DNA of 64,000 nucleotides from Rhodococcus zopfii NBRC 100606 = JCM 9919 (GTDB taxonomy: Bacteria > Actinomycetota > Actinomycetes > Mycobacteriales > Mycobacteriaceae). Positions 1-64,000 of this stretch are shown in pieces. The stretch spans positions 1 through 64,000 of the forward strand of contig NZ_BCXI01000030.1 of assembly GCF_001895025.1 (NCBI RefSeq), in the 5' to 3' direction. Positions within the stretch are counted from its first letter, which is position 1, and each line of letters opens with the position of its first letter. The translations under genes were made by a program, and so were the position numbers. The notes under the pieces were generated by a model. The model saw only the letters and a list, made by a program, of their open reading frames with translations. It ran no database searches and was not told the origin of the DNA.

Positions 1-1327
1 CGGTGCGGGCGGGCTGCGAGGCATCGGCGTCGACGAACGCGGAGAAGAAGTCCAGGAAACGCGCGTGGTGCGCAGCGTTCTCTTCCGCCGTGTAGCGATC
101 GGGGTTTGCCTCGAAGTCGATGTTGAGGCGGGTGCCGTTGACGTTTTCGTAGAAGTTGATGCCCATGTCCTCGACCGTGCCGGTCGACAGGATGGTGAGC
201 TCGCCCAGGATGGGGCCGAACGGGATACCGCCGTGGAACAGCATGACGTTCACGAGCGGGCCGAACAGACCCCCGTTCGGCTCCGCCGAGTCGCGGCGGA
301 TGTCCTCGTGGCGGAACAGCTGGTGCCGCAGAGCACCGGCCACCGCGACATGAACCTCGGCGATCAGATCGGCGACGGTCGTGTCGTGCCCGACATGCAC
401 GGTCAGCGGAACGATGTTGGACAGCATGCCGCCCGAGCGCCGCGTCAGCGCCGTGGTCCGGCCCGTGACGGGCAAGCTCAGGACGACGTCCTCCCGCCCG
501 GTCATCCGGGACAGGAAGGCCGCGACGGCAGCAATGAGGAAGGTGGACCGAATGGTGTCGTGGCGTTCGACGGCGGCATCGAATCGCGCGGACAGCGTCT
601 CCGAGAGCGTCGCCGAGGTCAGTTCCTTGCGGGCCGCCGGCGGGGCGATCCGAGGACTCAGGCCCACGCCGTCCTCGAGTCCGGCGATGCGTTCACGCCA
701 GTAGTCGCGGTCCCGTTCGAACCGGGCGCTGTTGCGGTAGGCGAGCTCGGCCTCGCGCAGATCCGGGAGGTCCCCGACCACGAGCGGTTCCGGGTCGCGG
801 CCCTCGACCGCGGCGGAGTAGAGCTCCGCGACGCGCGTCATGAAGTTCATGGCACCGAAGCCGTCGAGCACGACGTGGTGCACCCGGGCGTACCAGTAGT
901 AGCGGGAGTCCTCGAGACGCAGCGCGGCCGCGACGATCAGCCGGTCGGTGACGATGTCGATCGGGCGGCTGTACTCGGCGCGCATCCACTCGTCCGCGGC
1001 CTGCTCCGGGTCGGGAGCGTCCCGCAGGTCGACGAGCTGAAGGGGCGTGTCGAGGGACGGGTCGACTATCTGGTGCGGCACACCGTCGATCTCGAGGAGC
1101 CGCACGAACCCGGACTGGAGGTCACCTGCGGCGATCCGGCTGACCCGTTCGAGCACCTCGGTGTCGAGGTCCCCGCGGAGGTCGACGTACTGCGCGTTGT
1201 TGATCGCGACGGACGGGTTACGGTGCTGCGCGTACCACAATCCGAGCTGCGCCGGGGAAAGCGGGAATGCGCTTCCCTGCAACGCCTGATCAGCGCTGTC
1301 GATTCCGTCGATTTCTCGCGGGTCCAA
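1..1327 (-). CDS. Nonribosomal peptide synthetase, N-terminal condensation domain (partial, 3' end off window)
   Basis: The 442 visible codons are the condensation domain of a nonribosomal peptide synthetase, which forms the peptide bond between substrates on carrier proteins in the cytoplasm. Residues 22-35 read PLSPAQLGLWYAQH, the usual opening of C domains, and the catalytic motif HHVVLDG lies at residues 150-156 with both the second His and the Asp intact. The frame stays open to the left edge. An in-frame TAA lies two codons before TTG 1327, and GAGG sits six bases upstream of that TTG, so this rare start is the only sensible one. A C domain at the very N-terminus suggests either an acyl-starter (lipo-initiating) enzyme or a downstream subunit of a multi-protein assembly line. 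The product cannot be told from this fragment; a siderophore is possible because a siderophore-binding lipoprotein lies at 18.3 kb, but that is inference. Confidence 0.85.
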   Translation of the reverse strand, partial: MDPREIDGIDSADQALQGSAFPLSPAQLGLWYAQHRNPSVAINNAQYVDLRGDLDTEVLERVSRIAAGDLQSGFVRLLEIDGVPHQIVDPSLDTPLQLVDLRDAPDPEQAADEWMRAEYSRPIDIVTDRLIVAAALRLEDSRYYWYARVHHVVLDGFGAMNFMTRVAELYSAAVEGRDPEPLVVGDLPDLREAELAYRNSARFERDRDYWRERIAGLEDGVGLSPRIAPPAARKELTSATLSETLSARFDAAVERHDTIRSTFLIAAVAAFLSRMTGREDVVLSLPVTGRTTALTRRSGGMLSNIVPLTVHVGHDTTVADLIAEVHVAVAGALRHQLFRHEDIRRDSAEPNGGLFGPLVNVMLFHGGIPFGPILGELTILSTGTVEDMGINFYENVNGTRLNIDFEANPDRYTAEENAAHHARFLDFFSAFVDADASQPART

Positions 1328-1709
1328 CCGTTACCTCGTTTCCGGAACATCTTCGAGTTCCCACACCACAAACGCCCAGTTCCTCACCCGTGCACCCAGG
1401 AACCGACCGCTACTCGCACAAAAGCAACCGATGCTTAACGTCTATAGCCAGTCGGTCCTACTCCGTTTCACCGGCGCATCTGCGAACCCCCTGCGCGGAC
1501 CTCCGTCCGCCTCCCCCGGCGCGCCGAAGACCGCCCCGTTGTACCGGGGCGGTGAGGTGGGCATTCGGCGCGCGCACATCGCCCCAATCTACCGTCTGGT
1601 CATACCGCCGCCGAAAACGACCACGCGGGACCCGGCGCTGCGCGCCGAACCCCGCGGGAAGTGAATCTACCGAGCAGTAGCGACACCGGTCGCGTTTTGG
1701 ATCACCTGC
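1328..1709. other. Intergenic stretch upstream of the NRPS gene
   Basis: No convincing gene is present in these 382 bases. The open frames here have low-complexity Pro/Arg/Ser compositions and no ribosome binding site. The notable element is a nested inverted repeat at 1519-1573, described separately. The stretch must hold the promoter of the minus-strand NRPS gene, but I see no clear -35/-10 pair and no good iron box. Confidence 0.6.
1519..1573. repeat. Nested perfect inverted repeats
   Basis: An outer 10-bp pair (GCGCGCCGAA at 1519-1528, TTCGGCGCGC at 1564-1573) encloses an inner 9-bp pair (ACCGCCCCG at 1530-1538, CGGGGCGGT at 1545-1553) with a 6-base loop. It lies between the 3' end of the minus-strand membrane protein gene at 1710 and the NRPS start at 1327. 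It could end transcription from 1710 or act in the NRPS leader. Confidence 0.7.
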
Positions 1710-2069
1710 TCACCAGAGCACGGCGATGATCACGTTGAGAATGCCCAGTCCGCCGATCGTGTGGGCGAGCGCACCCGTCGATCCCGGATTCTGCTTCTCC
1801 TTCTTCAGCCCCACGATCGCGAGGACCAGGATCACGACGGCGACGAGGAGCTTGATGCCGATCTTCATGTGGTTCAGCTCCACCACGTCCTGAGCCTCGC
1901 GAAGACCCACCAGGGCGACGCCGGTCACGAGCTGCAGGATCGCGCCGTGGAGCATGCCGGTCACGACGCGGGGATCCCTCATCACGGCGAGCCAGGAGCC
2001 GATGATGCCCGCGAGGCCGATGAAGTGCAGGATCAGGAAGATTTTGATGGCGACGTCCATGCCCGCCAT
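1710..2069 (-). CDS. Small four-helix integral membrane protein, function unknown
   Basis: A 119-residue protein made almost entirely of four hydrophobic helices (about residues 5-28, 36-55, 70-88 and 98-118), with short polar loops such as REAQDVVELNHMK in the middle. It resembles conserved actinobacterial inner-membrane proteins without assigned function. No catalytic motif is visible. The start at 2069 gives MAGMDVAIKIF; a second ATG at 2060 is equally possible. It follows the leucine-type operon in the same direction but is separated from it by a strong stem-loop at 2167-2211, so it is probably transcribed on its own. Identity as a real gene is well supported by the alternating hydrophobic pattern; its role is unknown. 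Confidence 0.7.
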   Translation of the reverse strand: MAGMDVAIKIFLILHFIGLAGIIGSWLAVMRDPRVVTGMLHGAILQLVTGVALVGLREAQDVVELNHMKIGIKLLVAVVILVLAIVGLKKEKQNPGSTGALAHTIGGLGILNVIIAVLW

Positions 2070-2166
2070 CCGAGCATCAGCCGCGGCGTTTTGTCCAGTT
2101 AGGCCATGCTCAGCAGGTGGCCGACGTCACTCCTGGTCGCAGCACCGATCGACCGGGATGGACGAC

Positions 2167-2211
2167 GCCGCACCGCCGCCGGGGCCCTTGCGGCTCCGGC
2201 GGCGGTGCGGC
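2167..2211 (-). terminator. Stem-loop terminator after the citE-like gene
   Basis: A perfect 16-bp stem (2167-2182 with 2196-2211) with a 13-base loop lies 24 bases beyond the stop codon of the citE-like gene. It is the likely end of the accD1-accA1-fadE-maoC-citE transcript. Confidence 0.75.
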
Positions 2212-2235
2212 CTGTCGCGTCACGATGGCCCGTTG

Positions 2236-3099
2236 TCAGCTCCGGGCGTCCTCGCCGCCCGTCGAGGCGTGCCCCTTGACGCGGGCCTCGACGGAGCGAT
2301 GCAGAATCTGCTCGGCGTGGCGCAGCACCGGCGCATCGACCATCTTTCCCTCGAACTGGAACACGCCGCGTTCCTCGGGCACCGCGGCCAGCACCCTGCG
2401 CGCCCATTCGACCTGTTCCTCCGTCGGGGCGTAGGCCTGCCGGATGACCTCGATCTGGCCGGGATGGATCGCGACCTTCGCGTCGAAGCCCACCGCCACG
2501 GCGTCGAGCGTCTCGGAGCGCAGACCCTCGTGGTCCTTGATGTCGAGGTACACCGAGTCCAGCGCCCACCGGCGGTAGGTCTTCGCCGCGAGCAGCGACG
2601 ACGAGCGCACATGCCGTGCGACGTCGCGGTACGAACCGTCCGCGTGCCGGCTGGACTGGCCACCCAACCCGACGACGAGGTCCTCCGCTCCCCACATGAC
2701 GCCGATCGTGCCGGCGGCGAGCGCGATCTCCGCGACCGCGAGGGCACCGGGCGGCGACTCGATCAGCGCGATCACCTCGCGCGGAGCGAGGGAGGTGATC
2801 TGCTGTGCGGATTCGCACTTGGCGAGCATCACGCGGGTGTACGCGGTCTGTGCGAGCGCCTTCAGGTCCGCGTCGTGTTCCTCGGTGCCTGCCGGGTTGA
2901 CCCGCACCACGGTCCGGTCCGGATCGAGGGGTGTGTCGAGGAGGCAGCGGCGCGCGTAGTCCTTGTCGGCGTGCGCGACCCCGTCCTCGAGGTCGAGGAT
3001 CACGACGTCGGCGATCGCAGCGGCCTTCCCGTACCGCTCGGGACGGTCCGCCGGGCAGAACAGCCACGCGGGGCCCGGAATGGTGCTCATCGTCGTCAT
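2236..3099 (-). CDS. HpcH/HpaI aldolase / citrate lyase beta-like protein (CitE family)
   Basis: A 287-residue CitE-family TIM-barrel lyase. These Mg-dependent enzymes cleave beta-hydroxyacyl-CoA thioesters or make them by the reverse reaction. Visible landmarks are the N-terminal PAWLFCPADRPERYGKA, the metal/CoA-site stretch DVVILDLEDGVA, the Glu in LIESPPGA, MWGAEDLVVGLGG and KVAIHPGQIEVI near the C-terminus. The start ATG at 3099 overlaps the maoC stop (ATGA); a second ATG at 3090 sits better behind AGGAAGG. Gene order matches Rv2498c-Rv2502c of M. tuberculosis, where the CitE-like protein has been reported as a stereospecific beta-hydroxyacyl-CoA (HMG-CoA type) lyase. By analogy it probably acts late in leucine or branched-chain acyl-CoA breakdown. 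The substrate here is inferred, not shown. Confidence 0.88.
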   Translation of the reverse strand: MTTMSTIPGPAWLFCPADRPERYGKAAAIADVVILDLEDGVAHADKDYARRCLLDTPLDPDRTVVRVNPAGTEEHDADLKALAQTAYTRVMLAKCESAQQITSLAPREVIALIESPPGALAVAEIALAAGTIGVMWGAEDLVVGLGGQSSRHADGSYRDVARHVRSSSLLAAKTYRRWALDSVYLDIKDHEGLRSETLDAVAVGFDAKVAIHPGQIEVIRQAYAPTEEQVEWARRVLAAVPEERGVFQFEGKMVDAPVLRHAEQILHRSVEARVKGHASTGGEDARS

Positions 3100-3614
3100 C
3101 CTTCCTGCGCCGGAACGACCGGGCGCTTGTGGACGAGAGTCTGCCGCACCGCGAGCGCAACGACGTCGCCGTGCTGGTTCCGGGCGGTGTGTTCGAACGT
3201 GACGATGCCCTGCCCCGGCCGGGACTTCGATTCGCGCTTGTCGGTGATGAGGGTCTCCGCATACATGGTGTCGCCGTGGCGGACGGGGTGCGGGAACTTG
3301 ATCTCCGAGAAACCGAGGTTGGCGACGATCGTGCCCTGCGTGAGCTGCGCGACGGACAGGCCGATCAGCGTGGACAGAGTGAACATCGAGTTCACCAGCG
3401 GCTCGCCGAACTCGGTGCCGGCGCTGTAGGCGGCATCGAGGTGCAGGGCCTGGGTGTTCATCGTCAACGTCGTGAACAGAACGTTGTCCGCCTCGGTCAC
3501 GGTGCGGCCGGGCCGGTGCTCGTAGACGGCGCCGAGTTCGAACTCCTCGAACCACAGGCCGCGCTGGACGACGCGCTTGGCGTTCCCCGTGCTGTTCCCC
3601 GGCAGGCTGCTCAC
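3096..3614 (-). CDS. MaoC-like dehydratase (hotdog fold)
   Basis: A 172-residue MaoC/R-hydratase-type hotdog protein expected to hydrate enoyl-CoA thioesters. It contains GRTVTEADNVLFTTLTMN (the hydratase-2 Asp/His region, here with Asn in place of the usual His after TMN), ALHLDAAYSAGTEFGEPLVN and the C-terminal HTARNQHGDVVALAVRQTLV. GTG at 3614 overlaps the fadE stop as GTGA, so the two genes are translationally coupled; the stop overlaps the citE start. The M. tuberculosis counterpart by position is Rv2499c. In the pathway it would handle an unsaturated branched acyl-CoA between the dehydrogenase, carboxylase and lyase steps. The exact substrate cannot be read from the sequence. Confidence 0.85.
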   Translation of the reverse strand: MSSLPGNSTGNAKRVVQRGLWFEEFELGAVYEHRPGRTVTEADNVLFTTLTMNTQALHLDAAYSAGTEFGEPLVNSMFTLSTLIGLSVAQLTQGTIVANLGFSEIKFPHPVRHGDTMYAETLITDKRESKSRPGQGIVTFEHTARNQHGDVVALAVRQTLVHKRPVVPAQEG

Positions 3615-4771
3615 AGGCCCAGCTCCCGTGCCACCAGCATCAACTGGACCTCGGTCGTGCCCTCGCCGATCTCGAGGATCTTGCTGTCGCGGTAGTGCCG
3701 CGCCACCGCGTACTCGTTCATGAAGCCGTAGCCGCCGTGGATCTGGGTGGCGTCGCGCGCGTTGTCCATCGCCGCCTCGGACGCGATGAGCTTGGCGATC
3801 GCGGCCTGCTTCTTGAACGGCTTGCCGGACAGCATCAGGGCGGCCGCGTCGTAGTAGGCGGTCCGGGCCGTGTGCGCCCGCGCCTCCATCCGCGCGATCT
3901 TGAAGGCAATCGCCTGGTTGCGTCCGATGGGACGGCCGAACGCCTCGCGCTCCTTGGCGTACTTGACGGACTCGTCGACACAGCCCTGTGCTGCGCCGGT
4001 GGACAGGGCCGCGATCGCGATACGCCCCTCGTCGAGGATGCGCAGGAAATTCGCGTAGCCGCGGCCGCGCTCGCCGAGCAGGTTCTCGGCCGGCACCCGC
4101 ACATCGCTGAACGTCAGCGGGTGCGTGTCCGAGGCATTCCACCCGACCTTGTTGTAGGCGGGCTCGGCGGTGAAGCCGGGGGTATCGGTGGGCACGACGA
4201 TCGTGGAGATCTCCTTCTTGCCGTCGCGTTCGCCGGTGACGGCGGTGACGGTGACGATCTCGGTGATGTCCGTGCCGGAGTTGGTGATGAACTGCTTGTT
4301 GCCGTTGATCACCCACTGATCCCCGTCGAGCTTCGCGGTGGTCTTCGTGCCGCCCGCGTCGCTGCCGGCGCCGGGCTCGGTCAGGCCGAACGCGCCGAGC
4401 GCACGGCCCGCCGCGAGCTGCGGCAGCCACTTGCTCTTCTGCTCGTCGTTACCGAACCGGTAGATCGGCATCGCGCCGAGCGAGACACCCGCCTCGAGGG
4501 TGATCGCGACGGACTGGTCGACCTTGCCCAGTTCCTCGAGCGCCAGGCACAGCGCGAAGTAGTCGCCGCCCTGGCCACCGAACTCCTCAGGGAACGGCAG
4601 ACCGAACAGGCCCAGATCGGCCATGCCCGCGACGACCTCGTACGGGAATGTGTGGTTGGCGTCGTGTTCGGCGGCGACCGGCGCGACGACGGTGCGCGCG
4701 AAGTCCGCGACGGTGTTCTTCAGGTCCCGGTAGTCGTCGGGAAGCTGGTCGGTGGAGAGGTAGCTGCTCAT
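3611..4771 (-). CDS. fadE19: Acyl-CoA dehydrogenase (FadE19/isovaleryl-CoA type)
   Basis: A 386-residue FAD-dependent acyl-CoA dehydrogenase. It removes two hydrogens from the alpha-beta position of an acyl-CoA and passes electrons to ETF. Standard landmarks are [19 protein letters not shown] (FAD/substrate motif), [39 protein letters not shown] and the C-terminal [17 protein letters not shown]. The start ATG 4771 ([11 protein letters not shown]) is chosen over an upstream in-frame ATG because the extra 24 residues are a Pro/Gln/Thr-rich run antisense to the end of accA1. It begins 10 bases after the accA1 stop. Adjacent carboxylase genes and the Rv2500c-like position suggest isovaleryl-CoA or another short branched acyl-CoA as substrate. 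The family is certain, the substrate inferred. Confidence 0.92.
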
Positions 4772-4781
4772 GGGTGCGGTC

Positions 4782-6848
4782 CTAGTTCTCGGCTGTGTCT
4801 GTGGAAGCTGCGGCGGTGGGAACTGCGTCGGTGGGAACTGCATCGATGTGGACGGGAACGATGCGGGCGAGGAGCTGGTCGACCTTCACCTGGTCACCGG
4901 CGGCGACCAGCAGTTCGACGGTGCCGTCGACCGGTGCGGTCAGGGCGTGCTCCATCTTCATTGCCTCGACCACCACGACCGTGGTGCCGGCGGAGACGGT
5001 GGCACCGGCCTCGACGGGGGCGGCGATGACCGTGCCCGGCATGGGGCTGGTGAGCTCCGCTTCACCGGCGTGCGCGTCCGCGCCGCGGATGTTCGGTTCG
5101 CGGGATTCGCGCACCGGCCACGTGCCGCCGTTGCCGGCCAGCCACACGTGGTCGTCGTCGGCGGCGACGCGGAACACCGACCGCTGCCCGTCGAGCGTGA
5201 CGGTCAGGACCGCCCCGTCGAGTTCGGCGGTCAGGGTCCGTGCGGCGCCGTCCTCGATGCGGGCGGTCGCGGCACCGGGGGTGCCGGTGATGTGCACGTG
5301 GTCGGTGCGGGTCGGGCTGTGCAACCGGATGGTCGTCGGGGCCGCGGCGCCGACGCGCCAGCCGGTGGGGCGGTCCCACGGATCGACCGCTGTTGCGGTC
5401 GTCGCGGCGGGCCAGCGCTGCAGCCAGTGGTAGGTGGCGGCAGCGACGAGCACCTCGTCGGGCGTGGCCGGGGCGTCGTAGTCGCCGAGCCGGCGGTCGA
5501 GGAGACCCGTGTCCAGAGCACCGGCCTTCACGTCCGGGTCGGCGAGCAGGAAGCGCGCGAAATCGATGTTGGTGACGACGCCGAGCACCGCGGTTTCGGA
5601 CAGGGCCCGGTCGAGGCGGCGCAACGCGGATGCCCGGTCGGGGCCGTGGGCGATGACCTTCGACAGCATCGGGTCGTAGTCGCTGCCGACGACCGTGCCT
5701 TCACGCAGGCCCGAGTCGACCCGGATGCCCTGCGCAGTGACACTTGCGCCGCCCGGCTCGCTGAGGCCGAGCACCGTGCCACCGGTCGGCAGGAAGCCGC
5801 GCGCGGGATCCTCGGCGTAGACGCGGGCCTCGATCGCGTGACCGGTCAGGGTGATGTCGGACTGCGTGAAGCCGAGCGGTTCACCGGCGGCCGCCCGCAC
5901 CTGCCATTCGACCAGGTCCAGGCCGGTGACCAGTTCGGTGACCGGGTGCTCGACCTGCAGGCGTGTGTTCATCTCCATGAAGAAGAACTCGTCGGGGGCG
6001 TCGGCGGAGACGATGAACTCCACGGTGCCGGCGCCGGTGTAGTCGACGCTGCGGGCGGTGTTACACGCCGCTTCGCCGATGCGGGCGCGCGTTGCCTCGT
6101 CCAGCAGCGGCGACGGGGCCTCTTCGATGACCTTCTGGTGGCGGCGCTGCAGGCTGCACTCGCGTTCGCCGAGGTGCACGACGTTACCGTGGGTGTCGGC
6201 GAGGATCTGCACCTCGATGTGGCGGGGCCGCTGCACGAACCGTTCCAGGAACAGGGTGTCGTCGCCGAACGCGGAGGAGGCCTCGCGGCGCGCCGACGCC
6301 AGCGCCTCGGCGAGCTGACCGTGTTCGGTGACCAGGCGCATGCCCTTGCCGCCGCCACCGGCGGACGGCTTGATCAGCACCGGATATCCGATGTCGCCTG
6401 CCGCGGCGATCAGTTCCTCGTCGGTCAGACCGGGCCGGGAGATGCCGGGGACGACGGGCACGTCGAACGCCGAGACGGCGTTCTTCGCGGTGATCTTGTC
6501 GCCCATCGTCTCGATCGCCTTCGCCGACGGTCCCAGGAAGACCAGCCCGGCGTCGGCGCAGGCCTGCGCGAACGTCGAATTCTCCGACAGGAAGCCGTAT
6601 CCCGGGTGGATCGCCTGGGCGCCGGCGCCGCGGGCCGCGTCGATCACCTTCGCGATGTCGAGGTAGCTCTCGCGCGCGGCGGCCGGCCCGAGCCGCACCG
6701 CGGTGTCGGCTTCCCGGACGTGGAGGGCTCCGGCATCGGGATCGCTGTAGACGGCGACCGAACGAATGCCCATGCGGCGCAACGTGCGGATCACCCGGAC
6801 CGCGATCTCACCGCGGTTGGCGACCAGGACGGTATCGAACATGTTCAT
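4782..6848 (-). CDS. accA1: Biotin-dependent acyl-CoA carboxylase alpha subunit (AccA1 type)
   Basis: A 688-residue fusion of biotin carboxylase and biotin carboxyl carrier domains; it carboxylates its own biotin with ATP and bicarbonate for transfer by the beta subunit. The carboxylase spans about residues 1-450 ([13 protein letters not shown], the ATP-grasp loop [28 protein letters not shown]). The biotin site is VEAMKMEH with biotinyl Lys about residue 631. After the carrier domain comes a short Ala/Thr/Val tail with a repeated DAVPT, encoded by a near-perfect direct repeat around 4813-4845, so that end has probably expanded by slippage. It starts seven bases after the accD1 stop. By order and partners it matches AccA1 (Rv2501c), reported to form methylcrotonoyl-CoA carboxylase with AccD1 in leucine breakdown. 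Confidence 0.92.
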
Positions 6849-6855
6849 TTCTCAC

Positions 6856-8460
6856 TCACATCCGGAAGACGCCGTAGGAGACCGGCTCGAGCGGCGCGTT
6901 CGCACACGCCGACAGGGCCAGGCCGAGAACTTCTCTGGTATCGAGGGGGTCGATGATGCCGTCGTCCCACAACCGGGCGGTCGAGTAGTACGGATTGCCC
7001 TGCGCCTCGTACTGATCACGGATCGGCGCCTTGAACGCCTCCTCGTCCTCCGGCGACCACGGCTTGCCCGACGCATCCAGCTGCTCGGAACGGACGGTCG
7101 CGAGGACGGAGGCCGCCTGCTCACCACCCATCACCGAGATGCGGGCGTTGGGCCACATCCACAGGAACCGCGGCGAATACGCCCGGCCACACATCGAGTA
7201 GTTGCCTGCGCCGTAGGACCCGCCGACCACGACGGTCAGCTTCGGCACCCGCGCGCACGCGACCGCGGTGACCATCTTCGCGCCGTGCTTGGCGATACCG
7301 CCGGCCTCGTAGTCGCGGCCCACCATGAATCCGGAGATGTTCTGCAGGAACACCAGCGGAATCGACCGCTTGTCGCACAACTCGATGAAATGCGCACCCT
7401 TCATCGCGGACTCGGCGAACAACACACCGTTGTTCGCGACGATCCCCACCGGATGACCGTGGATCCGCGCGAAGCCGGTGACCAGTGTCTTGCCGTACTC
7501 GGCCTTGAACTCACGGAAGCTCGAACCCGGACCCGCCGGATCGCCGTCGACGACCCGCTCGATGACCTCCCGCACGTCGTACGGGGTCCGCGAATCGGTG
7601 GGCACCACGTCGTACAGATCGGACGGATCGGTGGCCGGCGCGAACGTCGGCGCCACATCCCACGGCCGCGGGCTGCGTGGCCCGAAGGTGGAGACGATGT
7701 CGCGGACCTTGTTCAGCGCGTCGCGGTCGTCCTCGGCCAGATGGTCCGTGACACCGGAGACCTTCGAGTGCAGGTCGCCGCCGCCGAGTTCCTCGGCCGT
7801 GACCACCTCACCGGTCGCGGCCTTCACCAGCGGCGGACCACCCAGGAAGATGGTGCCCTGGTTGCGGACGATGACGGCTTCGTCGCTCATCGCCGGCACG
7901 TACGCGCCACCGGCGGTGCACGAACCGAGGACGGCCGCGATCTGCGGAATGCCCTTGGCGCTCATCGTCGCCTGGTTGTAGAAGATGCGGCCGAAGTGCT
8001 CACGGTCGGGGAACACCTCGTCCTGCCGCGGCAGGAACGCACCACCGGAGTCGACGAGGTACAGGCACGGCAGGTTGTTCTGCAGCGCGATCTCCTGCGC
8101 TCGCAGATGCTTCTTGACCGTCACCGGGTAGTAGGTGCCGCCCTTGACCGTCGCATCGTTGGCGACGATCACGCATTCGCGGCCCGAGACCCGTCCGATG
8201 CCGGCGATCATGCCGGCACCCGGGCACTCGTCGTCGTACATGCCGTTCGCGGCGAGCGGCGCGATTTCGAGGAACGGGCTACCCGGATCGAGCAGGGCGT
8301 CGACGCGGTCGCGGGGCAGGAGCTTGCCGCGGGAGACGTGGCGTTCACGGGATTTCTCGTTACCACCGAGCGCTGCGGCAGCAAGGCGTTCCCGCAGCTC
8401 ACCGACGAGCGCGAGGTGCTGGTCGCGGTGGGTGGGGAGAGTCGTTCGAGGGGTTGTCAC
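6856..8460 (-). CDS. accD1: Acyl-CoA carboxylase beta subunit (AccD1 / methylcrotonoyl-CoA carboxylase type)
   Basis: A 534-residue carboxyltransferase with the two crotonase-like halves of the family. It moves the carboxyl group from biotin to an acyl-CoA. Diagnostic stretches are [38 protein letters not shown] (oxyanion-hole glycines of the N-half), [22 protein letters not shown] and [20 protein letters not shown] (C-half). These features are closer to methylcrotonoyl-CoA carboxylases than to propionyl-CoA ones. The start is GTG 8460, eight bases behind GAGGAC. It is the first gene of the five-gene operon and diverges from a TetR gene at 8555, whose product probably controls it through the inverted repeats at 8481-8523. 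Confidence 0.93.
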
Positions 8461-8480
8461 AGCATCGTCCTCGTCACTGG

Positions 8481-8523
8481 AGTTAATCTTCGATAACTGA
8501 AAATGAGGTTAACTGTGATTAAC
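8481..8523. promoter_or_regulatory. Paired TTAA-type inverted repeats in the accD1/TetR divergent region
   Basis: Two inverted repeats share the half-site (A)GTTAA. AGTTA (8481-8485) faces TAACT (8494-8498), and GTTAA (8508-8512) faces TTAAC (8519-8523). This AT-rich block is sharply unlike the GC-rich surroundings and lies between the divergent accD1 and TetR starts, the normal place for a TetR-family operator controlling both genes. Confidence 0.6.
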
Positions 8524-8554
8524 TGAGTTGTCCAGACCACATCAGGAAGGAACG

Positions 8555-9202
8555 GTGCGGCCGATGACCGAGCTGAAGCCGGACACCGACGAACAGCTGC
8601 TCACCGCACGCGGCCGGGCCAAGGCCGACCGGCGGCGGCACTTGCTGCAGGCCGCCGCACGGCTCGTCGCCGAACGCGGCTTCAACGGTGTGCGACTCGA
8701 GGACCTCGGTGCGGCGGTAGGCATCAGCGGTCCCGCCGTCTACCGGCACTTCCCCAACAAGGAGGCACTGCTCGTCGAGCTGCTCGTCGAGATCAGCCGA
8801 CGTCTCCTGGCCGGTGGTACCGACGTGGTGGACCACACCGACGATCCCCGGCGCACACTCGACCGCCTGGTGGATTTCCACCTCGACTTCGCGCTGGGGG
8901 AGCCGGATCTGATCCGGGTGCAGGACCGGGAGCTGCAATCCCTGCCGGAGGACGCTCGCAGGGAGGTGCGCCAGACGCAGCGGCGGTACGTGGAACTGTG
9001 GGTGGGCGCCCTGCGCCGGCTCGATCCCACCCTGGAGGAGTCCGACGCACGGACCATGGCCCACGCATCGTTCGGGCTCATCAACTCGACGCCGCACAGC
9101 GCCGACCGGTCCTCTCCCGCCGCGACCCGGGCGGTGTTGCGCCGCATGACCCTGGCCGCCCTCGGCGCGCAGCGTCACGCGGACCACGAAGCCGGCGCCT
9201 GA
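8555..9202 (+). CDS. TetR/AcrR-family transcriptional regulator of the acyl-CoA catabolic operon
   Basis: A 215-residue regulator with an N-terminal TetR helix-turn-helix: ADRRRHLLQAAARLVAERG, then VRLEDLGAAVGISGPAVYRHFPNK. The C-terminal ligand domain (about residues 85-200) is helical and typical of the family. GTG 8555 is preferred because AGGAAGG lies just upstream; ATG 8564 or TTG 8528 are alternatives. It is divergent from accD1 with AT-rich inverted repeats between the genes, so it very likely represses the operon and responds to an acyl-CoA or related intermediate. In M. tuberculosis a TetR gene (Rv2506) also lies near this island. A strong terminator follows at 9213. Confidence 0.88.
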   Translation: MRPMTELKPDTDEQLLTARGRAKADRRRHLLQAAARLVAERGFNGVRLEDLGAAVGISGPAVYRHFPNKEALLVELLVEISRRLLAGGTDVVDHTDDPRRTLDRLVDFHLDFALGEPDLIRVQDRELQSLPEDARREVRQTQRRYVELWVGALRRLDPTLEESDARTMAHASFGLINSTPHSADRSSPAATRAVLRRMTLAALGAQRHADHEAGA

Positions 9203-9212
9203 ACAAGCACGA

Positions 9213-9240
9213 AACCCCGTCCGGATCACCGGACGGGGTT
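9213..9240 (+). terminator. Rho-independent-like terminator of the TetR gene
   Basis: A perfect 12-bp stem (9213-9224 with 9229-9240) with loop ATCA lies 10 bases after the TetR stop codon. It may work in both directions, also ending the convergent minus-strand gene at 9304. Confidence 0.8.
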
Positions 9241-9249
9241 CCATCGCAC

Positions 9250-9313
9250 TGTTGTTTCCGGGACCTGTTGTTTCCCGGACCTGTTGTTTTCCGGACCGTG
9301 TGATTACCGGACC
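9250..9313. repeat. 16-bp tandem repeat, three copies plus a degenerate fourth
   Basis: Units at 9250-9265, 9266-9281 and 9282-9297 each read TGTTGTTTcccGGACC with one or two differences. A fourth, weaker unit at 9298-9313 ends in TTACCGGACC and contains the TAA stop of the minus-strand gene that ends at 9304. The array sits between two convergent gene ends. Confidence 0.8.
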
Positions 9314-9570
9314 TTGTCCCTCGTCATCGAGGTGTAGGCCAGCGTCAGCACCGCGGCGACGGCGATACTGATGATCCAGCGGATCCAGTCGATACCTTCG
9401 GTATCACCCTGGTCGCTGATCAGACCCCAGATCCAGTAGCCGATCAGGGCGCCGATGATGCCGATGACGACGGTGATGAGCCACCCCATCGCCTGCTTCC
9501 CCGGAATCACCAGGCGTGCGAGCACACCGATGACCGCACCGAAGATGATCGTGCCGATGATTTCTCCCAT
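9304..9570 (-). CDS. GlsB/YeaQ/YmgE-family small stress membrane protein
   Basis: An 88-residue inner-membrane protein with three hydrophobic helices (about residues 3-22, 27-48 and 63-80) and the Gly-rich spacing of the YeaQ/GlsB (transglycosylase-associated) family: GEIIGTIIFGAVIGVLARLV, then GWLITVVIGIIGALIGYWI. An acidic loop, SDQGDTEGIDW, separates helices two and three, and the tail is basic (MTRDKVR). ATG 9570 is preceded by GAGGAG at proper spacing; the longer frame upstream is rejected as non-coding. Members are often stress-induced, but their molecular role is unknown. Its 3' end runs into the 16-bp tandem repeats at 9250-9313. Confidence 0.85.
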   Translation of the reverse strand: MGEIIGTIIFGAVIGVLARLVIPGKQAMGWLITVVIGIIGALIGYWIWGLISDQGDTEGIDWIRWIISIAVAAVLTLAYTSMTRDKVR

Positions 9571-9690
9571 CACGGGCTCCTCTCTCGGAACATCGAACCG
9601 TGGGGAAGGTATTTCCACACAGTGCGCGGAGTATGCACGATTCGGGTGAATTCCCGGAAATCTTCTGCAAAATGTTGCGCAACCGCGCAA

Positions 9691-9721
9691 GGGTGCCCCG
9701 GCCGCGGCGGCCGGGGCACCC
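9691..9721 (-). terminator. Strong terminator after the NDMA-dependent alcohol dehydrogenase
   Basis: A perfect 14-bp GC-rich stem (9691-9704 with 9708-9721) with a 3-base loop begins 7 bases beyond the adh stop codon and closes the fadD-acoR-ald-adh transcript. Confidence 0.85.
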
Positions 9722-9728
9722 TCCGGGA

Positions 9729-10841
9729 TCACGCGTCGTGCAGGATGACTCCGCGGATGTTCTTGCCGTCGCGCAGGTCCTGATAGCCCTGGTTGACCTC
9801 CTCGAGGCTGTACCGGTGAGTGACCAGTTCGTCGAGCTTGAGCTGACCCTGGTCGTACATCCTCAACAGCCGCACGATGTCGTACTGCGGATTCGCCGAA
9901 CCGAACAACGTGCCCTTGATGGTCTTCTCGTTGAGCGTCAAGTCCGCACCCGACACGTGCACGGTGAGCTTGGCCGGATCCGCAAGACCCGTGATGACGA
10001 CCGTGCCACCCTTACCGATCACCGCGGTGGCCGCCGACACTACCGCTTCGTCGACGGTACCCACGAGAATCAGGGCCTGGTCGGCACCCTGGCCCCAGCT
10101 GAGCTCGTTCACCTTGACCGCAGCCTCGTCGGCGGTCGCGAAGGCATGGGTGGCACCGAACTTCAGGGCCGTCTCACGCTTGAACTCGACCGGATCGACC
10201 ACGACGACATACCGGGCGCCGGCCTGTACCGCACCCTGGACCGCGTTGATGCCCAGGCCACCGATGCCGTAGATCACGACGATGTCGCCGGCCCGTACCC
10301 CACCCGAGTACACCGCGGTGCCCCAGCCGGACGGCACACCGCAGCCGACGAGCACGGCGGTCTCGAGCGGGAGCCAGTCGTCGACCTTGACCACCGAGTG
10401 CTGCGAGATGGTGGCCCGTTCGGCGAACGTGCCCAGCATGCACATTGCGCCGAAATCCTTGCCGTCGCCGTGGAACCGGAACGACCCGTCGGGCATCGAC
10501 CCTTCGAGGATGGTGGCGCCCATGTCGCACAGGTTCTGCCGACCGGTGGCGCAGTAGCGGCAGGTGCCGCAGTTCGGGATGAAGCTGCACACCACGTGGT
10601 CGCCGGGCTTGACCTTGGTGACGCCGGGGCCGACCTCCTCGATGATGCCCGATCCCTCGTGCCCGCCGACGATCGGGTAGCGCGGGGGCAGGTCCCCGTC
10701 GGTCAGGTGCAGGTCCGAGTGGCACAATCCCGCGGCGGTGTACTTGATCAGCACCTCGCCGGGGCCGGGACCGTCCAGATCGAGTTCCATGATCTCGAAA
10801 GGCTTTCCGGGCTCGAGCAGAACAGCAGCTTTGGTCTTCAT
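9729..10841 (-). CDS. NDMA-dependent (mycofactocin-type) zinc alcohol dehydrogenase
   Basis: A 370-residue medium-chain zinc alcohol dehydrogenase oxidising primary alcohols to aldehydes. Landmarks: AAGLCHSDLHLTDGDLP (catalytic Cys), GGHEGSGIIEEVGPGV (catalytic His/Glu), CGTCRYCATGRQNLC (four structural-zinc cysteines), and a Rossmann core GIGGLGINAVQGA. Length and sequence style fit the actinobacterial Rxyl_3153 subfamily, whose tightly bound NAD is thought to be re-oxidised by mycofactocin in the cell and by N,N-dimethyl-4-nitrosoaniline (NDMA) in assays. ATG 10841 follows the upstream aldehyde dehydrogenase by 40 bases and is the last gene of the operon. The mft genes 15 kb away supply the cofactor. 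The natural alcohol is unknown. Confidence 0.88.
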   Translation of the reverse strand: MKTKAAVLLEPGKPFEIMELDLDGPGPGEVLIKYTAAGLCHSDLHLTDGDLPPRYPIVGGHEGSGIIEEVGPGVTKVKPGDHVVCSFIPNCGTCRYCATGRQNLCDMGATILEGSMPDGSFRFHGDGKDFGAMCMLGTFAERATISQHSVVKVDDWLPLETAVLVGCGVPSGWGTAVYSGGVRAGDIVVIYGIGGLGINAVQGAVQAGARYVVVVDPVEFKRETALKFGATHAFATADEAAVKVNELSWGQGADQALILVGTVDEAVVSAATAVIGKGGTVVITGLADPAKLTVHVSGADLTLNEKTIKGTLFGSANPQYDIVRLLRMYDQGQLKLDELVTHRYSLEEVNQGYQDLRDGKNIRGVILHDA

Positions 10842-10881
10842 TGGGGTCTCCTTCGCAGGTTCGAGAATGTGGGCAGGATCG

Positions 10882-12381
10882 TCAGAGCGCGATGTTGACG
10901 GCCTTGGTCTGGGTGAAGGCGTCGATACCGGACGCGCCGAGTTCGCGTCCCCAGCCGGACTGCTTGTAGCCACCGAAGGGCATCGCGGTGTCGAAGCCGT
11001 TGTACTGGTTGACCCACACCGAACCGGCCTTCAGCCGCCGGGCGACGCGGTGTGCCCGCGAGATGTCGCGGGTCCAGATGCCGGCGGCCAGACCGTAGAT
11101 GGAGTCGTTGGCAGCACCGACGATGCCCTCGTCTGCGTCGAACGGCATGGCGGCGACGACCGGGCCGAAAATCTCCTCCCGGACGACGCTGAACTCGGGC
11201 TTGACGTCGACCAGGACGGTGGGTTCGACGAAGTAGCCGCTTTCCCCCCAGCGTTTGCCACCGGTGAGGGCGCGGGCCCCGTCGGCGAGGCCCTCGCGCA
11301 GGTAGCCGGTGACCCGATCGAGCTGTTCCTGCGACACGAGCGGCCCCAGCTCGGTGGTCGGGTCGAGACCTGGGCCGATCTTCACCTTGCTTGCGGCCTC
11401 GGCGACGGCCTCGGTGAAGCGCTCGAAGATGCTGTTCTCGACGAACAGCCTGGTGCCGGCGACGCAGCACTGGCCGTGGTTGAACAGCCACGCACTGAGC
11501 GAACCCTGCACGGCCGCGTCGAAATCGGCATCCGCGAACACGATGTTCGGGCTCTTGCCGCCGAGCTCGAGCGACACCTTCTTCAGGTTGCCCTTCGCGG
11601 CGTCGACGATCTTCTTGCCTACCTCGGTGGAGCCGGTGAACGCGACCTTGTCGACGTCGTCGTGCCCGGACAGGGCGGCACCGGCGTCCCCGAAGCCGGG
11701 CACGATGTTGACCACGCCCGGCGGGAACCCGGCCTCCTCGAAGATCTCGGCCAGCATGAGCGCAGTGAGCGGGGTCTGCTCGGCCGGCTTGAGGATGACG
11801 GTGTTGCCGGCGGCGAGCGCCGGAGCGAGCTTCCACGATGACATGAGCAGCGGGAAGTTCCAGGGCACGATCAGGCCGCACACACCGATCGGTTCCCGCA
11901 GCGTGTAGGCGTGGAACTCACCGCCCGGCGCGAACGGCATCGTCACGTTGACGGTGCTGCCCTCGATCTTGGTAGCCCAGCCCGCGTAGTAGCGGAAGAC
12001 GTCGGCCGCCCATGCCACATCGACGGCGGACGCGATCGCCGCGGACTTGCCGTTGTCGAGGGCCTCGAGCTGACCGAACTCCTCGGCGCGTTCGGTGAGC
12101 AGATCACCGACCCGCCAGATCATGCGCTCGCGCTCGGCGGCCTTCATCGTCGGCCAAGGGCCCTCGTCGAACGCCTTGCGGGCGGCGCGCACGGCCCGGT
12201 CGACGTCCTCGGCGGCGCCGTGGGCGACGTCGACGAGCTTGTCCCCGGTCGCGGGATCGTAGGTCGCGAAGACACGACCCGAGGCGGCGTCGACCCATTC
12301 GCCGCCGATGTAGAGCTGCCTGGCCCCGGAGAGAAACTCCCGAACCCGCGGAGCGACGGTGTGCTCGGCAACAGCTGTCAT
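10882..12381 (-). CDS. Aldehyde dehydrogenase (NAD(P)-dependent)
   Basis: A 499-residue ALDH-superfamily enzyme converting an aldehyde to the carboxylic acid. It has the cofactor motif [20 protein letters not shown], the catalytic Glu in [12 protein letters not shown], the catalytic Cys in FNHGQCCVAGTR and the C-terminal [19 protein letters not shown] 12381 is preceded by AGGAGG; an upstream ATG nine codons earlier lacks this site. It lies between the AcoR-like regulator and the alcohol dehydrogenase on the same strand, so it should take the aldehyde made by the downstream dehydrogenase. Its own 168-base upstream region holds an inverted repeat and a repeated GACAGTGCRC motif, suggesting a second, regulated promoter here. 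Confidence 0.92.
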   Translation of the reverse strand: MTAVAEHTVAPRVREFLSGARQLYIGGEWVDAASGRVFATYDPATGDKLVDVAHGAAEDVDRAVRAARKAFDEGPWPTMKAAERERMIWRVGDLLTERAEEFGQLEALDNGKSAAIASAVDVAWAADVFRYYAGWATKIEGSTVNVTMPFAPGGEFHAYTLREPIGVCGLIVPWNFPLLMSSWKLAPALAAGNTVILKPAEQTPLTALMLAEIFEEAGFPPGVVNIVPGFGDAGAALSGHDDVDKVAFTGSTEVGKKIVDAAKGNLKKVSLELGGKSPNIVFADADFDAAVQGSLSAWLFNHGQCCVAGTRLFVENSIFERFTEAVAEAASKVKIGPGLDPTTELGPLVSQEQLDRVTGYLREGLADGARALTGGKRWGESGYFVEPTVLVDVKPEFSVVREEIFGPVVAAMPFDADEGIVGAANDSIYGLAAGIWTRDISRAHRVARRLKAGSVWVNQYNGFDTAMPFGGYKQSGWGRELGASGIDAFTQTKAVNIAL

Positions 12382-12440
12382 GCCCAACCTCCTGAAGTAG
12401 TGTGACACGGGTCATACTGCTTCGTTCTGGCCTGCGGGAA

Positions 12441-12459
12441 CTGTTCAAGGATTGAACAG
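12441..12459. promoter_or_regulatory. Perfect inverted repeat CTGTTCAA-N3-TTGAACAG upstream of the aldehyde dehydrogenase
   Basis: Eight-base arms (12441-12448 and 12452-12459) with a 3-base spacer, 60 bases upstream of the ald start and 90 bases beyond the acoR stop. The size and position fit a dimeric regulator operator; the AcoR-like protein encoded next door is the obvious candidate. Confidence 0.6.
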
Positions 12460-12534
12460 TGCGCACATGTATATGGATCGGACAGTGCACAGATCGGACA
12501 GTGCACGCAGGCGCATGCGGATCCGACGGTGCGC
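12452..12534. repeat. Four-copy GACAGTGCRC-type direct repeat upstream of the aldehyde dehydrogenase
   Basis: GATCGGACAGTGCAC occurs twice exactly (12476-12490 and 12492-12506). Degenerate copies start at 12452 (TTGAACAGTGCGCAC) and 12520 (GATCCGACGGTGCGC). The first copy merges with the right arm of the inverted repeat at 12441-12459. Confidence 0.65.
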
Positions 12535-12549
12535 ATGCGCGCACGGCGG

Positions 12550-14193
12550 TCAGCCCGCGATGGCGAGCGCGCGGATCCGGCTGTAGAGGGTGGTGCGGCT
12601 GATACCGAGCAGCGCCGCGGCGTGCACCTTGTTGCCGCCGCTCTCGTGCAACGCTTCGATGATGGCTTCCCGCTCGGCGCGCTCGCGCCCGCCCAGGCGC
12701 GAGACCCGGCTCGTGGCGCGATAGTCGACCGGCAGATCCTCCCGTCGAACCGGCAGCGGGGACTCTCTCACCGGGACGGCGGCCAGCACCGCCCGTAGCT
12801 CGGCGAGATTGCCGGGCCACGAACGTTCAGACAGCGCCGTCAGGGCACTGGGACCCAGGCGCAGATCCGGCCGGCCGAGTTCCCGCGCCAGCGCGGAGGC
12901 GAGGTCGCCGAGTTCCCGGATCCGTTGCCGCAGCGCCGGTACCCGGACCTGACCGGGGCAGCGCGCCAACAGTTCTCGCACCGGCGGACGGACGTCGTCG
13001 AGGGGGTCCGCGGTGAGCACGAGCCGGGCGGCGTCCGGGTCGGAGAGCATCGACGAGAGCAGCGCCAGCACCGGGTCCGGCGCCAGGTGCACATGTTCGA
13101 CGACCACGACGCCACCGCCCGCCGCGCCGGCGACCGACAGCAGTCCGGCCGACCAGGCGTGTTCACCCTCGCCGACGATGCGGGCGGCGTCGAGGAAGGT
13201 GCCCTCGCCGCGGACGAGTTCCCGTGCAGCCCAGGTTCGTCCGCTGCCGGGCTCGCCGAGGATCGCCACGCCACCGGCGCCGTCGCGCAGCCGTCCGAGC
13301 CGCCGCAGCAGCCTCGTCGTCGCATCCTGCGCGACGTCGCTGCGCGGCACGGGGTCCCGGGTGCCGGCAGCGTCGAGCAGGAACAGCGCCCCGCTGCCGA
13401 TGCCCGGGATGCGATCGATCCGCAGACGGGTGCGCCCGCCGGCGGACAGCGCGAAGTCCATGGTGCGGGACTCCCCCGCAGGCAGATCGACCGCGATAGC
13501 GCGCAGGGCCGCATGATCGGCCGGCACGAGCAGTTCCACGGCGGCCTTGTTGGTGAGCATGATGTCCTCGCCCATGGCCGCGACCGCGACGCCGCGCTGC
13601 TGAGCGGCCCGTTGGAACGCGTCGACGACGCGCCGGTCCGACTCGCGGGCGCCCTCGAGCAGCCGCGCCTCGATGTCGCGGCCCGCCCGGGCGAGGAACG
13701 GCGCGAACAGCGGATTGGCGGTCTTGCCGGCGGCGGTGATGTCGAGGATGCCTTCGATGCGGCGGGTGACGGGATGCACGAGCGGATGCCCGTAGCAGCT
13801 GAAGTCCTTGAGGAACTCGAGGTAGTGCTCCTCGCCGTGCACCACGAGGCTCTGTCGCACCTCGAACGGAGTACCGAGGGCATTGGTGCCGTAGGTGTCC
13901 TCGCTCAGGGCGGCGCCCGGGACCACGCCGATCTCCTCCATGGCCCGCTGCATGGGTACCGAGTCGAACAATCGGGCCACGATCCGGCAGTCCCGGTCCA
14001 CCAGGAGAATGCAGCAGCCCGTACCGGCGAGCTGCGTGCGCAGCTCGTCGAGTACCGGCCGGGCGGCTTCGAGCAACCGCCCGGCCGCATCCGACGGACC
14101 CAGCAGGGTCGGATCGGGGAGCCGTCCCGGGTCTATCCCGCTCAGCTGTGAGCGCTTCCAGGACAGCGCGATCTCCGGCCGCAGACCGTTCAC
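12550..14193 (-). CDS. AcoR-like GAF / degenerate AAA+ / Fis-HTH transcriptional regulator
   Basis: A 547-residue regulator. Residues about 50-200 form a GAF-type sensor ([43 protein letters not shown]). Residues about 300-460 form an AAA+ module with a recognisable Walker A ([11 protein letters not shown]), but I see no GAFTGA sigma-54 contact loop. The C-terminus carries a Fis-type helix-turn-helix, [20 protein letters not shown]. Actinobacteria generally lack sigma-54, so the AAA+ part is probably used for oligomerisation or sensing, not for open-complex formation. GTG 14193 overlaps the fadD stop (GTGA). As the second gene of the fadD-acoR-ald-adh set it most likely activates the alcohol/aldehyde genes in response to the substrate alcohol or aldehyde. 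Confidence 0.87.
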
Positions 14194-15848
14194 CCCCGCG
14201 CGGCCTCCCCGAGCAGGTCCATCGACAGCTGCCGCATCTCGACCTTGCGGATCTTCCCGGTGACCGTCATCGGGAACTCGTCGACGATGTGCACGTAGCG
14301 GGGGATCTTGTAGTGCGCGAGCTTGCCGGTGCAGTACTCCCGCAACGAATCCGCGTCGAGCGGTTCGGCGCCCTCACGCAGCCTGATCCACACCATGAGC
14401 TCCTCCCCGTACTTCTCGTCGGGGACGCCGACGACCTGGGCGTCGAGGATGTCCGGGTGGGTGTAGAGGAATTCCTCGATCTCGCGCGGGTAGATGTTCT
14501 CGCCACCGCGGATGACCATGTCCTTGATGCGGCCGGTGACCGAGACGTATCCGTCGCCGTCCATGACGCCGATGTCGCCGGTGTGCATCCAGCGAGCTGC
14601 GTCGATGGCTTCGGCCGTCTTGTCCGGTTGATTCCAGTAGCCAAGCATCACCGAGTATCCGCGCGTGCACAGTTCCCCGGGTTCACCGCGCGGCACGGTC
14701 AGGCCGGTCGCCGGATCGACGACCTTGATCTCGAGATGCGGACCGACCCGGCCGACCGTCGCGGTGCGCTGGTCGATGCTGTCGTCGCTGCGGGTCTGCA
14801 GCGACACCGGCGACGTCTCGGTCATGCCGTAGCAGATGGACACCTCGGTCATGCCCATGCGATCGATGACCTGCTTCATCACCTCGACGGGGCACGGTGA
14901 GCCGGCCATGATGCCGGTGCGCAGGCTCGACAGGTCGTAACCGTCGAAGCCGGGGTCCGCGAGTTCGGCGATGAACATCGTGGGTACGCCGTAGAGCGAC
15001 GTGCAACGTTCCTCGGCGACGGCCGCGAGCGTTCGTGCCGGCTCGAAGGACGGGCCGGGGATCACCATGGTCGCGCCGTGACTGGTGCACGCCAGGTTGC
15101 CCATGACCATCCCGAAGCAGTGGTAGAACGGCACCGGGATGCACACCTTGTCGTTCTCGGTGTAGTGGCACAGTTCCCCGACGAAGAAGCCGTTGTTGAG
15201 GATGTTGTGGTGACTCAGGGTCGCACCCTTCGGGAATCCCGTTGTCCCCGAAGTATATTGGATATTGATCGGGTCGTCCGGGGACAGATCGGCCTGCGCG
15301 GCGTCGAGCCGGGTGCGGTCGGCGGACAGCGCGGCCCGGCCGGCCTCGACGAGATCGTTCCATTCCGGATATCCGAGCAACACGACCTGTTCGAGGTCCG
15401 GGCAGTCGCCGCGCACCCCGGCGATCATTCCGGCGTAGTCGGAGGTCTTGAAGCTCGGTGCGGCGACCAGCATCCGGATCCCGGCCTGGGTGAGCACGTA
15501 CTGCAGTTCGTGCGACCGGTAGGCCGGGTTGATATTGACGAGGATCGCACCGATCTTGGCGGTGGCGTACTGCACGAACACCCATTCGGCGCAGTTCGGC
15601 GCCCAGATGCCCACCCGGTCGCCCTTGCCGATGCCCGCACGCAACATCCCGAGTGCGAGGGCGTCGATCTCGCCGGCGAGTTCGGTGTAGGTCCAGCGCC
15701 GCCCCGCGGGACGGTCGACGAGGGCGTCCCGGTCTCCGTGCCGGGCGACGGTGCGGTCGAAGTTGTCGCCGATCGTGTCGCCGAGCAGTGGAACGTCCCA
15801 CGCGCCCGAGGTGTAGCTGGGAAGTTCGGGAGTGGCGATGCCGGTCAT
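14190..15848 (-). CDS. Fatty-acyl-CoA synthetase / AMP-binding ligase (FadD35-like)
   Basis: A 552-residue adenylate-forming enzyme activating a carboxylic acid to its CoA thioester through an acyl-AMP. Motifs in order are [18 protein letters not shown] (P-loop-like), [44 protein letters not shown] and the catalytic Lys in [15 protein letters not shown] near the C-terminus. ATG 15848 is preferred to the adjacent ATG 15851 because GAGGAG would otherwise be too close. It is coupled to acoR by GTGA. With the alcohol and aldehyde dehydrogenases downstream it completes a route alcohol to aldehyde to acid to acyl-CoA. M. tuberculosis has a similar ligase gene, fadD35 (Rv2505c), near the accA1 island. 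Chain-length preference is unknown. Confidence 0.9.
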
Positions 15849-15961
15849 CATTCTCCTCTGTGCGCGGCCCGGGTGGAGTGGTACTCGTCCATCATCCTTA
15901 CTCTTCCCGGGCCACCGATGTTCGGATTCTGGACAGCTGCCGTGCTTCCGACAGCGAGAAC

Positions 15962-15994
15962 GGCGTCCTCCCCGGGGGTGATGGGGAGGACGCC
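15962..15994 (-). terminator. Terminator after the MHS transporter gene
   Basis: A perfect 12-bp stem (GGCGTCCTCCCC at 15962-15973 with its complement at 15983-15994) and a 9-base loop lies just after the transporter stop at 16003. It separates the transporter from the fadD operon. Confidence 0.8.
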
Positions 15995-16002
15995 TGCGCG
16001 AT

Positions 16003-17388
16003 CTACAGAGCGCGATCGCGGGTCTCGACGAGCGCCCTGGTGCAGAGCAGGCTCAGGACGCCGAGGACAGCGAGCATCAGGCCGATGGCGAAGCCGCCGT
16101 AGGACGCGGCCAGCGGCGCGGCGAGCATCGGCGGGATGGCGCCGCCGAGGACACCGGCGAGGTTGTAGCCGAGGCCCGCACCGGTGTAGCGGTACCGGGT
16201 GTGGAACATCTCCGGCAGCAGCGCGCCGCACGGGCCGTAGGCGATGCCGAAGATCGCCAGGGTGACGACCATGCCGACGACAAATGCGACCGGCGAACCG
16301 GTGTCGAGCAGCGGGAACAGCGCCAACGCCCACACGACGGAGAAACCGCAGGAGATCATGATGACGCGGCGCCGACCGACACGGTCGGAGTACAGCGCCG
16401 AGAGCACGATCGCGGCGCCGAACACGAGCGACGAGGCGATGCCGACGAGGAGCACGAACGGCCGGGAGAATCCGAGGGTCTTCGTCGCGTAGCTCGTCAG
16501 GTAGGCGGTGCCCATGTAGAAGAAGGCGAACATGATCGCCAGCGCGCCTGCCGAAAGAAGGATCTCCTTGGTCTGGTAACGCAGGGCATCCAGGAACGGC
16601 AGGGTGCGCTTCTCGGCGGCCGCCGCCGTTCCGGTGCGTGCAGCTGCGCGGGCCGCCGCCTCCGCGCGGAAGACGGGGGTTTCCTCGATGGCGAGCCGCA
16701 TGTAGAGGCCGATGGCGACGAGAACGATGCTGAACAGGAACGGGATCCGCCAGCCGTAGGCGAGGAACGCCTCGTTGGTGTCGCCGAGCGCGAGGCCGGT
16801 GAAGAGGAACGTTCCGCTCGACAGCGCGAAGGCGATGGCCGGCCCGAGCTGCGGGAACATGGCATACAGGCCGCGCTTGCCGGGCGGGGCGTATTCGGCG
16901 GTGAGCAGCGTCGCCCCGGCCCATTCGCCGCCGACCGCGAAGCCCTGGGCGAATCTCAGGAGCACCAGGATGATCGGGGCGGCGACACCGATGGTGTCGG
17001 CGCCGGGCAGCAGACCGATGAGCAGGGTCGAAATGCCCATGAGCAACAGCGTGGACACGAGCGTCTTCTTGCGGCCGATGCGGTCGCCGAAGTGACCGAA
17101 CAGCATGGCGCCGACGGGCCGGGCAATGAACGCGACGGCGAACGTCGCGAACGCGGCGACGGTGCCGGCGGTGGCACCGAGGGCGGGGAAGAACACTGTC
17201 GGGAACACGAGGGCGGCGGCGGTGCCGTAGATGAAGAAGTCGTAGAACTCGATGGTGGTGCCGATGCAGCTGGCGATCGCGACTCGCCGGATGCCGGGGC
17301 CGCTCGAGGTGGGTGCGGGCGGCGCGGCTGGGCGCTGGCCCCCGGGCGCGACCGAGGGTTCGCCCCCCGGTGTCGACACAGTGGTCAC
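16003..17388 (-). CDS. MFS transporter, metabolite:H+ symporter (MHS) family
   Basis: A 461-residue permease with 12 predicted membrane helices. After a disordered Pro/Ala-rich N-terminus (about 35 residues) it has [20 protein letters not shown], typical of MHS proteins. The MFS signature [16 protein letters not shown] follows helix 2, [18 protein letters not shown] lies in helices 4-5 and SDRVGRRRV between helices 8-9. Family members bring in organic acids or zwitterions (shikimate, alpha-ketoglutarate, proline/betaine) with protons. It lies upstream of, and in the same direction as, the fadD-acoR-ald-adh genes but is closed by its own terminator. It may import the acid that FadD activates; that is inference. 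A large nested inverted repeat at 17454-17511 sits in its promoter region. Confidence 0.92.
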
Positions 17389-17453
17389 GGTTGTCCTCCG
17401 TTGGTTTTCCGTCCGGGCCGCGGCGGCGTCCGCTGCGACTGGATGGAAAGGTA

Positions 17454-17511
17454 GTGATCCGCCTCACTCCCCCACTACCCCCGAAAGGGGGGTGGGTGTG
17501 AGGCGGATCAC
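17454..17511. repeat. Long nested inverted repeat between the MHS transporter and the gene upstream
   Basis: Perfect 14-bp arms, GTGATCCGCCTCAC (17454-17467) and its complement (17498-17511), enclose an inner hairpin ACCCCC-GAAA-GGGGG(G)T (17477-17493) with a GNRA-like loop. It ends 43 bases before the stop of the minus-strand gene at 17555 and 65 bases before the transporter start, so it may terminate the former and/or regulate the latter. Confidence 0.75.
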
Positions 17512-17554
17512 ATAGTTCGGTTAACGAAAGAAAACCGGGCGTGAAGGACAGGTG

Positions 17555-18103
17555 TCAGCGACCCGCCGCGCCGGCCAGCTCCGCCCGCATCTCGTTCCAC
17601 ACCGTGGCGTACGAATCGATGTTGCCCGCGGTCGCCCACGACAGGGCGCCGCCCTTGACCTTGCCGAGCGCCTCGGCGAACAGGTCCTGATACCGGGACA
17701 GGCGCGGCACGAATGCGGAGACATCGTCGAAAACGTTCTGCGCCTTGCGATCCAATGCAACGAGGGCGTCGACGAAACCGTCCGCCTCCACGTCCGCGAG
17801 AAGAGCGCCGAGCTCCTCGTCGAGCGGCCCGAACTGCTCGAACAACTCTGCGATGGAATCCTCGTCGATGGACACCCGCTCGGCGTCGAGCTGATCGGAC
17901 AGCTCCGACCGGCCCTTGTCGCTCAGCGAGATGGCGTCGCCGGTCTCGGTGGCCTTACCCTGCTCGATCAGCGCGGCATAGGCGGCCTGCCCCGCACTCA
18001 CTCCCACCCCGAGGTGTGCGGCAATCACCTCCGCGGTGACGGCTTTCTTCAACGACACCGTCTGCAGCAGTGCCAACTCGTCGACATTCCCTGCGAACGC
18101 CAT
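17555..18103 (-). CDS. Conserved hypothetical protein with N-terminal winged-helix-like region
   Basis: A 182-residue acidic protein I cannot assign. Residues about 5-65 (LALLQTVSLKKAVTAEVIAAHLG, ISLSDKGRSELSDQL) resemble a MarR-type winged helix: a helix-turn-helix followed by a wing with LSDKG. The rest is helical and acidic (SIDEDSIAELFEQFGPLDEELG). ATG 18103 follows a clear GAGGAG; the longer frame upstream overlaps the divergent lipoprotein promoter and is rejected. It may be a small regulator or the helical part of an enzyme partner. It stands alone, divergent from the siderophore-binding lipoprotein, with a long inverted repeat after it. Confidence 0.7.
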   Translation of the reverse strand: MAFAGNVDELALLQTVSLKKAVTAEVIAAHLGVGVSAGQAAYAALIEQGKATETGDAISLSDKGRSELSDQLDAERVSIDEDSIAELFEQFGPLDEELGALLADVEADGFVDALVALDRKAQNVFDDVSAFVPRLSRYQDLFAEALGKVKGGALSWATAGNIDSYATVWNEMRAELAGAAGR

Positions 18104-18235
18104 ATCCCACTCCTCATCACCCGGCCCGCGGGCGGTCGTCCCGCCCGGTCGGACGGTGCCTCGATTCTTGCCCACGGCGTACGACCGCGAAGAATCCGGC
18201 CTCGGCACCCACACTGCCTCCACTCGGGAGTCGGG

Positions 18236-18254
18236 TAAGGATAGGCTTCCCATC
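18236..18254 (+). promoter_or_regulatory. Possible IdeR/DtxR iron box upstream of the binding lipoprotein
   Basis: TAAGGATAGGCTTCCCATC matches the mycobacterial IdeR consensus TTAGGTTAGGCTAACCTAA at 12 of 19 positions, including the core TAGGCT. It lies immediately before the ATG of a siderophore-type binding protein. The match is only moderate. Confidence 0.4.
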
Positions 18255-18255
18255 T

Positions 18256-19275
18256 ATGTGTACCCGTCTCACCCGCCGCGGCCGGCTCACCGCCGCCCTC
18301 GTGCTCACCGTCCTTCTCGCCGCGTGCGGCAGCACCGACACCGACAGCGGTGGCTCGGCCGCCGGCAACACCGACGTCGCCACCGGAGGCCGGCTGTTCG
18401 CGACCGCCGACGAAGAAACCGCGAAGCTCGGCAGCGACGCCGACCCGGGCCAGTTCCCGCGCGTCGTCACCCATTCGCTCGGCGAAGTGGAGATCGCGGA
18501 AAAACCCCAGCGCGTGGTCGTCCTCGACGGCGGCGAGCTCGACGCAGTGTTGTCCCTGGGCATCACGCCCGTCGGATCGGCCGGCCCCGAGAGCGCCGCC
18601 GGGCAACCGTCCTACCTCACCGACGAACTCGACGGCGTCGCCGAGGTCGGCACCATCAACAACCTCGACCTCGAGGCCATCACAGCGCTCGAGCCGGATC
18701 TGATCCTGGGGAGCACGCTGCGCGCGGAGAAGTTGTACCCGCAGCTGTCGATGATCGCGCCGACCGTCTTCTCCATCCGGCCCGGCTTCCCCTGGAAGGA
18801 GAACTTCCTGCTCGTCGCGGATGCGCTGGGCGAGGAGGAGAAAGCGGAGGCGGCGCTCAACGCCTACCAGAGCCGCGCCGACGAGGTACGCGACGCAATC
18901 GACGGTGATCCGAGCGTCTCCCTGGTGCGCTTCATGTCCGGCAAGATCCGCCTCTACGGGAACCTGTCGTTCATCGGCGTGATCCTGCAGGACACCGGCG
19001 TGCGGCGGCCGGCGATCCAGGACATCGAGGAACTCGCCGCGGAAGTGAGCCCGGAAACGATCACCGAGGCCGACGGCGACTGGGTGTTCTACTCCAGCTA
19101 CGGCAACGAGACCGCGGAGGCCGAGGTCGTCGGCGGCCCGTTGTGGTCCAGCCTCACGGCCGTGCAGGAAGGCCGGTCCGCGGCCGTGAGCGACGAAACC
19201 TGGTTCCTCGCACTCGGGCCGACCGGCGCGATGCTCGTTCTCGACGACCTGGAACGCCTACTCACCGGGCAGTGA
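18256..19275 (+). CDS. Iron-siderophore ABC transporter substrate-binding lipoprotein (FecB/FepB family)
   Basis: A 339-residue lipoprotein with a basic N-terminus, a hydrophobic segment and the lipobox LLAAC (Cys about residue 20), so it is anchored outside the cytoplasmic membrane. The mature part has the type III periplasmic-binding fold: KPQRVVVLDGGELDAVLSLGITPVG, LEAITALEPDLILGSTLRAEKLYPQLSMIAPTV and a C-terminal YSSYGNETAEAEVVGGPLWSSL. This family delivers Fe(III)-siderophores, heme or cobalamin to ABC permeases; ligand type cannot be fixed here. No permease or ATPase gene is adjacent, so it must work with components encoded elsewhere. A possible iron box precedes it. Its stop overlaps the convergent eutC end by 18 bases. 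Confidence 0.85.
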   Translation: MCTRLTRRGRLTAALVLTVLLAACGSTDTDSGGSAAGNTDVATGGRLFATADEETAKLGSDADPGQFPRVVTHSLGEVEIAEKPQRVVVLDGGELDAVLSLGITPVGSAGPESAAGQPSYLTDELDGVAEVGTINNLDLEAITALEPDLILGSTLRAEKLYPQLSMIAPTVFSIRPGFPWKENFLLVADALGEEEKAEAALNAYQSRADEVRDAIDGDPSVSLVRFMSGKIRLYGNLSFIGVILQDTGVRRPAIQDIEELAAEVSPETITEADGDWVFYSSYGNETAEAEVVGGPLWSSLTAVQEGRSAAVSDETWFLALGPTGAMLVLDDLERLLTGQ

Positions 19276-20043
19276 CACGGCAGGGCCCGAGCCCGGCGAC
19301 ACGGCAGGGCCCGAGCCCGGCGACACGGCCCGCGACGTGTCCTTGAGGTCGACACCGGACCGGCCCAGCCGGCGCGCGCCGTCGACCAGACCTGCGACGA
19401 CACGGGCAGCGCTCTCGTAACCGAGACCGCCGGGCGGATGGATGTTGGACACGCAGTTGCGTTCGGCGTCCACCCGTCCGGGCTTCGGATCGTGAGTGAG
19501 ATACACGCCGAGACTGTCGGCCACGGACAACCCCGGCCGCTCCCCGATCACCACCAGCACGGTGCGGACACCGAGAGCCGCACCGATGTGGTCGCCGAGC
19601 GCAACCCGCGCCGACGTCGCGATCACCGGTGGCGCCACCGTCAGATGACGCGGCAGGGCGGCGACGATCGCGGCGACGAGCGCCGCGCCGTGCTCGGCAA
19701 GCGCGCGCGACGACAGTCCGTCGGCGACGACGATACCGATGTCCGCGCCGGTCGCCGGGACCTCGCCCAGGTCGTCCGGAAGCCTGCCCAGATCGGGCCG
19801 GCGCAGGTACTCGCCGCGGTCGCGAACCCGGCTGCGAACCACGACCGGAGCGCCGATCCCGAGCGTGCCGATCTGTGCGGCAAGCATTTCCACGTCGAGG
19901 GGCTGGTGGACGGCATCGCGGGCGGCGGCGTGCGCGGCCCGGAACTCCAGCATTCGCGCGGTCGGGACACCGTCCCCGGCGCGCCCCAGCCCGATGCGGG
20001 CCTGCGTGGCCGCGCGCAGCGGTCCCCAGAAGTCCGTCGTCAC
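19258..20043 (-). CDS. eutC: Ethanolamine ammonia-lyase small subunit EutC
   Basis: A 261-residue small subunit of the adenosylcobalamin-dependent lyase that splits ethanolamine into acetaldehyde and ammonia. Family stretches include TDFWGPLRAATQARIGLGRAG, FRAAHAAARDAVHQPLD, IVVADGLSSRALAEHG, VLVVIGERPGLSVADSLGVYL and ERNCVSNIHPPGGLGYESAA. GTG 20043 overlaps the eutB stop (GTGA), giving 1:1 coupling of the subunits. The C-terminal tail is unusual: a 24-bp tandem repeat (19274-19297 and 19298-19321, plus a partial third unit) encodes repeated SPGSGPAV, so the end appears lengthened by repeat expansion. The repeat also contains part of the convergent lipoprotein stop codon. Confidence 0.93.
   Translation of the reverse strand: MTTDFWGPLRAATQARIGLGRAGDGVPTARMLEFRAAHAAARDAVHQPLDVEMLAAQIGTLGIGAPVVVRSRVRDRGEYLRRPDLGRLPDDLGEVPATGADIGIVVADGLSSRALAEHGAALVAAIVAALPRHLTVAPPVIATSARVALGDHIGAALGVRTVLVVIGERPGLSVADSLGVYLTHDPKPGRVDAERNCVSNIHPPGGLGYESAARVVAGLVDGARRLGRSGVDLKDTSRAVSPGSGPAVSPGSGPAVSLPGE
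19274..19330. repeat. 24-bp tandem repeat in the 3' end of eutC
   Basis: Two identical 24-bp units (19274-19297 and 19298-19321), each containing CAGGGCCCGAGCCCGG, are followed by a partial third unit. They are translated on the minus strand as the SPGSGPAV repeats of EutC. The first unit overlaps the TGA of the plus-strand lipoprotein gene. Confidence 0.85.
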
Positions 20044-21455
20044 CCGGCACCGCCGGTGAGGGCGCGCAGCGGGGACGCGGCCGGATCGACCGGGAGGATC
20101 CGGCCGTTGTCGTCGGCCATCCCGAGCCCGCGCAGCCAGTGCTCGAACTCGGGAGCCGGCCGCAACCCGAGCGCCCGCCGCACGTACAGGGCGTCGTGGA
20201 ACGACAGCGACTGGTAGCCGAGCATCACATCGTCGGCGCCGGGCACCGTGATCACGAACGACACCCCGGCGACGCCGAGCAGCGTGAGCAGAGTGTCCAT
20301 GTCGTCCTGGTCGGCCTCCGCGTGGTTGGTGTAGCACACGTCCACACCCATCGGCAGGCCCAGCAGTTTGCCGCAGAAGTGGTCCTCGAGACCGGCCCGC
20401 ACGATCTGTTTGCCGTCGTAGAGGTATTCCGGCCCGATGAAGCCGACGACCGTGTTGACCAGTAGCGGATCGAATTCCCGCGCGACCGCGTACGCGCGCG
20501 CCTCGAGCGTCTGCTGATCGACCGGCCGGCCCCCGGTGCCCAGATGCGCACCGGCGGACAGCGCCGATCCCTGACCGGTCTCGAAGTACATGACGTTGTC
20601 GCCGACGGTGCCGCGCCCGAGCGAGCGCCCCGCCTCGTTGGCCTCCCGCAGCATCGCCAGATTCACCCCGAAACCGGTGTTCGCGCCCTCGGTGCCGGCG
20701 ATCGACTGGAACACCAGATCGACCGGGGCACCGGCCTCGATCAACGCGAGGGTCGTGGTCACGTGCGAAAGCACGCACGACTGGATCGGGATTTCGAACC
20801 GTTGCCGCATCTCGTCGAGCAGGCACAGCAGGTCCGCGGTGGCCTGCGGTGAATCGGACGCCGGATTGACGCCGACAACAGCGTCACCGCAACCCATGAG
20901 CAGTCCGTCGAGGGTCGCGGCGGCGATGCCGCGCGGGTCGTCCGTCGGATGGTTGGGCTGCAACCGGGTCGCGAGGCGGCCCGGCAGGCCGACGGTGGTG
21001 CGGAACGCGGTCGTGACGGTGACCGCGCGGGCCACCGCGACGAGATCCTGGTTGCTCATGAGTTTGCTGACAGCGGCAACCATTTCGGGTGTCAGGCCCG
21101 GCGCCAGGTCCACGAAGGTGTCTGTCGCGTCGGGGGCGGCGGCGTCGGTGAGCAACCGGTCGCGCAGGCCGCCGACCGTCAGGGACGCGACCGTGCGGAA
21201 TGCCTCGCGGTCGTGCCTGTCGAGGATCAGCCGGGTGACCTCGTCCGACTCGTACGGCACCACCGCCTCGGTGAGGAACCGGTCGAGTGGGACGTCGCCG
21301 AGCGCCCACTGCGCCGCGGCGCGCTCGGCATCGGATTCGGCTGCGCAGCCCGCCAATTCGTCACCGGACCGCAGCGGCGTGGCCTTGGCGAGCAGGTCGA
21401 CGAGCCCGTCGAAACGGTAGGTCGTGCCTGCGAGCTGCTGGGTGTAGATCGTCAC
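20040..21455 (-). CDS. eutB: Ethanolamine ammonia-lyase large subunit EutB
   Basis: A 471-residue catalytic subunit of ethanolamine ammonia-lyase, carrying the substrate site and the corrin-binding face. Characteristic runs are LTPEMVAAVSKLMSNQDLVAVA, RLQPNHPTDDPRGIAAATLDGL, GCGDAVVGVNPASDSPQATADLL, QSIAGTEGANTGFGVNLAMLREA, YFETGQGSALSAGAHLGTGG and DVCYTNHAEADQDDMDTLLTLL. The start is GTG 21455 (VTIYTQQLAGTTY). The reaction needs adenosylcobalamin; no cobalamin gene or B12 riboswitch is visible in the 109 bases upstream. No shell-protein genes of a eut microcompartment are present, so acetaldehyde is probably handled directly by the aldehyde dehydrogenase encoded upstream at 22296. Confidence 0.95.
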   Translation of the reverse strand: MTIYTQQLAGTTYRFDGLVDLLAKATPLRSGDELAGCAAESDAERAAAQWALGDVPLDRFLTEAVVPYESDEVTRLILDRHDREAFRTVASLTVGGLRDRLLTDAAAPDATDTFVDLAPGLTPEMVAAVSKLMSNQDLVAVARAVTVTTAFRTTVGLPGRLATRLQPNHPTDDPRGIAAATLDGLLMGCGDAVVGVNPASDSPQATADLLCLLDEMRQRFEIPIQSCVLSHVTTTLALIEAGAPVDLVFQSIAGTEGANTGFGVNLAMLREANEAGRSLGRGTVGDNVMYFETGQGSALSAGAHLGTGGRPVDQQTLEARAYAVAREFDPLLVNTVVGFIGPEYLYDGKQIVRAGLEDHFCGKLLGLPMGVDVCYTNHAEADQDDMDTLLTLLGVAGVSFVITVPGADDVMLGYQSLSFHDALYVRRALGLRPAPEFEHWLRGLGMADDNGRILPVDPAASPLRALTGGAG

Positions 21456-21536
21456 GTCCGCTTCGGCCCTCCGCCTCGTCGAGGTGGCGGCCCTGTCCGA
21501 GCCGCCGCGCCCTCACCGTACGGACGTCCGGTACCC

Positions 21537-21554
21537 ACCGCGTCAGCACGCGGT
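21537..21554 (-). terminator. Short stem-loop after the DUF779 gene
   Basis: ACCGCGT (21537-21543) pairs with ACGCGGT (21548-21554) across loop CAGC, starting 11 bases beyond the DUF779 stop. It is a weak terminator or attenuator ahead of eutB. Confidence 0.45.
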
Positions 21555-21564
21555 CACGGATCGG

Positions 21565-22107
21565 TTACGAGCCTGCGGTCCGGGCGGGCGGAACCGGGCA
21601 GGCGTCCGCGGCCTCGGCGGTCACGGACGGCTCGGTCGCCGAGTCCGGGCGCACACCCGCGGCCCAGTCCCTGCCGAGCAGCGGCGGACTGTCGGACAGT
21701 GCGGCGTTCTCGTCGTCGGTGAACACGGCTCCGCGGCTGAGGAACCGCAACCCCTCGGGCGCCTCCAGGCTGAACCCCGAGCCACGACCCGGCACGACAT
21801 CGAGGACGAGCCGGGTGTGCTTCCACGCCTCGAACTGGGAACCGGAAATCCACACCGGCACCGCGTCGCCGTCGTCGGGCAGAGTGGGGGAGGTCTCCCC
21901 CACCGCGAGCCGCAGGTCGAGCACACCGAGCAGCACGTCACGGTCGCCGACGACGAACTCGCCGTCCGGATAGCACATCGGCGCCGAGCCGTCGCAGCAC
22001 CCGCCGGACTGGTGCATCATCAGCGGCCCGTGGCGGTCGGCGAGGCGGCGCAGGAGTGCGACGGCGTCGACGGTGACCACGACGCGCGGCGGAGCGGGCA
22101 TACTCAT
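21565..22107 (-). CDS. DUF779-family protein linked to acetaldehyde dehydrogenase
   Basis: A 180-residue DUF779 protein. The family core is seen in GPLMMHQSGGCCDGSAPMCYPDGEF (a Cys-rich putative metal site), VPVWISGSQFEAWKHTRLVLDVVPGRG and FSLEAPEGLRFLSRGAVF. The last 45 residues are a poorly conserved Ser/Asp/Ala-rich tail. Proteins of this family are very often encoded next to ExaC/AldB-type aldehyde dehydrogenases, as here. Their role is unknown, perhaps in metal or cofactor handling. ATG 22107 follows a run of GGAAGGGGAGGGGAG; an ATG two codons later is also possible. Its leader contains a 13-bp tandem repeat array and a long inverted repeat (22133-22268). Confidence 0.82.
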   Translation of the reverse strand: MSMPAPPRVVVTVDAVALLRRLADRHGPLMMHQSGGCCDGSAPMCYPDGEFVVGDRDVLLGVLDLRLAVGETSPTLPDDGDAVPVWISGSQFEAWKHTRLVLDVVPGRGSGFSLEAPEGLRFLSRGAVFTDDENAALSDSPPLLGRDWAAGVRPDSATEPSVTAEAADACPVPPARTAGS

Positions 22108-22132
22108 CTCCCCTCCCCTTCCTTTCGTCTGC

Positions 22133-22210
22133 TTCCCTCGCCCATTTCCCCTCGCCCGTTTCCCTCGCCCGTTTCCCTCGCCCGTTCCCCTCGCCCGTTC
22201 CCCTCGCCCG
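22133..22210. repeat. 13-bp tandem repeat, six copies
   Basis: Six 13-bp units of the form TTYCCCTCGCCCG run from 22133 to 22210, followed by a partial seventh. On the minus strand, the coding strand of the downstream DUF779 gene, they read as repeated GGGCGAGGG, giving many regularly spaced G-triplets. Confidence 0.85.
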
Positions 22211-22213
22211 TTT

Positions 22214-22268
22214 CCGAGCGAATGTACCGTTCGTCTCCTTCAATCGATCGAACGATACATTCGCTCGG
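22214..22268. repeat. 20-bp inverted repeat between the aldehyde dehydrogenase and DUF779 genes
   Basis: Arms at 22214-22233 and 22249-22268 (starting CCGAGCGAATGTA and ending TACATTCGCTCGG) match at 19 of 20 positions around a 15-base spacer. It lies 27 bases beyond the aldehyde dehydrogenase stop, so it is probably its terminator, but its AT-rich arms directly abut the 13-bp repeats and could also be an operator. Confidence 0.75.
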
Positions 22269-22295
22269 ATCTGGCTGGGGCGTTGGATGTTTGGA

Positions 22296-23819
<1,524 letters not shown>

Positions 23820-23865
23820 CGTGTCTCTCCTGCGTGTCGTCGGGCCGCACTGTGTGCGGGGCGAG

Positions 23866-23894
23866 CGGATCGTCCCCTCGCGGGGTGTGATCCG
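23866..23894. promoter_or_regulatory. Interrupted inverted repeats in the aldehyde dehydrogenase promoter region
   Basis: CGGATC (23866-23871) and CCCC (23874-23877) face GGGG (23882-23885) and GATCCG (23889-23894). A second short repeat, CCGCAC-TGT-GTGCGG, lies at 23845-23859. Both are in the 101 bases between the regulator stop and the aldehyde dehydrogenase start, so they may terminate the one gene or bind the regulator of the other. Confidence 0.5.
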
Positions 23895-23920
23895 GAACAC
23901 TAGGAGCCGAGGGGTTGCAA

Positions 23921-25213
23921 CTACGTTGCGAGCTGCCGATCCAGCAGATCGATCCGGGCCTTGACCTGCGCATACATGACAGAATTCGGGTCGAGGGCAG
24001 TCAGGTAGGCGGACCAGGCGGTGAGATCGTCCCGACCGTGCACCGACGACGTCCACCGCGCCAGCAGATGCGCGTCGCCGCCACGCAGCAGCGCCGCCTG
24101 CGTGCGGGTGCGCAGTTCGTCGCGGATCTCCTCGACCCCGGGTGCGACCGAGCCGGGGAGCACCGGCCCGGTGTACAACCGCATCGCCGCCGCGGTGTCG
24201 CCGCGGTCGAGGGCGGCGCGGACGTCGGCCACATCGGTGACGAGGTCTCCGAGCAGCCGATACGGCCGGGATCCCACGCGGTCGGATCCGAACGTCTTGC
24301 GGAGCCGCGACATCTCGGCGCGAATGGTCACCGAGTCGAGTTCACCCTCGTCGAGCAGGACCGCGAGCCGGTCCGCGCCGAGCCCCTCCGGATGCTCGGC
24401 GAGCAACAACAGGATCTCGGCGTGCCGCTGCGACAACGGAATCCGCTGCCCGTCGCGGTGCAGCATCGGTCGGCCCGACCCGAATGTCTCGAGGCGCGGG
24501 ACCGATCCGGTCAGCAGGTGCGGGGCGCTCATCAGGTGCAGTCGCAGTTCCGCTTCGGCGGCGGCGACGGTCGCACGAACGAGTTGCAGCACCTCCGGCA
24601 CGGCGACGCGCGCACCCCCGGTGATGTCGATGGCGCCGAGGATGCGTCCACTGACCGGATCGTGCACCGGCGCCGCCGAACAACTCCAGTCGTGCACGGT
24701 CCGGTTGAAGTGTTCGGCCGCGAAGATCTGCACCGAATGATCCAGCGCCAGAGCGGTTCCGGGGGCGTTCGTACCGACGTGATCTTCGCTCCAGTCGGCA
24801 CCCTCCACGAAACTCATCGACAGCGCACGGTCGCGGGCGGAGTGGTCGCCTTCGACCCACAGCAGCCGGCCGCGTTCGTCGCTGATTGCGACGAGCAGAC
24901 CACCGTCGGCGGCGTCCTCGACGAGGAGTTTGCGCACCACCGGCCGGATCAGCGCCATCGGGTGTCCCGAGCGGTACTGCTCGAGGTCGATGCCGGTGAG
25001 CAGGCTCGGCTGATCCACCGAATTCGGGTCGATGCCCCGTTCGACGCTGCGCAACCACGAGTCGCGCACGACCGCGCGCACCGCCGACATGCCCTCCCGC
25101 GCGTCCAGGAAAGACCGATGGGCCGACGACACGCGCACTGCGTGCGCGGCGGCGTCGTCCCCGGGACGCAGCGCGACCCAGGGGTTCACCGACGGGCTCG
25201 TTCGTTCGGTCAT
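23921..25213 (-). CDS. GAF-domain transcriptional regulator with C-terminal winged-helix region
   Basis: A 430-residue regulator of the type found beside acetaldehyde dehydrogenase genes in actinobacteria. Residues about 40-100 carry a family stretch ([20 protein letters not shown]). Residues about 100-230 form a GAF-like sensor ([57 protein letters not shown]). Residues about 260-345 form a winged helix ([44 protein letters not shown]), replacing the AAA+/Fis parts of AcoR proteins. The last 80 residues are helical. The N-terminal half resembles the AcoR-like protein at 12550. It probably activates the aldehyde dehydrogenase and eut genes in response to an aldehyde or alcohol. It follows mftG but is separated from it by a strong terminator. 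Confidence 0.82.
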
Positions 25214-25273
25214 CTACCGGCGTCCTCCTTGCCGACACTGTAGTCCGGATCACACCGGTCGCGCCAAACCCCT

Positions 25274-25315
25274 CGTGCGTGGTTTCGGTAGCGGGCGCTA
25301 CCGAAACCACGCACG
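25274..25315 (-). terminator. Strong terminator overlapping the end of mftG
   Basis: A perfect 19-bp stem (25274-25292 with 25297-25315) and loop GGGC. The right arm contains the last codons of mftG (Ala-Trp-Phe-Arg) and its TAG stop. It closes the mftE-mftF-mftG transcript before the GAF regulator gene. Confidence 0.85.
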
Positions 25316-26734
25316 GGTGGCGATGCGGTGGGCGAGCATGACGGCGGTGGCGTGGGGACCCCGGCTGGGCACAGCCGGGAACACGGAGGTGTCGACGATG
25401 CTCAGGCCGTCGATGCCGTGGACGCGGCACCGCTCGTCGACGACCGACCCGTCGTCTGCGCCCATCCGGCAGGTACCCGACAGGTGCAGCGACGTCCCGA
25501 GGTGCGTAGTGAGACCGCTCGCGTCGACGATGTCGGGCATCGCGGCGAGAAGGTCCGCCGCGAGGCGCACGCCCTCACGCAGGTCGGCGCGATCCTGCGG
25601 GTGCCCGAGGTAGCGGTAGTCGAGGGTGGGCGCGGACCGGGGATCGGCGGGATCGAGCACGACCCGCCCGCGGCTGCGGGGTCGGGTGAGCACGACGCCG
25701 AGCACCGGGTCGGCGACACCGCTTCCGGGGATCGCCGTCCCGAACGGCACGGTGTACGGCCGCAATTCGAGCGTGTCGGTGTGCAAAACCGTTTCGATCA
25801 GCGGCGACCCCGTCGGCAGATCACGCCGGTAGCGGTATCCGATCGCGACCTCCGGATGGTCGGTGAAGTCCCGGCCGACCCCGGGAAGGTCGTGCAGCAC
25901 AGCGATTCCGAGTCGCTGCAGTTCGTCGGCGGGGCCGATGCCGGAGAGCATCAGCAGTTGCGGTGAGCGCACGGCTCCCGCGCAGACCACGACGCGGTCC
26001 GCTGTGACCCTGCGGATGCCGGCGCCGTCTGCGACCTCCACGCCCACCCCGCGACCGTTCTCCACGACGACACGCAGCACGTCCGTGCCGGTGGCCACGG
26101 CGAGGTTGGTCCGGTGCAGGACCGGCAGCAGGTATGCGAGCGCGGGACCGACGCGCACCCCGTCGCGGATGTTGAGCGGAACACGGCCGACCCCGTCGGG
26201 GCCGGGGGCGTTGAGGTCGTCGACGGTCCCGAATCCCGCCGAGACCGCCGTCTCGTGGAACGCGGCGGACACCGGATGCAGGCGCTCCCACGGGACCCGC
26301 GCGACCGGCACGGGACCGTCGCTGCCGTGCAGGTCGCCGGGAAAGTCGGCGTCGGTTTCGACGGCGCGGAAGTCGGCCAGGACCTCGTCGTACGACCACG
26401 ACGCCGGCCAGCGCGCGAGATCGCCGGGCCGGGCCCGCACGAAATAGGCGCCGTTGACGGCTCCGGAACCGCCGAGAACACACCCCCGCGACACGGTGGT
26501 GACGATCTCCGGCGTGAGCCGCGCCGGGAATGTCGTCGTCCACGAACTGTGCGGCCCGACGGGAACTGTTGCCGCATCGCGGATTTCGGTCGCCATCTCG
26601 AGCACGGACCGGTAGCCGGGACCGGCTTCGACGAGCAGAACAGATCGGTCGGGGTCGCCGCTGAGCCGCGCCGCGACCACGGATCCGCAGCTTCCTCCGC
26701 CGACCACGACGACGTCGGCGTGCGCCGGCAGCAC
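25298..26734 (-). CDS. mftG: Mycofactocin system GMC-family oxidoreductase MftG
   Basis: A 478-residue GMC flavoprotein. It has the N-terminal FAD motif DVVVVGGGSCGSVVAARLSG, the FAD-contact stretch GCVLGGSGAVNGAYFVRARP, VVCAGAVRSPQLLMLSGIGP, and the C-terminal active-site histidines in TSLHLSGTCRMGADDG and GPHATAVMLAHRIA. MftG proteins occur with mycofactocin genes and are reported to act as mycofactocinol dehydrogenases linking the reduced cofactor to respiration. GTG 26734 starts one base after the mftF stop, so the three genes mftE-F-G are one transcription unit. The last codons are part of a terminator stem. Confidence 0.9.
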   Translation of the reverse strand: MLPAHADVVVVGGGSCGSVVAARLSGDPDRSVLLVEAGPGYRSVLEMATEIRDAATVPVGPHSSWTTTFPARLTPEIVTTVSRGCVLGGSGAVNGAYFVRARPGDLARWPASWSYDEVLADFRAVETDADFPGDLHGSDGPVPVARVPWERLHPVSAAFHETAVSAGFGTVDDLNAPGPDGVGRVPLNIRDGVRVGPALAYLLPVLHRTNLAVATGTDVLRVVVENGRGVGVEVADGAGIRRVTADRVVVCAGAVRSPQLLMLSGIGPADELQRLGIAVLHDLPGVGRDFTDHPEVAIGYRYRRDLPTGSPLIETVLHTDTLELRPYTVPFGTAIPGSGVADPVLGVVLTRPRSRGRVVLDPADPRSAPTLDYRYLGHPQDRADLREGVRLAADLLAAMPDIVDASGLTTHLGTSLHLSGTCRMGADDGSVVDERCRVHGIDGLSIVDTSVFPAVPSRGPHATAVMLAHRIATRAWFR

Positions 26735-26735
26735 G

Positions 26736-28145
26736 TCAGTTCCGGATGTCCGGGATCAGCGCGGCCGGGTCGCGGGCGTCGAGCGCGCCCTTCCACAGGC
26801 CGGCACCGTAGGCGATGTCGTCGAGCCGCTTGTAGAGCACATAGCGCACGGGATCGAGCCCGCCGTCCTCCCGATGACCGAACCAGTCCCAGAGTCCTTC
26901 CGCGACAGCGAAAGCCATGACAGCCCGACGCACCCGGGCGGAGAACAGCGACGCGACGAACGTGACCGGCCAGTAGTGCCGGCACAGAGCGGACGCGAGT
27001 TGCCACAGGCCCCCCGCGAAACTCTGCGCGGTGAGTACCGCGGCGATACGGGTGGGCTGGTCCAGTTCGGAGAACATGCGCCGCAGCCGCAGCAGGGTCA
27101 CGGTCAGCGAGACGGCGGAGCCGACCACGCCGATGCGGGTGCAGGTTGCGGCGGCGACGCAGGCGAACAACGTCCACACCGACATCACCATCGGCGCAAC
27201 CGACCCGGGGTGCCGTGCCGCGAGCGGCGCGGCACCGGTCCCATAGAAGGCCTTGCGCGTGAACCACTTCCGGAATCCGATCCGGTGGTCGTGCGCGACC
27301 CGGGCGACCGGCTCGTACCGCAGCCGCCAGCCGGACTGCTGCAACCGCCAGCACAGGTCGACGTCCTCCGCGACGTGCATGGTTTCGTCGAACCCGCCGA
27401 GGTCGTCGAGGACGTCGCGGCGCACGATCATCGCGGCGCTCGGCACGTAGGCGACGGGACTGCCGGCGACCACCGCTGCTTCACGGCGGCCGAGATCCAG
27501 CGACGACCGCGCGTGTTCGTAGCGGGCGAGCGGGGCACTGTCCGGGTCGAGCGCGACGATGCGCGGTGCGACGAGCGCGACCGCCGGGTCGGTGAAGTGT
27601 CCGAGGATCGCTTCGAGCCAGCCGACGCGCGGCACCACGTCGGAATCCAGGAAGGCAACGAACGGTGTTGTAGCCGCGCGCATTCCGGTGTTCCGTGCCG
27701 CCGCCGGTCCCCGCGACGTCTCGTGCCGCAGGACCGTCACCCGCCCGGTCCCGGGTGCGGTGAAGGGCGTCGCGGAGCCGTCGTCGACGACGATCACCTG
27801 GACGGATTCGAGCGCCTGCAGCAGGCGACGCAACCCGGCCGGGTTGTCCTTCGCCGGGACCACGACGGTGACGTCCGAGGTCGAGGGCAGGGCGGTGGGC
27901 CGGGGGTTGCCGACCCCCGAGTCGAGGAGCCGGCGGGCCACGACCGCGGTCTTCGAATCGACGACCCTCAGGTAGCCGTCGTCCAGCATCGCCGCCGCGG
28001 CCGGGGCGAGTTTGAGCATGCGGGTCGGCGACCCGCCGATCAGGACACGTCCGTCGGAGAATGCCCGCACGCGCGGGTCGATCCGGACGCCGAAGCCGTC
28101 GGGCAGACGCGAGGTGGGAGTGCGCGTCGTTGCACCCTGTGTCAC
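26736..28145 (-). CDS. mftF: Mycofactocin glycosyltransferase MftF
   Basis: A 469-residue family 2 glycosyltransferase that adds the glucose chain to the mycofactocin core. Residues about 92-300 show the GT-A fold: [61 protein letters not shown] (the DxD-like metal site) and [16 protein letters not shown] (catalytic region). The N-terminal 90 residues ([21 protein letters not shown]) are typical of MftF, and the C-terminal third has hydrophobic helices consistent with membrane association. GTG 28145 overlaps the mftE stop (GTGA). Confidence 0.93.
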
Positions 28146-28828
28146 CGGAGTCTCCCCTCTGCACCGGGCTGCCAGCGGGCAACCTGTGCAGTCGCACGTT
28201 CGACCAGGTCTGCGAACATGTGGGCGCCCCGTTCCGCGCTGGCGGCCGTGGGATCGCCCAGTACCCCGTTCGCCGACACGGCGACGATACCGCCCTCACG
28301 CAATCGGGGCAGCAGAGTCGCGATGGATTCTGTCGAACCCGCCTCGGCGCGGGTCATGTCGACGGCCCCGGGGGCCAGGTGCAGCAGGAGACTGGTTTCG
28401 GTGTCACCGGCGTGCGCATCGCCGCCGGGTACCGCGCACGGCAGCCACGCCGCGTCCCGGCCCTCGTAGCGCAGCAGGGCAACCGCTTTCGCGAGGGCGT
28501 GCGCGTTGCCTCCGTGACCGTTGACGAAGACGACGCGCGCGGCCCACCGGCACACCGACCGGCCGTACTCGACAAGCAGCGATTCCATGACGTCCGCGCC
28601 GATCGAGACGGTGCCCGCAAACGCCTCGTGTTCGCCGCTGGCCCCGTAGGCCAGCGGCGGCGCGATCACCACGTCCGGCAGCGCCGCGGCGACCGCGGCG
28701 GCGATGCGCGTGTCCGTGTCGAGTGGCAGGTGCGGACCGTGCTGCTCGACGGCGCCGACCGGAACGGCGACGGTTGCGCGCCCCGGCGCGAGGTCGGGCC
28801 AGCGGGCGGTGTCGAGGTTCCGGTTCAC
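28142..28828 (-). CDS. mftE: Mycofactocin precursor peptide peptidase MftE (creatininase family)
   Basis: A 228-residue metal-dependent amidohydrolase of the creatininase family. MftE cuts the MftC-modified precursor to release the C-terminal Val-Tyr-derived core. Metal ligands are visible in [32 protein letters not shown] and [19 protein letters not shown] 28828 is the start ([10 protein letters not shown]). It begins the mftE-F-G operon, eleven bases from the SRPBCC gene that ends at 28839, so that pair of genes may be read into mftE. In many genomes mftE directly follows mftD; here about 11 kb of other genes separate them. Confidence 0.94.
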
Positions 28829-28838
28829 CGACCCGATG

Positions 28839-29264
28839 TTATGCGGTGCCGGTCGACCGTTCGAGCGCGCGTTCGATCCGGGCCAGCGCCGCCTGCCAGT
28901 GGCCGCGTTGCTGCTGCCGTTCGCCGGGGCCGGCGAGGCGTTCCTGGTGGAATCTCAGGACGGTCCCCGCCGGGGTGGCCTGCACCGCCACCTGCACCGT
29001 GGTGTCGTGACTCCACGTCGATGGCCGCCAGGTCAGGCGAACGCGGTCGGACTCGTGGCGGCTGCGCAGTTCCCCGGTGGTGCCGTCGTCGGACTGCCAC
29101 TGCACCCCCTTGTCGTGCGGGATCTCGGAGCCGGCGCCGAGCCAGAGGGAGGGGTCGCCGACGATCAGCGACCAGACCGCGTCGATGGGGTACGGCAGCG
29201 TCTTCGAGACGCCGATCTGCCAGCCGACGTCCCGGGTCTTGCCGACGGTTCCGGTGTCGATCAT
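28839..29264 (-). CDS. SRPBCC / AHSA1-like domain protein
   Basis: A 141-residue protein with the START/AHSA1 helix-grip fold: an opening VSKTLPYPIDAVWSLIVGDPS, beta strands around GELRSRHESDRVRLTWRPSTW and TTVQVAVQATPAGTVLRFHQERL, then a long C-terminal helix. Such domains bind hydrophobic ligands; members act as stress proteins, cyclases or partners of ArsR-type regulators, and no function can be assigned here. ATG 29264 overlaps the stop of the CGNR gene (ATGA) and AGGAG lies nine bases upstream, so the two are coupled. The pair leads directly into mftE. Confidence 0.82.
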   Translation of the reverse strand: MIDTGTVGKTRDVGWQIGVSKTLPYPIDAVWSLIVGDPSLWLGAGSEIPHDKGVQWQSDDGTTGELRSRHESDRVRLTWRPSTWSHDTTVQVAVQATPAGTVLRFHQERLAGPGERQQQRGHWQAALARIERALERSTGTA

Positions 29265-29830
29265 CTGTGCATCTCCTTCCGTCGATGTGCGCGGACCTTG
29301 TCCCGGTTGCCGCACCGGGCCATCGAGCACCACCGGCGGTTGCCGGCGCGCGAGGTGTCGACGAAGACGAGCGGGCAGTCGCCGGCGGCGCAACGCTTGA
29401 TCCGGGGCGCGCGGGGGCCGGCGAGCAGGTCGACGGCGTCGCGGGCGAGGGTCGAGAGTGCCTGATCGCCGGTGACCGGGACGGCCACGCCCGGCGACCG
29501 GAGTTGGGGCGCGATGTCCGGCCGGGCCGCAGCGGCGTCGAGGGCAGCGGCATCCGAAGGGCTCGGCCCGCTTCCGTCGATGCGCCGGTTCAGGCTGCGC
29601 CACAGCACTTCCCGCAGATCCTTTGCCCGCACGAGGTCGCGCGGGCCGAGGTGAACGTGCTCGGCCGGCACCCGCATGCGCGCGGCAATCCAGTCCGCCA
29701 GGTCGTCGGGCGTGCGGAGCGTTTCCCACCGGGCCCGTTCCTCCGCACCGCCGGTGTAGACGAGGTCGACGCACAGCGAGCCGGAGTCGACCTCGAAGTC
29801 GATCCCTTCGGGGGAACGCAGCATCACCAT
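29261..29830 (-). CDS. CGNR zinc-finger protein (ABATE domain), putative regulator
   Basis: A 189-residue protein with an N-terminal ABATE-type domain (about residues 10-130: SLCVDLVYTGG, TPDDLADWIAA, LREVLWRSLN) and a C-terminal CGNR zinc finger. The zinc ligands are in RCAAGDCPLVFVDTS and RWCSMARCGNRDKVRAHR. Such proteins are thought to be transcription factors. The start ATG 29830 has no Shine-Dalgarno sequence, but TAAGAT lies exactly where a -10 element would be for transcription starting at that ATG, pointing to a leaderless mRNA. A 9-bp inverted repeat covers the ATG and -10, suggesting autoregulation. It probably controls itself, the SRPBCC gene and possibly mftE-F-G by read-through. 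Confidence 0.85.
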   Translation of the reverse strand: MVMLRSPEGIDFEVDSGSLCVDLVYTGGAEERARWETLRTPDDLADWIAARMRVPAEHVHLGPRDLVRAKDLREVLWRSLNRRIDGSGPSPSDAAALDAAAARPDIAPQLRSPGVAVPVTGDQALSTLARDAVDLLAGPRAPRIKRCAAGDCPLVFVDTSRAGNRRWCSMARCGNRDKVRAHRRKEMHR

Positions 29831-29854
29831 GTAACTATCTTAACAAGTTACATG
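29828..29854 (-). promoter_or_regulatory. Operator-like inverted repeat and leaderless promoter of the CGNR gene
   Basis: CATGTAACT (29828-29836) faces AGTTACATG (29846-29854) across nine AT-rich bases. Read on the minus strand, TAAGAT lies at -12 to -7 from the ATG and TTGCGC sits 16 bases further upstream. The repeat overlaps both the -10 and the start codon, the layout of a repressor site on a leaderless transcript. Confidence 0.6.
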
Positions 29855-29898
29855 GACTGCGCAACCGGTGCGCGGAACACGGCGCGTAGGCTTCCCCC

Positions 29899-30879
29899 GT
29901 GCTGATCGAACCGCGCAGCCTCGACGACCCGGCTGTCCTCGAACTCCTCGGCGAACTGCAACTCGAATACGTCCATCGGTACGGCGGCCCCGACGAGACC
30001 GAACTGTCCTCGACCGAATTCACCACCCCGCACGGCACCTTCCTGCTGGCATGCCACGAGGGGCTCCCCGTCGGCATCGGCGGCTGGCGCACCCTCGACG
30101 TGTCGTCCTATTCCGGGATCCGTGACGACGACGCCGAGATCAAACGGATGTACGTGCGGGCCACGACGCGTCGCCGCGGTGTCGCCCGGCGCCTCCTCGG
30201 CGCCCTGGAGCGCACCGCCACCGACGCCGGACGCCGCCGGATCGTCCTCGAGACCGGTACCGCGCAACCCGAGGCGATCGCCCTGTACGAGGCGGGCGGA
30301 TACGCCCCGATGACCGAGCGCTACGGCCGATACGCGTACACGGAGTTCGCGCGCTACTACAGCAAGGACCTGCCGCCGCTACGCCTGGCGACCGCCGCCG
30401 ACCTGCCACTCCTCCAGGACATCGAACGAGCCGCGGGCGCACCGTTCGCGGAGCTCGGCATGACCGCCGTCGCCGACGACGAGCCACCCGGCATCGAGGA
30501 ACTGCGACACTATTGCGACGCCGGACAGGCATGGGTCCATCTCGATTCCGGAGGCCGGCCGGACGGCTATCTGCTCGCCGATGTCGTCGACGGGCAGGCC
30601 CACATCGAGCAGGTGTCGGTGCATCCCGACCACGCGCGCGCCGGCATCGGCAGGATGCTCATCGACCACGCCGCGGGCTGGGCCCGGGACCGCGGCCACC
30701 GCGCCTTGACGCTCACCACCTACGTGGACGTGCCGTGGAACGCGCCGTACTACGAGCGCCTCGGCTTCCGGTTCCTCGACGACCCGCACCTCGGTCCCGA
30801 GCTGCGGGAGATCCGCGCGGCCGAGACACACCACGGACTGGACCGGTGGCCGAGGGCCGCGATGCGGCGCGAGCTCTGA
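29899..30879 (+). CDS. Tandem GNAT-domain N-acetyltransferase
   Basis: A 326-residue protein with two GNAT folds. The first (about residues 1-155) has the acetyl-CoA loop RATTRRRGVARRLLGALE and ALYEAGGYAPM. The second (about 160-315) has VHPDHARAGIGRMLIDHAAG and APYYERLGFRFLDD. Both halves keep the Arg/Gly pyrophosphate-binding loop, so both may bind acetyl-CoA. The substrate is unknown; mycothiol synthase also has two GNAT domains, but the sequence here does not look like MshD beyond that architecture. The start is GTG 29899. It is the only plus-strand gene between the two mft blocks, diverges from the CGNR gene and ends one base from the stop of the convergent ABC ATPase gene. Confidence 0.85.
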   Translation: MLIEPRSLDDPAVLELLGELQLEYVHRYGGPDETELSSTEFTTPHGTFLLACHEGLPVGIGGWRTLDVSSYSGIRDDDAEIKRMYVRATTRRRGVARRLLGALERTATDAGRRRIVLETGTAQPEAIALYEAGGYAPMTERYGRYAYTEFARYYSKDLPPLRLATAADLPLLQDIERAAGAPFAELGMTAVADDEPPGIEELRHYCDAGQAWVHLDSGGRPDGYLLADVVDGQAHIEQVSVHPDHARAGIGRMLIDHAAGWARDRGHRALTLTTYVDVPWNAPYYERLGFRFLDDPHLGPELREIRAAETHHGLDRWPRAAMRREL

Positions 30880-30880
30880 A

Positions 30881-31966
<1,086 letters not shown>

Positions 31967-31988
31967 TGATGGTCCTTCGTGTTCGGGG

Positions 31989-32007
31989 CCGGCTCACCGT
32001 GAGCCGG
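31989..32007 (-). terminator. Compact hairpin between binding-protein and ATPase genes
   Basis: CCGGCTCAC (31989-31997) and GTGAGCCGG (31999-32007) form a near-continuous palindrome just after the binding-protein stop. Such intercistronic hairpins often stabilise the upstream binding-protein mRNA or reduce read-through to the ATPase. Confidence 0.55.
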
Positions 32008-32013
32008 CAGATG

Positions 32014-33333
32014 TCACAGATTCGGGGCGATCTGCCGGTCGACGATCTGCTGGATGCGATCCTGGACCCCGCCCAGCGCGACGGCCGGATCGACGTTCTG
32101 CAATGCGATCTGTTCGAGTCCGGTGCCGATGATCTGGTCGCCGCCCGGGACGAACACCCGCGCGTAGTCCTGTGATCGTGTGTGCGCCAGCTGATCCACC
32201 GCGGTGCGGGAATTGGGGTTCTGTTCCAGGAACGCCTTCATCGACGGGTCGTTCACGGCGGACTTGCGGACGGGCATGTAGCCGACGTTCTGCGAGAAGT
32301 AAGCGGTGTTCTCCGGGTTGGTGACGAACTCGATGAACGTCAGGGCGTTCCGCTTGCGCTCGTCGGAGATGTTCGCGGGCACGGCCAGGCCGGCGCCGCC
32401 GGTGGGGCAGCCGGGTTTGCCGTCGATGCTGGGGAGGAAGGCGGTGCCGAACTCGAAAGTCGCGTTGGTCGTGATGCCGGACAGGTCCCCGGTCGAGGCG
32501 ATCGTCGAGCCGATGACGCCGGCGGCGAAGTCGTTCGCGATGTCGTTGGACACCACCGCGTACTTGCCGGTGTGGATCGTGTCGGCGAGGAATCGCGCTG
32601 CGGTGAGGGTCTTCTCGTCGGTGAACCGGAGCGCCCACTCGTCCGAGTAGGCGCCGTCGAAGGTCCACACCGGCCCCTCGAACGTCCATCCCAGGTAGTC
32701 CTTCGCATCACCCCAGCCGTGCGCGTGCTTGCCGGATCCGATCGCCTGCTGCAGGCGCGGCCCCCACTCGCCGAACTCCTGCCAGGTCTGCGGGCCACGG
32801 TCGGGAAGACCGGCCTGCTGCCACAGCGGCTTGTTGTAGTAGAAGAGCGGAGTGGACCGCGCGTACGGGAGCGCCCAGTGGTTGCCTGCGAACTCGTAGT
32901 CCGCGACGAGCGAGTCCACGTAGTCCGACGTGTCGATTCCGACCTGGCTGTAGAGGTCGTCGAGGGGTGTGATCGTCTTGTTCAGTGCGTAATTGAACCA
33001 CCAGACATCCGACAGGACGACCACGTCGGGCAGCTCACCCCCGGACAGCGCCGCGTTGAACTTCTGCGACACCTCCTCGTAGTTCTTGCCCGCACTGACG
33101 AGGTTGACCTGGAGGTCCGGGTGCGCGGACCGGAACCGGCTGATCAGTTCCTTCTCCACGTCCTGCGACTTGCCTGGATGATTCGACCAGAACGTGATGG
33201 TGCCGGTCTCGGACGAGGCCTCGGACGACGACCCGCCGGTGCCGGCGCAGGCAGCGAGCGTCGCCGTGGCGAGGGCGGCACCGCCGAGGCCGAGGAACGA
33301 ACGGCGGGTGTAGGACTGCATGAACGGTTTCAC
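32014..33333 (-). CDS. Tat-exported ABC substrate-binding lipoprotein (UgpB-like)
   Basis: A 439-residue binding protein. The N-terminus has a twin-arginine motif (SYTRRSFLGLGG) followed by the lipobox LAAC, so it is exported folded by Tat and lipid-anchored. The mature part is a family 1 extracellular solute-binding fold: ETGTITFWSNHPG, LPDVVVLSDVWWFNYALNK, YARSTPLFYYNKPLWQQAGL and PNSRTAVDQLAH. Length and the WWFNYALNK region recall UgpB-type glycerol-3-phosphate/glycerophosphocholine binding proteins, but sugar binders share this fold. GTG 33333 is chosen because AGGAG sits six bases upstream; a TTG two codons earlier is the alternative. The ligand is not known. Confidence 0.88.
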   Translation of the reverse strand: MKPFMQSYTRRSFLGLGGAALATATLAACAGTGGSSSEASSETGTITFWSNHPGKSQDVEKELISRFRSAHPDLQVNLVSAGKNYEEVSQKFNAALSGGELPDVVVLSDVWWFNYALNKTITPLDDLYSQVGIDTSDYVDSLVADYEFAGNHWALPYARSTPLFYYNKPLWQQAGLPDRGPQTWQEFGEWGPRLQQAIGSGKHAHGWGDAKDYLGWTFEGPVWTFDGAYSDEWALRFTDEKTLTAARFLADTIHTGKYAVVSNDIANDFAAGVIGSTIASTGDLSGITTNATFEFGTAFLPSIDGKPGCPTGGAGLAVPANISDERKRNALTFIEFVTNPENTAYFSQNVGYMPVRKSAVNDPSMKAFLEQNPNSRTAVDQLAHTRSQDYARVFVPGGDQIIGTGLEQIALQNVDPAVALGGVQDRIQQIVDRQIAPNL

Positions 33334-33433
33334 TGCCAACTCCTGAGGTGATGATGGACGGGCTCCCGATGCCGGGAACGGCAGCGGGTTCGGGTGATGG
33401 TCGTCGGTGGAAGCGACTGCGCGGGAACGGAGA

Positions 33434-34360
33434 TCATCCCTTCACCGCGCCGGAGGTCAGTCCCTTGATCATGTGGCGCTGCAGCACGAGGAACACCGCA
33501 AGGACCGGGATCATCGTCAGCAGCGTCGCGGCCATCACGACACCCCAGTCGGTGAGGCCCTCGTTGTTCTGCAGCAGCGTGAGGCCGACCGGCAGGGGCG
33601 CGACGTCACTGTTGTCGGCCATCAGGAACGGCCACAGGTATTCGTTCCATTCGTTGACGATGGTGATGAGCGCGAACGCCACCAAGGTCGGTCCGGAGAT
33701 GGGGAGGACGACGCGGGTGAGCAGGCGCACGTGCCCGGCGCCGTCCATCCTGGCCGCCTCGATCAGCTCGCTCGGAATCGACAGGAAATGGTTGCGCATG
33801 AGGAACGTACCGAAGGCGACACCCGCGAGCGGAACGATGATTCCGGCAAAGGTGTTGCGCCAGCCCCAATTCGCAACCAGTGCGTAGTTGGAGATGACGG
33901 TGATCTGATTGGGCACCATCAGCGCCGCGATGATCAGCAGGAAGACGGCGTTCTTACCCGGGAATCTCAGGAAGACCAGACCGTATGCGCTGAGCACCCC
34001 GAGCGTCAGCTTCACCACCGCCAGTACGGACGTGATGATCACCGAGTTGCGCAGGAACGTCCAGAAGTCGAAGGTCGTCGTCGCGTCCGAATAGTTGTGC
34101 AGGTAAAGCGATTGTGGCCACCACGTCACGGGAAGCGTGTAGATCTCCGACCGTTCCTTGAACGAGGCAAGGACGATCCACACGAGCGGAAGCGCGATCA
34201 CCGCAAGGGCGAGAAGCATGGCCGCATACGCGGCGATCCGGAGCGCGCGGCGACCGTGACGGTCCTGCCCGCGAATCGCCGCGGCCACGACGGGGCCGTC
34301 GACGTCGGGATCCGCCGGGTGGGACGCGCGGCCGACCGATGTGCCGGGTGCGGCCGTCAT
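33434..34360 (-). CDS. ABC transporter permease (UgpE/MalG type)
   Basis: A 308-residue inner-membrane permease with about 45 polar N-terminal residues and six hydrophobic helices. The EAA loop that docks the ATPase is ELIEAARMDGAGHVRLLTRVV. Other family stretches are ASFKERSEIYTLPVTWWPQ, LSAYGLVFLRFPGKN and MVPNQITVISNYALVANWGW. ATG 34360 overlaps the stop of the first permease gene (ATGA). It pairs with the protein encoded at 34357-35274 to form the channel of the importer. The ligand should be a sugar, polyol phosphate or similar. Confidence 0.92.
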   Translation of the reverse strand: MTAAPGTSVGRASHPADPDVDGPVVAAAIRGQDRHGRRALRIAAYAAMLLALAVIALPLVWIVLASFKERSEIYTLPVTWWPQSLYLHNYSDATTTFDFWTFLRNSVIITSVLAVVKLTLGVLSAYGLVFLRFPGKNAVFLLIIAALMVPNQITVISNYALVANWGWRNTFAGIIVPLAGVAFGTFLMRNHFLSIPSELIEAARMDGAGHVRLLTRVVLPISGPTLVAFALITIVNEWNEYLWPFLMADNSDVAPLPVGLTLLQNNEGLTDWGVVMAATLLTMIPVLAVFLVLQRHMIKGLTSGAVKG

Positions 34361-35274
34361 CGGGCGTTCCGATCCATCACCCGCACCTGAGCGACGGTGA
34401 CGACGAGCAGGACGAGGAACAGGACGGTCGCGACGGTCGCGCCGTAGCCGGCGCGGAAGTTCACGAAGGTCTCCTGGTAGACCTGGTACACCATCGTGGT
34501 CGTGCCGGTTCCGAGCGGGCCACCGCGGGTCATCACGTTGATGATGTCGAACACCTGCAACGAGTTGAGCAGCACCGTGATCGACAGGAAGTACGTGGCC
34601 AACCGCAGTTGCGGGGCGAGAACACGACGGAACCGCGTCCAGGAGGACGCACCGTCGATGAGCGCGGCCTCGTCCAGTTCGATACGGCGCCCCTGCAGCG
34701 CGGCCAGGTAGATGACGAAGGTGTAGCCGAGGTTCTTCCACAGGTACGTCATCGTCACCATGAACAGCGCCCATCCGGGTTCCTGATAGAAGTTCGGCGC
34801 GGTGAGGCCGATACGCGACATCAGATCCTGGATCAGTCCGAACGTCGGGTCGAAGACGAACTGGAAGGCGACACCCACCGCGGCGCCCGACAGCACGAAC
34901 GGAGCGAAGAGCGCCGACCTGACGAAGTTGCGGCCCTTCAGCTGCCGATCCAGCAACAATGCGAGGGCGAGTCCGAGGGCCAGGGACCCGACGACCGCGA
35001 CCCCCGTGAACACGAGCGAGTTTCCGACGATCTGCCAGGTGTCGGACCGGCCGAACCACTCCCGGTAGTTCGCCAGTCCCACAAACTTCGACGTGGGGCT
35101 GGAGATGTTCCACTCGAAGAACGACAGACGGATGTTGTCGACGAGGGGCCGGTAGGTGAACAACGCCAGGAGAAGGATGTTCGGCCCGACGATCGCGGCG
35201 AACAGCACGGCGTCGCGTCGGAACCGGGGTCCGGATCCGGAGTCGGGTAATACGCGTTCGGTGTCGGTGGGCAC
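34357..35274 (-). CDS. ABC transporter permease (UgpA/MalF type)
   Basis: A 305-residue permease with six membrane helices. It opens with RDAVLFAAIVGPNILLLALF and YRPLVDNIRLSFFEW (typical UgpA-type opening), and its EAA loop is ELDEAALIDGASSWTRFRRVL, followed by FDIINVMTRGGPLGTGTTTM. GTG 35274 is the first start of the ABC operon and shows no strong ribosome binding site. Ninety bases with a nested hairpin separate it from the upstream FadH/OYE gene, so the importer may have its own promoter there or be read through from the mft operon. Confidence 0.92.
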   Translation of the reverse strand: MPTDTERVLPDSGSGPRFRRDAVLFAAIVGPNILLLALFTYRPLVDNIRLSFFEWNISSPTSKFVGLANYREWFGRSDTWQIVGNSLVFTGVAVVGSLALGLALALLLDRQLKGRNFVRSALFAPFVLSGAAVGVAFQFVFDPTFGLIQDLMSRIGLTAPNFYQEPGWALFMVTMTYLWKNLGYTFVIYLAALQGRRIELDEAALIDGASSWTRFRRVLAPQLRLATYFLSITVLLNSLQVFDIINVMTRGGPLGTGTTTMVYQVYQETFVNFRAGYGATVATVLFLVLLVVTVAQVRVMDRNAR

Positions 35275-35292
35275 CCGCGGCAGTGTGCCCGG

Positions 35293-35343
35293 CCGAATCG
35301 AACCGGCGGTGGCCGCAACGTGGCGGCCGTATGTCCGATTCGG
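35293..35343. repeat. Nested inverted repeat between the OYE gene and the ABC operon
   Basis: CCGAATCG (35293-35300) pairs with CGATTCGG (35336-35343). Inside it, GGCCGC (35311-35316) pairs with GCGGCC (35323-35328). TCCGAT/ATCGGA arms at 35334-35339 and 35359-35364 offer an alternative fold. It could act as a terminator or attenuator between the two gene sets. Confidence 0.5.
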
Positions 35344-35364
35344 GGGCTTCCGGTGACGATCGGA

Positions 35365-37323
35365 TCAGAGGTCCGCGGCCGCCCGCATCCCCTCGATGAT
35401 CGCCGAGTCCAACCGTCGCGGCGTCACCGCGTCCCCGACGCGCACAACCCGGAAGTCCTCACCCTGCAGCGCGTGCTCCAGCTCGTCGACCGGATCCTGG
35501 TGCGTCGCAGCCACGACATAATCAACTGCACAGGAGTCGGTTTCGCCGGTGAGGTGATTGAGCAGCGTCACCTCGACCCCGCCGTCGGCGTCCGCGACCG
35601 CGGCGACCACCACGTCGGTGGCCTGCTCGATGCCCCTGGCGTGCGCGCGCCGGATCCAGCCGTTCATCTCCAGGGTGAGGCCGAGATCCTGTCCGACGAT
35701 CATCCCGCTGGTGCACACGGTGACCGCGCATCCGCGGTCGGCGAGCAGCTCCGCAACCGAAGTCGCCTGGTGGAAACCGAGGTCGTCGACGACGAGCACC
35801 TGACCGTCCGGTTCGGCGCGACCGTCGAGCACGTCGCGTACGTCCACCACCCGTCGCGAATTCCCCGCCCAGGCCGGTCGTTTCGGCCGGGCCCCGGTGG
35901 CGATCACGACCGCTCCCGGTCGATACGCCCGTACGGTCGCGGCGTCGACGTCGACGCCGGTGTGGATCTCCACACCCAGCCGGCGGCACTCGGCTTCGAG
36001 ACTCGACACGACGCCGAGCAATTCCCCTCTATGCGGAGCCGTCGCGGCGAGTCGAATCTGCCCGCCTACCGACGATTCCCGTTCCAGCACCGCCACGGCA
36101 TGGCCGCGCTCGGCGGCGGTCGCGGCGGCCTGCAGGCCGGCCGGTCCCCCACCGACCACCAGCACCCGCATCGGCGCGGCCGGGTCGGGCAGCGGAGTAT
36201 CCTCGCAACCGGCATACGGGTTGACGGCGCACCCGATCGGGCGGCCCAGGCCGACGCGGCCGATGCAGTCCTGATTGCAGCCGATGCACGGGCGGATCTC
36301 GTCGCCGCGTCCGTCGAGGGTCTTGCCCGCGAAACCCGGATCGGCGATGTGGGCGCGTACCGCGCCGACGAGATCACAGACCCCGTCGGCCAGAGCGGCC
36401 CGGACCTGGTCCGGGGTGGTGAACCGGCCGACGCCGACGACGGGCAGGTCGACGGCAGCGCGGATGGCGTCGGGCACGAACAGCGAATAGCCGTGCGGAG
36501 TCGACATGGGAGCTTCGACGAGAAACAGCGTCTCGGTCGCGACCCCGACCGACGTGCTCAGGTAGTCCACGTGCCCGGTCGCCTCGATCAGACCCGCGAC
36601 ACGCACGGCGTCGTCGAGGTCGATGCCGCCGGGGGTGCCGTCGTGCCCACTCAACCTGACCCCGACAACGTGACCCGGACCGATGGCATCGCGGACCGCG
36701 GCGACCACCTCGAGCAGCAGCCGGGCTCGGCCCTCGATGCTGTCGCCGTACTCGTCGGTGCGCGGGTTGGTACCCGGCACGAGGAACGCCCGCAGGATCG
36801 ACGCCTGCGAGCACTGGATCTCGACGCCGTCGAAGCCGCCGTCTGCGCACCGGCGGGCGACGGCCGCGTACCCCGCGACGAGTTCGCGGACCTCGCCGTC
36901 GCCGATCGCGACGGGCACCTCCCGGAACAGCGGATCCGGGTCCGGTGCGGGCGCCCACAACGGCCGGCCGGTGTACATCCCGGTGCCCTGAGCGCCGTTG
37001 TGGTTGAGCTGAGCAAGAATTCGCGCGCCGTGGGCGTGCACCGCGTCGGTGAGACGGCGATAGCCGGGCAGCACGGCCGGATCCCAGCCGCGGATCAGCT
37101 TCTCGTACGGCCGATCCGAGGGGTGCACCGTGTGCTCCTCGGTGACGATCATCGCGGCGCCGCCGCGGGCGCGGGCGACGTAGTAGGCGATGTGCCGGTC
37201 GGTGATCTCGCCGTCGACGGCGAAGTTGGTCAGGTGCGCGGGAAAGACGATGCGGTTGCGCAGCGTGACCGGACCGAGCCGCAACCGATCGTGCGGGTCG
37301 GCGCCGGTCACGTCGCGCGGCAC
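35365..37323 (-). CDS. Mycofactocin-associated FadH/OYE-family oxidoreductase 1
   Basis: A 652-residue flavo-iron-sulfur protein like 2,4-dienoyl-CoA reductase (FadH) and old yellow enzyme. The FMN TIM barrel (about 1-340) includes NRIVFPAHLTNFAVDGEITD, ILAQLNHNGAQG and FDGVEIQCSQASILRAFLVP. A 4Fe-4S site follows in CIGCNQDCIGRVGLGRPIGC. The C-terminal part has a dinucleotide motif VLVVGGGPAGLQAAATAAERG and a second pyridine-nucleotide domain. Proteins of this type co-occur with mft genes and are annotated as mycofactocin-system oxidoreductases. They may pass electrons between flavin/NAD(P)H and mycofactocin or reduce an enoyl product of a client enzyme; neither is proven. GTG 37323 lies three bases after the SDR stop. 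Confidence 0.9.
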   Translation of the reverse strand: MPRDVTGADPHDRLRLGPVTLRNRIVFPAHLTNFAVDGEITDRHIAYYVARARGGAAMIVTEEHTVHPSDRPYEKLIRGWDPAVLPGYRRLTDAVHAHGARILAQLNHNGAQGTGMYTGRPLWAPAPDPDPLFREVPVAIGDGEVRELVAGYAAVARRCADGGFDGVEIQCSQASILRAFLVPGTNPRTDEYGDSIEGRARLLLEVVAAVRDAIGPGHVVGVRLSGHDGTPGGIDLDDAVRVAGLIEATGHVDYLSTSVGVATETLFLVEAPMSTPHGYSLFVPDAIRAAVDLPVVGVGRFTTPDQVRAALADGVCDLVGAVRAHIADPGFAGKTLDGRGDEIRPCIGCNQDCIGRVGLGRPIGCAVNPYAGCEDTPLPDPAAPMRVLVVGGGPAGLQAAATAAERGHAVAVLERESSVGGQIRLAATAPHRGELLGVVSSLEAECRRLGVEIHTGVDVDAATVRAYRPGAVVIATGARPKRPAWAGNSRRVVDVRDVLDGRAEPDGQVLVVDDLGFHQATSVAELLADRGCAVTVCTSGMIVGQDLGLTLEMNGWIRRAHARGIEQATDVVVAAVADADGGVEVTLLNHLTGETDSCAVDYVVAATHQDPVDELEHALQGEDFRVVRVGDAVTPRRLDSAIIEGMRAAADL

Positions 37324-37326
37324 CGA

Positions 37327-38139
37327 TCAGACCTTCGAGTTGCCCTGATCGAGCGCCATCTGGCTGCCCGTGATGGTCTTGGCACGGTCGCTCGCGAGGA
37401 ACAGCACCGCGTCGGACGTGTCGTCGGGATCGGCGATCGGCTTCTCGGTGAGGATGGGCGCGAAGCTGGGGAGCCAGTGCGGGAACTTCTCGAACATCTT
37501 CAGCGCGCCCGGATCGGTGCCCATCGGTGTGTTGACGCCGTACGGGTGGATCGAGTTGACGCGGATACGGTACTCGCCCAGTTCCTTCGCCGCGGTCTGC
37601 GTCATCCCGACGAGCCCGAATTTTGCTGCGGCATAGTTGATCTGACCGGGCATGGCCTTGAGGCCCGCGACCGAGCTGACGAGAATGATCGATCCGCCGT
37701 TGCCTGCCTCGATCATCGCGGGGGCGGCGGCCTTGAGGGTCTTGAAGACGCCGGTCAGGTTGATGTCGATCAGTTCCTCGAACTGCTCGTCCGGCATTTC
37801 CCAGAAGCGGTTCCACGAGCAGATGCCCGCGTTGGCGACCACGACGTCGAGGCGACCGAACTGGGCGACACCCTCGTCGACGGCCGCCTCGAGCGCCGCG
37901 CTGTCGCGCACGTCGGCGATGCGGGCGACGATCTTGCCGCCGGTTTCCTCGACGAGCCGGACGGTCTCGTCGAAGTCGTCCCGGGTGGCCTGGTCGTAGG
38001 AGATGTACTCCGAGACCGGTCCCGCGACGTCGACGCCGATGATCGAAGCGCCTTCCCGCGCGAAACGCAACGCGTGGTTACGGCCTTGACCGCGTGCGAT
38101 ACCCGTGATGAAGACGACCTTGCCGTCGAACTCGCCCAT
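37327..38139 (-). CDS. Mycofactocin-coupled SDR-family oxidoreductase
   Basis: A 270-residue short-chain dehydrogenase. It has the cofactor motif VVFITGIARGQGRNHALRFA, the NANAGIC-type motif VVVANAGICSWN, catalytic Ser in IILVSSVAGLKAMPGQ and the Tyr-Lys pair in NYAAAKFGLVGM. The ARGQGR loop, an insertion after beta-strand 2 (VAGPVSEYISYDQATRDDFDE) and the C-terminal LDQGNSKV are typical of the SDR subfamily that keeps NAD bound and uses mycofactocin as external acceptor. ATG 38139 is preceded by GAAGGGA. It lies between the two FadH/OYE genes in one operon. It probably oxidises a secondary alcohol (carveol dehydrogenase is one known member type); the substrate here is open. Confidence 0.9.
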   Translation of the reverse strand: MGEFDGKVVFITGIARGQGRNHALRFAREGASIIGVDVAGPVSEYISYDQATRDDFDETVRLVEETGGKIVARIADVRDSAALEAAVDEGVAQFGRLDVVVANAGICSWNRFWEMPDEQFEELIDINLTGVFKTLKAAAPAMIEAGNGGSIILVSSVAGLKAMPGQINYAAAKFGLVGMTQTAAKELGEYRIRVNSIHPYGVNTPMGTDPGALKMFEKFPHWLPSFAPILTEKPIADPDDTSDAVLFLASDRAKTITGSQMALDQGNSKV

Positions 38140-38171
38140 GTGGCGTTCCCTTCGATTCGCAGTGAAACCGA

Positions 38172-40070
38172 TTACAGTTCTGCGGCGAGACGATACCCTT
38201 CCAGGATCGCCTCCCGCACCGTCCGTGGTGCGACGCAGTCACCTATTCCATTGCGCCCCACATCGGCGAGTTTGTCATCCGGCCATCCCGGTGAGCAGTC
38301 GACGAGCAGGGCGCCCGGCACGGTGGTCCGCTCCCCTGTGACCGGGTGTTCGAGGTGCACACCGGTCGGCTCGACGGCACGCACCGTGACACCGAGATGC
38401 CGGGTGATGCCGGCCCGGAGCAGCCGCGCGTTCGCGTCGACCAGGTCGCCGGTGGGGGCGAGCCGCGATCCGGCGATGGGATCGCACGTCGCGTAGTGCA
38501 CCCTGTGGCCGAGCGCGGCCAGCCGCTCGGCCACCGCGACCGCAACGGGCCCGCCGACCGGGTCCCACACCAGGACCTCCCGCGGCTGCGCCGGCGGATG
38601 CCCCAGAACCCGGCTCGCGGTGGTGTAGCAGCCGGTACCGGCAGCGACCGGGAAGCCCGGAGGCCGGGGCCGGCTGCCGGTCGCGAGCACGATCGCGGCG
38701 CCGGCGGCGTGGGCGTCGTCGAGGTCGGCGGCGGTGACGGTGGTGCCGGTGCGCAGATCCACCCCACCGTCGCGGCACCGGTCCTCGAGCCAGTCCACGA
38801 GGATCGCGAGGCGGTCGCGTCCGGCGCCGACCGCCGCGGTCCGCAGCATGCCGCCGCACCGGTCGGCACGCTCACGGAGCTGGACGCGGTGGCCGCGCGC
38901 GGCGAGGGCGCGGGCCGCCTCGAGACCGGCGGGGCCCCCGCCGACGACGAGGACGTCGCGGATCCGGCCGGACGGCGGCGCGGAGTTCTCGGACTCGTGC
39001 CCGGCCTCCGGATTGCCGATGCACCCGACGACCGGGTTGTGGAAGTCCCGTACGAGGCACGCCTGGTTGCACAACACGCACGGTCGCGGGGTCCGCCCGT
39101 CGCGGACGGTCGCGACGAGGTCCGGGTCGGCGATCTGCGCACGGGTCATCTCGACGGCATCGCAGACACCGTCGTCGAGCATGCCCTGGGCGTGCTCCGC
39201 GTCGACGATGCTGCCCTGCAGCACAATCGGCACTGCCCCGGCGACGGCGTCACGGATGCGGCGGCAGAGTTCAGCGTTGAATCCGGGCGGGGTGTGCGCG
39301 TCGGGACGATACGTGCCGGGCGTGAACAGGCCGCCGCGCACCACGGTGAGCAGATCCAGGTGCGGGGCGAACTCGGCTGCGTGCCCGGCGGCGAGGTCCG
39401 GAGTGATCCCGGCCCACGGCGCACTCTCGTCGCAGCTGAGCCGCAACGCGAGAATCCTCCCGGCGCCGAGTTCGCCTCGGACGGTGGCAATCACGCGGCG
39501 CAGCAGCAGGGTCCGGTCGGTCCCGTAGCGGTCCGAACGCAGGTTGGTCAGCCCGGACAGGAACTGCCGCAGCAGCGAGGTGGGGCCGGCGTCGAGTTCG
39601 ATGCCGTCGACACCGGCGGCGACCGCGGTCGCGGTGGCTCGGCGGAAGCCGTCGAGCACCGCGGCGATATCGGCCGCGCTCATCTCGGCGGGCATTTCGC
39701 GGGTCGCCGGATCCGGAACCCGAGACGGCGCGTTCAGCGGAGACCGGGTCCAGGCGCTCGAGCCCTGCAGCCCGGTGTGGCCGAGCCCGGCGAGCACGAG
39801 CGTGCCGTACGGGCGGCACGCGGCGACCGTCTCGGCCCAGCCGGCGGCGCAGTCCGCGGCCAGCGGCGCCCGCTCGTAAGGATGGTCGGCGGGGTGCACC
39901 GACGCGACCTCGGTGACGACGATGCCCGCGCCGCCACGGGCGCGCCGCGCGTAGTAGTCGACATGTCGACGCGAGAGCTCTCGTCCCGCAGCAAGATTCG
40001 TTTCGTGTGGACCGAAGATCACCCTCGCCGGGGCGGTGCGTCCGGCGAGGGTGATCGGGACGGTGAGCAC
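38172..40070 (-). CDS. Mycofactocin-associated FadH/OYE-family oxidoreductase 2
   Basis: A 632-residue paralogue of the protein encoded at 35365. The FMN barrel spans about 1-330 (ARVIFGPHETNLAAGRELS, TLVLAGLGHTGLQGSSAW, GVDGIELDAGPTSLLRQFLS). Iron-sulfur cysteines lie in PCVLCNQACLVRDFHNPVVG. The C-terminal nucleotide domains start at RDVLVVGGGPAGLEAARALA. In the barrel the usual His-x-Asn of OYE/FadH is replaced (GLGHTGLQG against QLNHNGAQG in paralogue 1), so the two enzymes probably differ in substrate. GTG 40070 begins 24 bases after the mftD stop. It is the fifth gene of the mftA-B-C-D operon. Confidence 0.88.
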   Translation of the reverse strand: MLTVPITLAGRTAPARVIFGPHETNLAAGRELSRRHVDYYARRARGGAGIVVTEVASVHPADHPYERAPLAADCAAGWAETVAACRPYGTLVLAGLGHTGLQGSSAWTRSPLNAPSRVPDPATREMPAEMSAADIAAVLDGFRRATATAVAAGVDGIELDAGPTSLLRQFLSGLTNLRSDRYGTDRTLLLRRVIATVRGELGAGRILALRLSCDESAPWAGITPDLAAGHAAEFAPHLDLLTVVRGGLFTPGTYRPDAHTPPGFNAELCRRIRDAVAGAVPIVLQGSIVDAEHAQGMLDDGVCDAVEMTRAQIADPDLVATVRDGRTPRPCVLCNQACLVRDFHNPVVGCIGNPEAGHESENSAPPSGRIRDVLVVGGGPAGLEAARALAARGHRVQLRERADRCGGMLRTAAVGAGRDRLAILVDWLEDRCRDGGVDLRTGTTVTAADLDDAHAAGAAIVLATGSRPRPPGFPVAAGTGCYTTASRVLGHPPAQPREVLVWDPVGGPVAVAVAERLAALGHRVHYATCDPIAGSRLAPTGDLVDANARLLRAGITRHLGVTVRAVEPTGVHLEHPVTGERTTVPGALLVDCSPGWPDDKLADVGRNGIGDCVAPRTVREAILEGYRLAAEL

Positions 40071-40094
40071 GGGGCCTCGTGCGTCCGGCCCCGG

Positions 40095-41303
40095 TCAGAT
40101 ACCGAGGTCCCGGCGGAATCCGTCGGGCACGACCACGTCGTCCGGGGTGAGCTCGTGGATCGAGGTCTTGCCAAGACCCAACAGCGCGGAACCGATTCCG
40201 CCGCTGAGGATGTCGAGAACATTCTCGACGCCTGCCTGACCGTTCGCGGCCAGACCCCACAGGTAGGCACGGCCGATGAGCACCGCCCTGGCACCCAACG
40301 CAACGGCCTTGACGACGTCGCTGCCGCGGCGGATACCACCGTCGAGCAGCACCTCGACGTCCTTGCCGACCGCTTCAGCGATCGCCGGCAGCGCCCGGAT
40401 CGGCGCCGGGGTGCCGTCGAGGTTGTTGCCGCCGTGGTTGGACACCGAGATCGCGGTGACACCGGCGTCGACGGCGCGCTTGGCGTCGTCGACACGCATC
40501 ACGCCCTTGAGCATGAACGGAGCATCACCCCACTGCTCCCGCAGCCACGCCACGTCCTCCCAGGTGGGCAGCGGGGTGCCCATCCACTCCCCGTACGCAC
40601 CGAAGAAGGTGGGCGCCGCGCCACCGGGCGGGGTGAGGTTCGGCGTCGTCAGATCCGGCAGACCGAGAGACTTCGCCCACTGCAGCATCCACTTCGGGCG
40701 GAAGATGCCCTCGGGCGCGAACTTGATCATCGCGTCGAGGTTCATCCGCTCGGGGATGGCCGGGCTTCCCCAGTCACGCCCGTTGGAGAACGACCAGTCC
40801 AGGGTCATGATCAAGCCCTTGGCGCCGGCGGCGCGGGCCCGTTCCATGCGCTGGACCAGGACGTCGCGGCTGCCGACCCAGTACATCTGGAAGAAGGTCT
40901 TGTCGTTGACGGCTGCGACCTCTTCGACGGACTTGCTCGCGAACGAGCTCAGACCCATCGCGGTCCCGCGGGCGGCGGCGGCCCGTGCGACGGCGACCTC
41001 ACCGTCGGGGTGCACGGCCTGCACCCCGGTCGGGGAGATCATCACCGGCAGTGACACGTGCTGCCCGAGGATGGTCGTGCTCATCTCCCGCTTGTCCGAC
41101 AGTCCGGCGACGTGCGGGGCGAACCCGAGTTCCCGGAACGCGGCGGTGTTGTCGTCGACCGTCAGGCCGGCTTCGGAGCCGGCGACGAGCGCACCGTAGA
41201 CAGATTTCGGCAGCCGCTTGCGGGCGCGTTCCTGAGCGACGGCGACGGTCTCGAACCAGGGGTCCTGCGCCCACGGGTTCTTCAGCCAGGATGGCTTGGC
41301 CAT
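40095..41303 (-). CDS. mftD: Mycofactocin biosynthesis FMN-dependent deaminase/oxidase MftD
   Basis: A 402-residue FMN enzyme of the lactate/glycolate oxidase (alpha-hydroxy-acid dehydrogenase) family. In mycofactocin biosynthesis MftD oxidatively deaminates the released Val-Tyr-derived core to give premycofactocin with its redox-active dicarbonyl. FMN-site stretches are VMISPTGVQAVHPDGEVAVA, FFQMYWVGSRDVLVQR, LIMTLDWSFSNGRDWG, AISVSNHGGNNLDGTPAP (active-site His) and VLLDGGIRRGSDVVKAVALG. ATG 41303 lies 19 bases beyond the mftC stop. Order and sequence match MftD fully. Confidence 0.95.
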   Translation of the reverse strand: MAKPSWLKNPWAQDPWFETVAVAQERARKRLPKSVYGALVAGSEAGLTVDDNTAAFRELGFAPHVAGLSDKREMSTTILGQHVSLPVMISPTGVQAVHPDGEVAVARAAAARGTAMGLSSFASKSVEEVAAVNDKTFFQMYWVGSRDVLVQRMERARAAGAKGLIMTLDWSFSNGRDWGSPAIPERMNLDAMIKFAPEGIFRPKWMLQWAKSLGLPDLTTPNLTPPGGAAPTFFGAYGEWMGTPLPTWEDVAWLREQWGDAPFMLKGVMRVDDAKRAVDAGVTAISVSNHGGNNLDGTPAPIRALPAIAEAVGKDVEVLLDGGIRRGSDVVKAVALGARAVLIGRAYLWGLAANGQAGVENVLDILSGGIGSALLGLGKTSIHELTPDDVVVPDGFRRDLGI

Positions 41304-41322
41304 GGTCTGTGGTCTCCTCGAA

Positions 41323-42567
41323 TTACAGGCCTGCGAGCGGATTTTCGTCGCAGAACTTGGCGGGGGGCTTGGTGAGCAGGGTCAGCGGAACCGGCGCCTG
41401 CGGGGTGCGGCGCTCGGCGCGCTTGCCGGTGCGTGAGTGGTCGACGCTGGACTGCGGCACGGTGCGATCGCCCTCGAGCGCCGGCTGCCCGTAGCCCTGG
41501 ACGCATTCGGGGTCCGGGCCGTCCATGGGCAGACCGGTGAAGAACTTCGCGGCCATGCAGCCGCCGCGGCACGCGTCGAAGAAGTTGCACGACGCGCACG
41601 CGCCGGCCGATTGCGGTTCGCGCAGCTCACGGAACAGGTCCGAGTTCTTCCAGACCGAGGCGAATCCACCGTCGGTGAGGATGTTGCCGGCATGGAAGTT
41701 GTCGTGGATCGCGAACGGGCAGGCGTAGACGTCGCCGACCGGGTCGATCAGGCACACCACCCGGCCCGCGCCGCACAGGTTCAGCCCCGGCAGGGCACCT
41801 GCACCGCTCTGACCCCCGAATGCGGACAGGTGGAAGAACGAATCGCCGGTGAGCACACCCTCGCCGTGCGCGACGAGCCAGTCGTAGAGCTGCCGCTGCT
41901 GTTCGTGGGTGGGGTGCAGGTCGTCCCACACATCCACCGCACGCCCGGACGGACGCAGCCGCGTGATGCGCAGGGTCGCACCGTATTTGTCGGCGAGTGC
42001 CTTGAATTCGTCGAGCTGGTCGACGTTCTCGCGAGTGACGACGACGGAGATCTTGGCGTCGCGGAACCCGGCCTCGGACAGGTTCTCCAGCGCGCGCACG
42101 GCCATCGCGAACGAGCCCGGTCCGCGGACCGCGTCGTTGACCTCGGCGGTCGCGCCGTCGAGGGAGATCTGCACGTCGACGTAGTCGGACGCGGCCAGAC
42201 GCGCCGCGACCTTCTTGTCGATGCGTACACCGTTGGTGGAGAATTTCACGCCCACCTGGTGCTCGGTGGCGTAGTCGACCAGCTCCCAGAAGTCCGAGCG
42301 CACGGTGGGTTCGCCGCCCCCGATGTTGACGTAGAAGACCTGCATGCGCTGCAGCTCGTCGATGATCGCCTTGCACTGCTCGGTCGACAGTTCGTTCGGG
42401 TCGCGTTTACCGGACGAGGACAGGCAGTGCACGCACGACAGGTTGCAGGCGTAGGTCAGTTCCCAGGTCAGGCAGATCGGGGCGTCGAGGCCCTTTTCGA
42501 ACTGGTCGACGAGACGGCCGACCTTCGGGGGCGCGGTGGTGACGGGCGGTTCGAGCAGAGACGTCAT
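41323..42567 (-). CDS. mftC: Mycofactocin radical SAM maturase MftC
   Basis: A 414-residue radical SAM/SPASM enzyme. The CxxxCxxC cluster site is CNLSCVHC at residues 41-48, with the SAM-binding GGEP motif in YVNIGGGEPTVRSDFW. The SPASM region carries auxiliary iron-sulfur cysteines: GLNLCGAGRVVCLIDPVGDVYACPF and GACASCNFFDACRGGCMAAKFF. MftC oxidatively decarboxylates the C-terminal Tyr of MftA and then cross-links it to the preceding Val. ATG 42567 is chosen; the longer upstream frame overlaps mftB and is not credible. It follows mftB by 26 bases. Confidence 0.96.
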   Translation of the reverse strand: MTSLLEPPVTTAPPKVGRLVDQFEKGLDAPICLTWELTYACNLSCVHCLSSSGKRDPNELSTEQCKAIIDELQRMQVFYVNIGGGEPTVRSDFWELVDYATEHQVGVKFSTNGVRIDKKVAARLAASDYVDVQISLDGATAEVNDAVRGPGSFAMAVRALENLSEAGFRDAKISVVVTRENVDQLDEFKALADKYGATLRITRLRPSGRAVDVWDDLHPTHEQQRQLYDWLVAHGEGVLTGDSFFHLSAFGGQSGAGALPGLNLCGAGRVVCLIDPVGDVYACPFAIHDNFHAGNILTDGGFASVWKNSDLFRELREPQSAGACASCNFFDACRGGCMAAKFFTGLPMDGPDPECVQGYGQPALEGDRTVPQSSVDHSRTGKRAERRTPQAPVPLTLLTKPPAKFCDENPLAGL

Positions 42568-42593
42568 AGCGGGTCCTTGCTGGGGTCGGGGCG

Positions 42594-42893
42594 TCAGGCG
42601 GGGACGATCATGTGGGAGTCGGCCAGCGTGCCGAGGGCACGCACATAGGGCCGCTCGGCGTTCTCGTCGATCCCGTGGGCGCGCAACGCATCCCGCACCG
42701 AGTCGTGCTCGCCCAGCGAGCGGACGACCTCGACGATCACGGTGTTCTTCAGGAACGACAGCTTGCGGGTGCCGAAGTGGTAGAGCAACGCCCCGAACGG
42801 CTCGGGGCGAAGCGCTACCTGCGGGTGGAGCCGCCACGTGGCGCCCGGATCGAACTGTGCAGTTGCCACGGCGGTGGCTCCGGGTGCGGTCAT
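42594..42893 (-). CDS. mftB: Mycofactocin peptide chaperone MftB
   Basis: A 99-residue PqqD-like RiPP recognition element that binds the MftA leader and presents it to MftC. The fold is visible in WRLHPQVALRPEPFGALLYH, then GTRKLSFLKNTVIVEVVRSL and the C-terminal helical VRALGTLADSHMIVPA. ATG 42893 lies two bases after the mftA stop; a GTG at 42911 would overlap the mftA core codons and is less likely. There is no clear ribosome binding site, so translation is probably coupled to mftA. Confidence 0.93.
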   Translation of the reverse strand: MTAPGATAVATAQFDPGATWRLHPQVALRPEPFGALLYHFGTRKLSFLKNTVIVEVVRSLGEHDSVRDALRAHGIDENAERPYVRALGTLADSHMIVPA

Positions 42894-42895
42894 GA

Positions 42896-42991
42896 TCAGT
42901 ACACGCCGCACATACCGTCGATGGAGACCTCTTCCACGAGGGACTCCTCGATGAGCTCGGACTCGATCACCGCGTTGTCACGATCGGACAT
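42896..42991 (-). CDS. mftA: Mycofactocin precursor peptide MftA
   Basis: A 31-residue precursor that starts MSDRDNAVIE, is acidic throughout the leader (EESLVEEVS) and ends with the family-defining IDGMCGVY. MftC modifies the final Val-Tyr and MftE cuts before it; the rest is discarded. ATG 42991 has an excellent ribosome binding site (GAGGAGG, five bases before), consistent with high expression relative to the following genes. A 63-residue frame beginning further upstream is rejected because its added N-terminus lies in the divergent promoter region. It is the first gene of the operon and divergent from mftR. Confidence 0.97.
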   Translation of the reverse strand: MSDRDNAVIESELIEESLVEEVSIDGMCGVY

Positions 42992-43133
42992 GTTTTCCTC
43001 CTCGGTTCGTTCTTCACCACAGTTCGTGCACTCCACAGCGGGAGCCGGAGGCCACAGCCGGACTTGCGCTGTGACTCGGTTCACCACTGTAATGGCATCG
43101 AGTGCAGAATGTCATCCATGGATCGAGGGAAAC
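42992..43133. promoter_or_regulatory. mftA/mftR divergent promoter region
   Basis: These 142 bases separate the two divergent starts. A direct repeat TTCACCAC-W-GT occurs at 43013-43023 and 43080-43090, 67 bases apart, near the start of each gene. No strong inverted repeat was found. MftR should bind here to control both directions. Confidence 0.5.
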
Positions 43134-43763
43134 ATGCGTAGCCGCCGGAAACCGTCCGCTCGGACAGGTCGGCGCCCCTCCACTTCGCGAGAGGGACTCA
43201 GCGCCGTCGGCATCGAACTGTTCCGCGAACGCGGCTTCGACGAGACCAGCGTCGACGAGATCGCCGAGGCCGCCGGGATCGCACGCCGCACGTTCTTCCG
43301 CTACTTCCCGTCCAAGAACGCGGTGCCGTGGGGAGATTTCGACGAGCACCTCGCACACATGCGCGCCCACCTGTCGGAACTCCCCCGCGACATGCCGCTC
43401 GCCGAGGCCCTGAGGTCGGCACTCCTGAACTTCAACACCTTTCCCGAGTCCGAGGCCGAGCGGCACCGCGCCCGTATGGAGCTGATCCTGCGCAACCCGA
43501 CGCTGCAGGCGTATTCGTCGGTGATGTACCAGGGGTGGCGGCAGGTCATCGCCGAGTTCGTCGCGCACCGCACCGGCACCTCGCTCGACGATCACTTCCC
43601 GCGCACCGTCGGCTATCTCATGCTCGCCGTGGCGGTCTCGGCGTACGAGCAGTGGCTCGCCGACGATTCCGCCGAACTGTCCGACCTGCTGGCCTCGGGG
43701 ATGCACACGCTCTACAGTGGGCTCAATTCCCCGGCCATCCCACCGAACGAGGCTGTGTCATGA
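43134..43763 (+). CDS. mftR: Mycofactocin TetR-family regulator MftR
   Basis: A 209-residue TetR protein. The DNA-binding part is REGLSAVGIELFRERGFDET, then VDEIAEAAGIARRTFFRYFP. The C-terminal domain (about 80-200) includes LMLAVAVSAYEQWLADDSAEL. Its position divergent from mftA identifies it as MftR; MftR proteins are reported to repress mft genes and respond to long-chain acyl-CoA. ATG 43134 follows GAGGG at good spacing. Its last codons overlap mftM (ATGA), so both are made together. Confidence 0.92.
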   Translation: MRSRRKPSARTGRRPSTSREGLSAVGIELFRERGFDETSVDEIAEAAGIARRTFFRYFPSKNAVPWGDFDEHLAHMRAHLSELPRDMPLAEALRSALLNFNTFPESEAERHRARMELILRNPTLQAYSSVMYQGWRQVIAEFVAHRTGTSLDDHFPRTVGYLMLAVAVSAYEQWLADDSAELSDLLASGMHTLYSGLNSPAIPPNEAVS

Positions 43764-44566
43764 GCGTGCTCGATTCCCTCGCCCCCTGCACTCCCGGACG
43801 CTGGACGCACGACCACGTCACCGTCGAACGCATCGAATCGGGGCCGGTGACGTTGCGGCGCAACGACGGCCGCCTGCATGTGACGCACTCACTCGGTCCC
43901 GACGAACTCAGCGAACGGCTCGTCGCCGGCGTCACCGCCTCCATCGAGGACGCCGACTTCGGCCAGGACGAGTTCGAGCTGACGATGGTCGGGCTGGTGC
44001 GCTCGACCGTCCCCGACCCGCTCGATGCCTGGGTCACCTACTACCACAACTCCCTTGGTGAACTTCTCGACGGCACAGCGGATTTCGCACCCATCCACGA
44101 CAAGGCCGCCGAACTGGTCCGCGGTCGGGTACTCGATCTCGGGTCCTGCTTCGGGTTCCTGCCGCTGCGGCTGGCCCGCGCCGGTACACCCGTGACCGCC
44201 ACCGACATCCTCCCCGGAACCATGTCCCTGCTCGACGCCGTCGCCCCCCGGCTGGGCCTGTCCGTCGACACCCTCGTCTGCGACGCCGCACACGTGCCGG
44301 TCCCCGATGGCAGCGCCGACACGGTCACCGCGATCCACCTGCTCGAACACGTCGACGACACGATCGGCGCGGCCGTCGTCGCGGAAGCGCTGCGCATCGC
44401 CCGGGCGCGGGTGGTGATCGCGGTGCCGTTCGAGGACGAGGCCACCGCGTGCCACGGCCACGTGCGCACCTTCGACCTCGACGCGCTGCGCCGACTCGGG
44501 GAATCCACGGGCCGGGACTTCGAGGTGTTCGAACATCACGGCGGGTGGTTGGTGCTCGACGCGTGA
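43760..44566 (+). CDS. mftM: Mycofactocin oligosaccharide methyltransferase MftM
   Basis: A 268-residue SAM-dependent methyltransferase. The class I fold is seen in VLDLGSCFGFLPLRLARAG (motif I), ATDILPGTMSLLDAV, the acidic DSADTVTAIHLLEHVDD-like region (here DGSADTVTAIHLLEHVDD) and VVIAVPFEDEATACHGHVRT. MftM methylates the glucose chain that MftF adds to mycofactocin. ATG 43760 overlaps the mftR stop. The transcript ends in a long stem-loop at 44580-44626 shared with the convergent ABC permease gene. Confidence 0.92.
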   Translation: MSVLDSLAPCTPGRWTHDHVTVERIESGPVTLRRNDGRLHVTHSLGPDELSERLVAGVTASIEDADFGQDEFELTMVGLVRSTVPDPLDAWVTYYHNSLGELLDGTADFAPIHDKAAELVRGRVLDLGSCFGFLPLRLARAGTPVTATDILPGTMSLLDAVAPRLGLSVDTLVCDAAHVPVPDGSADTVTAIHLLEHVDDTIGAAVVAEALRIARARVVIAVPFEDEATACHGHVRTFDLDALRRLGESTGRDFEVFEHHGGWLVLDA

Positions 44567-44579
44567 CGTCGTCCGACCG

Positions 44580-44626
44580 TTCTGTGTGGAATTGTGCCCG
44601 CCACGCAAACACAATTCCACACAGAA
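44580..44626. terminator. Bidirectional terminator between mftM and the ABC-2 permease
   Basis: A perfect 17-bp stem (44580-44596 with 44610-44626) around a 13-base loop. Outer bases extend it (GTGAC/GTCAC at both ends). It lies between two convergent stops at 44566 and 44637 and can serve both genes. Confidence 0.85.
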
Positions 44627-44636
44627 CACGACGCCG

Positions 44637-46298
44637 TCACTGCACGGCGATGTCGCGCCGACGCAGTGCCGCCACGCCGGCAGCGGCGAGCAACACCGCC
44701 ACGACGGTGAGCACGATCAACGGTAGGGCTCGCAGGTCGGCCGCCGGCAGCGCCGGCACGTGAACGAACGGCGACAGATCCATCACCCACTGCGGCAGGT
44801 TCAGGAGCGGGCCGATCTGACCGATGAGCATCCACACCGCGAACAGCCCCCACGCGACGCTCCCCGCACGGTGGGGAAGGGCGCCGACACACAGGATCGC
44901 CGTCGCCGCGACCAGCAGCACGGCCGGGACGAACGCGAGCGCCGCCGGCAGCAGACTGCCGAGCGGACCGCCGAGGTCACCGATCGCGATGCCGTACGTG
45001 ATCGCGACGACCACACCGAGAATCACGTGCAGAACCACGATTCCGCCGACGACCACCGCGATGTGGGACAACATCCATCGGGTGCGGCTCAACGCGGTCG
45101 ACAACAGCGGTTCGACGCGGCCCGACGCCTCCTCCCCGTGCATGCGCAACACCGACTGCACCGCATACGCGGCGGTGAAGAACGACATCATCAGGAAGAT
45201 CACCGCGAAGTAGGCGTCGGTGAGCGCCTTGGCCCCACCGCCGAGCTGGGTCATCATGTCGGCGACCGCGCCGCCCTCGTCGAGGAAGTTGTCCATCTCG
45301 TCCGCGACGCTGCCGTACGTCGCCGCGAGCACCGCGATGCCCAGGGCCCACCACAGCAGCGTGGTGCGTTGCATGCGCCACGCGAACCCGAGGGCGGTCG
45401 GCAGGCGCGGGGCGGCCCTGGGTGGGCCCGGCCGCGGCTGCACGAGTCCGGCACCGTGATCGCGTCGCCCGGTCAAGGCATAGGCGAGCCACACGATCGC
45501 GACGAGGAACACCGCGAAGATCGCGAACACCCACCAGCTGTCGGTGTCGAACGGCCGGACCTGCTGCGCCCAGCCGATCGGAGTGAGCCACGAGGGCCAC
45601 GAGCTGGTGACCCGGACACCGCTCTCGTCGACGCTGCCGGTGCTGTCCCCGACCGCGCGCAACAGGAACGACAGGCCGAGTGCGGCGCCGGCGAGTCCGT
45701 TCGCGGCGCGGGAGCCCTGTGTGACCTGCGCCGTCACCGCGCCGATCCCGGCGAAGGCGAGCCCGGCTGCGCCCGTCGCGGCTCCGATCGCCACCGAGCC
45801 GCCGACGGGCAGGCCGAACGCGGCGGAGATCGCGGCGATCAGCACCACGAGCACGACGTCGGTGGCGAGGGCGACCAGCAGCGCCGCCGTGAGCATGGCC
45901 CGGCGGCCGACGACGGCCGCGCCGACCAGTTCCGCGCGACCGGTCTCCTCGTTCTGGCGGGTGTGCCGGACGACCATCATGGAGTTCATCAGTCCGGCGG
46001 CGAGCGCGAGGAACAGCAGGGCCTGCGCGGCGACAACCGCACCGAGGCTGTCGCCCGACACCAGCCCGTTGGTCGCGAGCACCACCGGGGAGACCGCGGA
46101 ACTGACCGCGATCAGATGCAGGTCGTTCGATGTCGGGTACAGGTCCTTCAGACTCCACACCGACACCGCGTAGACGACGGCGAACGCCACCAGCCACACC
46201 GGTACCTGGAGGCGGTCGCGGCGCAGCGCCAGGCGGATCAGCCTGCCGGTGCCGGCGTAGGCGGGGTTCGGGTGTCTGCCGGTCGTGACGGTGGTCAT
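44637..46298 (-). CDS. ABC-2 type exporter permease (large, tetronasin-like)
   Basis: A 553-residue membrane protein with about twelve hydrophobic helices in two similar halves, each resembling an ABC-2 permease. The N-half contains [19 protein letters not shown] and [20 protein letters not shown]; the C-half contains [18 protein letters not shown] and [20 protein letters not shown]. The repeated (R)xxEExGRxE(P)L signature is characteristic of single-chain exporter permeases (putative polyketide antibiotic exporters, tetronasin type). ATG 46298 overlaps the ATPase stop (ATGA). Together they should pump out a hydrophobic compound; the substrate is unknown. Confidence 0.9.
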
Positions 46299-47200
46299 CG
46301 CCCACTCCCGCCGGGTACCTCGTCCCCGTAGTGCCGCAGGAACAGCTCCTCCAGCGTGGGTGGAGTGCAGGTCAGCGATGTCAGCTGGTAGTCGAGGAGG
46401 CGTCGCAGCACCTCGTCGAGTTGCGCGGTGTCGACCTCGCAGCGCACCCGCAATCCGTCGATTTCGAGGTCGTGGACGCCGGGATGCTCACCGAAACCGG
46501 CTGCGGGGCGGGCAGTCTCGGCTCGGATCGAGGTGCGGGTCAGGTGCCGCAGTTCGCTCAGCGTTCCCGATTCGACCGTGCGCCCCCGCCGGATGATCGT
46601 GACCCGATCGCAGAGCGCCTCGACCTCGGACAGGGTGTGGCTGGACAACAGCACCGATCGGCCGTCGGCGACGGCTTCGCGCACGCAGTCCCGGAACACC
46701 TCGTCCTTGAGCGGATCCAGTCCGGAGGTGGGCTCGTCGAACAGGAACAGTTCCACGTCCGAGGACAGCGCGGCGACGATCGCGACCTTCTGCCGGTTTC
46801 CCTTCGAATAGGTGCGGGCCTTCTTGGTGGGATCGAGGTCGAATCTGTCCAGGAGGTCGGCGCGGCGGCGCTCGTCGATGCCCCCGCGCAGCCCCGCCAG
46901 CAGGTCGATGGCCTCGCCACCGGTCAGGTTGGGCCAGAGGTTCACCTCGCCCGGCACGTATGCCAGCCGCCGGTGCAGGTCGACGGAGTCGCGCCACGGG
47001 TCCTTGCCGAGCAGTTCCACCCGGCCGGAGTCGGCGCGCAGCAAACCGAGCAGAATGCGGATGGTGGTGGATTTGCCTGCGCCGTTGGGTCCCAGGAAGC
47101 CGTGCACCTCCCCGCGGCGCACCTCCAGGTCGAGTTCGTCGAGTGCCCGGGTCGACCCGAACGATTTGACGAGTTGAACTGCGCTGAGGGCCGTCGTCAT
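46295..47200 (-). CDS. ABC exporter ATP-binding protein
   Basis: A 301-residue ATPase of the drug/ABC-2 exporter type. It has Walker [19 protein letters not shown], the signature-like [19 protein letters not shown], Walker [15 protein letters not shown] and the H-loop [14 protein letters not shown]. The C-terminal 80 residues form the usual extra domain of these ATPases. ATG 47200 ([16 protein letters not shown]) is chosen over an upstream GTG. It is the first gene of the two-gene exporter operon and diverges from a secreted lipase gene. Confidence 0.92.
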
Positions 47201-47410
47201 GTCCCGGACGTTACTCCGGAACACGGCGGTGCCGGGTTCGACACAGCGATGCGGGATCGCCGCGCAGCGCGACCGGGGTGGTGTCCGTTCGGTAACGAGT
47301 CGAGCCTCCGGCGCCCGGCTTGTAACAAGCTGTGATCGAGGGTCGGTAATGTAACGAACCGTTGTATCCCGTCACTTCTTGCCGGGGTGTTCGTCTGTGG
47401 AGGTTGTCCT

Positions 47411-48628
47411 GTGCGTATCCGACTTCGCCGTGGAATTCTGACAGCGGCCGTGTGCGCCGCAGCGGCGTTCGCCGCCGTCACATCCACCGGCCCGGCCGGC
47501 GCCGCACCCCTCTACCCGCCGCTGCCGGCCGATCCGTTCTATCGTGCCGCCGCGGAGGCCTACCCCTCGGCACCGGGCGACATCGTCGGTATCCGGCGGA
47601 TGCCCACCCCGGCGGAGATCGTCGGGGCCGACGCCTGGCAGATCAGCTTCCGCTCCACGAATTCGCAGGGTGATCCGATCACCGCGGTGACCACCGTGCT
47701 CGCGCCCGTCGGCAAGGCCCCCGACGGGCCGCTGCTGTCGTTCCAGCACGTGATCAACGCACTCGGCCCGCAGTGCGCACCGTCGCAGACGCTGTGGACC
47801 ACCGATCCGAATCTGGCGATCCGCGAGGCCGCCGGATTGAACGTCGCCCTGCAGCGCGGCTGGACGGTGGCGATTCCGGACCATCTCGGACCGACCAGCG
47901 CATATGGAGCCGCCAAGCTGGGCGGCCAGATCACGCTCGACGGCATCCGGGCCGTGCAGCGTGCGCCGGAACTTCAGGTCGCGAACAGCCCGGTCGCGCT
48001 CGCCGGGTATTCCGGCGGCGGAATGGCCACGGGGTGGGCGGCCGCGCTCGCACCGAGCTACGCCCCCGAACTCAACATCGTCGGGGCCGCGATGGGCGGT
48101 GTCCCGATGAACCTGCGGAAGATGGCCGACGGTATCGGCACCGAGCCGCACCCGGTGTTCGGTCTCGCATTCGCCGCGGCCCTCGGACTCGAACGCGAAT
48201 ACCCCGACCGCATCAACCTCAGCGGGCAGCTCACCCCCGCCGGGCTCGCGATGCGCGACGGGCTCACCGCCGCATGCACCAACGACATCCTGCGGATCGG
48301 CGCGGGCGGAAGCCTGCCGCAGGTCAGCCCGATCAGCCGGTTGACCGACGAACCGGGCGCGCTCGCCGTCGCCGACGAGAACAGCCTCGAGTACTTCCCG
48401 GGTGTCCCGGACATGCCCATCTTCGAATGGCACAGCCCCACCGACGCGCTGATCCCGGTGGATTCGATCGTCGCAACGCTCGCCCGGTACTGCGCGGCGG
48501 GTGCGCACGTCCAGAGCCTGGAGACTCCCACCCCCGACCACATGTCGGCGGCGGTGCTCGGGCTCGGGCAGGCGGCGGACTTCCTGACCAAGCGTTTCGC
48601 GGGAGAGGAAACCCCCCGCACCTGCTGA
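47411..48628 (+). CDS. Secreted lipase/esterase (secretory lipase family)
   Basis: A 405-residue exported alpha/beta hydrolase of the secretory-lipase (LIP) family, hydrolysing ester bonds of lipids outside the cell. A Sec signal peptide covers about residues 1-35 (RIRLRRGILTAAVCAAAAFA ending near AGA). The nucleophile elbow is GYSGGGMATGWAA; the C-terminal part offers the acid/base residues in PIFEWHSPTDALIPVD and ETPTPDHMSA. GTG 47411 is chosen because GGAGG lies seven bases before it and the signal peptide starts properly there. A terminator follows at 48637. Confidence 0.88.
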   Translation: MRIRLRRGILTAAVCAAAAFAAVTSTGPAGAAPLYPPLPADPFYRAAAEAYPSAPGDIVGIRRMPTPAEIVGADAWQISFRSTNSQGDPITAVTTVLAPVGKAPDGPLLSFQHVINALGPQCAPSQTLWTTDPNLAIREAAGLNVALQRGWTVAIPDHLGPTSAYGAAKLGGQITLDGIRAVQRAPELQVANSPVALAGYSGGGMATGWAAALAPSYAPELNIVGAAMGGVPMNLRKMADGIGTEPHPVFGLAFAAALGLEREYPDRINLSGQLTPAGLAMRDGLTAACTNDILRIGAGGSLPQVSPISRLTDEPGALAVADENSLEYFPGVPDMPIFEWHSPTDALIPVDSIVATLARYCAAGAHVQSLETPTPDHMSAAVLGLGQAADFLTKRFAGEETPRTC

Positions 48629-48636
48629 CCGCACCC

Positions 48637-48676
48637 GTGGTTCCTTCGGGCGGCCCGAGCAGCCCGAAGGAACCAC
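48637..48676. terminator. Bidirectional terminator between the lipase and the response regulator
   Basis: A perfect 15-bp stem (GTGGTTCCTTCGGGC at 48637-48651 with 48662-48676) and a 10-base loop between convergent stops at 48628 and 48696. Confidence 0.85.
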
Positions 48677-48695
48677 CAGGTCCCCGTCGAACTCG

Positions 48696-49361
48696 TCAGA
48701 TGAGCCCTCGCTTGCTCGCCGCGTACACCGCCTCGGCACGACGGCCGACACCGAGCTTGCGCATGATGTTGCTCACGTGGAACTTGACCGTCGTGGCCGA
48801 AATGAACAGCTGTTCACCGATCTTCGCATTCGACAGGCCGGCGGCGAGCAATCGCAGCACCTCGAGCTCACGGTCGGTGAGCTGCTCGGTCGGCGCGACC
48901 TTGCCGCTGAGCGTGCGCACCACCGCCGCGGCGCTGCGCGAGTCGAATGCGCTCTCGCCGCGGGAGACCGCACGGATCGCGCGGACCAGTTCGGTCGTGT
49001 CGACGTCCTTGACGACATACCCCCGCGCACCGGCGTGCACGGCCCGCACGACGAGCTGCTCGTCGAGGAAGGTGGTGAGCACGAGCAGGCCGAGCCCGGG
49101 ATGCGCGGCGGACAACTGGCTGCACAGCGTCAACCCCTCGTAGTCCGATCCGGCCGAGAGCTTCAGGTCCATCAGGACGATGTCGGGACGCATCCGGTCG
49201 ACGAGGACGAGTGCTTCGTCCTCCGCGGATGCCTCCCCGACGACCTCGAGGTCGGGTTCCCGGTCGAGGATCGACCGCAATCCCTGACGGAGAATCGCGT
49301 GGTCGTCGACGAGCACGATCCGCACGGTGTCCCGACGGGTCCGCGGCGGTGTCACCGTCAT
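48696..49361 (-). CDS. LuxR/NarL-family response regulator
   Basis: A 221-residue response regulator. The receiver domain has VRIVLVDDHAILRQGLRSIL with the acidic pair, the phospho-acceptor Asp in PDIVLMDLKLSAG, the conserved Thr in LLVLTTFLDEQ and Lys in GYVVKDVDTTEL. The C-terminal LuxR helix-turn-helix is LTDRELEVLRLLAAGLSNAK with FISATTVKFHVSNIMRKLG. ATG 49361 shares one base with the kinase stop (TGATG), so it is translationally coupled to the kinase. It completes a three-gene operon with an iron alcohol dehydrogenase. The GGGTAGG repeats upstream of the operon (52053-52084) are candidate binding sites. Confidence 0.93.
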   Translation of the reverse strand: MTVTPPRTRRDTVRIVLVDDHAILRQGLRSILDREPDLEVVGEASAEDEALVLVDRMRPDIVLMDLKLSAGSDYEGLTLCSQLSAAHPGLGLLVLTTFLDEQLVVRAVHAGARGYVVKDVDTTELVRAIRAVSRGESAFDSRSAAAVVRTLSGKVAPTEQLTDRELEVLRLLAAGLSNAKIGEQLFISATTVKFHVSNIMRKLGVGRRAEAVYAASKRGLI

Positions 49362-50752
49362 CACTGGTCTCCTGTTCTCACCGTATCCGCTTCCTGCGGA
49401 AAGCTTTTCGGCACGGGTATGCGCACCGCGACCCGGACTCCCCCGATCCGGGCCCTGCGCACCTCGAGCCGGCCGCCGAACTCGTGGGCACGCGCCTGCA
49501 TGTTCGCCAGGCCGCGGTGCCGGCCGTCGAGGTCACTGCCGGCGGCCAGCCGCAGCATCACCCGGATGCGGGCGGGGTCGCCGTCGCCGTCGTCGGCAAC
49601 CGACAGCAGCACCGACTCGGGCCCGTACGTCAGCCGGAGGACGGCGCGGGTCGCGTTCGCGTGCACGACGGCGTTGAACAGCGCCTCCCCCGCGATTCGC
49701 AGCAACGCGTGTTCGACGTCGCCGGACAGTTCGACGGGGGTGCCGCCGACCCGGATCGCGATATCGAGTTCACCGGGGGTGTGCGCCACCCGGAGCTGCT
49801 CGAGCATCTCCGGCAGCGACGACCGATCCGCATCCGACGGGTGGTTGAGCGCGTAGATCGCCGACCGCAACTGTTCGACGGCCCGGCGCGTCAGCTCCTT
49901 CGCCAGGTCCAGACGTCCGGAACGTTCGCTGTCGGGAATGTCGCTGCGGCACACCTCGATCTGCATGCCCGCCGACAGCACGGCCTGCGTGACACTGTCG
50001 TGCAGTTCGCGGGCGATCCGGTGCCGTTCCTCGTCGAGCGCCTGATGCCGGTGGGCGGCGCCGAGCTGCCGTTGGGTCCGTTCCAGTTCGCGCAGGGTCG
50101 CTTCGAGTTCGGCGTTGCGCGACTGCAGGTCGGCCGCGGCCCGGTTGGCTTCCCGGTAGGCTTCCTCGGCGCGCTCGAGCAGCAACTGCCCCCGTTGATA
50201 CAGTGCCGAATTCTGCAGGGCCACGGCGGTTTGACTGGCCAGGATGGACAGCACCGCGCGATCGGTGGCGTCGAGGGTCCGATGCTCCGGTGTCCATGCC
50301 GCGATGGCACCGGCGACCCCACCTCCGAGGACGATCGGCACGAACGCGTGATGAGCGTCGACGACCGGATCACGGTCGACGGTGCCGCCGCGGATGTCGT
50401 CGAGGCAGCGCACGACCTCGTCGGGCAGCGGTGGCCCCTCGACATTGTCGACGAGGAACGGGGTGGCGTCGGGTCCGAGCACGAGACGGCGAGGTCCGGC
50501 GTCGGGCAGCATGCCGTCGGTGAGCGCGAAGACCACCCAGCGGGCACTCAGGTGCGCGCGGGCGGCCTCGGCGACCGCACAGATCAGCGTTTCGGGTCCC
50601 TCGACGGTCCGCACGAGCGCCCGCGAGATGAGTTCGAGGGCGTGCACGACCCGCTCGAGTCGTTCGGCGGCGCCGCGGTACTGCGGATAGAACGTGGACT
50701 TGCCGGACCGCAGGCCGGTGAGCTGGGACAGGTCGGGGGCGGCGGGGTTCAC
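49361..50752 (-). CDS. Cytoplasmic GAF-domain sensor histidine kinase (HisKA_3 type)
   Basis: A 463-residue sensor kinase without membrane helices. The N-terminal half (about 40-230) is a GAF-like sensor: EGPETLICAVAEAARAHLSA, HAFVPIVLGGGVAGAIAAW, AVLSILASQTAVALQNSALY. A coiled-coil linker (about 225-285) follows. The phospho-His lies in DEERHRIARELHDSVTQAV. The ATPase domain has the N box GEALFNAVVHANATR, VADDGDGD and RGLANMQARAHEFGGRLEV. GTG 50752 overlaps the alcohol dehydrogenase stop (GTGA). Because the preceding gene is an iron alcohol dehydrogenase, the signal is probably an alcohol, aldehyde or redox state; a cytoplasmic GAF sensor fits that idea. Confidence 0.92.
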   Translation of the reverse strand: MNPAAPDLSQLTGLRSGKSTFYPQYRGAAERLERVVHALELISRALVRTVEGPETLICAVAEAARAHLSARWVVFALTDGMLPDAGPRRLVLGPDATPFLVDNVEGPPLPDEVVRCLDDIRGGTVDRDPVVDAHHAFVPIVLGGGVAGAIAAWTPEHRTLDATDRAVLSILASQTAVALQNSALYQRGQLLLERAEEAYREANRAAADLQSRNAELEATLRELERTQRQLGAAHRHQALDEERHRIARELHDSVTQAVLSAGMQIEVCRSDIPDSERSGRLDLAKELTRRAVEQLRSAIYALNHPSDADRSSLPEMLEQLRVAHTPGELDIAIRVGGTPVELSGDVEHALLRIAGEALFNAVVHANATRAVLRLTYGPESVLLSVADDGDGDPARIRVMLRLAAGSDLDGRHRGLANMQARAHEFGGRLEVRRARIGGVRVAVRIPVPKSFPQEADTVRTGDQ

Positions 50753-51957
50753 AGCGCCGCCCGGAACAGCGCGACCATCTGTTCGTGGGTCGCCGCGCGT
50801 GGGTTGGTGGACATGCACGCGTCGCGGAGGGCCCCCTCCGCCAGCCGGGTCAGATCCCGTTCTCGCACACCGAGTTCCCGCAGCCCCCGCGGCACACCGA
50901 CCTCGCGGGCGAGGCGTTCGACGCGGTCGGCGACGGCGAGCGCGGCCTCCGGTTCGGGGCCGCGGTGCTCGTCCAGGCCGAGCGCCGCGGCGATCGCCGC
51001 GAACGGCGCCGGGTCGGCGGCGGCATTGAACCGGATCACGTGCGGGAGCAGCACGCCGTTGATGACGCCGTGCGGCTGATCGAGCAGGCCGCCGACCTGG
51101 TGGCTCATCGCGTGTGCGGCACCGAGGATAGCGTTGGTGAATGCCAGGCCCGCCTCGAGACTGGCCTGGGCCATGGCGGTGCGGTGCGTCATCTCGTGCG
51201 GATCGTCGATGGTGTGGACGAGGGTGCCGGTGACCATCGCGACGGCCCGCAGCGCGTGATGGTCGGTGAGCGGATTGTGGGCGCGGGAGACGAACGCCTC
51301 GATGCCGTGGGTGAGGGCGTCCAGGCCGGTCGCGGCGTTGAGGTCGTCCGGCATGGTGGTGAGCAGCCGCGGGTCGATGACCGTCAGGTCGGGCACCAGA
51401 GACCGGCCGATGATGGTGATCTTGGTGTTGCGGGTGGTGTCGGTGACGACGCAGAACTGCGACACGTCCGCGCCGGTGCCGGAGGTGGACGGCACCATCA
51501 CCATCGGCGGGATCGGCAGCGGCGCGCGGTCCACGCCCTCGTAGTCGAGGATGCTGCCGCCGTTCGCGGCGAGCACCGCGATGCCCTTCGCCGCGTCGAT
51601 CACCGAACCACCACCGAGCCCGACCAACACGTCGCACCCCTCGGCGCGGTACAGCTCGTGGCCGGCGGCGACCTCGAAGTCCTTCGGATTCGGGGTCAGC
51701 TCGCTCCACACGACCGGGGTCAGGCCCTGCTCGACGAGGTGGTGGCGCAACTCGTCGACCCATCCGGCCTCGACGAGCCCGGGGTCGGTGACCAGCATCG
51801 GCCGGCTGCCGCCGAGCCGCACGGTCGCGTGCGCGGCCTCGGCGAGCGACCCGGCCCCGAACACGATCTCGGGGGCATGGAACTTCGCGAGCGTCGGTGT
51901 CTCCACCTGCCCGGCGCTCCCCGATTCGGTCCGACGTTCCGGTATGGCGACGGCCAC
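50749..51957 (-). CDS. Iron-containing alcohol dehydrogenase (ErcA-like)
   Basis: A 402-residue group III (iron-type) alcohol dehydrogenase. The NAD site is VLVGLGGGSVIDAAKGIAVL; PSTSGTGADVSQF follows, and the metal ligands lie in GLDALTHGIEAFVS (Asp/His) and in AHAMSHQVGGLLDQPHGVIN (two His). GTG 51957 has AGGAG upstream. It is the first gene of an operon with a histidine kinase and a response regulator, each coupled by overlapping codons. Iron alcohol dehydrogenases linked to two-component systems (ErcA in Pseudomonas) act in regulating alcohol oxidation, so this may be a sensory as much as a catabolic enzyme. Confidence 0.92.
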   Translation of the reverse strand: MAVAIPERRTESGSAGQVETPTLAKFHAPEIVFGAGSLAEAAHATVRLGGSRPMLVTDPGLVEAGWVDELRHHLVEQGLTPVVWSELTPNPKDFEVAAGHELYRAEGCDVLVGLGGGSVIDAAKGIAVLAANGGSILDYEGVDRAPLPIPPMVMVPSTSGTGADVSQFCVVTDTTRNTKITIIGRSLVPDLTVIDPRLLTTMPDDLNAATGLDALTHGIEAFVSRAHNPLTDHHALRAVAMVTGTLVHTIDDPHEMTHRTAMAQASLEAGLAFTNAILGAAHAMSHQVGGLLDQPHGVINGVLLPHVIRFNAAADPAPFAAIAAALGLDEHRGPEPEAALAVADRVERLAREVGVPRGLRELGVRERDLTRLAEGALRDACMSTNPRAATHEQMVALFRAAL

Positions 51958-52052
51958 TACAGCACTCCTGACGATCCCCGGCGTTCCGATGTGATCCAGC
52001 TTACGGTCCTTCCGAGCGTAGGCCGGATGGGCGGCCGGGGCACCGGGTCGAC

Positions 52053-52084
52053 GGGTAGGGCCGGTACCTACCCGATCGGGTAGG
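52053..52084. promoter_or_regulatory. GGGTAGG heptamer repeats upstream of the Fe-ADH/kinase/regulator operon
   Basis: GGGTAGG (52053-52059) faces CCTACCC (52067-52073) with a 7-base spacer, and a third GGGTAGG follows at 52078-52084. The site lies in the 194-base divergent region between the dehydrogenase (start 51957) and the plus-strand gene at 52152. Paired heptamers are typical NarL-family binding sites. Confidence 0.6.
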
Positions 52085-52151
52085 TGACTCGTCCGGGACG
52101 GTCGCGGTGCCGAATGCCCCTGTGAGGGGACAGCGGCGAGGAGGCCGAGCC

Positions 52152-52646
52152 ATGAACGTACCGACCCCGGGATTCTTCAGCCGGACCGCGAGACGGGTGA
52201 TGCTGCCCCGGACACTGCACCCGGATCACGGCGTGGCCGATTCCGCACTCGATTCCGGGGCCGGCCTGACGATCGATCACGCGCTGGACTCGGCTCCGCG
52301 CCGGAGCCGCGTGGTCGCGTACCGCGACGACGACACCGACTGTGTCGCGCTCGTCGTCGGGGACGCGGTCGGAGCCGACGACGTTCCGGTTCATACCGTG
52401 TCCGAGGAACGGCTGATCCTGGAGGCGGGACGGAGCCACGAACCCGTCGAGATCTTCGTGGGTGTGCCCGACGGCAGCGATGTGCGCGTGCAGCAACGGG
52501 AATTGGATCGGCAACTGTGCACCGGGGGCCCCCTGCGCTCCATGCTGGCGTGCTCGGGCGCTCGGTCCATCGTGGTGGACTGGTACCCGCCGGCCCGTCA
52601 GGGCTCGTCACCGGATGCACGTCCGCTCATCCGTGCTCGCCCATGA
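52152..52646 (+). CDS. Hypothetical protein, faint resemblance to the GTP cyclohydrolase II N-terminus
   Basis: A 164-residue acidic protein I cannot identify. Two stretches, RVVAYRDDDTDCVALVVGD and ADDVPVHTVSEE, recall the N-terminal region of RibA-type GTP cyclohydrolase II (pattern YR..ALV.GD, then V.V.SE), but the zinc cysteines and the RCDCG motif of that enzyme are absent, so any such relation would be to a degenerate or repurposed domain. The start ATG 52152 has GAGGAGG nine bases upstream, good evidence that it is translated. It diverges from the Fe-ADH operon and its last 20 bases overlap the end of the convergent gamma-glutamyltransferase gene. It may be a target of the neighbouring response regulator through the GGGTAGG sites. 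Confidence 0.6.
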   Translation: MNVPTPGFFSRTARRVMLPRTLHPDHGVADSALDSGAGLTIDHALDSAPRRSRVVAYRDDDTDCVALVVGDAVGADDVPVHTVSEERLILEAGRSHEPVEIFVGVPDGSDVRVQQRELDRQLCTGGPLRSMLACSGARSIVVDWYPPARQGSSPDARPLIRARP

Positions 52647-54591
52647 CCACACCTTCCCGGCGCGGATCCGCACCGCCGACCCAGCCGCCGTCCGCACGCC
52701 ACAGCGCGCTGAGTCCGCTGGACTGCGGCGCGACCGACACCTGGTGCCCGCGTTCCCGCAGGGCGACGACGAGCGGGTCGTGGGCGCCGTCGTCGGACCC
52801 GTCGATCGCGGGATGTTCCCCGCCGACACCGGTGACCGGGGTGTTCGCTGCGCCGAACGAGACGGCGGACACCGCCTGCTGCGGGTCCAGACCCCAATCC
52901 AGCATGCCGACGAGGGTTTTGACCACGAATTGGATGATCACCGAGCCGCCGGGCGATCCGGTGACGAGCACCGGATCGCCGCGGGTGCCGTCGGGAGCGC
53001 GCTCGAACACGACGGTCGGCGACATCGAACTGCGCGGGCGCTTGCCGGGTTCCACCCGGTTCGCGACCGGCATGCCGTCCTCGCCGACCGGCACGGTCGC
53101 GAAGTCGGTGAGCTGGTTGTTCAAGAGGAATCCGTCGATCATGTGGAATGACCCGAAGGCCGATTCGACGGTGGTGGTCATCGCGGCGATGTTCCCGTAG
53201 CGGTCGGCGACGGAGATGTGGCTGGTTCCGTGCTCGGGGACCTGCGGTGGTGTGCCGACCTGAACGGGCCCGAAGTCACCGGGCTGTGCGGCCCCCATGC
53301 TGCGGTCCGGATCGATCAGCGCGGCGCGCTGCTTCAGGTAGGTGTCGTCCAGGAGTGCGTCGGGCGAGCCACCCGGCAGGGGCACGAAATCCGAGTCGGC
53401 GACGTACTTGTCGCGATCCGCGTACGCGAGACGTTCGGCCTCGGAGATCAGGTGAACGGCGTGCGCGGCCGGGACACCGCCGTTCGAGTCGACGTCGGCC
53501 GGCGGGTATTCCGCCAGGTCGAAGTTCTCGAGGATGCCGAGGGTCGCGGCGACCGCGATCCCGCCCGACGACGGATTCGGCATCCCGCAGATCTCGTAGG
53601 AACGGTAGGGGGTGCACAGCGGGGTTCGCTGCGTTGCCCGGTACCCGGCGAGGTCGTCGACGGTCATCGCTCCCGGGGTGCGCCCGCCGGAGGCGGTGCC
53701 GACGGCGTCGACGATCGCGGTCGCGACGGTGCCGGTGTAGAAGGCGTCCGCACCACCCGACGCGATCGCACCGAGGGTCTTGCTCATCGCCGGGTTGGTG
53801 AGGACGGTGCCCTCGGTCTTCGGGGCGCCGTCCGGTTCGAGGAAGTACGCGGCGGCGGCCTCGTCCCGGGCGAGGTCCGCGGCGGAGTCCGCGATGGACT
53901 GTGCGAGCCGGTCGCTGATCTCGATGCCGTCGTCGGCGAGCCTCACCGCCCTCTCGAAAAGCTGTGCCCAGCCGGTGTTTCCGTGACTGCGGTGGACGTC
54001 CTCGAGCATGCGCAGCACCCCGGGCACGCCGATGGAGCGGCCGCTGGCGCGGGTGTTGGGGAGCGGTTCGGTGCGGTCGGTGTCGCTGATCCACCGCAGA
54101 TAGTTCTCGGTGGCCGCCGCCGGCGCGGTCTCCCGGCCGTCGTACGCCTGAACCTGCCCGGTCGCGGCGTCGAAGTACATCAGGAACGCGCCGCCGCCGA
54201 TCCCGGAGGACTGCGGTTCCACCAGACCGAGCACGGTCTGCGCGACGACCAGCGCGTCCGCTGCGGTGCCGCCGTCGCGGAGCACCTCGCACGCCGCCTC
54301 CGTCGAGACGGGATTGGCGGTCGAGACCGCGAACTCCCCGACGTCCACCGCAACCATCCCGTCGCGGTATCCGGTGGCGATCTCCGGGTTGGTGGACAGA
54401 TTGCGCTCGGTCTCCTGCGCCGGCGGCGGTGAGGCAGCGAGCGGAGTGCCGTTCGGTGCGGCGGTGCACGCGGCGGACGTGTCCTGCGGGGCGTCGTCCG
54501 CCGACGACGTGCACGCACCGAGCATTCCGACGGCGGCCACCAGGGCGATTGCTGCCCGGATACCCCGCCGGGCCTCGGCTGGCATCGTCAC
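52627..54591 (-). CDS. ggt: Gamma-glutamyltransferase, lipoprotein form
   Basis: A 654-residue N-terminal-nucleophile hydrolase that transfers or hydrolyses the gamma-glutamyl group of glutathione-like compounds outside the cell. An N-terminal hydrophobic segment ends in the lipobox LGAC (Cys about residue 27), so it is exported and lipid-anchored. The large subunit has SSGIGGGAFLMYFDAATGQV and MPNPSSGGIAVA; the self-cleavage/nucleophile Thr is about residue 456 in EHGTSHISVADRYGN. Other conserved parts are FHMIDGFLLNNQLTDF, RPRSSMSPTVVF and VTGSPGGSVIIQFV. GTG 54591 or ATG 54585 could be the start. As actinobacteria usually make mycothiol rather than glutathione, the enzyme may serve in scavenging. 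Confidence 0.92.
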   Translation of the reverse strand: MTMPAEARRGIRAAIALVAAVGMLGACTSSADDAPQDTSAACTAAPNGTPLAASPPPAQETERNLSTNPEIATGYRDGMVAVDVGEFAVSTANPVSTEAACEVLRDGGTAADALVVAQTVLGLVEPQSSGIGGGAFLMYFDAATGQVQAYDGRETAPAAATENYLRWISDTDRTEPLPNTRASGRSIGVPGVLRMLEDVHRSHGNTGWAQLFERAVRLADDGIEISDRLAQSIADSAADLARDEAAAAYFLEPDGAPKTEGTVLTNPAMSKTLGAIASGGADAFYTGTVATAIVDAVGTASGGRTPGAMTVDDLAGYRATQRTPLCTPYRSYEICGMPNPSSGGIAVAATLGILENFDLAEYPPADVDSNGGVPAAHAVHLISEAERLAYADRDKYVADSDFVPLPGGSPDALLDDTYLKQRAALIDPDRSMGAAQPGDFGPVQVGTPPQVPEHGTSHISVADRYGNIAAMTTTVESAFGSFHMIDGFLLNNQLTDFATVPVGEDGMPVANRVEPGKRPRSSMSPTVVFERAPDGTRGDPVLVTGSPGGSVIIQFVVKTLVGMLDWGLDPQQAVSAVSFGAANTPVTGVGGEHPAIDGSDDGAHDPLVVALRERGHQVSVAPQSSGLSALWRADGGWVGGADPRREGVVMGEHG

Positions 54592-54645
54592 CCGTCCGAC
54601 GCTAACAGCGCCCGATCCGTTGCCGGGCCGGTTCGGCGCGGACGC

Positions 54646-54885
54646 TCACAGATCGAACTTGGCAGCGTACCGGGCCAACGCCTCGATGTGGTCGCGGGCC
54701 GCGTGCAGGTCGAGGCGAGCGTCGCTGAGCATGTTGAGCATTTCCCGCCGGGCGGCCTCGTCGGCCTCCCCCCGGTCCCGGTCGAGCAGCTCGAGCGACT
54801 CGACGAGGTCGCCGACCCGCCGGTCGAGTGCCCCGAGGTCGTGCCGCAATGACACCACTCGCTTCGCCACGGTGTGCTCGGTCAT
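54646..54885 (-). CDS. Small helical hypothetical protein
   Basis: A 79-residue charged, all-helical protein (heptad-like patterns in RVVSLRHDLGALDRRVGDLVE and SDARLDLHAARDHIEALARYA). It could form a coiled coil. The start ATG 54885 (MTEHTVAK) is preferred over an in-frame ATG ten codons earlier because a G-rich stretch lies before it. It sits between the ggt start and the terminator of the VWA gene. No family is recognised. Coding potential is supported by the amphipathic pattern and normal third-position GC, but this is one of the weaker gene calls. Confidence 0.55.
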   Translation of the reverse strand: MTEHTVAKRVVSLRHDLGALDRRVGDLVESLELLDRDRGEADEAARREMLNMLSDARLDLHAARDHIEALARYAAKFDL

Positions 54886-54954
54886 CGCAACTACCCCCGC
54901 CCACAGGTGTGCCACCGGGTTTCGTCTGCACCGTATCGCCCGGACCCGGACCCC

Positions 54955-54999
54955 GCCGCCGAATCCGGGTGAAGGGAACCGTCACCCGGATTCGGCGGC
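54955..54999 (-). terminator. Strong terminator after the VWA gene
   Basis: A perfect 18-bp stem (54955-54972 with 54982-54999) and a 9-base loop begins 7 bases beyond the VWA stop at 55006. It should end the mdo-moxR-VWA direction of transcription. Confidence 0.85.
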
Positions 55000-55005
55000 A
55001 GGGAG

Positions 55006-56529
55006 TCAGCGGAGGGCGTGTCCGAGTTCGGCGGCGCGGTCGAGGAGTTGCGCTCCGTCGCGGGCGACCACGACGCGATCGCAGACCTGGGCGTAGTCCG
55101 GCATCGCGCACGTCGCCTGCTGCCAGTACCGCTCCGGTTCCGGGGTGATCCAGGCCAGGCGATGCACGCGGCGGCGCAGGTCCGCGAGACGGTCGGTGCG
55201 CGCGGGCAGGCCGTTACAGCGACCGTCGCCGACGACGAGCACCGAGGTGCGCGACTCGAGGAGACCAGCATGGTCGGTGAGCAGTTCGTCGAAGACCCGT
55301 CCGTAGTCGCTGGACGCCTCGAGGTCCACCGCCGGATGCGCGAGCACCCGCGCCAGCGCGCCGTCGCCGCCGCCGGCAAACAGCTGCTGTGTCACCTCGA
55401 CGGGCCGGTCGACGAACGCGACGACGCGGCACCGGTGCGCGCGGCCGTGCATGGCCTGCGCGAGACGAAGCGTGAACGCGGTGACAGGCCGCACGGACAA
55501 CGACACGTCGGCGAGGACGAGCAGCCGCACCCGGTCGGGGCGGGGAGAGCGGACGACGAGGTGGAACGGCACCCCCTCGGTGCGCATCGAACCGCGGGCG
55601 GTGCGGCGCAGATCGAGGCGGCCCGCGGCCCGCTCGCGCGGCCGGGGCCGGGCCGGGCCGCGCATGCGGCGCAGCACCTCGTGACAGGCCAGGTCGATCT
55701 CGGCGCGGTGCGCGGCCGTCGGATCGTCCGGCGTATCGGAGGGTTCGTCCACCGGGGCGTCGACCGCCCGCGCGAGCGCCGCGACGAACGCCTCGACGGC
55801 ATCGACGAGCCGGTTCAGTTGTGCTTCGGTGAGCTGTTCGTCGGCGGTGTCGCCGCCGTAGGCGCGGTGCGGGTCGTAGGCGTCGAGCCACGCCAGGATC
55901 GACGCCGGATCGTCCCATGACAGCGAACCCGACACGGCTGCACCGGGATTCGACGACAGGTCACCGACCGTCGCGGTCGCGGCACGGTCCACGTCGACGG
56001 TGTAGGTGACGCCGCGACGTCCCGAGTCGGCACCCGAATCCACGGACAGGTCCGCGTCTGTCGACGTCATCGACACATCGTCGTCGTCCTTGTGCGGGTT
56101 GAAACCCTTGTCCGCCTCCGGAGTGTCGAACCGGTCGCCGACCTCCGCGGCGCGCTCGTTGTACTCGGCATAACGGGCCAGTTGCTGCTCGTCGTCGATT
56201 TCCAGTGCGGCGGGAAGCGATTCCGCGAACTGCGCGCGCAGCGGCGGACCGTCCTCGTCGACAGCGGCGGGGGTCGCGGGGAGGAACAGTGCGTCGAAGG
56301 CACGGTCGAATCCGCCCTGCTCGTGAGCGTACTTCGCGCACACCGCACGCAACGCCGCACGCAGGACGTCGCGGTCGCGGGCGCCGACCAGGCCGAGAAC
56401 CCTTCGTATCTCGATGGTTTCGGCGGGTGAGGCGGCGACCCCGCGGGATCGCAACAACCGCGCGAACACCGCCGCGACCACGTCGAGGGGATACGCGGGG
56501 CGATGCGCATCGAGTTCACTCACACGCAC
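55006..56529 (-). CDS. VWA-domain (CoxE-like) protein paired with MoxR ATPase
   Basis: A 507-residue protein. Residues about 1-150 are a helical CoxE-type N-terminus; 150-300 is acidic and low in complexity (PHKDDDDVSMTSTDADLSVD). Residues about 310-500 form a von Willebrand A domain with the metal-ion site in RLLVLADVSLSVRP (DxSxS) and a second part at SVLVVGDGRCNGL. MoxR/VWA pairs work as chaperones that insert metals or help assemble enzymes, as in methanol dehydrogenase and CO dehydrogenase systems. Here the pair lies directly downstream of the NDMA-type methanol dehydrogenase. GTG 56529 is chosen, overlapping the end of moxR by eight bases; GTG 56523 is nearly as good. Confidence 0.87.
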   Translation of the reverse strand: MRVSELDAHRPAYPLDVVAAVFARLLRSRGVAASPAETIEIRRVLGLVGARDRDVLRAALRAVCAKYAHEQGGFDRAFDALFLPATPAAVDEDGPPLRAQFAESLPAALEIDDEQQLARYAEYNERAAEVGDRFDTPEADKGFNPHKDDDDVSMTSTDADLSVDSGADSGRRGVTYTVDVDRAATATVGDLSSNPGAAVSGSLSWDDPASILAWLDAYDPHRAYGGDTADEQLTEAQLNRLVDAVEAFVAALARAVDAPVDEPSDTPDDPTAAHRAEIDLACHEVLRRMRGPARPRPRERAAGRLDLRRTARGSMRTEGVPFHLVVRSPRPDRVRLLVLADVSLSVRPVTAFTLRLAQAMHGRAHRCRVVAFVDRPVEVTQQLFAGGGDGALARVLAHPAVDLEASSDYGRVFDELLTDHAGLLESRTSVLVVGDGRCNGLPARTDRLADLRRRVHRLAWITPEPERYWQQATCAMPDYAQVCDRVVVARDGAQLLDRAAELGHALR

Positions 56530-56533
56530 GGTG

Positions 56534-57634
56534 TCACCGCCTCGCGCCGACGCGGGCGGTGTCGCGGCCTCCCCCACCACCGCGACCCCGGAACACCGCG
56601 GTGGTGGTGTTCGCCGGCCGGGCCGCGACCGTCGCCCGTTCCGTGGGGTGATCGCCGGCGACCGGTTCGCCGGCAACCGCCGGGGCGGGGTCCGGCGCGC
56701 CGTCGAGTCGGGTCCGGGCGAGGGTGACGTCGCCGGTGTACTTGAGCAGCGCCGCGAGCAGAACGTCGCGCACATCGCGGATCGAACCGTCCCCGGCGTG
56801 CGCGTTCAGGACGGTGGCCGCGCGGGCCGCGTCGATGACCTCGGAGATGGACGGGCTCTTGCGCAGCGGCAGTTCCCGGAGGGTGCGGGCGAATTCGACG
56901 ACCTCGGCGGCGGTCGCCGGCAGCACCTCGGGGGCGCGGGCGGTGACGATCTCGCGTTCACGTTCGGGAGTCGGGTAGCCGACGTGGTAGTGCAGGCACC
57001 GCCGTTTCAGGGCGGCGGACAGTTCGCGGGTGTCGTTGGAGGTGAGGATCACCCAGGGCGCCGAGCGCGCCGTGAACGTGCCGACCTCGGGGATGGTGAT
57101 CTGCCGTTCGGCGAGGATCTCGAGCAGCAGCGCTTCCATCGATTCCTCGGTGCGGTCGACCTCGTCGACGAGCAGCACCACCGGCTCGGGTGAGAGCACG
57201 GCCTCGAGCAGCGGCCGGACGGCGAGGAAGCTCTCGGAGTACAGCCCGAAGTCCTGCTCGGCGAGGAAGCGTGAGGCGTCGGCGATGTCCGGGTACGCGG
57301 CGAGCCGGTCGCCGATGCGGTCGCGCAGCATCTGCACGTGCAGCAGTTGTTTGGCGTAGTCCCATTCGTACAGGGCGCGGCTGTCGTCGAGGCCCTCGTA
57401 GCACTGCAGGCGCACGAGTTTGCGTCCGCCGGCCGCTGCGAGAGCCTTGGCGAGTTCGGTCTTGCCGACCCCGGCGGGTCCTTCGAGCAGCAGCGGCCGG
57501 TCGAGGACGGTGGCCAGGTGCACGACGACGGCGAATTCGTCGTCGGCGATGTAGTCGTGGCGGCGCAGCGCATCCTTCAGTTCGGCACTGTCGGCGAAGC
57601 TGGTCGGTTCGGCCCTGTCGGCGAAGCTGGTCAT
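56534..57634 (-). CDS. MoxR-family AAA+ ATPase
   Basis: A 366-residue AAA+ ATPase. It has Walker A LLLEGPAGVGKTELAKALA, Walker B VVLLVDEVDRTEESMEALLL, the sensor 1 region WVILTSNDTREL and the arginine finger region LKRRCLHYHVGYP. The N-terminus carries a tandem duplication (TSFADRAEP then TSFADSAEL), encoded by a near-perfect direct repeat. The last 60 residues are a Pro/Ala/Gly-rich tail. ATG 57634 has AGGAG upstream. It is followed by the VWA gene with overlap, and lies just after the methanol dehydrogenase, suggesting a chaperone/maturation role for that enzyme, in line with the MoxR name. Confidence 0.9.
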   Translation of the reverse strand: MTSFADRAEPTSFADSAELKDALRRHDYIADDEFAVVVHLATVLDRPLLLEGPAGVGKTELAKALAAAGGRKLVRLQCYEGLDDSRALYEWDYAKQLLHVQMLRDRIGDRLAAYPDIADASRFLAEQDFGLYSESFLAVRPLLEAVLSPEPVVLLVDEVDRTEESMEALLLEILAERQITIPEVGTFTARSAPWVILTSNDTRELSAALKRRCLHYHVGYPTPEREREIVTARAPEVLPATAAEVVEFARTLRELPLRKSPSISEVIDAARAATVLNAHAGDGSIRDVRDVLLAALLKYTGDVTLARTRLDGAPDPAPAVAGEPVAGDHPTERATVAARPANTTTAVFRGRGGGGGRDTARVGARR

Positions 57635-57660
57635 CGGGTACTCCTGTCGCGCGGTCGGAA

Positions 57661-57699
57661 CGCGCCCGGGGCGGGGCAGGGGACTCCGCCCCGGGCGCG
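57661..57699 (-). terminator. Stem-loop between the methanol dehydrogenase and moxR genes
   Basis: A perfect 14-bp GC stem (57661-57674 with 57686-57699) and an 11-base loop lie 57 bases beyond the mdo stop and 27 bases before the moxR start. It would give a strong mdo transcript and a weaker read-through to moxR and the VWA gene. Confidence 0.8.
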
Positions 57700-57734
57700 A
57701 GTTCTGCGGGGTCGGTCCATCGATCCGTCGGACC

Positions 57735-57779
57735 GTAGGACCGGTCGATGCAGTGTCAGTAGGACCGGTTGATGCAGTG
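57735..57779. repeat. 24-bp tandem duplication at the 3' end of mdo
   Basis: A 21-bp unit occurs at 57735-57755 and 57759-57779 with one difference (20/21); the intervening TCA is the mdo stop codon. The second copy encodes the last seven residues, HCINRSY; the first would encode HCIDRSY after the stop. Confidence 0.85.
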
Positions 57780-59027
57780 GTCGACGACCGGGATCATCGA
57801 TTCGACCGTCACCTCGCGCGGGTTGCCGGGGGTGCACCAGTCGCCCTGAATGTGCTCGGAGATGGCGCGCACGGTCTTCTCGTCGCCGCGGATCGTGTCA
57901 CCGCGACCCGCGTACTTCTTGGTGTTCATCTGGTTCTTCTCGTACGAGTCGGTGCGCACGGATCCGAAGTTGTCGGGGATCCCGACGTCCTTGGCGAGCC
58001 GGATCGCGGCCTCGACCGCGGCATCGGCGGCCTGCACGGTGGTCATGTTGCGGGTGTCGACGCCCATCGCGGTCGCGATGCGGGCGTAGTGCTCGTACCG
58101 CGAGGGCAGGTTGTACTCCCACACCCGGGGCAGCGCGATCGCGTTGTTGAGGCCGTGGTGGCTGTCGAAGAACGCGGACACGGCGTGCGAGATCGAGTGC
58201 ACGATGCCCAGACCACCGGAGTTGAACGCCTGCGCGGCGATGTACTGGGCGTTCATCATGCCTTCGCGGGCCTTGAGGTTGCGCGGCTCGAAGACGGCCT
58301 CGCGCAGGTTCTTCGCGACCAGCTCGATCGAGTAGAGCGCGTTGCCCAGCGACGGTGCGAAGTCCAGGCGCGAGACGTACGGCTCGGAGCCGTGTGCGAG
58401 GACGTCGAATCCGCAGTAGGCGGTGAAGTGCTGGGGGCAGGTGTAGTACAGCAGCGGATCGTCGATGGCGAGGGTGACGATGGTCGCCTCGTCGAAGCCG
58501 ACCCACTTGTGCGGGTGGTCCATGTCGGAGGTGTCGGTGATGACGTACGCCCACGACGTCTCCGAGCCGGTGCCGGCGGTGGTGGAGACGGCGATGTGCG
58601 GCGGGTTCTCCTTGTTGGTGGACTTCGCGAAGCCTTCGAACTCGTTGATGTTGCGGCCGTCGTGGGCGATGACGACGCGGGCGCCCTTGGCGGCGTCGTG
58701 GCTGGAACCGCCGCCGACGGAGATGATCGAGTCGCACTTCTCCTGCTGGTAGAGGGCGGCGGCCTCCATCACGTTGTAGTCCTTGGGGTTGGACTCGACC
58801 TTGTCGTAGAGGACGACCTCGACACCCTGGTACTCGATCTTGCCGATCAGCTCCTCGATGATGCCGGAGCCGCGCAGACCCGTCGTCATCAGCAGGGCGC
58901 GCTTGAATCCGAGGTTCTTGGCCTCGACGCCGATGATGTCGTGTGCACCGACACCCATCAGTGCACGCGGGAAGGGATGGAACTCCTTGATCGGGAAGTC
59001 CCAGATCTGATTGAGCTCGATGGCCAT
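57756..59027 (-). CDS. mdo: NDMA-dependent methanol dehydrogenase (iron/group III type)
   Basis: A 423-residue group III alcohol dehydrogenase of the actinobacterial Mno/Mdo type, which forms decamers with tightly bound NADP(H), oxidises methanol and other primary alcohols and can dismutate formaldehyde. The external electron acceptor in the cell is believed to be mycofactocin. Landmarks are the N-terminus MAIELNQIWDFPIKEFHPFP, the nucleotide site SIISVGGGSSHDAAKGARVV, STTAGTGSETSWAYVITD and the metal ligands in CGFDVLAHGSEPYVS and in HSISHAVSAFFDSHHGLNNA. ATG 59027 is preceded by GAGGAGAG. moxR and VWA genes follow. A tandem duplication covers the last codons and stop. Confidence 0.94.
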   Translation of the reverse strand: MAIELNQIWDFPIKEFHPFPRALMGVGAHDIIGVEAKNLGFKRALLMTTGLRGSGIIEELIGKIEYQGVEVVLYDKVESNPKDYNVMEAAALYQQEKCDSIISVGGGSSHDAAKGARVVIAHDGRNINEFEGFAKSTNKENPPHIAVSTTAGTGSETSWAYVITDTSDMDHPHKWVGFDEATIVTLAIDDPLLYYTCPQHFTAYCGFDVLAHGSEPYVSRLDFAPSLGNALYSIELVAKNLREAVFEPRNLKAREGMMNAQYIAAQAFNSGGLGIVHSISHAVSAFFDSHHGLNNAIALPRVWEYNLPSRYEHYARIATAMGVDTRNMTTVQAADAAVEAAIRLAKDVGIPDNFGSVRTDSYEKNQMNTKKYAGRGDTIRGDEKTVRAISEHIQGDWCTPGNPREVTVESMIPVVDHCINRSY

Positions 59028-59287
59028 CGTGTCTCTCCTCGGTCGCCGGGTGGTTCACGGTGTGTGACCCACATCTCATCCGGGTTCCACCGTGGCGGAC
59101 GCCCGCCCGGCAGTGAAGAGCTGCGGGCCGGAACCGTCCGGTTTGCGCGCCGAAGCCGTCCGGTCGAGCGCGGTCGCCTGCCCGATCGGCCAGGGTGCGC
59201 GTCCCGCCGACCGGGATACGGCGATGCCGATGCCGCGGGGTGCCCGGTACCGTTTCCCTGCCGCCCGGTCCGGCTGCTACCCTTGAA

Positions 59288-59303
59288 CTAGAACACGTTC
59301 TAG
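59288..59303 (+). promoter_or_regulatory. KstR operator upstream of kshB
   Basis: The perfect palindrome CTAGAACACGTTCTAG contains TAGAACACGTTCTA, which fits the KstR consensus TnnAACnnGTTnnA of the actinobacterial sterol-catabolism regulon at every fixed position. It lies about 97 bases upstream of the kshB ATG. Confidence 0.9.
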
Positions 59304-59341
59304 ATTGGGTTCGGCTGGGCAGGCCGGCGACCGCACCACCT

Positions 59342-59373
59342 GTTCCAAGGCGCAGCCGTTCCAAGGCCCAGCC
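59342..59373. repeat. 16-bp tandem repeat in the kshB leader
   Basis: GTTCCAAGGCGCAGCC (59342-59357) is followed directly by GTTCCAAGGCCCAGCC (59358-59373), matching at 15 of 16 positions. It lies between the KstR box and the start codon. Confidence 0.8.
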
Positions 59374-59399
59374 TGCACGACGAGAGGACGAAACACCCC

Positions 59400-60455
59400 A
59401 TGACGACAGTCGAGGTGCCGCACGGCTCACGATCGGTGATTCTCACCGTCTCCGCCGTCATCGAGGAGACGTCCGACGCACGCTCGCTCGTCTTCGAGGT
59501 ACCCGCCGACCTGCGGGACAAGTTCGAGTACAAGCCCGGACAGTTCCTCACCCTGCGCATCCCCAGCGACCGCACCGGCTCGGTAGCGCGCTGCTATTCG
59601 CTGGCCAGCTCGCCGTTCACCGACGACTCGCCCAAGGTCACCGTCAAACGCACCGTCGACGGCTACGGCTCGAACTGGCTGTGCGACGAGATCTCCCCCG
59701 GCGACCGCATCGAGGTGCTCCCCCCGTCCGGCGTGTTCACCCCGAAGTCGCTCGACCACGACTTCCTGCTGTTCGGCGCCGGCAGCGGCATCACCCCGGT
59801 GATCTCGATCCTCAAGTCGGCGCTGACTCAGGGCTCCGGCCGGGTCGTGCTCGTCTACGCCAACCGGGACGAGGCGTCGGTCATCTTCGCCGAGGAACTG
59901 CGCGCCCTGGCCGACAAGTACCCGACACGGCTGACCGTCGTGCACTGGCTCGAGTCCGTGCAGGGCCTGCCCACCGCCGACCAGCTCGCCGCCCTCGCCA
60001 CGCCGTACACCGGGTACGAGGCGTTCATGTGCGGGCCCGGCCCGTTCATGGACACCGTGCACGCCGCCCTGCACGCCGCGGGCATGGACCGCACCCGGGT
60101 CCACGCCGAGGTGTTCAACTCGCTCGCCGGCGACCCCTTCGCCGACGCCGCCCCGGTCGAGATCAGCGACGAGGAAGCGGCCGACGCCGCGACCGTCGAG
60201 GTCGAACTCGACGGCGAAACCCACACCCTGGCGTGGCCACGCAAGCAGACGCTCGTCGACCTCATGCTGGCCAAGGGCCTCGACGTGCCCTACTCGTGCC
60301 AGGAAGGCGAGTGCGGATCGTGCGCGTGCACCGTCCTCGAGGGTGAGGTCGAGATGGAGCACTGCGACATCCTCGACCCCGAGGACATCGAGTCCGGCTA
60401 CATCCTGGGCTGCCAGGCCAAGCCGGTCAGCGACAACCTCAAGATCCAGTTCTGA
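59400..60455 (+). CDS. kshB: 3-ketosteroid 9-alpha-hydroxylase reductase subunit KshB
   Basis: A 351-residue flavin/iron-sulfur reductase that passes electrons from NADH to the Rieske oxygenase KshA during opening of the steroid B ring. The FAD domain (about 10-115) has RCYSLASSPFTDDSPKVTVK; the NAD domain has LLFGAGSGITPVISILK and FMCGPGPFMDTVHAAL. The C-terminal plant-type 2Fe-2S domain (about 265-350) has cysteines in YSCQEGECGSCACTVLEGE and, further on, MEHCDIL. Size and domain order (FAD-NAD-2Fe2S) fit KshB, and the KstR box upstream supports that over phenylacetyl-CoA or other oxygenase reductases of the same layout. ATG 59400 is the start. kshA is not in the window. Confidence 0.93.
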   Translation: MTTVEVPHGSRSVILTVSAVIEETSDARSLVFEVPADLRDKFEYKPGQFLTLRIPSDRTGSVARCYSLASSPFTDDSPKVTVKRTVDGYGSNWLCDEISPGDRIEVLPPSGVFTPKSLDHDFLLFGAGSGITPVISILKSALTQGSGRVVLVYANRDEASVIFAEELRALADKYPTRLTVVHWLESVQGLPTADQLAALATPYTGYEAFMCGPGPFMDTVHAALHAAGMDRTRVHAEVFNSLAGDPFADAAPVEISDEEAADAATVEVELDGETHTLAWPRKQTLVDLMLAKGLDVPYSCQEGECGSCACTVLEGEVEMEHCDILDPEDIESGYILGCQAKPVSDNLKIQF

Positions 60456-60477
60456 TCCACCGCATCTGCCTGCCGCC

Positions 60478-60509
60478 GATCCGGCGTGCGCAACCGCGCC
60501 CGCCGGATC
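60478..60509. terminator. Stem-loop between kshB and the AlkD-like gene
   Basis: GATCCGGCG (60478-60486) pairs with CGCCGGATC (60501-60509) around a 14-base loop. The right arm overlaps the stop of the convergent gene at 60508. Confidence 0.55.
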
Positions 60510-61233
60510 ACCGCAATGCCCGCAGCCGGGCCCGTTCGGCCGCGTCGAGGTGCTCGGTCGCGTAGCTCAGCGCTGTGCGGCCCATCGCCGCGGCGTGGAG
60601 ATCGAGAAAGCTCACCAAGACGTCGCGGTCGACGCGTTTGCCGACCTCCCGCAGCATCCACCCCGACGCCTTCTGGATCAGGTCCCGCCGGTCGCCCAGC
60701 ACCCGCGCGACCAACGTCAGCGTCGGTTCCGCCTCACCGCGTTTGATGAACGCGAAACTCGCGAGCAGACCGGCCCGCCGTCGCCACAGATCCGGGTTGT
60801 CGACGAGTTCGGTCAGCAGCCCGGACTCGCCGGGGTTCTCACGCACCCAATCGCCGACGATGCGGTCCGCCGACGAATCGACCAGGTCCCAGTTGTTCAC
60901 ACGGCCGCACCGCAGCGCGTCGAGGTAGCACTCGACGATCCGATTCCGGGCGCCGCGGTCGCGCGCGAACCGGTCGACGAGAATCAGCAGTCCCGCGAGT
61001 CGGTGTTCGTGAACGGGACTGTCGAGCAGGGCCCGCGCCTGGTCGATCGGCAACGCCCGGAAGCGACCGGCGACCGCGCGGGTCTGCGGGACCCGCAGCC
61101 CGAGGAACTCGTCGCCCTCCCCGTACTCGCCCGGGCCGGTCTTGAAGAAGCGGCGCAGTTGCGCGGCCGCGGCCGGGTCGGCCAGGGCGTCGAGCGCGAC
61201 CCGCACGTCCCCGGCGCTCTTCTCAACGGTCAC
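60508..61233 (-). CDS. AlkD-like DNA alkylation repair protein (HEAT-repeat glycosylase)
   Basis: A 241-residue all-helical HEAT-like repeat protein of the AlkD family, which removes N3- and N7-alkylated purines from DNA. Family stretches are FFKTGPGEYGEGDEFLGLRV (substrate/DNA loop), NNWDLVDSSADRIVGDWV (catalytic Asp region), RRRAGLLASFAFIKRGE and KASGWMLREVGKR. The start is GTG 61233. It is convergent with kshB and divergent from the SPW protein gene; no operon partner is seen. Confidence 0.9.
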   Translation of the reverse strand: MTVEKSAGDVRVALDALADPAAAAQLRRFFKTGPGEYGEGDEFLGLRVPQTRAVAGRFRALPIDQARALLDSPVHEHRLAGLLILVDRFARDRGARNRIVECYLDALRCGRVNNWDLVDSSADRIVGDWVRENPGESGLLTELVDNPDLWRRRAGLLASFAFIKRGEAEPTLTLVARVLGDRRDLIQKASGWMLREVGKRVDRDVLVSFLDLHAAAMGRTALSYATEHLDAAERARLRALR

Positions 61234-61351
61234 GGCTGTCGAGCGTACGGCGTCCCCGCGCCCGAGACCGGTAACGACACCGGATCACGATTCGACGAAG
61301 AAACCCGCTCTGACCTGCATGCGGAGTTACCGCACCGCAACCGTGCACATC

Positions 61352-61380
61352 TTGACCGACCGGTCGATCAGACCTATACC
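61352..61380 (+). promoter_or_regulatory. Sigma-70-type promoter of the SPW protein gene
   Basis: TTGACC (61352-61357), a 17-base spacer and TATACC (61375-61380) lie 38 bases before the ATG of the SPW gene. Both hexamers are close to the housekeeping consensus and the spacing is ideal. Confidence 0.6.
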
Positions 61381-61418
61381 GGAAAACGGAAGGACACACT
61401 CTCACGAGGAGGCTCACC

Positions 61419-61781
61419 ATGTTCTCCGACAGTCGGCTGCAGGACTATGTGGCCGTGATTCTGGGCGTCTTCGCCGCCCTTTCGCCGTTGTGGCTCGACA
61501 CCAACGATGCGGCCATGTGGTCGCTGATCGTCCTCGGTGTGCTGGTCGCGCTGAGCGGCCTCGCGCAGATCGTCCGGCCGTCGATGGCCGCGATCGACTA
61601 TGCAATGGGTGTCTTCGGTGTGCTGTTGTTCCTGTCCCCCTGGGTCATGGACTTCACCGCCTACAACGGCGCCTCGTGGACCGCGTGGATCGTCGGTGTT
61701 CTCACCGTTGTCGTTGCCGTCGCGGCCCTGCCCGTCATGAACGCCCGCATGCACGGAGGCGGACTGGCAACCCATCACTGA
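61419..61781 (+). CDS. SPW-repeat family small membrane protein
   Basis: A 120-residue membrane protein with four hydrophobic helices and two copies of the SPW motif region: LGVFAALSPLWLDTND and FGVLLFLSPWVMDFT, so it contains a duplicated two-helix unit. The C-terminus ends in RMHGGGLATHH, which might bind metal. ATG 61419 has a clear GAGGAGG. Such proteins are common in actinobacteria and proteobacteria and have no assigned role. A good promoter precedes it. Confidence 0.85.
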   Translation: MFSDSRLQDYVAVILGVFAALSPLWLDTNDAAMWSLIVLGVLVALSGLAQIVRPSMAAIDYAMGVFGVLLFLSPWVMDFTAYNGASWTAWIVGVLTVVVAVAALPVMNARMHGGGLATHH

Positions 61782-61858
61782 TCCGCACACGATCCGGGAC
61801 CGGGGCGAGCGGCCACCGCGCCCTCGCCCCCTCACGGATCACCGAAAGTGGTGCGCAG

Positions 61859-62488
61859 GTGAGCACACACGTTCCCCGGCCGGGCGGTCGCCGCGCGCGA
61901 GACGAGAGCCGGACCCGCATCCTCGACGCCGCCGAAACGCTGTTCGCAACCCACGGTTTCGACGCCACCGCCACCGCGGCGATCGCCGTGCAGGCAGGCG
62001 TGCCGAAAGGCCTGATCTTCTACTACTTCCCGACCAAGGAGGCCATTCTCGAAACGCTCGTCACCGAACGGATGCCGGCCGAACCCATCACCGATGTGAA
62101 CGCACTCGTCGAACCCGGCGATCCAGCGGCCAGTCTCGTCAACCTGGACACCGCGCTGAACCTGCGCGACCACCGGTCGTCGGTGCTGCGGGTGATCATC
62201 TGGCGCGAGGCCGACACCCATCCCGACGTGCGGAGCCACCTGCACCGGCTGCGGTCGAACCTGCACGACGTCACGATGCGGCTGCTGCAGGCGAGCGCCC
62301 CCGGCCCGGTGCAGCCGGGCACCCTGCGGGCGTGCGCGACCACATGGGTGTCGGCGATGTTCTCGGCGGCGAGCACCGACCGGCTGCTCGCCCTGGACGG
62401 GCTGCCCCGGAACCGCGAGGACCTGCGTACCGTGGCGCGGGTCGTCGCGGCCGGGATGTCCGGGATGGGGAAGCTCTCGTTCGGGTGA
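61859..62488 (+). CDS. TetR/AcrR-family transcriptional regulator
   Basis: A 209-residue TetR protein. The DNA-binding domain is RTRILDAAETLFATHGFDAT, then ATAAIAVQAGVPKGLIFYYFPTKEA-like region with the typical Tyr-Tyr-Phe-Pro recognition turn. The C-terminal ligand domain (about 80-200) contains RSSVLRVIIWREADTHPDV. GTG 61859 is the most likely start although its ribosome binding site is weak. It follows the SPW gene by 77 bases on the same strand and may control it. It ends four bases from the convergent racemase-like gene. Confidence 0.87.
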   Translation: MSTHVPRPGGRRARDESRTRILDAAETLFATHGFDATATAAIAVQAGVPKGLIFYYFPTKEAILETLVTERMPAEPITDVNALVEPGDPAASLVNLDTALNLRDHRSSVLRVIIWREADTHPDVRSHLHRLRSNLHDVTMRLLQASAPGPVQPGTLRACATTWVSAMFSAASTDRLLALDGLPRNREDLRTVARVVAAGMSGMGKLSFG

Positions 62489-62492
62489 ACGG

Positions 62493-63269
62493 TCAGCCGA
62501 CGGCGTCGTCGGCGGGAGCGAGCAGAATCCGCCCCGCTTCGAAGGCGCGGGCACCCTCCGGCAGCTCTCCGGGCTCGCCGCTGAGGAACACTTCGACGCG
62601 GCCCGATCCGGAAATCGGGCGGCCGAGCGCATCGATACGGCGCAGCGTCTGACGTGCGACGGCCTCGGCGCTGTCGAACAACCGCACCCCGCGGGGCAGC
62701 TGCGCCGCGATCGAGTCGGCGACCAGCGGATAGTGGGTGCAGCCGAGCACGACCCCGCTGACGCCCGGTGGGGTCCGCGCGACCGCGGATTCGATGGCGG
62801 CCGCGGCCCCGCCCCGGTCGCCACGGTCGATGGCGTCGGCCAGTCCATGACATGCGACGCCGACGACCTCGCTTCCGTTGGCGAACTGCGCGATGAGATC
62901 GGCCTGATAGCTGCTGGCTGTGGTCGCGGCGGTCGCCCAGATGGCCACGGACTCGCACGCCGCCGCGGCCGGTTTGATCGCCGGGACCGTGCCGACCACG
63001 GGAATTCCGTCGCCGAGGTCGCGGCGGACCTCGTCGAGGGCGGTGACGGACGCGGTGTTGCACGGCAACACGACGACCTCGGCGCCGCGCCGGACCGCGC
63101 GTCTCGCCGTGGTGACGACCTGTTCGATCACCCAGTCCCGCGGTTTCGGACCCCACGGCGCGCCGTCCGGGTCCATCGACAACATCAGATCCAGTTCGGG
63201 CCGCAATCGGCGCAGCCACGCCGAGGTCGGCAGCAAGCCGAAACCCGAGTCGATGAGCGCAACGATCAC
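62493..63269 (-). CDS. Glutamate/aspartate racemase-like protein (MurI family, divergent)
   Basis: A 258-residue cofactor-independent racemase-family protein. The two active-site cysteines are present in VVLPCNTASVTALDEV and VVLGCTHYPLVADSI. The N-terminus reads VALIDSGFGLLPTSAWLRRL, where true MurI proteins usually have DSGxGGL, and the region between is shortened to LDLMLSMDPDGAPWGPKPRD in place of the standard YxxDxxxxPYG. It may therefore be a MurI paralogue that makes another D-amino acid or has lost cell-wall function. The start is GTG 63269. It is co-directional with the reductase gene at 63319 with a 49-base gap. Confidence 0.78.
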   Translation of the reverse strand: MIVALIDSGFGLLPTSAWLRRLRPELDLMLSMDPDGAPWGPKPRDWVIEQVVTTARRAVRRGAEVVVLPCNTASVTALDEVRRDLGDGIPVVGTVPAIKPAAAACESVAIWATAATTASSYQADLIAQFANGSEVVGVACHGLADAIDRGDRGGAAAAIESAVARTPPGVSGVVLGCTHYPLVADSIAAQLPRGVRLFDSAEAVARQTLRRIDALGRPISGSGRVEVFLSGEPGELPEGARAFEAGRILLAPADDAVG

Positions 63270-63318
63270 CGTACGAATCTAGCGCGCGGCGCCGACGGGC
63301 CTGGCGGGACGTGCCGGA

Positions 63319-64000
63319 TCACGACGTCGGGGCGAGCATCTCCTCGATCGGCGCACCCGCCGCGATCTTCGCGCGGGTCTTCATCACCTGCGCCGGCAGA
63401 CCACCGCCGACGACCCCGACGAGGCGTCCGTCGCGCTCGTAGTAGACGAGGAACTTACGGCCGTCGTCGCGCACGACGTGCACGGTGTCCTGAGCCGACA
63501 CCGCGCCGAGGCCCTGGATCTTCACGTCGTACTGGTCGCTCCAGAAGTACGGGACCTGAGCCGCCCGGTCGCCGCCGGCGCCGAGCAGGGCCTTCGCCAG
63601 CACGGCGGCCTGCTCGCCTGCGCTCGTCCAGTGTTCGACACGCTTGCGGCCGCCGTCGGGCAGCTGCCAGGACGCGACGTCGCCGACCGCCCACACGTGA
63701 TCGGCGGAGGTGCGCCCCACGCTGTCGCACACCACACCGTTGTCGAGTTCGATGCCCGAACCTTCGAGGAACTCGGTGACCGGCACCGATCCGATGCCGA
63801 GGACCACGAGGTCCACGGCGATCTCGGTGCCGTCCCCGAGCACCGCGCCGGTGACCCGGCCCTCGCCGCGAAGCTCGGCGAGCCCGACCCCGGAGCGCAC
63901 GTCGACACCCTCGGCCGTGTGCAGGCGTTCGACGAACGTGCCGACCTCGGTGCCGAGCACCGACGCGAGGGGCGTGGGCTGCGGCTCGACGAGCACGACG
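63319..64000 (-). CDS. FAD-dependent ferredoxin/rubredoxin reductase-like oxidoreductase (partial, 5' end off window)
   Basis: The C-terminal 226 residues of a pyridine nucleotide-disulfide-type reductase. Visible are VEPQPTPLASVLGTEVG (end of the NAD domain strand), VDVRSGVGLAEL, VDLVVLGIGSVPVTEFLEGS, the FAD-binding VWAVGDVASWQLPDG and the C-terminal dimer-type domain DQYDVKIQGLGAVSAQDT. These fit reductases that feed oxygenase ferredoxins or rubredoxins (BenD/ThcD-like). The frame is open to the window edge, so the start and FAD motif I lie beyond 64000. The partner oxygenase cannot be seen here. Confidence 0.85.
   Translation of the reverse strand, partial: VVLVEPQPTPLASVLGTEVGTFVERLHTAEGVDVRSGVGLAELRGEGRVTGAVLGDGTEIAVDLVVLGIGSVPVTEFLEGSGIELDNGVVCDSVGRTSADHVWAVGDVASWQLPDGGRKRVEHWTSAGEQAAVLAKALLGAGGDRAAQVPYFWSDQYDVKIQGLGAVSAQDTVHVVRDDGRKFLVYYERDGRLVGVVGGGLPAQVMKTRAKIAAGAPIEEMLAPTS

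Follow-up and report, generated by a model that had tools for sequence, protein, structure and literature searches.

A mycofactocin locus of Rhodococcus zopfii divided by a variable gene slot, probably into two separately promoted blocks

The mycofactocin genes mftA-F are treated as one 'mft operon' in the available part of PMC8728441 and as the 'mycofactocin operon mftA-F' in that of PMC11778925. In Rhodococcus zopfii NBRC 100606 = JCM 9919, the mft genes lie in two co-oriented blocks, mftABCD-OYE1-SDR-OYE2 and mftE-F-G, with 6,536 bp from the end of OYE2 to the start of mftE in the 64,000-nucleotide stretch of contig NZ_BCXI01000030.1 analysed here (the window), which raises the question of whether the genes in between were inserted or belong to the mycofactocin system. 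These are a Ugp-type ABC importer, a reversed GNAT gene, and a CGNR/SRPBCC pair. A first-pass annotation had described such a split, with about 6.5 kb of other genes, and this was borne out with every named gene present; of the two explanations that it offered, insertion or functional addition, both hold, for different genes.

MftA, B, C, D, E, F, G, and M each scored above the curated cut-off of the matching family model, as did the two FadH/OYE enzymes and the SDR, and MftB-C-D-E-F together identify a mycofactocin biosynthesis system. Block 1, on the minus strand, begins with the precursor peptide gene mftA (42896-42991; TIGR03969, 49.7 bits against a cut-off of 25), whose product ends in IDGMCGVY and so carries the CGVY terminus of a mycofactocin precursor, followed by the chaperone gene mftB (42594-42893; TIGR03967, 111.8 bits against 33), in whose product the PqqD Pfam model found no match. 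Next are the genes for the radical SAM maturase MftC (41323-42567; TIGR03962, 658 bits against 265, scanned as the longer frame 41323-42837) and the pre-mycofactocin synthase MftD (40095-41303; TIGR03966, 710 bits against 470.85). The two FadH/OYE genes and the SDR gene were present as first annotated, but in the order mycofactocin system FadH/OYE oxidoreductase 1 (OYE1, 38172-40070; TIGR03996, 885 bits against 627.9), mycofactocin-coupled SDR (37327-38139; TIGR03971, 354 bits against 300), and FadH/OYE oxidoreductase 2 (OYE2, 35365-37323; TIGR03997, 883 bits against 793.15), which closes the block. Block 2, on the same strand, comprises the genes for the peptidase MftE (28142-28828; TIGR03964, 334 bits against 172), the glycosyltransferase MftF (26736-28145; TIGR03965, 599 bits against 280), and the dehydrogenase MftG (25298-26734; TIGR03970, 605 bits against 387). 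Genes for ethanolamine ammonia-lyase EutB/EutC and acetaldehyde dehydrogenase ExaC lie less than 6 kb from mftG. Divergent from mftA, a plus-strand open frame at about 43134-43763 is presumably the TetR-type regulator gene mftR, a name given from position and recall. The oligosaccharide methyltransferase gene mftM (43760-44566, plus strand; NF041255, 374 bits against 200, scanned as the longer frame 43328-44566) is also divergent from mftA and forms the right end, at 44566, of the interval first annotated.

The uninterrupted mftA-F cluster that is a common arrangement, though no strict criterion, was not found in the window. The mycobacterial cluster (mftR, mftABCDEF, mftG) is alike in genes and order and also carries a −10 box before mftE, with an mftD-mftE spacing of about 130-320 bp in the Mycobacterium-type loci compared; the window differs in having OYE1-SDR-OYE2 after mftD, 6.5 kb before mftE, and mftM beside mftR. 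Rhodococcus koreensis (L006) and Prescottella subtropica (L007) share the window's order A-B-C-D-OYE1-SDR-OYE2-E-F-G and its divergent mftR-mftM, but without intervening genes, OYE2 and mftE being 69 and 115 bp apart.

Across the family, the position before mftE is a variable slot. The gap on its OYE2/mftD side exceeded 600 bp in 57 of the 115 distinct loci with mftD upstream of mftE on the same strand (149 loci less 7 repeats of the same mftE stretch gave 142, of which 27 were dropped, 21 having no same-strand mftD in the stretch and 6 having mftD after mftE; opposite-strand pairs were excluded), where the genomes are non-independent samples with genera g6 and g24 heavily represented. By comparison, intervals above 600 bp or out of order numbered 0/111 for A-B, 0/117 for B-C, 1/111 for C-D, 0/44 for D-OYE1, and 1/120 for F-G, or 2/503 pooled, and 12/134 for E-F; the OYE1-OYE2 interval, above 600 bp in 38/49, was left out of the comparison, as the SDR gene usually lies inside it. 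In 126 such slot regions, with genes called by our own gene caller, which misses some, the cargo was diverse: cytosine/purine permease, racemase, CoA-transferase, DUF222, RelA/SpoT, peptidase S15, an Opp-type ABC system with TauD, amine oxidase, and an IS605-type and an rve-type transposase gene. The window's own slot showed none of the marks of a mobile island: no integrase or transposase was present among its genes, a tRNA scan of the window gave 0 matches, and direct repeats at the importer junctions, judged by eye, were not seen. An Rfam scan likewise gave 0 matches. Arrival of the entire 6.5 kb as one island was considered and rejected, since its three parts have different distributions. 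The comparison of gene order in relatives that had been suggested at the outset gave a different answer for each part: among 18 genus genomes, the GNAT gene stays at the slot in 18, the CGNR/SRPBCC pair in 4, and the importer in 1.

The importer spans 35274-30881 on the minus strand and is complete in four subunits. It comprises a UgpA-like permease (34357-35274) and a UgpE-like permease (33434-34360), both matching PF00528 with UgpA and UgpE as best NCBIfam models below cut-off, a UgpB-like solute-binding protein (32014-33321; best NCBIfam model UgpB, below cut-off), and a UgpC-like ATPase (30881-31966; NF008653, 433 bits against 432). The binding protein is closely similar to that of the Ugp importer (ugpAEBC), its best solved relatives being 4mfi (E 2e-175, named UspB there) and 6r1b (UgpB), and homology would suggest glycerophosphodiesters or glycerol 3-phosphate as substrates. 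The order permease A, permease E, binding protein, ATPase is that of the Mycobacterium tuberculosis ugp genes; what differs is the location, the mft slot here and another site in relatives. Seven of 17 relatives carry an importer orthologue at that other site, on a different contig from mftE or 0.7 Mb away (G005). The two nearest relatives (G004 and G015) have no importer at that site, nor apparently does the window's genome (G000). The window's genome alone among the 18 has the importer at the slot, and none of the 126 slot regions surveyed across relatives contains it. This distribution suggests that the importer was inserted in this lineage specifically, in keeping with the 'inserted' half of the first-pass explanation. 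The proposed test for chance insertion, occurrence in this strain only with recombination scars, came out divided: the importer is at the slot in this genome only, no scar or repeat was seen by eye at its junctions, and the GNAT and CGNR/SRPBCC genes occur at the slot in other genomes too.

Two other readings of the importer were weighed. It could feed mycofactocin-dependent alcohol metabolism, for example with glycerophosphodiester-derived alcohols, as it is co-oriented with block 1, begins 90 bp after OYE2, and has EutB/EutC and ExaC genes in the neighbourhood. We consider this very unlikely given its presence at the slot in 1/18 genomes and its location away from mftE in seven relatives; moreover, the importer seems to have brought along the sequence ahead of its first permease gene, as the permease-proximal part of the hairpin-forming OYE2-importer spacer (35275-35364, minus strand; z −1.95) resembles the importer's upstream region at the relatives' other site (alignment with L114-L120). 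Its place at the mft locus could also be an assembly error in a draft genome of 146 contigs, in which the contig with an ldt-like gene ends about 100 bp past that gene, where the relatives' importer starts. This is highly improbable. The 710-aa gene that comes next in G004 and G015 is found in the window's genome starting 536 bp inside contig C31, so that two contig ends, joined by analogy with the relatives, would explain the site without an importer, and the nearest relatives lack the importer entirely.

The two-domain GNAT acetyltransferase gene (29899-30879, plus strand; PF00583 in two stretches) is convergent with the importer, the ATPase and GNAT stop codons being 1 bp apart, and divergent from CGNR. 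It lies upstream of mftE in all 18 genus genomes and is a genus-wide fixture of the slot. A leaderless-type −10 box (TAGGCT, 29887-29892) precedes it, and such a box was found in 17/17 GNAT loci.

The CGNR gene (29261-29830, minus strand) encodes a putative regulator with an ABATE domain (PF07336, residues 17-139) followed by a CGNR zinc finger (PF11706, residues 143-185). A solved-structure search with this protein returned 3h0n only, the ABATE/CGNR protein Jann_2411, which has the same two domains; the window's protein differs from it in being linked to a biosynthetic block and an SRPBCC gene and in having a proposed candidate operator. The available part of PMC2954205 proposes ABATE/CGNR proteins as stress-induced regulators and does not mention an 'operator' for them. 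The adjoining SRPBCC/AHSA1-like gene (28839-29264, minus strand; PF08327, 25.1 bits against 22.1), whose product had no match in a solved-structure search, overlaps CGNR by 4 bp and stops 10 bases, not 11 as first annotated, before the mftE start. The putative operator is a palindrome, GTAAC-N11-GTTAC (29831-29851, minus strand), that touches the CGNR start codon and surrounds a CGNR −10 box, TAAGAT (29837-29842). The exact 21-bp pattern has a single match in the window's genome, occurs once per genome in the 4 genus genomes with a linked CGNR, and is absent from the 14 others. In full or asymmetric form, it touches an in-frame start of 23/30 CGNR genes, the other 7 lacking it there, and is found anywhere upstream in 26/30. 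As it also precedes CGNR genes far from mft, it would mark CGNR self-control and not mycofactocin as such.

Among the candidates scored (up to 8 per genome), 8/401 family genomes had a CGNR match with 50% identity or more, and it adjoined mftE in 8/8; the 22 weaker matches that were retrieved all lacked mftE within about 1.5 kb. The mftE-linked proteins formed one group in the tree with moderate support (84/87, 88% of bootstraps) and came from three related genera. Because this regulator lineage was found only beside mftE in the searches made, CGNR/SRPBCC is probably a real addition to the mycofactocin system, as the other half of the first-pass explanation had it. The pair is dispensable, since its occurrence in the genus is patchy (4/18) and its SRPBCC gene is shortened in one of the eight linked genomes (G076). 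The diversity of slot contents, including IS605-type and rve-type transposase genes, and the importer's presence in 1/18 genomes would also fit a reading in which all intervening genes are chance cargo irrelevant to mycofactocin and the slot is no more than a tolerant gap between two transcription units. We regard this as unlikely, as random cargo would produce neither a GNAT gene in 18/18 genomes nor close CGNR relatives beside mftE in 8/8 that form one group.

Whether block 2 depends on what lies before it turns on the sequence directly upstream of mftE. In the window, a −10 box, TAACAT (28836-28841, minus strand), lies 7 nt before the GTG start of mftE with no Shine-Dalgarno sequence, a leaderless-type arrangement (TANNNT 5-8 nt upstream), and the TAA that opens the box is the SRPBCC stop codon. 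The same box is present in G004 and G015. A TANNNT box 5-8 nt before the mftE start codon was found in 125/147 loci compared with 4% in shuffles, with several start codons tried per gene and the same ones used in the shuffles, and was missing in 22. It was seen in 0-2% of cases at mftA, B, C, D, G, OYE1, and OYE2, and was also common at mftF (52/140), SDR (10/71), mftM (6/52), and ABC ATPase matches (9/19). Among 131 distinct mftE upstreams, none of the 112 with the −10 box had a Shine-Dalgarno sequence, which is no independent evidence, as the box fills most of that stretch; of the 19 without the box, 12 had a Shine-Dalgarno sequence, leaving 7/131 with neither, where the start codon is uncertain. 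Genomes without CGNR/SRPBCC also have the conserved box. A consensus sigma-70 scan of 28000-36000 returned 0 promoters, and terminator-like sites in the same scan numbered 4 against 2.7 in shuffles.

Published mycobacterial data bear on the same point. Table 1 of PMC8022548, as available, lists a primary transcription start, at 1,249,089, for MMAR_1023 (mycofactocin peptidyl-dipeptidase) in the M. marinum start-site map, dropping to 0.137 in hypoxia. In the available part of PMC8728441, MftR overproduction in M. smegmatis lowered mftA, C, and D about 15-, 20-, and 80-fold and mftB, E, and F less than 10-fold, a split between blocks that is not clean, as mftB falls with the second group.

The first-pass annotation had taken the tight spacing to favour read-through from the CGNR promoter into mftE, a point now weakened: because the conserved −10 box overlaps the SRPBCC stop, the spacing alone is no argument for read-through. 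In its strict form, with mftE-F-G read solely from a CGNR promoter that replaced their own, read-through would account for the 4-bp CGNR/SRPBCC overlap, the 10 bp to mftE, and comparably tight SRPBCC-mftE junctions (from overlap to about 16 bp) in G001, G004, G015, G092, and R. spelaei. However, the −10 box has been kept 7 nt before the GTG despite overlapping the SRPBCC stop, and no Shine-Dalgarno sequence was seen there, making this form quite unlikely. Read-through from the CGNR promoter in addition to mftE's own promoter is possible.

With good though not full confidence, we propose that the locus consists of two separately promoted blocks around a permissive slot, in which CGNR/SRPBCC probably adds a self-regulated second input to mftEFG. 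Block 1 (mftABCD with OYE1, SDR, and OYE2) would start at the mftA promoter opposite mftR, and block 2 at a leaderless-type promoter of its own immediately upstream of mftE; the slot would tolerate other genes because block 2 is independent of read-through. In the window, the slot would hold three layers: the genus-fixed GNAT gene, CGNR/SRPBCC, probably the product of a single ancestral recruitment and retained in some lineages, and the self-contained Ugp-type importer. Gene order, linkage, and the conservation of the −10 box and the palindrome were observed directly; from these, we infer mftE promoter activity in R. zopfii, CGNR repression, a ligand, and read-through. The CGNR protein would bind the palindrome over its own −10 box and repress CGNR-SRPBCC. 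A small-molecule ligand of the SRPBCC or ABATE domain might release it, whereupon transcription would continue through SRPBCC into mftE-F-G, adding to that from the mftE promoter. That CGNR/ABATE and SRPBCC form a second ligand-sensing switch for MftE, MftF, and MftG, separate from MftR, is a tentative suggestion, somewhat short of an even chance.

If mftE is indeed served by a conserved leaderless promoter of its own, the making and the finishing of the cofactor would be separately settable, which would bear on knock-out, complementation, and heterologous-expression work. If the second switch exists, the mycofactocin pathway would be controlled at two points, the making of the precursor and its finishing, that is, peptide release, glycosylation, and electron hand-off by MftE, MftF, and MftG. 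The palindrome is a candidate operator for ABATE/CGNR proteins. The variable slot explains genome-to-genome differences among mft loci and is a place to seek accessory genes; most of its cargo is probably unrelated, but genes that, like CGNR/SRPBCC, turn up in it repeatedly as a single lineage are candidate components of the system.

The mycofactocin locus of the window is complete and lies on the minus strand, with MftA, MftB, MftC, MftD, OYE1, the SDR, OYE2, MftE, MftF and MftG named by family models above curated cut-offs, and with MftM (NF041255) and an mftR frame placed divergently beyond mftA. The end of OYE2 (35365) and the start of mftE (28828) are separated by 6,536 bp, an interval referred to here as the slot, which holds an ABC importer of four genes, a GNAT gene on the plus strand that contains two acetyltransferase stretches, and overlapping CGNR/ABATE and SRPBCC genes. 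Family models and gene coordinates thus bore out the split and the intervening genes named in the first-pass annotation, and the layout it gave held apart from the SRPBCC–mftE spacing, which was off by one base. An inverted repeat at 25274–25315 (19-bp arms, 4-base loop), found by eye, contains the mftG stop codon and probably serves as terminator for the second block, mftE-F-G.

The gap before mftE was measured across the family from the last of mftD, OYE1, SDR and OYE2. The MftE cut-off was passed by 202 of 251 family genomes. The pool combined the best 80 of 564 named mftE loci with the 17 stretches from genus relatives and with 52 loci from the 251-genome search; these 52 were chosen by hand among places listed down to E ~1e-95, with a bias to genera g6 and g24. 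The 149 loci gave 142 distinct ones, 115 of which had mftD upstream on the same strand. The gap exceeded 600 bp in 57 of the 115, with a maximum of 10.4 kb, while a gap above 600 bp or a break in gene order was counted 2 times in 503 for five other mft intervals together and 12 times in 134 for mftE–mftF. The split in the window is real, but splits of such kind are common. Slot contents vary with clade, and a Pfam scan of the cargo of 20 representatives gave a match at the cut used for 17 and none for 3, the matches including a cytosine/purine permease, Asp/Glu racemase, FCD-domain protein, CoA-transferase III, DUF222, RelA/SpoT, ATP-grasp, peptidase S15, amine oxidase, MCRA, an HD/GerE protein, a pyridoxamine-oxidase-like protein, IS605-type OrfB and an rve-type integrase. 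OYE2 directly precedes mftE in R. koreensis (69 bp) and Prescottella subtropica (115 bp), and the gi numbers listed for the R. jostii RHA1 mft genes in Table 4 of Haft 2011 (PMC3023750) suggest the same order there. In genus g23 (L129, L170–L173) the locus appears rearranged or reduced: mftE precedes mftD, and the queries used detected no other mft gene in the stretch.

The slot would tolerate extra genes because mftE has a conserved promoter box of its own directly upstream. A TANNNT box 5–8 nt from a start codon was present before mftE in 125 of 147 loci, compared to 4% of shuffled upstreams, and the same test gave 0/129 for mftG, 0/119 for mftC, 2/127 for mftD, 0/50 for both OYE1 and OYE2, and intermediate values for SDR (10/71) and mftM (6/52). 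Among 131 distinct mftE upstreams, the box occurred in 112, none of which had a Shine-Dalgarno sequence, and 12 of the 19 without the box had one, although these two features are not independent since the box occupies most of the Shine-Dalgarno stretch. Together they form the picture of a predicted leaderless mftE mRNA. Direct evidence in another species is a primary start listed for MMAR_1023 (mycofactocin peptidyl-dipeptidase) by Cappable-seq in M. marinum, reduced in hypoxia to 0.137 (PMC8022548). In M. smegmatis, MftR overproduction caused a greater lowering of mftA, C and D than of mftE and F, though mftB too fell less than tenfold (PMC8728441). For mftF the box was found in 52 of 140 loci, mostly in other Rhodococcus groups; loci with a leaderless-type -10 at this position include L006, L008–L014 and L130–L169, and the second block can have two predicted starts there.

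Gene order within the genus was compared by translated search of stretches up to 20 kb from 17 relatives, of which the mftE stretches of G002 and G010 are the same as the named loci of Rhodococcus coprophilus and Rhodococcus sp. JCM 9791. MftE is encoded in all 18 genomes examined. The first-pass annotation had left the intervening genes as either insertions or functional additions, and they proved to behave differently: GNAT is constant, lying upstream of mftE on the opposite strand in 18/18, CGNR/SRPBCC is patchy (before mftE in 4/18: the window, G001, G004 and G015), and the Ugp-type importer lies between OYE2 and GNAT in the window. GNAT immediately precedes mftE or CGNR in 13 genomes; in the other five (G001, G002, G007, G011, G013) other sequence of more than 1 kb separates them. 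OYE2 adjoins GNAT in 12 of the 18; in G001 it falls outside the compared stretch, in G007 another 6 kb intervenes, and in G011 and G012 the interval holds a different set (Opp-type ATPase, SBP_bac_5, TauD and two permease-length proteins), apparently the same in which the G010 stretch ends.

The best solved matches of the importer binding protein are UgpB-type 4mfi and 6r1b, presumably from the tubercle bacillus. Counting the window's genome, 78 of the 251 family genomes have the importer at E 1e-150 or better. Seven of the 17 genus relatives carry an orthologue (72–77%), which follows what we take to be an L,D-transpeptidase-like gene; in five of the seven, that gene is itself immediately preceded by a presumed FprA-like gene. 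At this site G004 and G015 have no importer, and in the window's own genome two contig ends, those of C45 and C31, would together make up such an empty site (~630 bp vs ~607 in G004). The sequence upstream of the first permease gene is similar to that found at the other importer copies. These observations argue that the importer entered the slot in the window's lineage, by move or transfer, and probably brought its own promoter; no recombination scar was visible by eye at its junctions.

With up to 8 candidates per genome scored, 34 of 401 family genomes gave a CGNR match at or below E 1e-25. Eight genomes (the window, G015, G004, G001, G079, G063, G092 and G076) have a CGNR of at least 50% identity, in each case directly upstream of mftE with SRPBCC between, and R. 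spelaei has the same CGNR protein as G063. None of 22 weaker matches fetched, a count that leaves out five further weak ones, had mftE within ~1.5 kb. A 31-row tree places the mft-linked CGNR proteins together in a single group, with support of 84/87 and recovery in 88% of bootstrap trees; none of 500 label shuffles gave a value as low. The simplest reading of this is one recruitment to the locus, followed by losses. SRPBCC also adjoins CGNR away from mft in five weaker loci, indicating that the pair predates the mft link or arose more than once. Shortening of SRPBCC by loss in its middle was seen in G076 (L153), where CGNR and its upstream palindrome look intact, and G181 (L141) has an SRPBCC gene, 55% identical, before mftE without CGNR.

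At the SRPBCC–mftE junction of the window, GCATAACATCGGGTCGGTG, the mftE -10 TAACAT stands 7 nt before GTG, and its first half doubles as the SRPBCC stop TAA. The same overlap occurs in G004 and G015, the stop is TAG inside TAGCAT in R. spelaei, and SRPBCC extends into the mftE start in G001. The tight coupling described in the first-pass annotation stands, but not as an argument for read-through from CGNR, as the -10 box is still present; the short spacing can be read as a result of having to keep that box and is no evidence of promoter loss. Read-through may add to the mftE promoter.

Directly after mftG, at 21565–25213, lie a 430-aa protein, the acetaldehyde dehydrogenase ExaC (scanned as 22296–24056) and a DUF779 protein. 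The 430-aa protein, without matches in a Pfam scan, resembles by eye what we take to be a GAF-type regulator; it and ExaC follow mftG in 10 of 10 relatives fetched, and ExaC is 93–98% identical, above its neighbours. Ethanolamine ammonia-lyase EutB and EutC (19258–21455) lie within 6 kb of mftG; EutB is also near mftG in G001, G004 and G011 and absent from the 14-kb stretches of G003, G005, G008, G009 and G013, a comparison that leaves out the too-short stretches of G015 and G017.

A palindrome, GTAAC-N11-GTTAC, surrounds a -10 box before CGNR and touches its start codon. Of 30 CGNR genes, 23 have a full or asymmetric palindrome touching an in-frame start and 7 lack one at this position; in a second CGNR group (L198–L201, L203–L208) it is asymmetric, of the GTAACCAGTTAAACTGGTGTC type, possibly a second operator type. 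Each of the four genus genomes with linked CGNR has a single copy of the exact pattern, itself derived from these loci; the other 14 have none, and reversed-pattern controls gave no matches. This suggests that CGNR is a self-regulator with one such candidate site per genome, which would control SRPBCC and, by read-through, mftE-F-G; we infer its binding, the sign of regulation and a ligand.

No mention of mycofactocin was found in the open-licence papers listed for CGNR, SRPBCC or ABATE, and neither the slot nor the regulator pair came up in open-licence mycofactocin papers (gene cluster, Rhodococcus, leaderless, gene order), mostly as represented in search listings. What is new is an account of the split itself, namely a slot before a conserved mftE promoter, in which the importer landed and to which the CGNR/SRPBCC regulator pair belongs.
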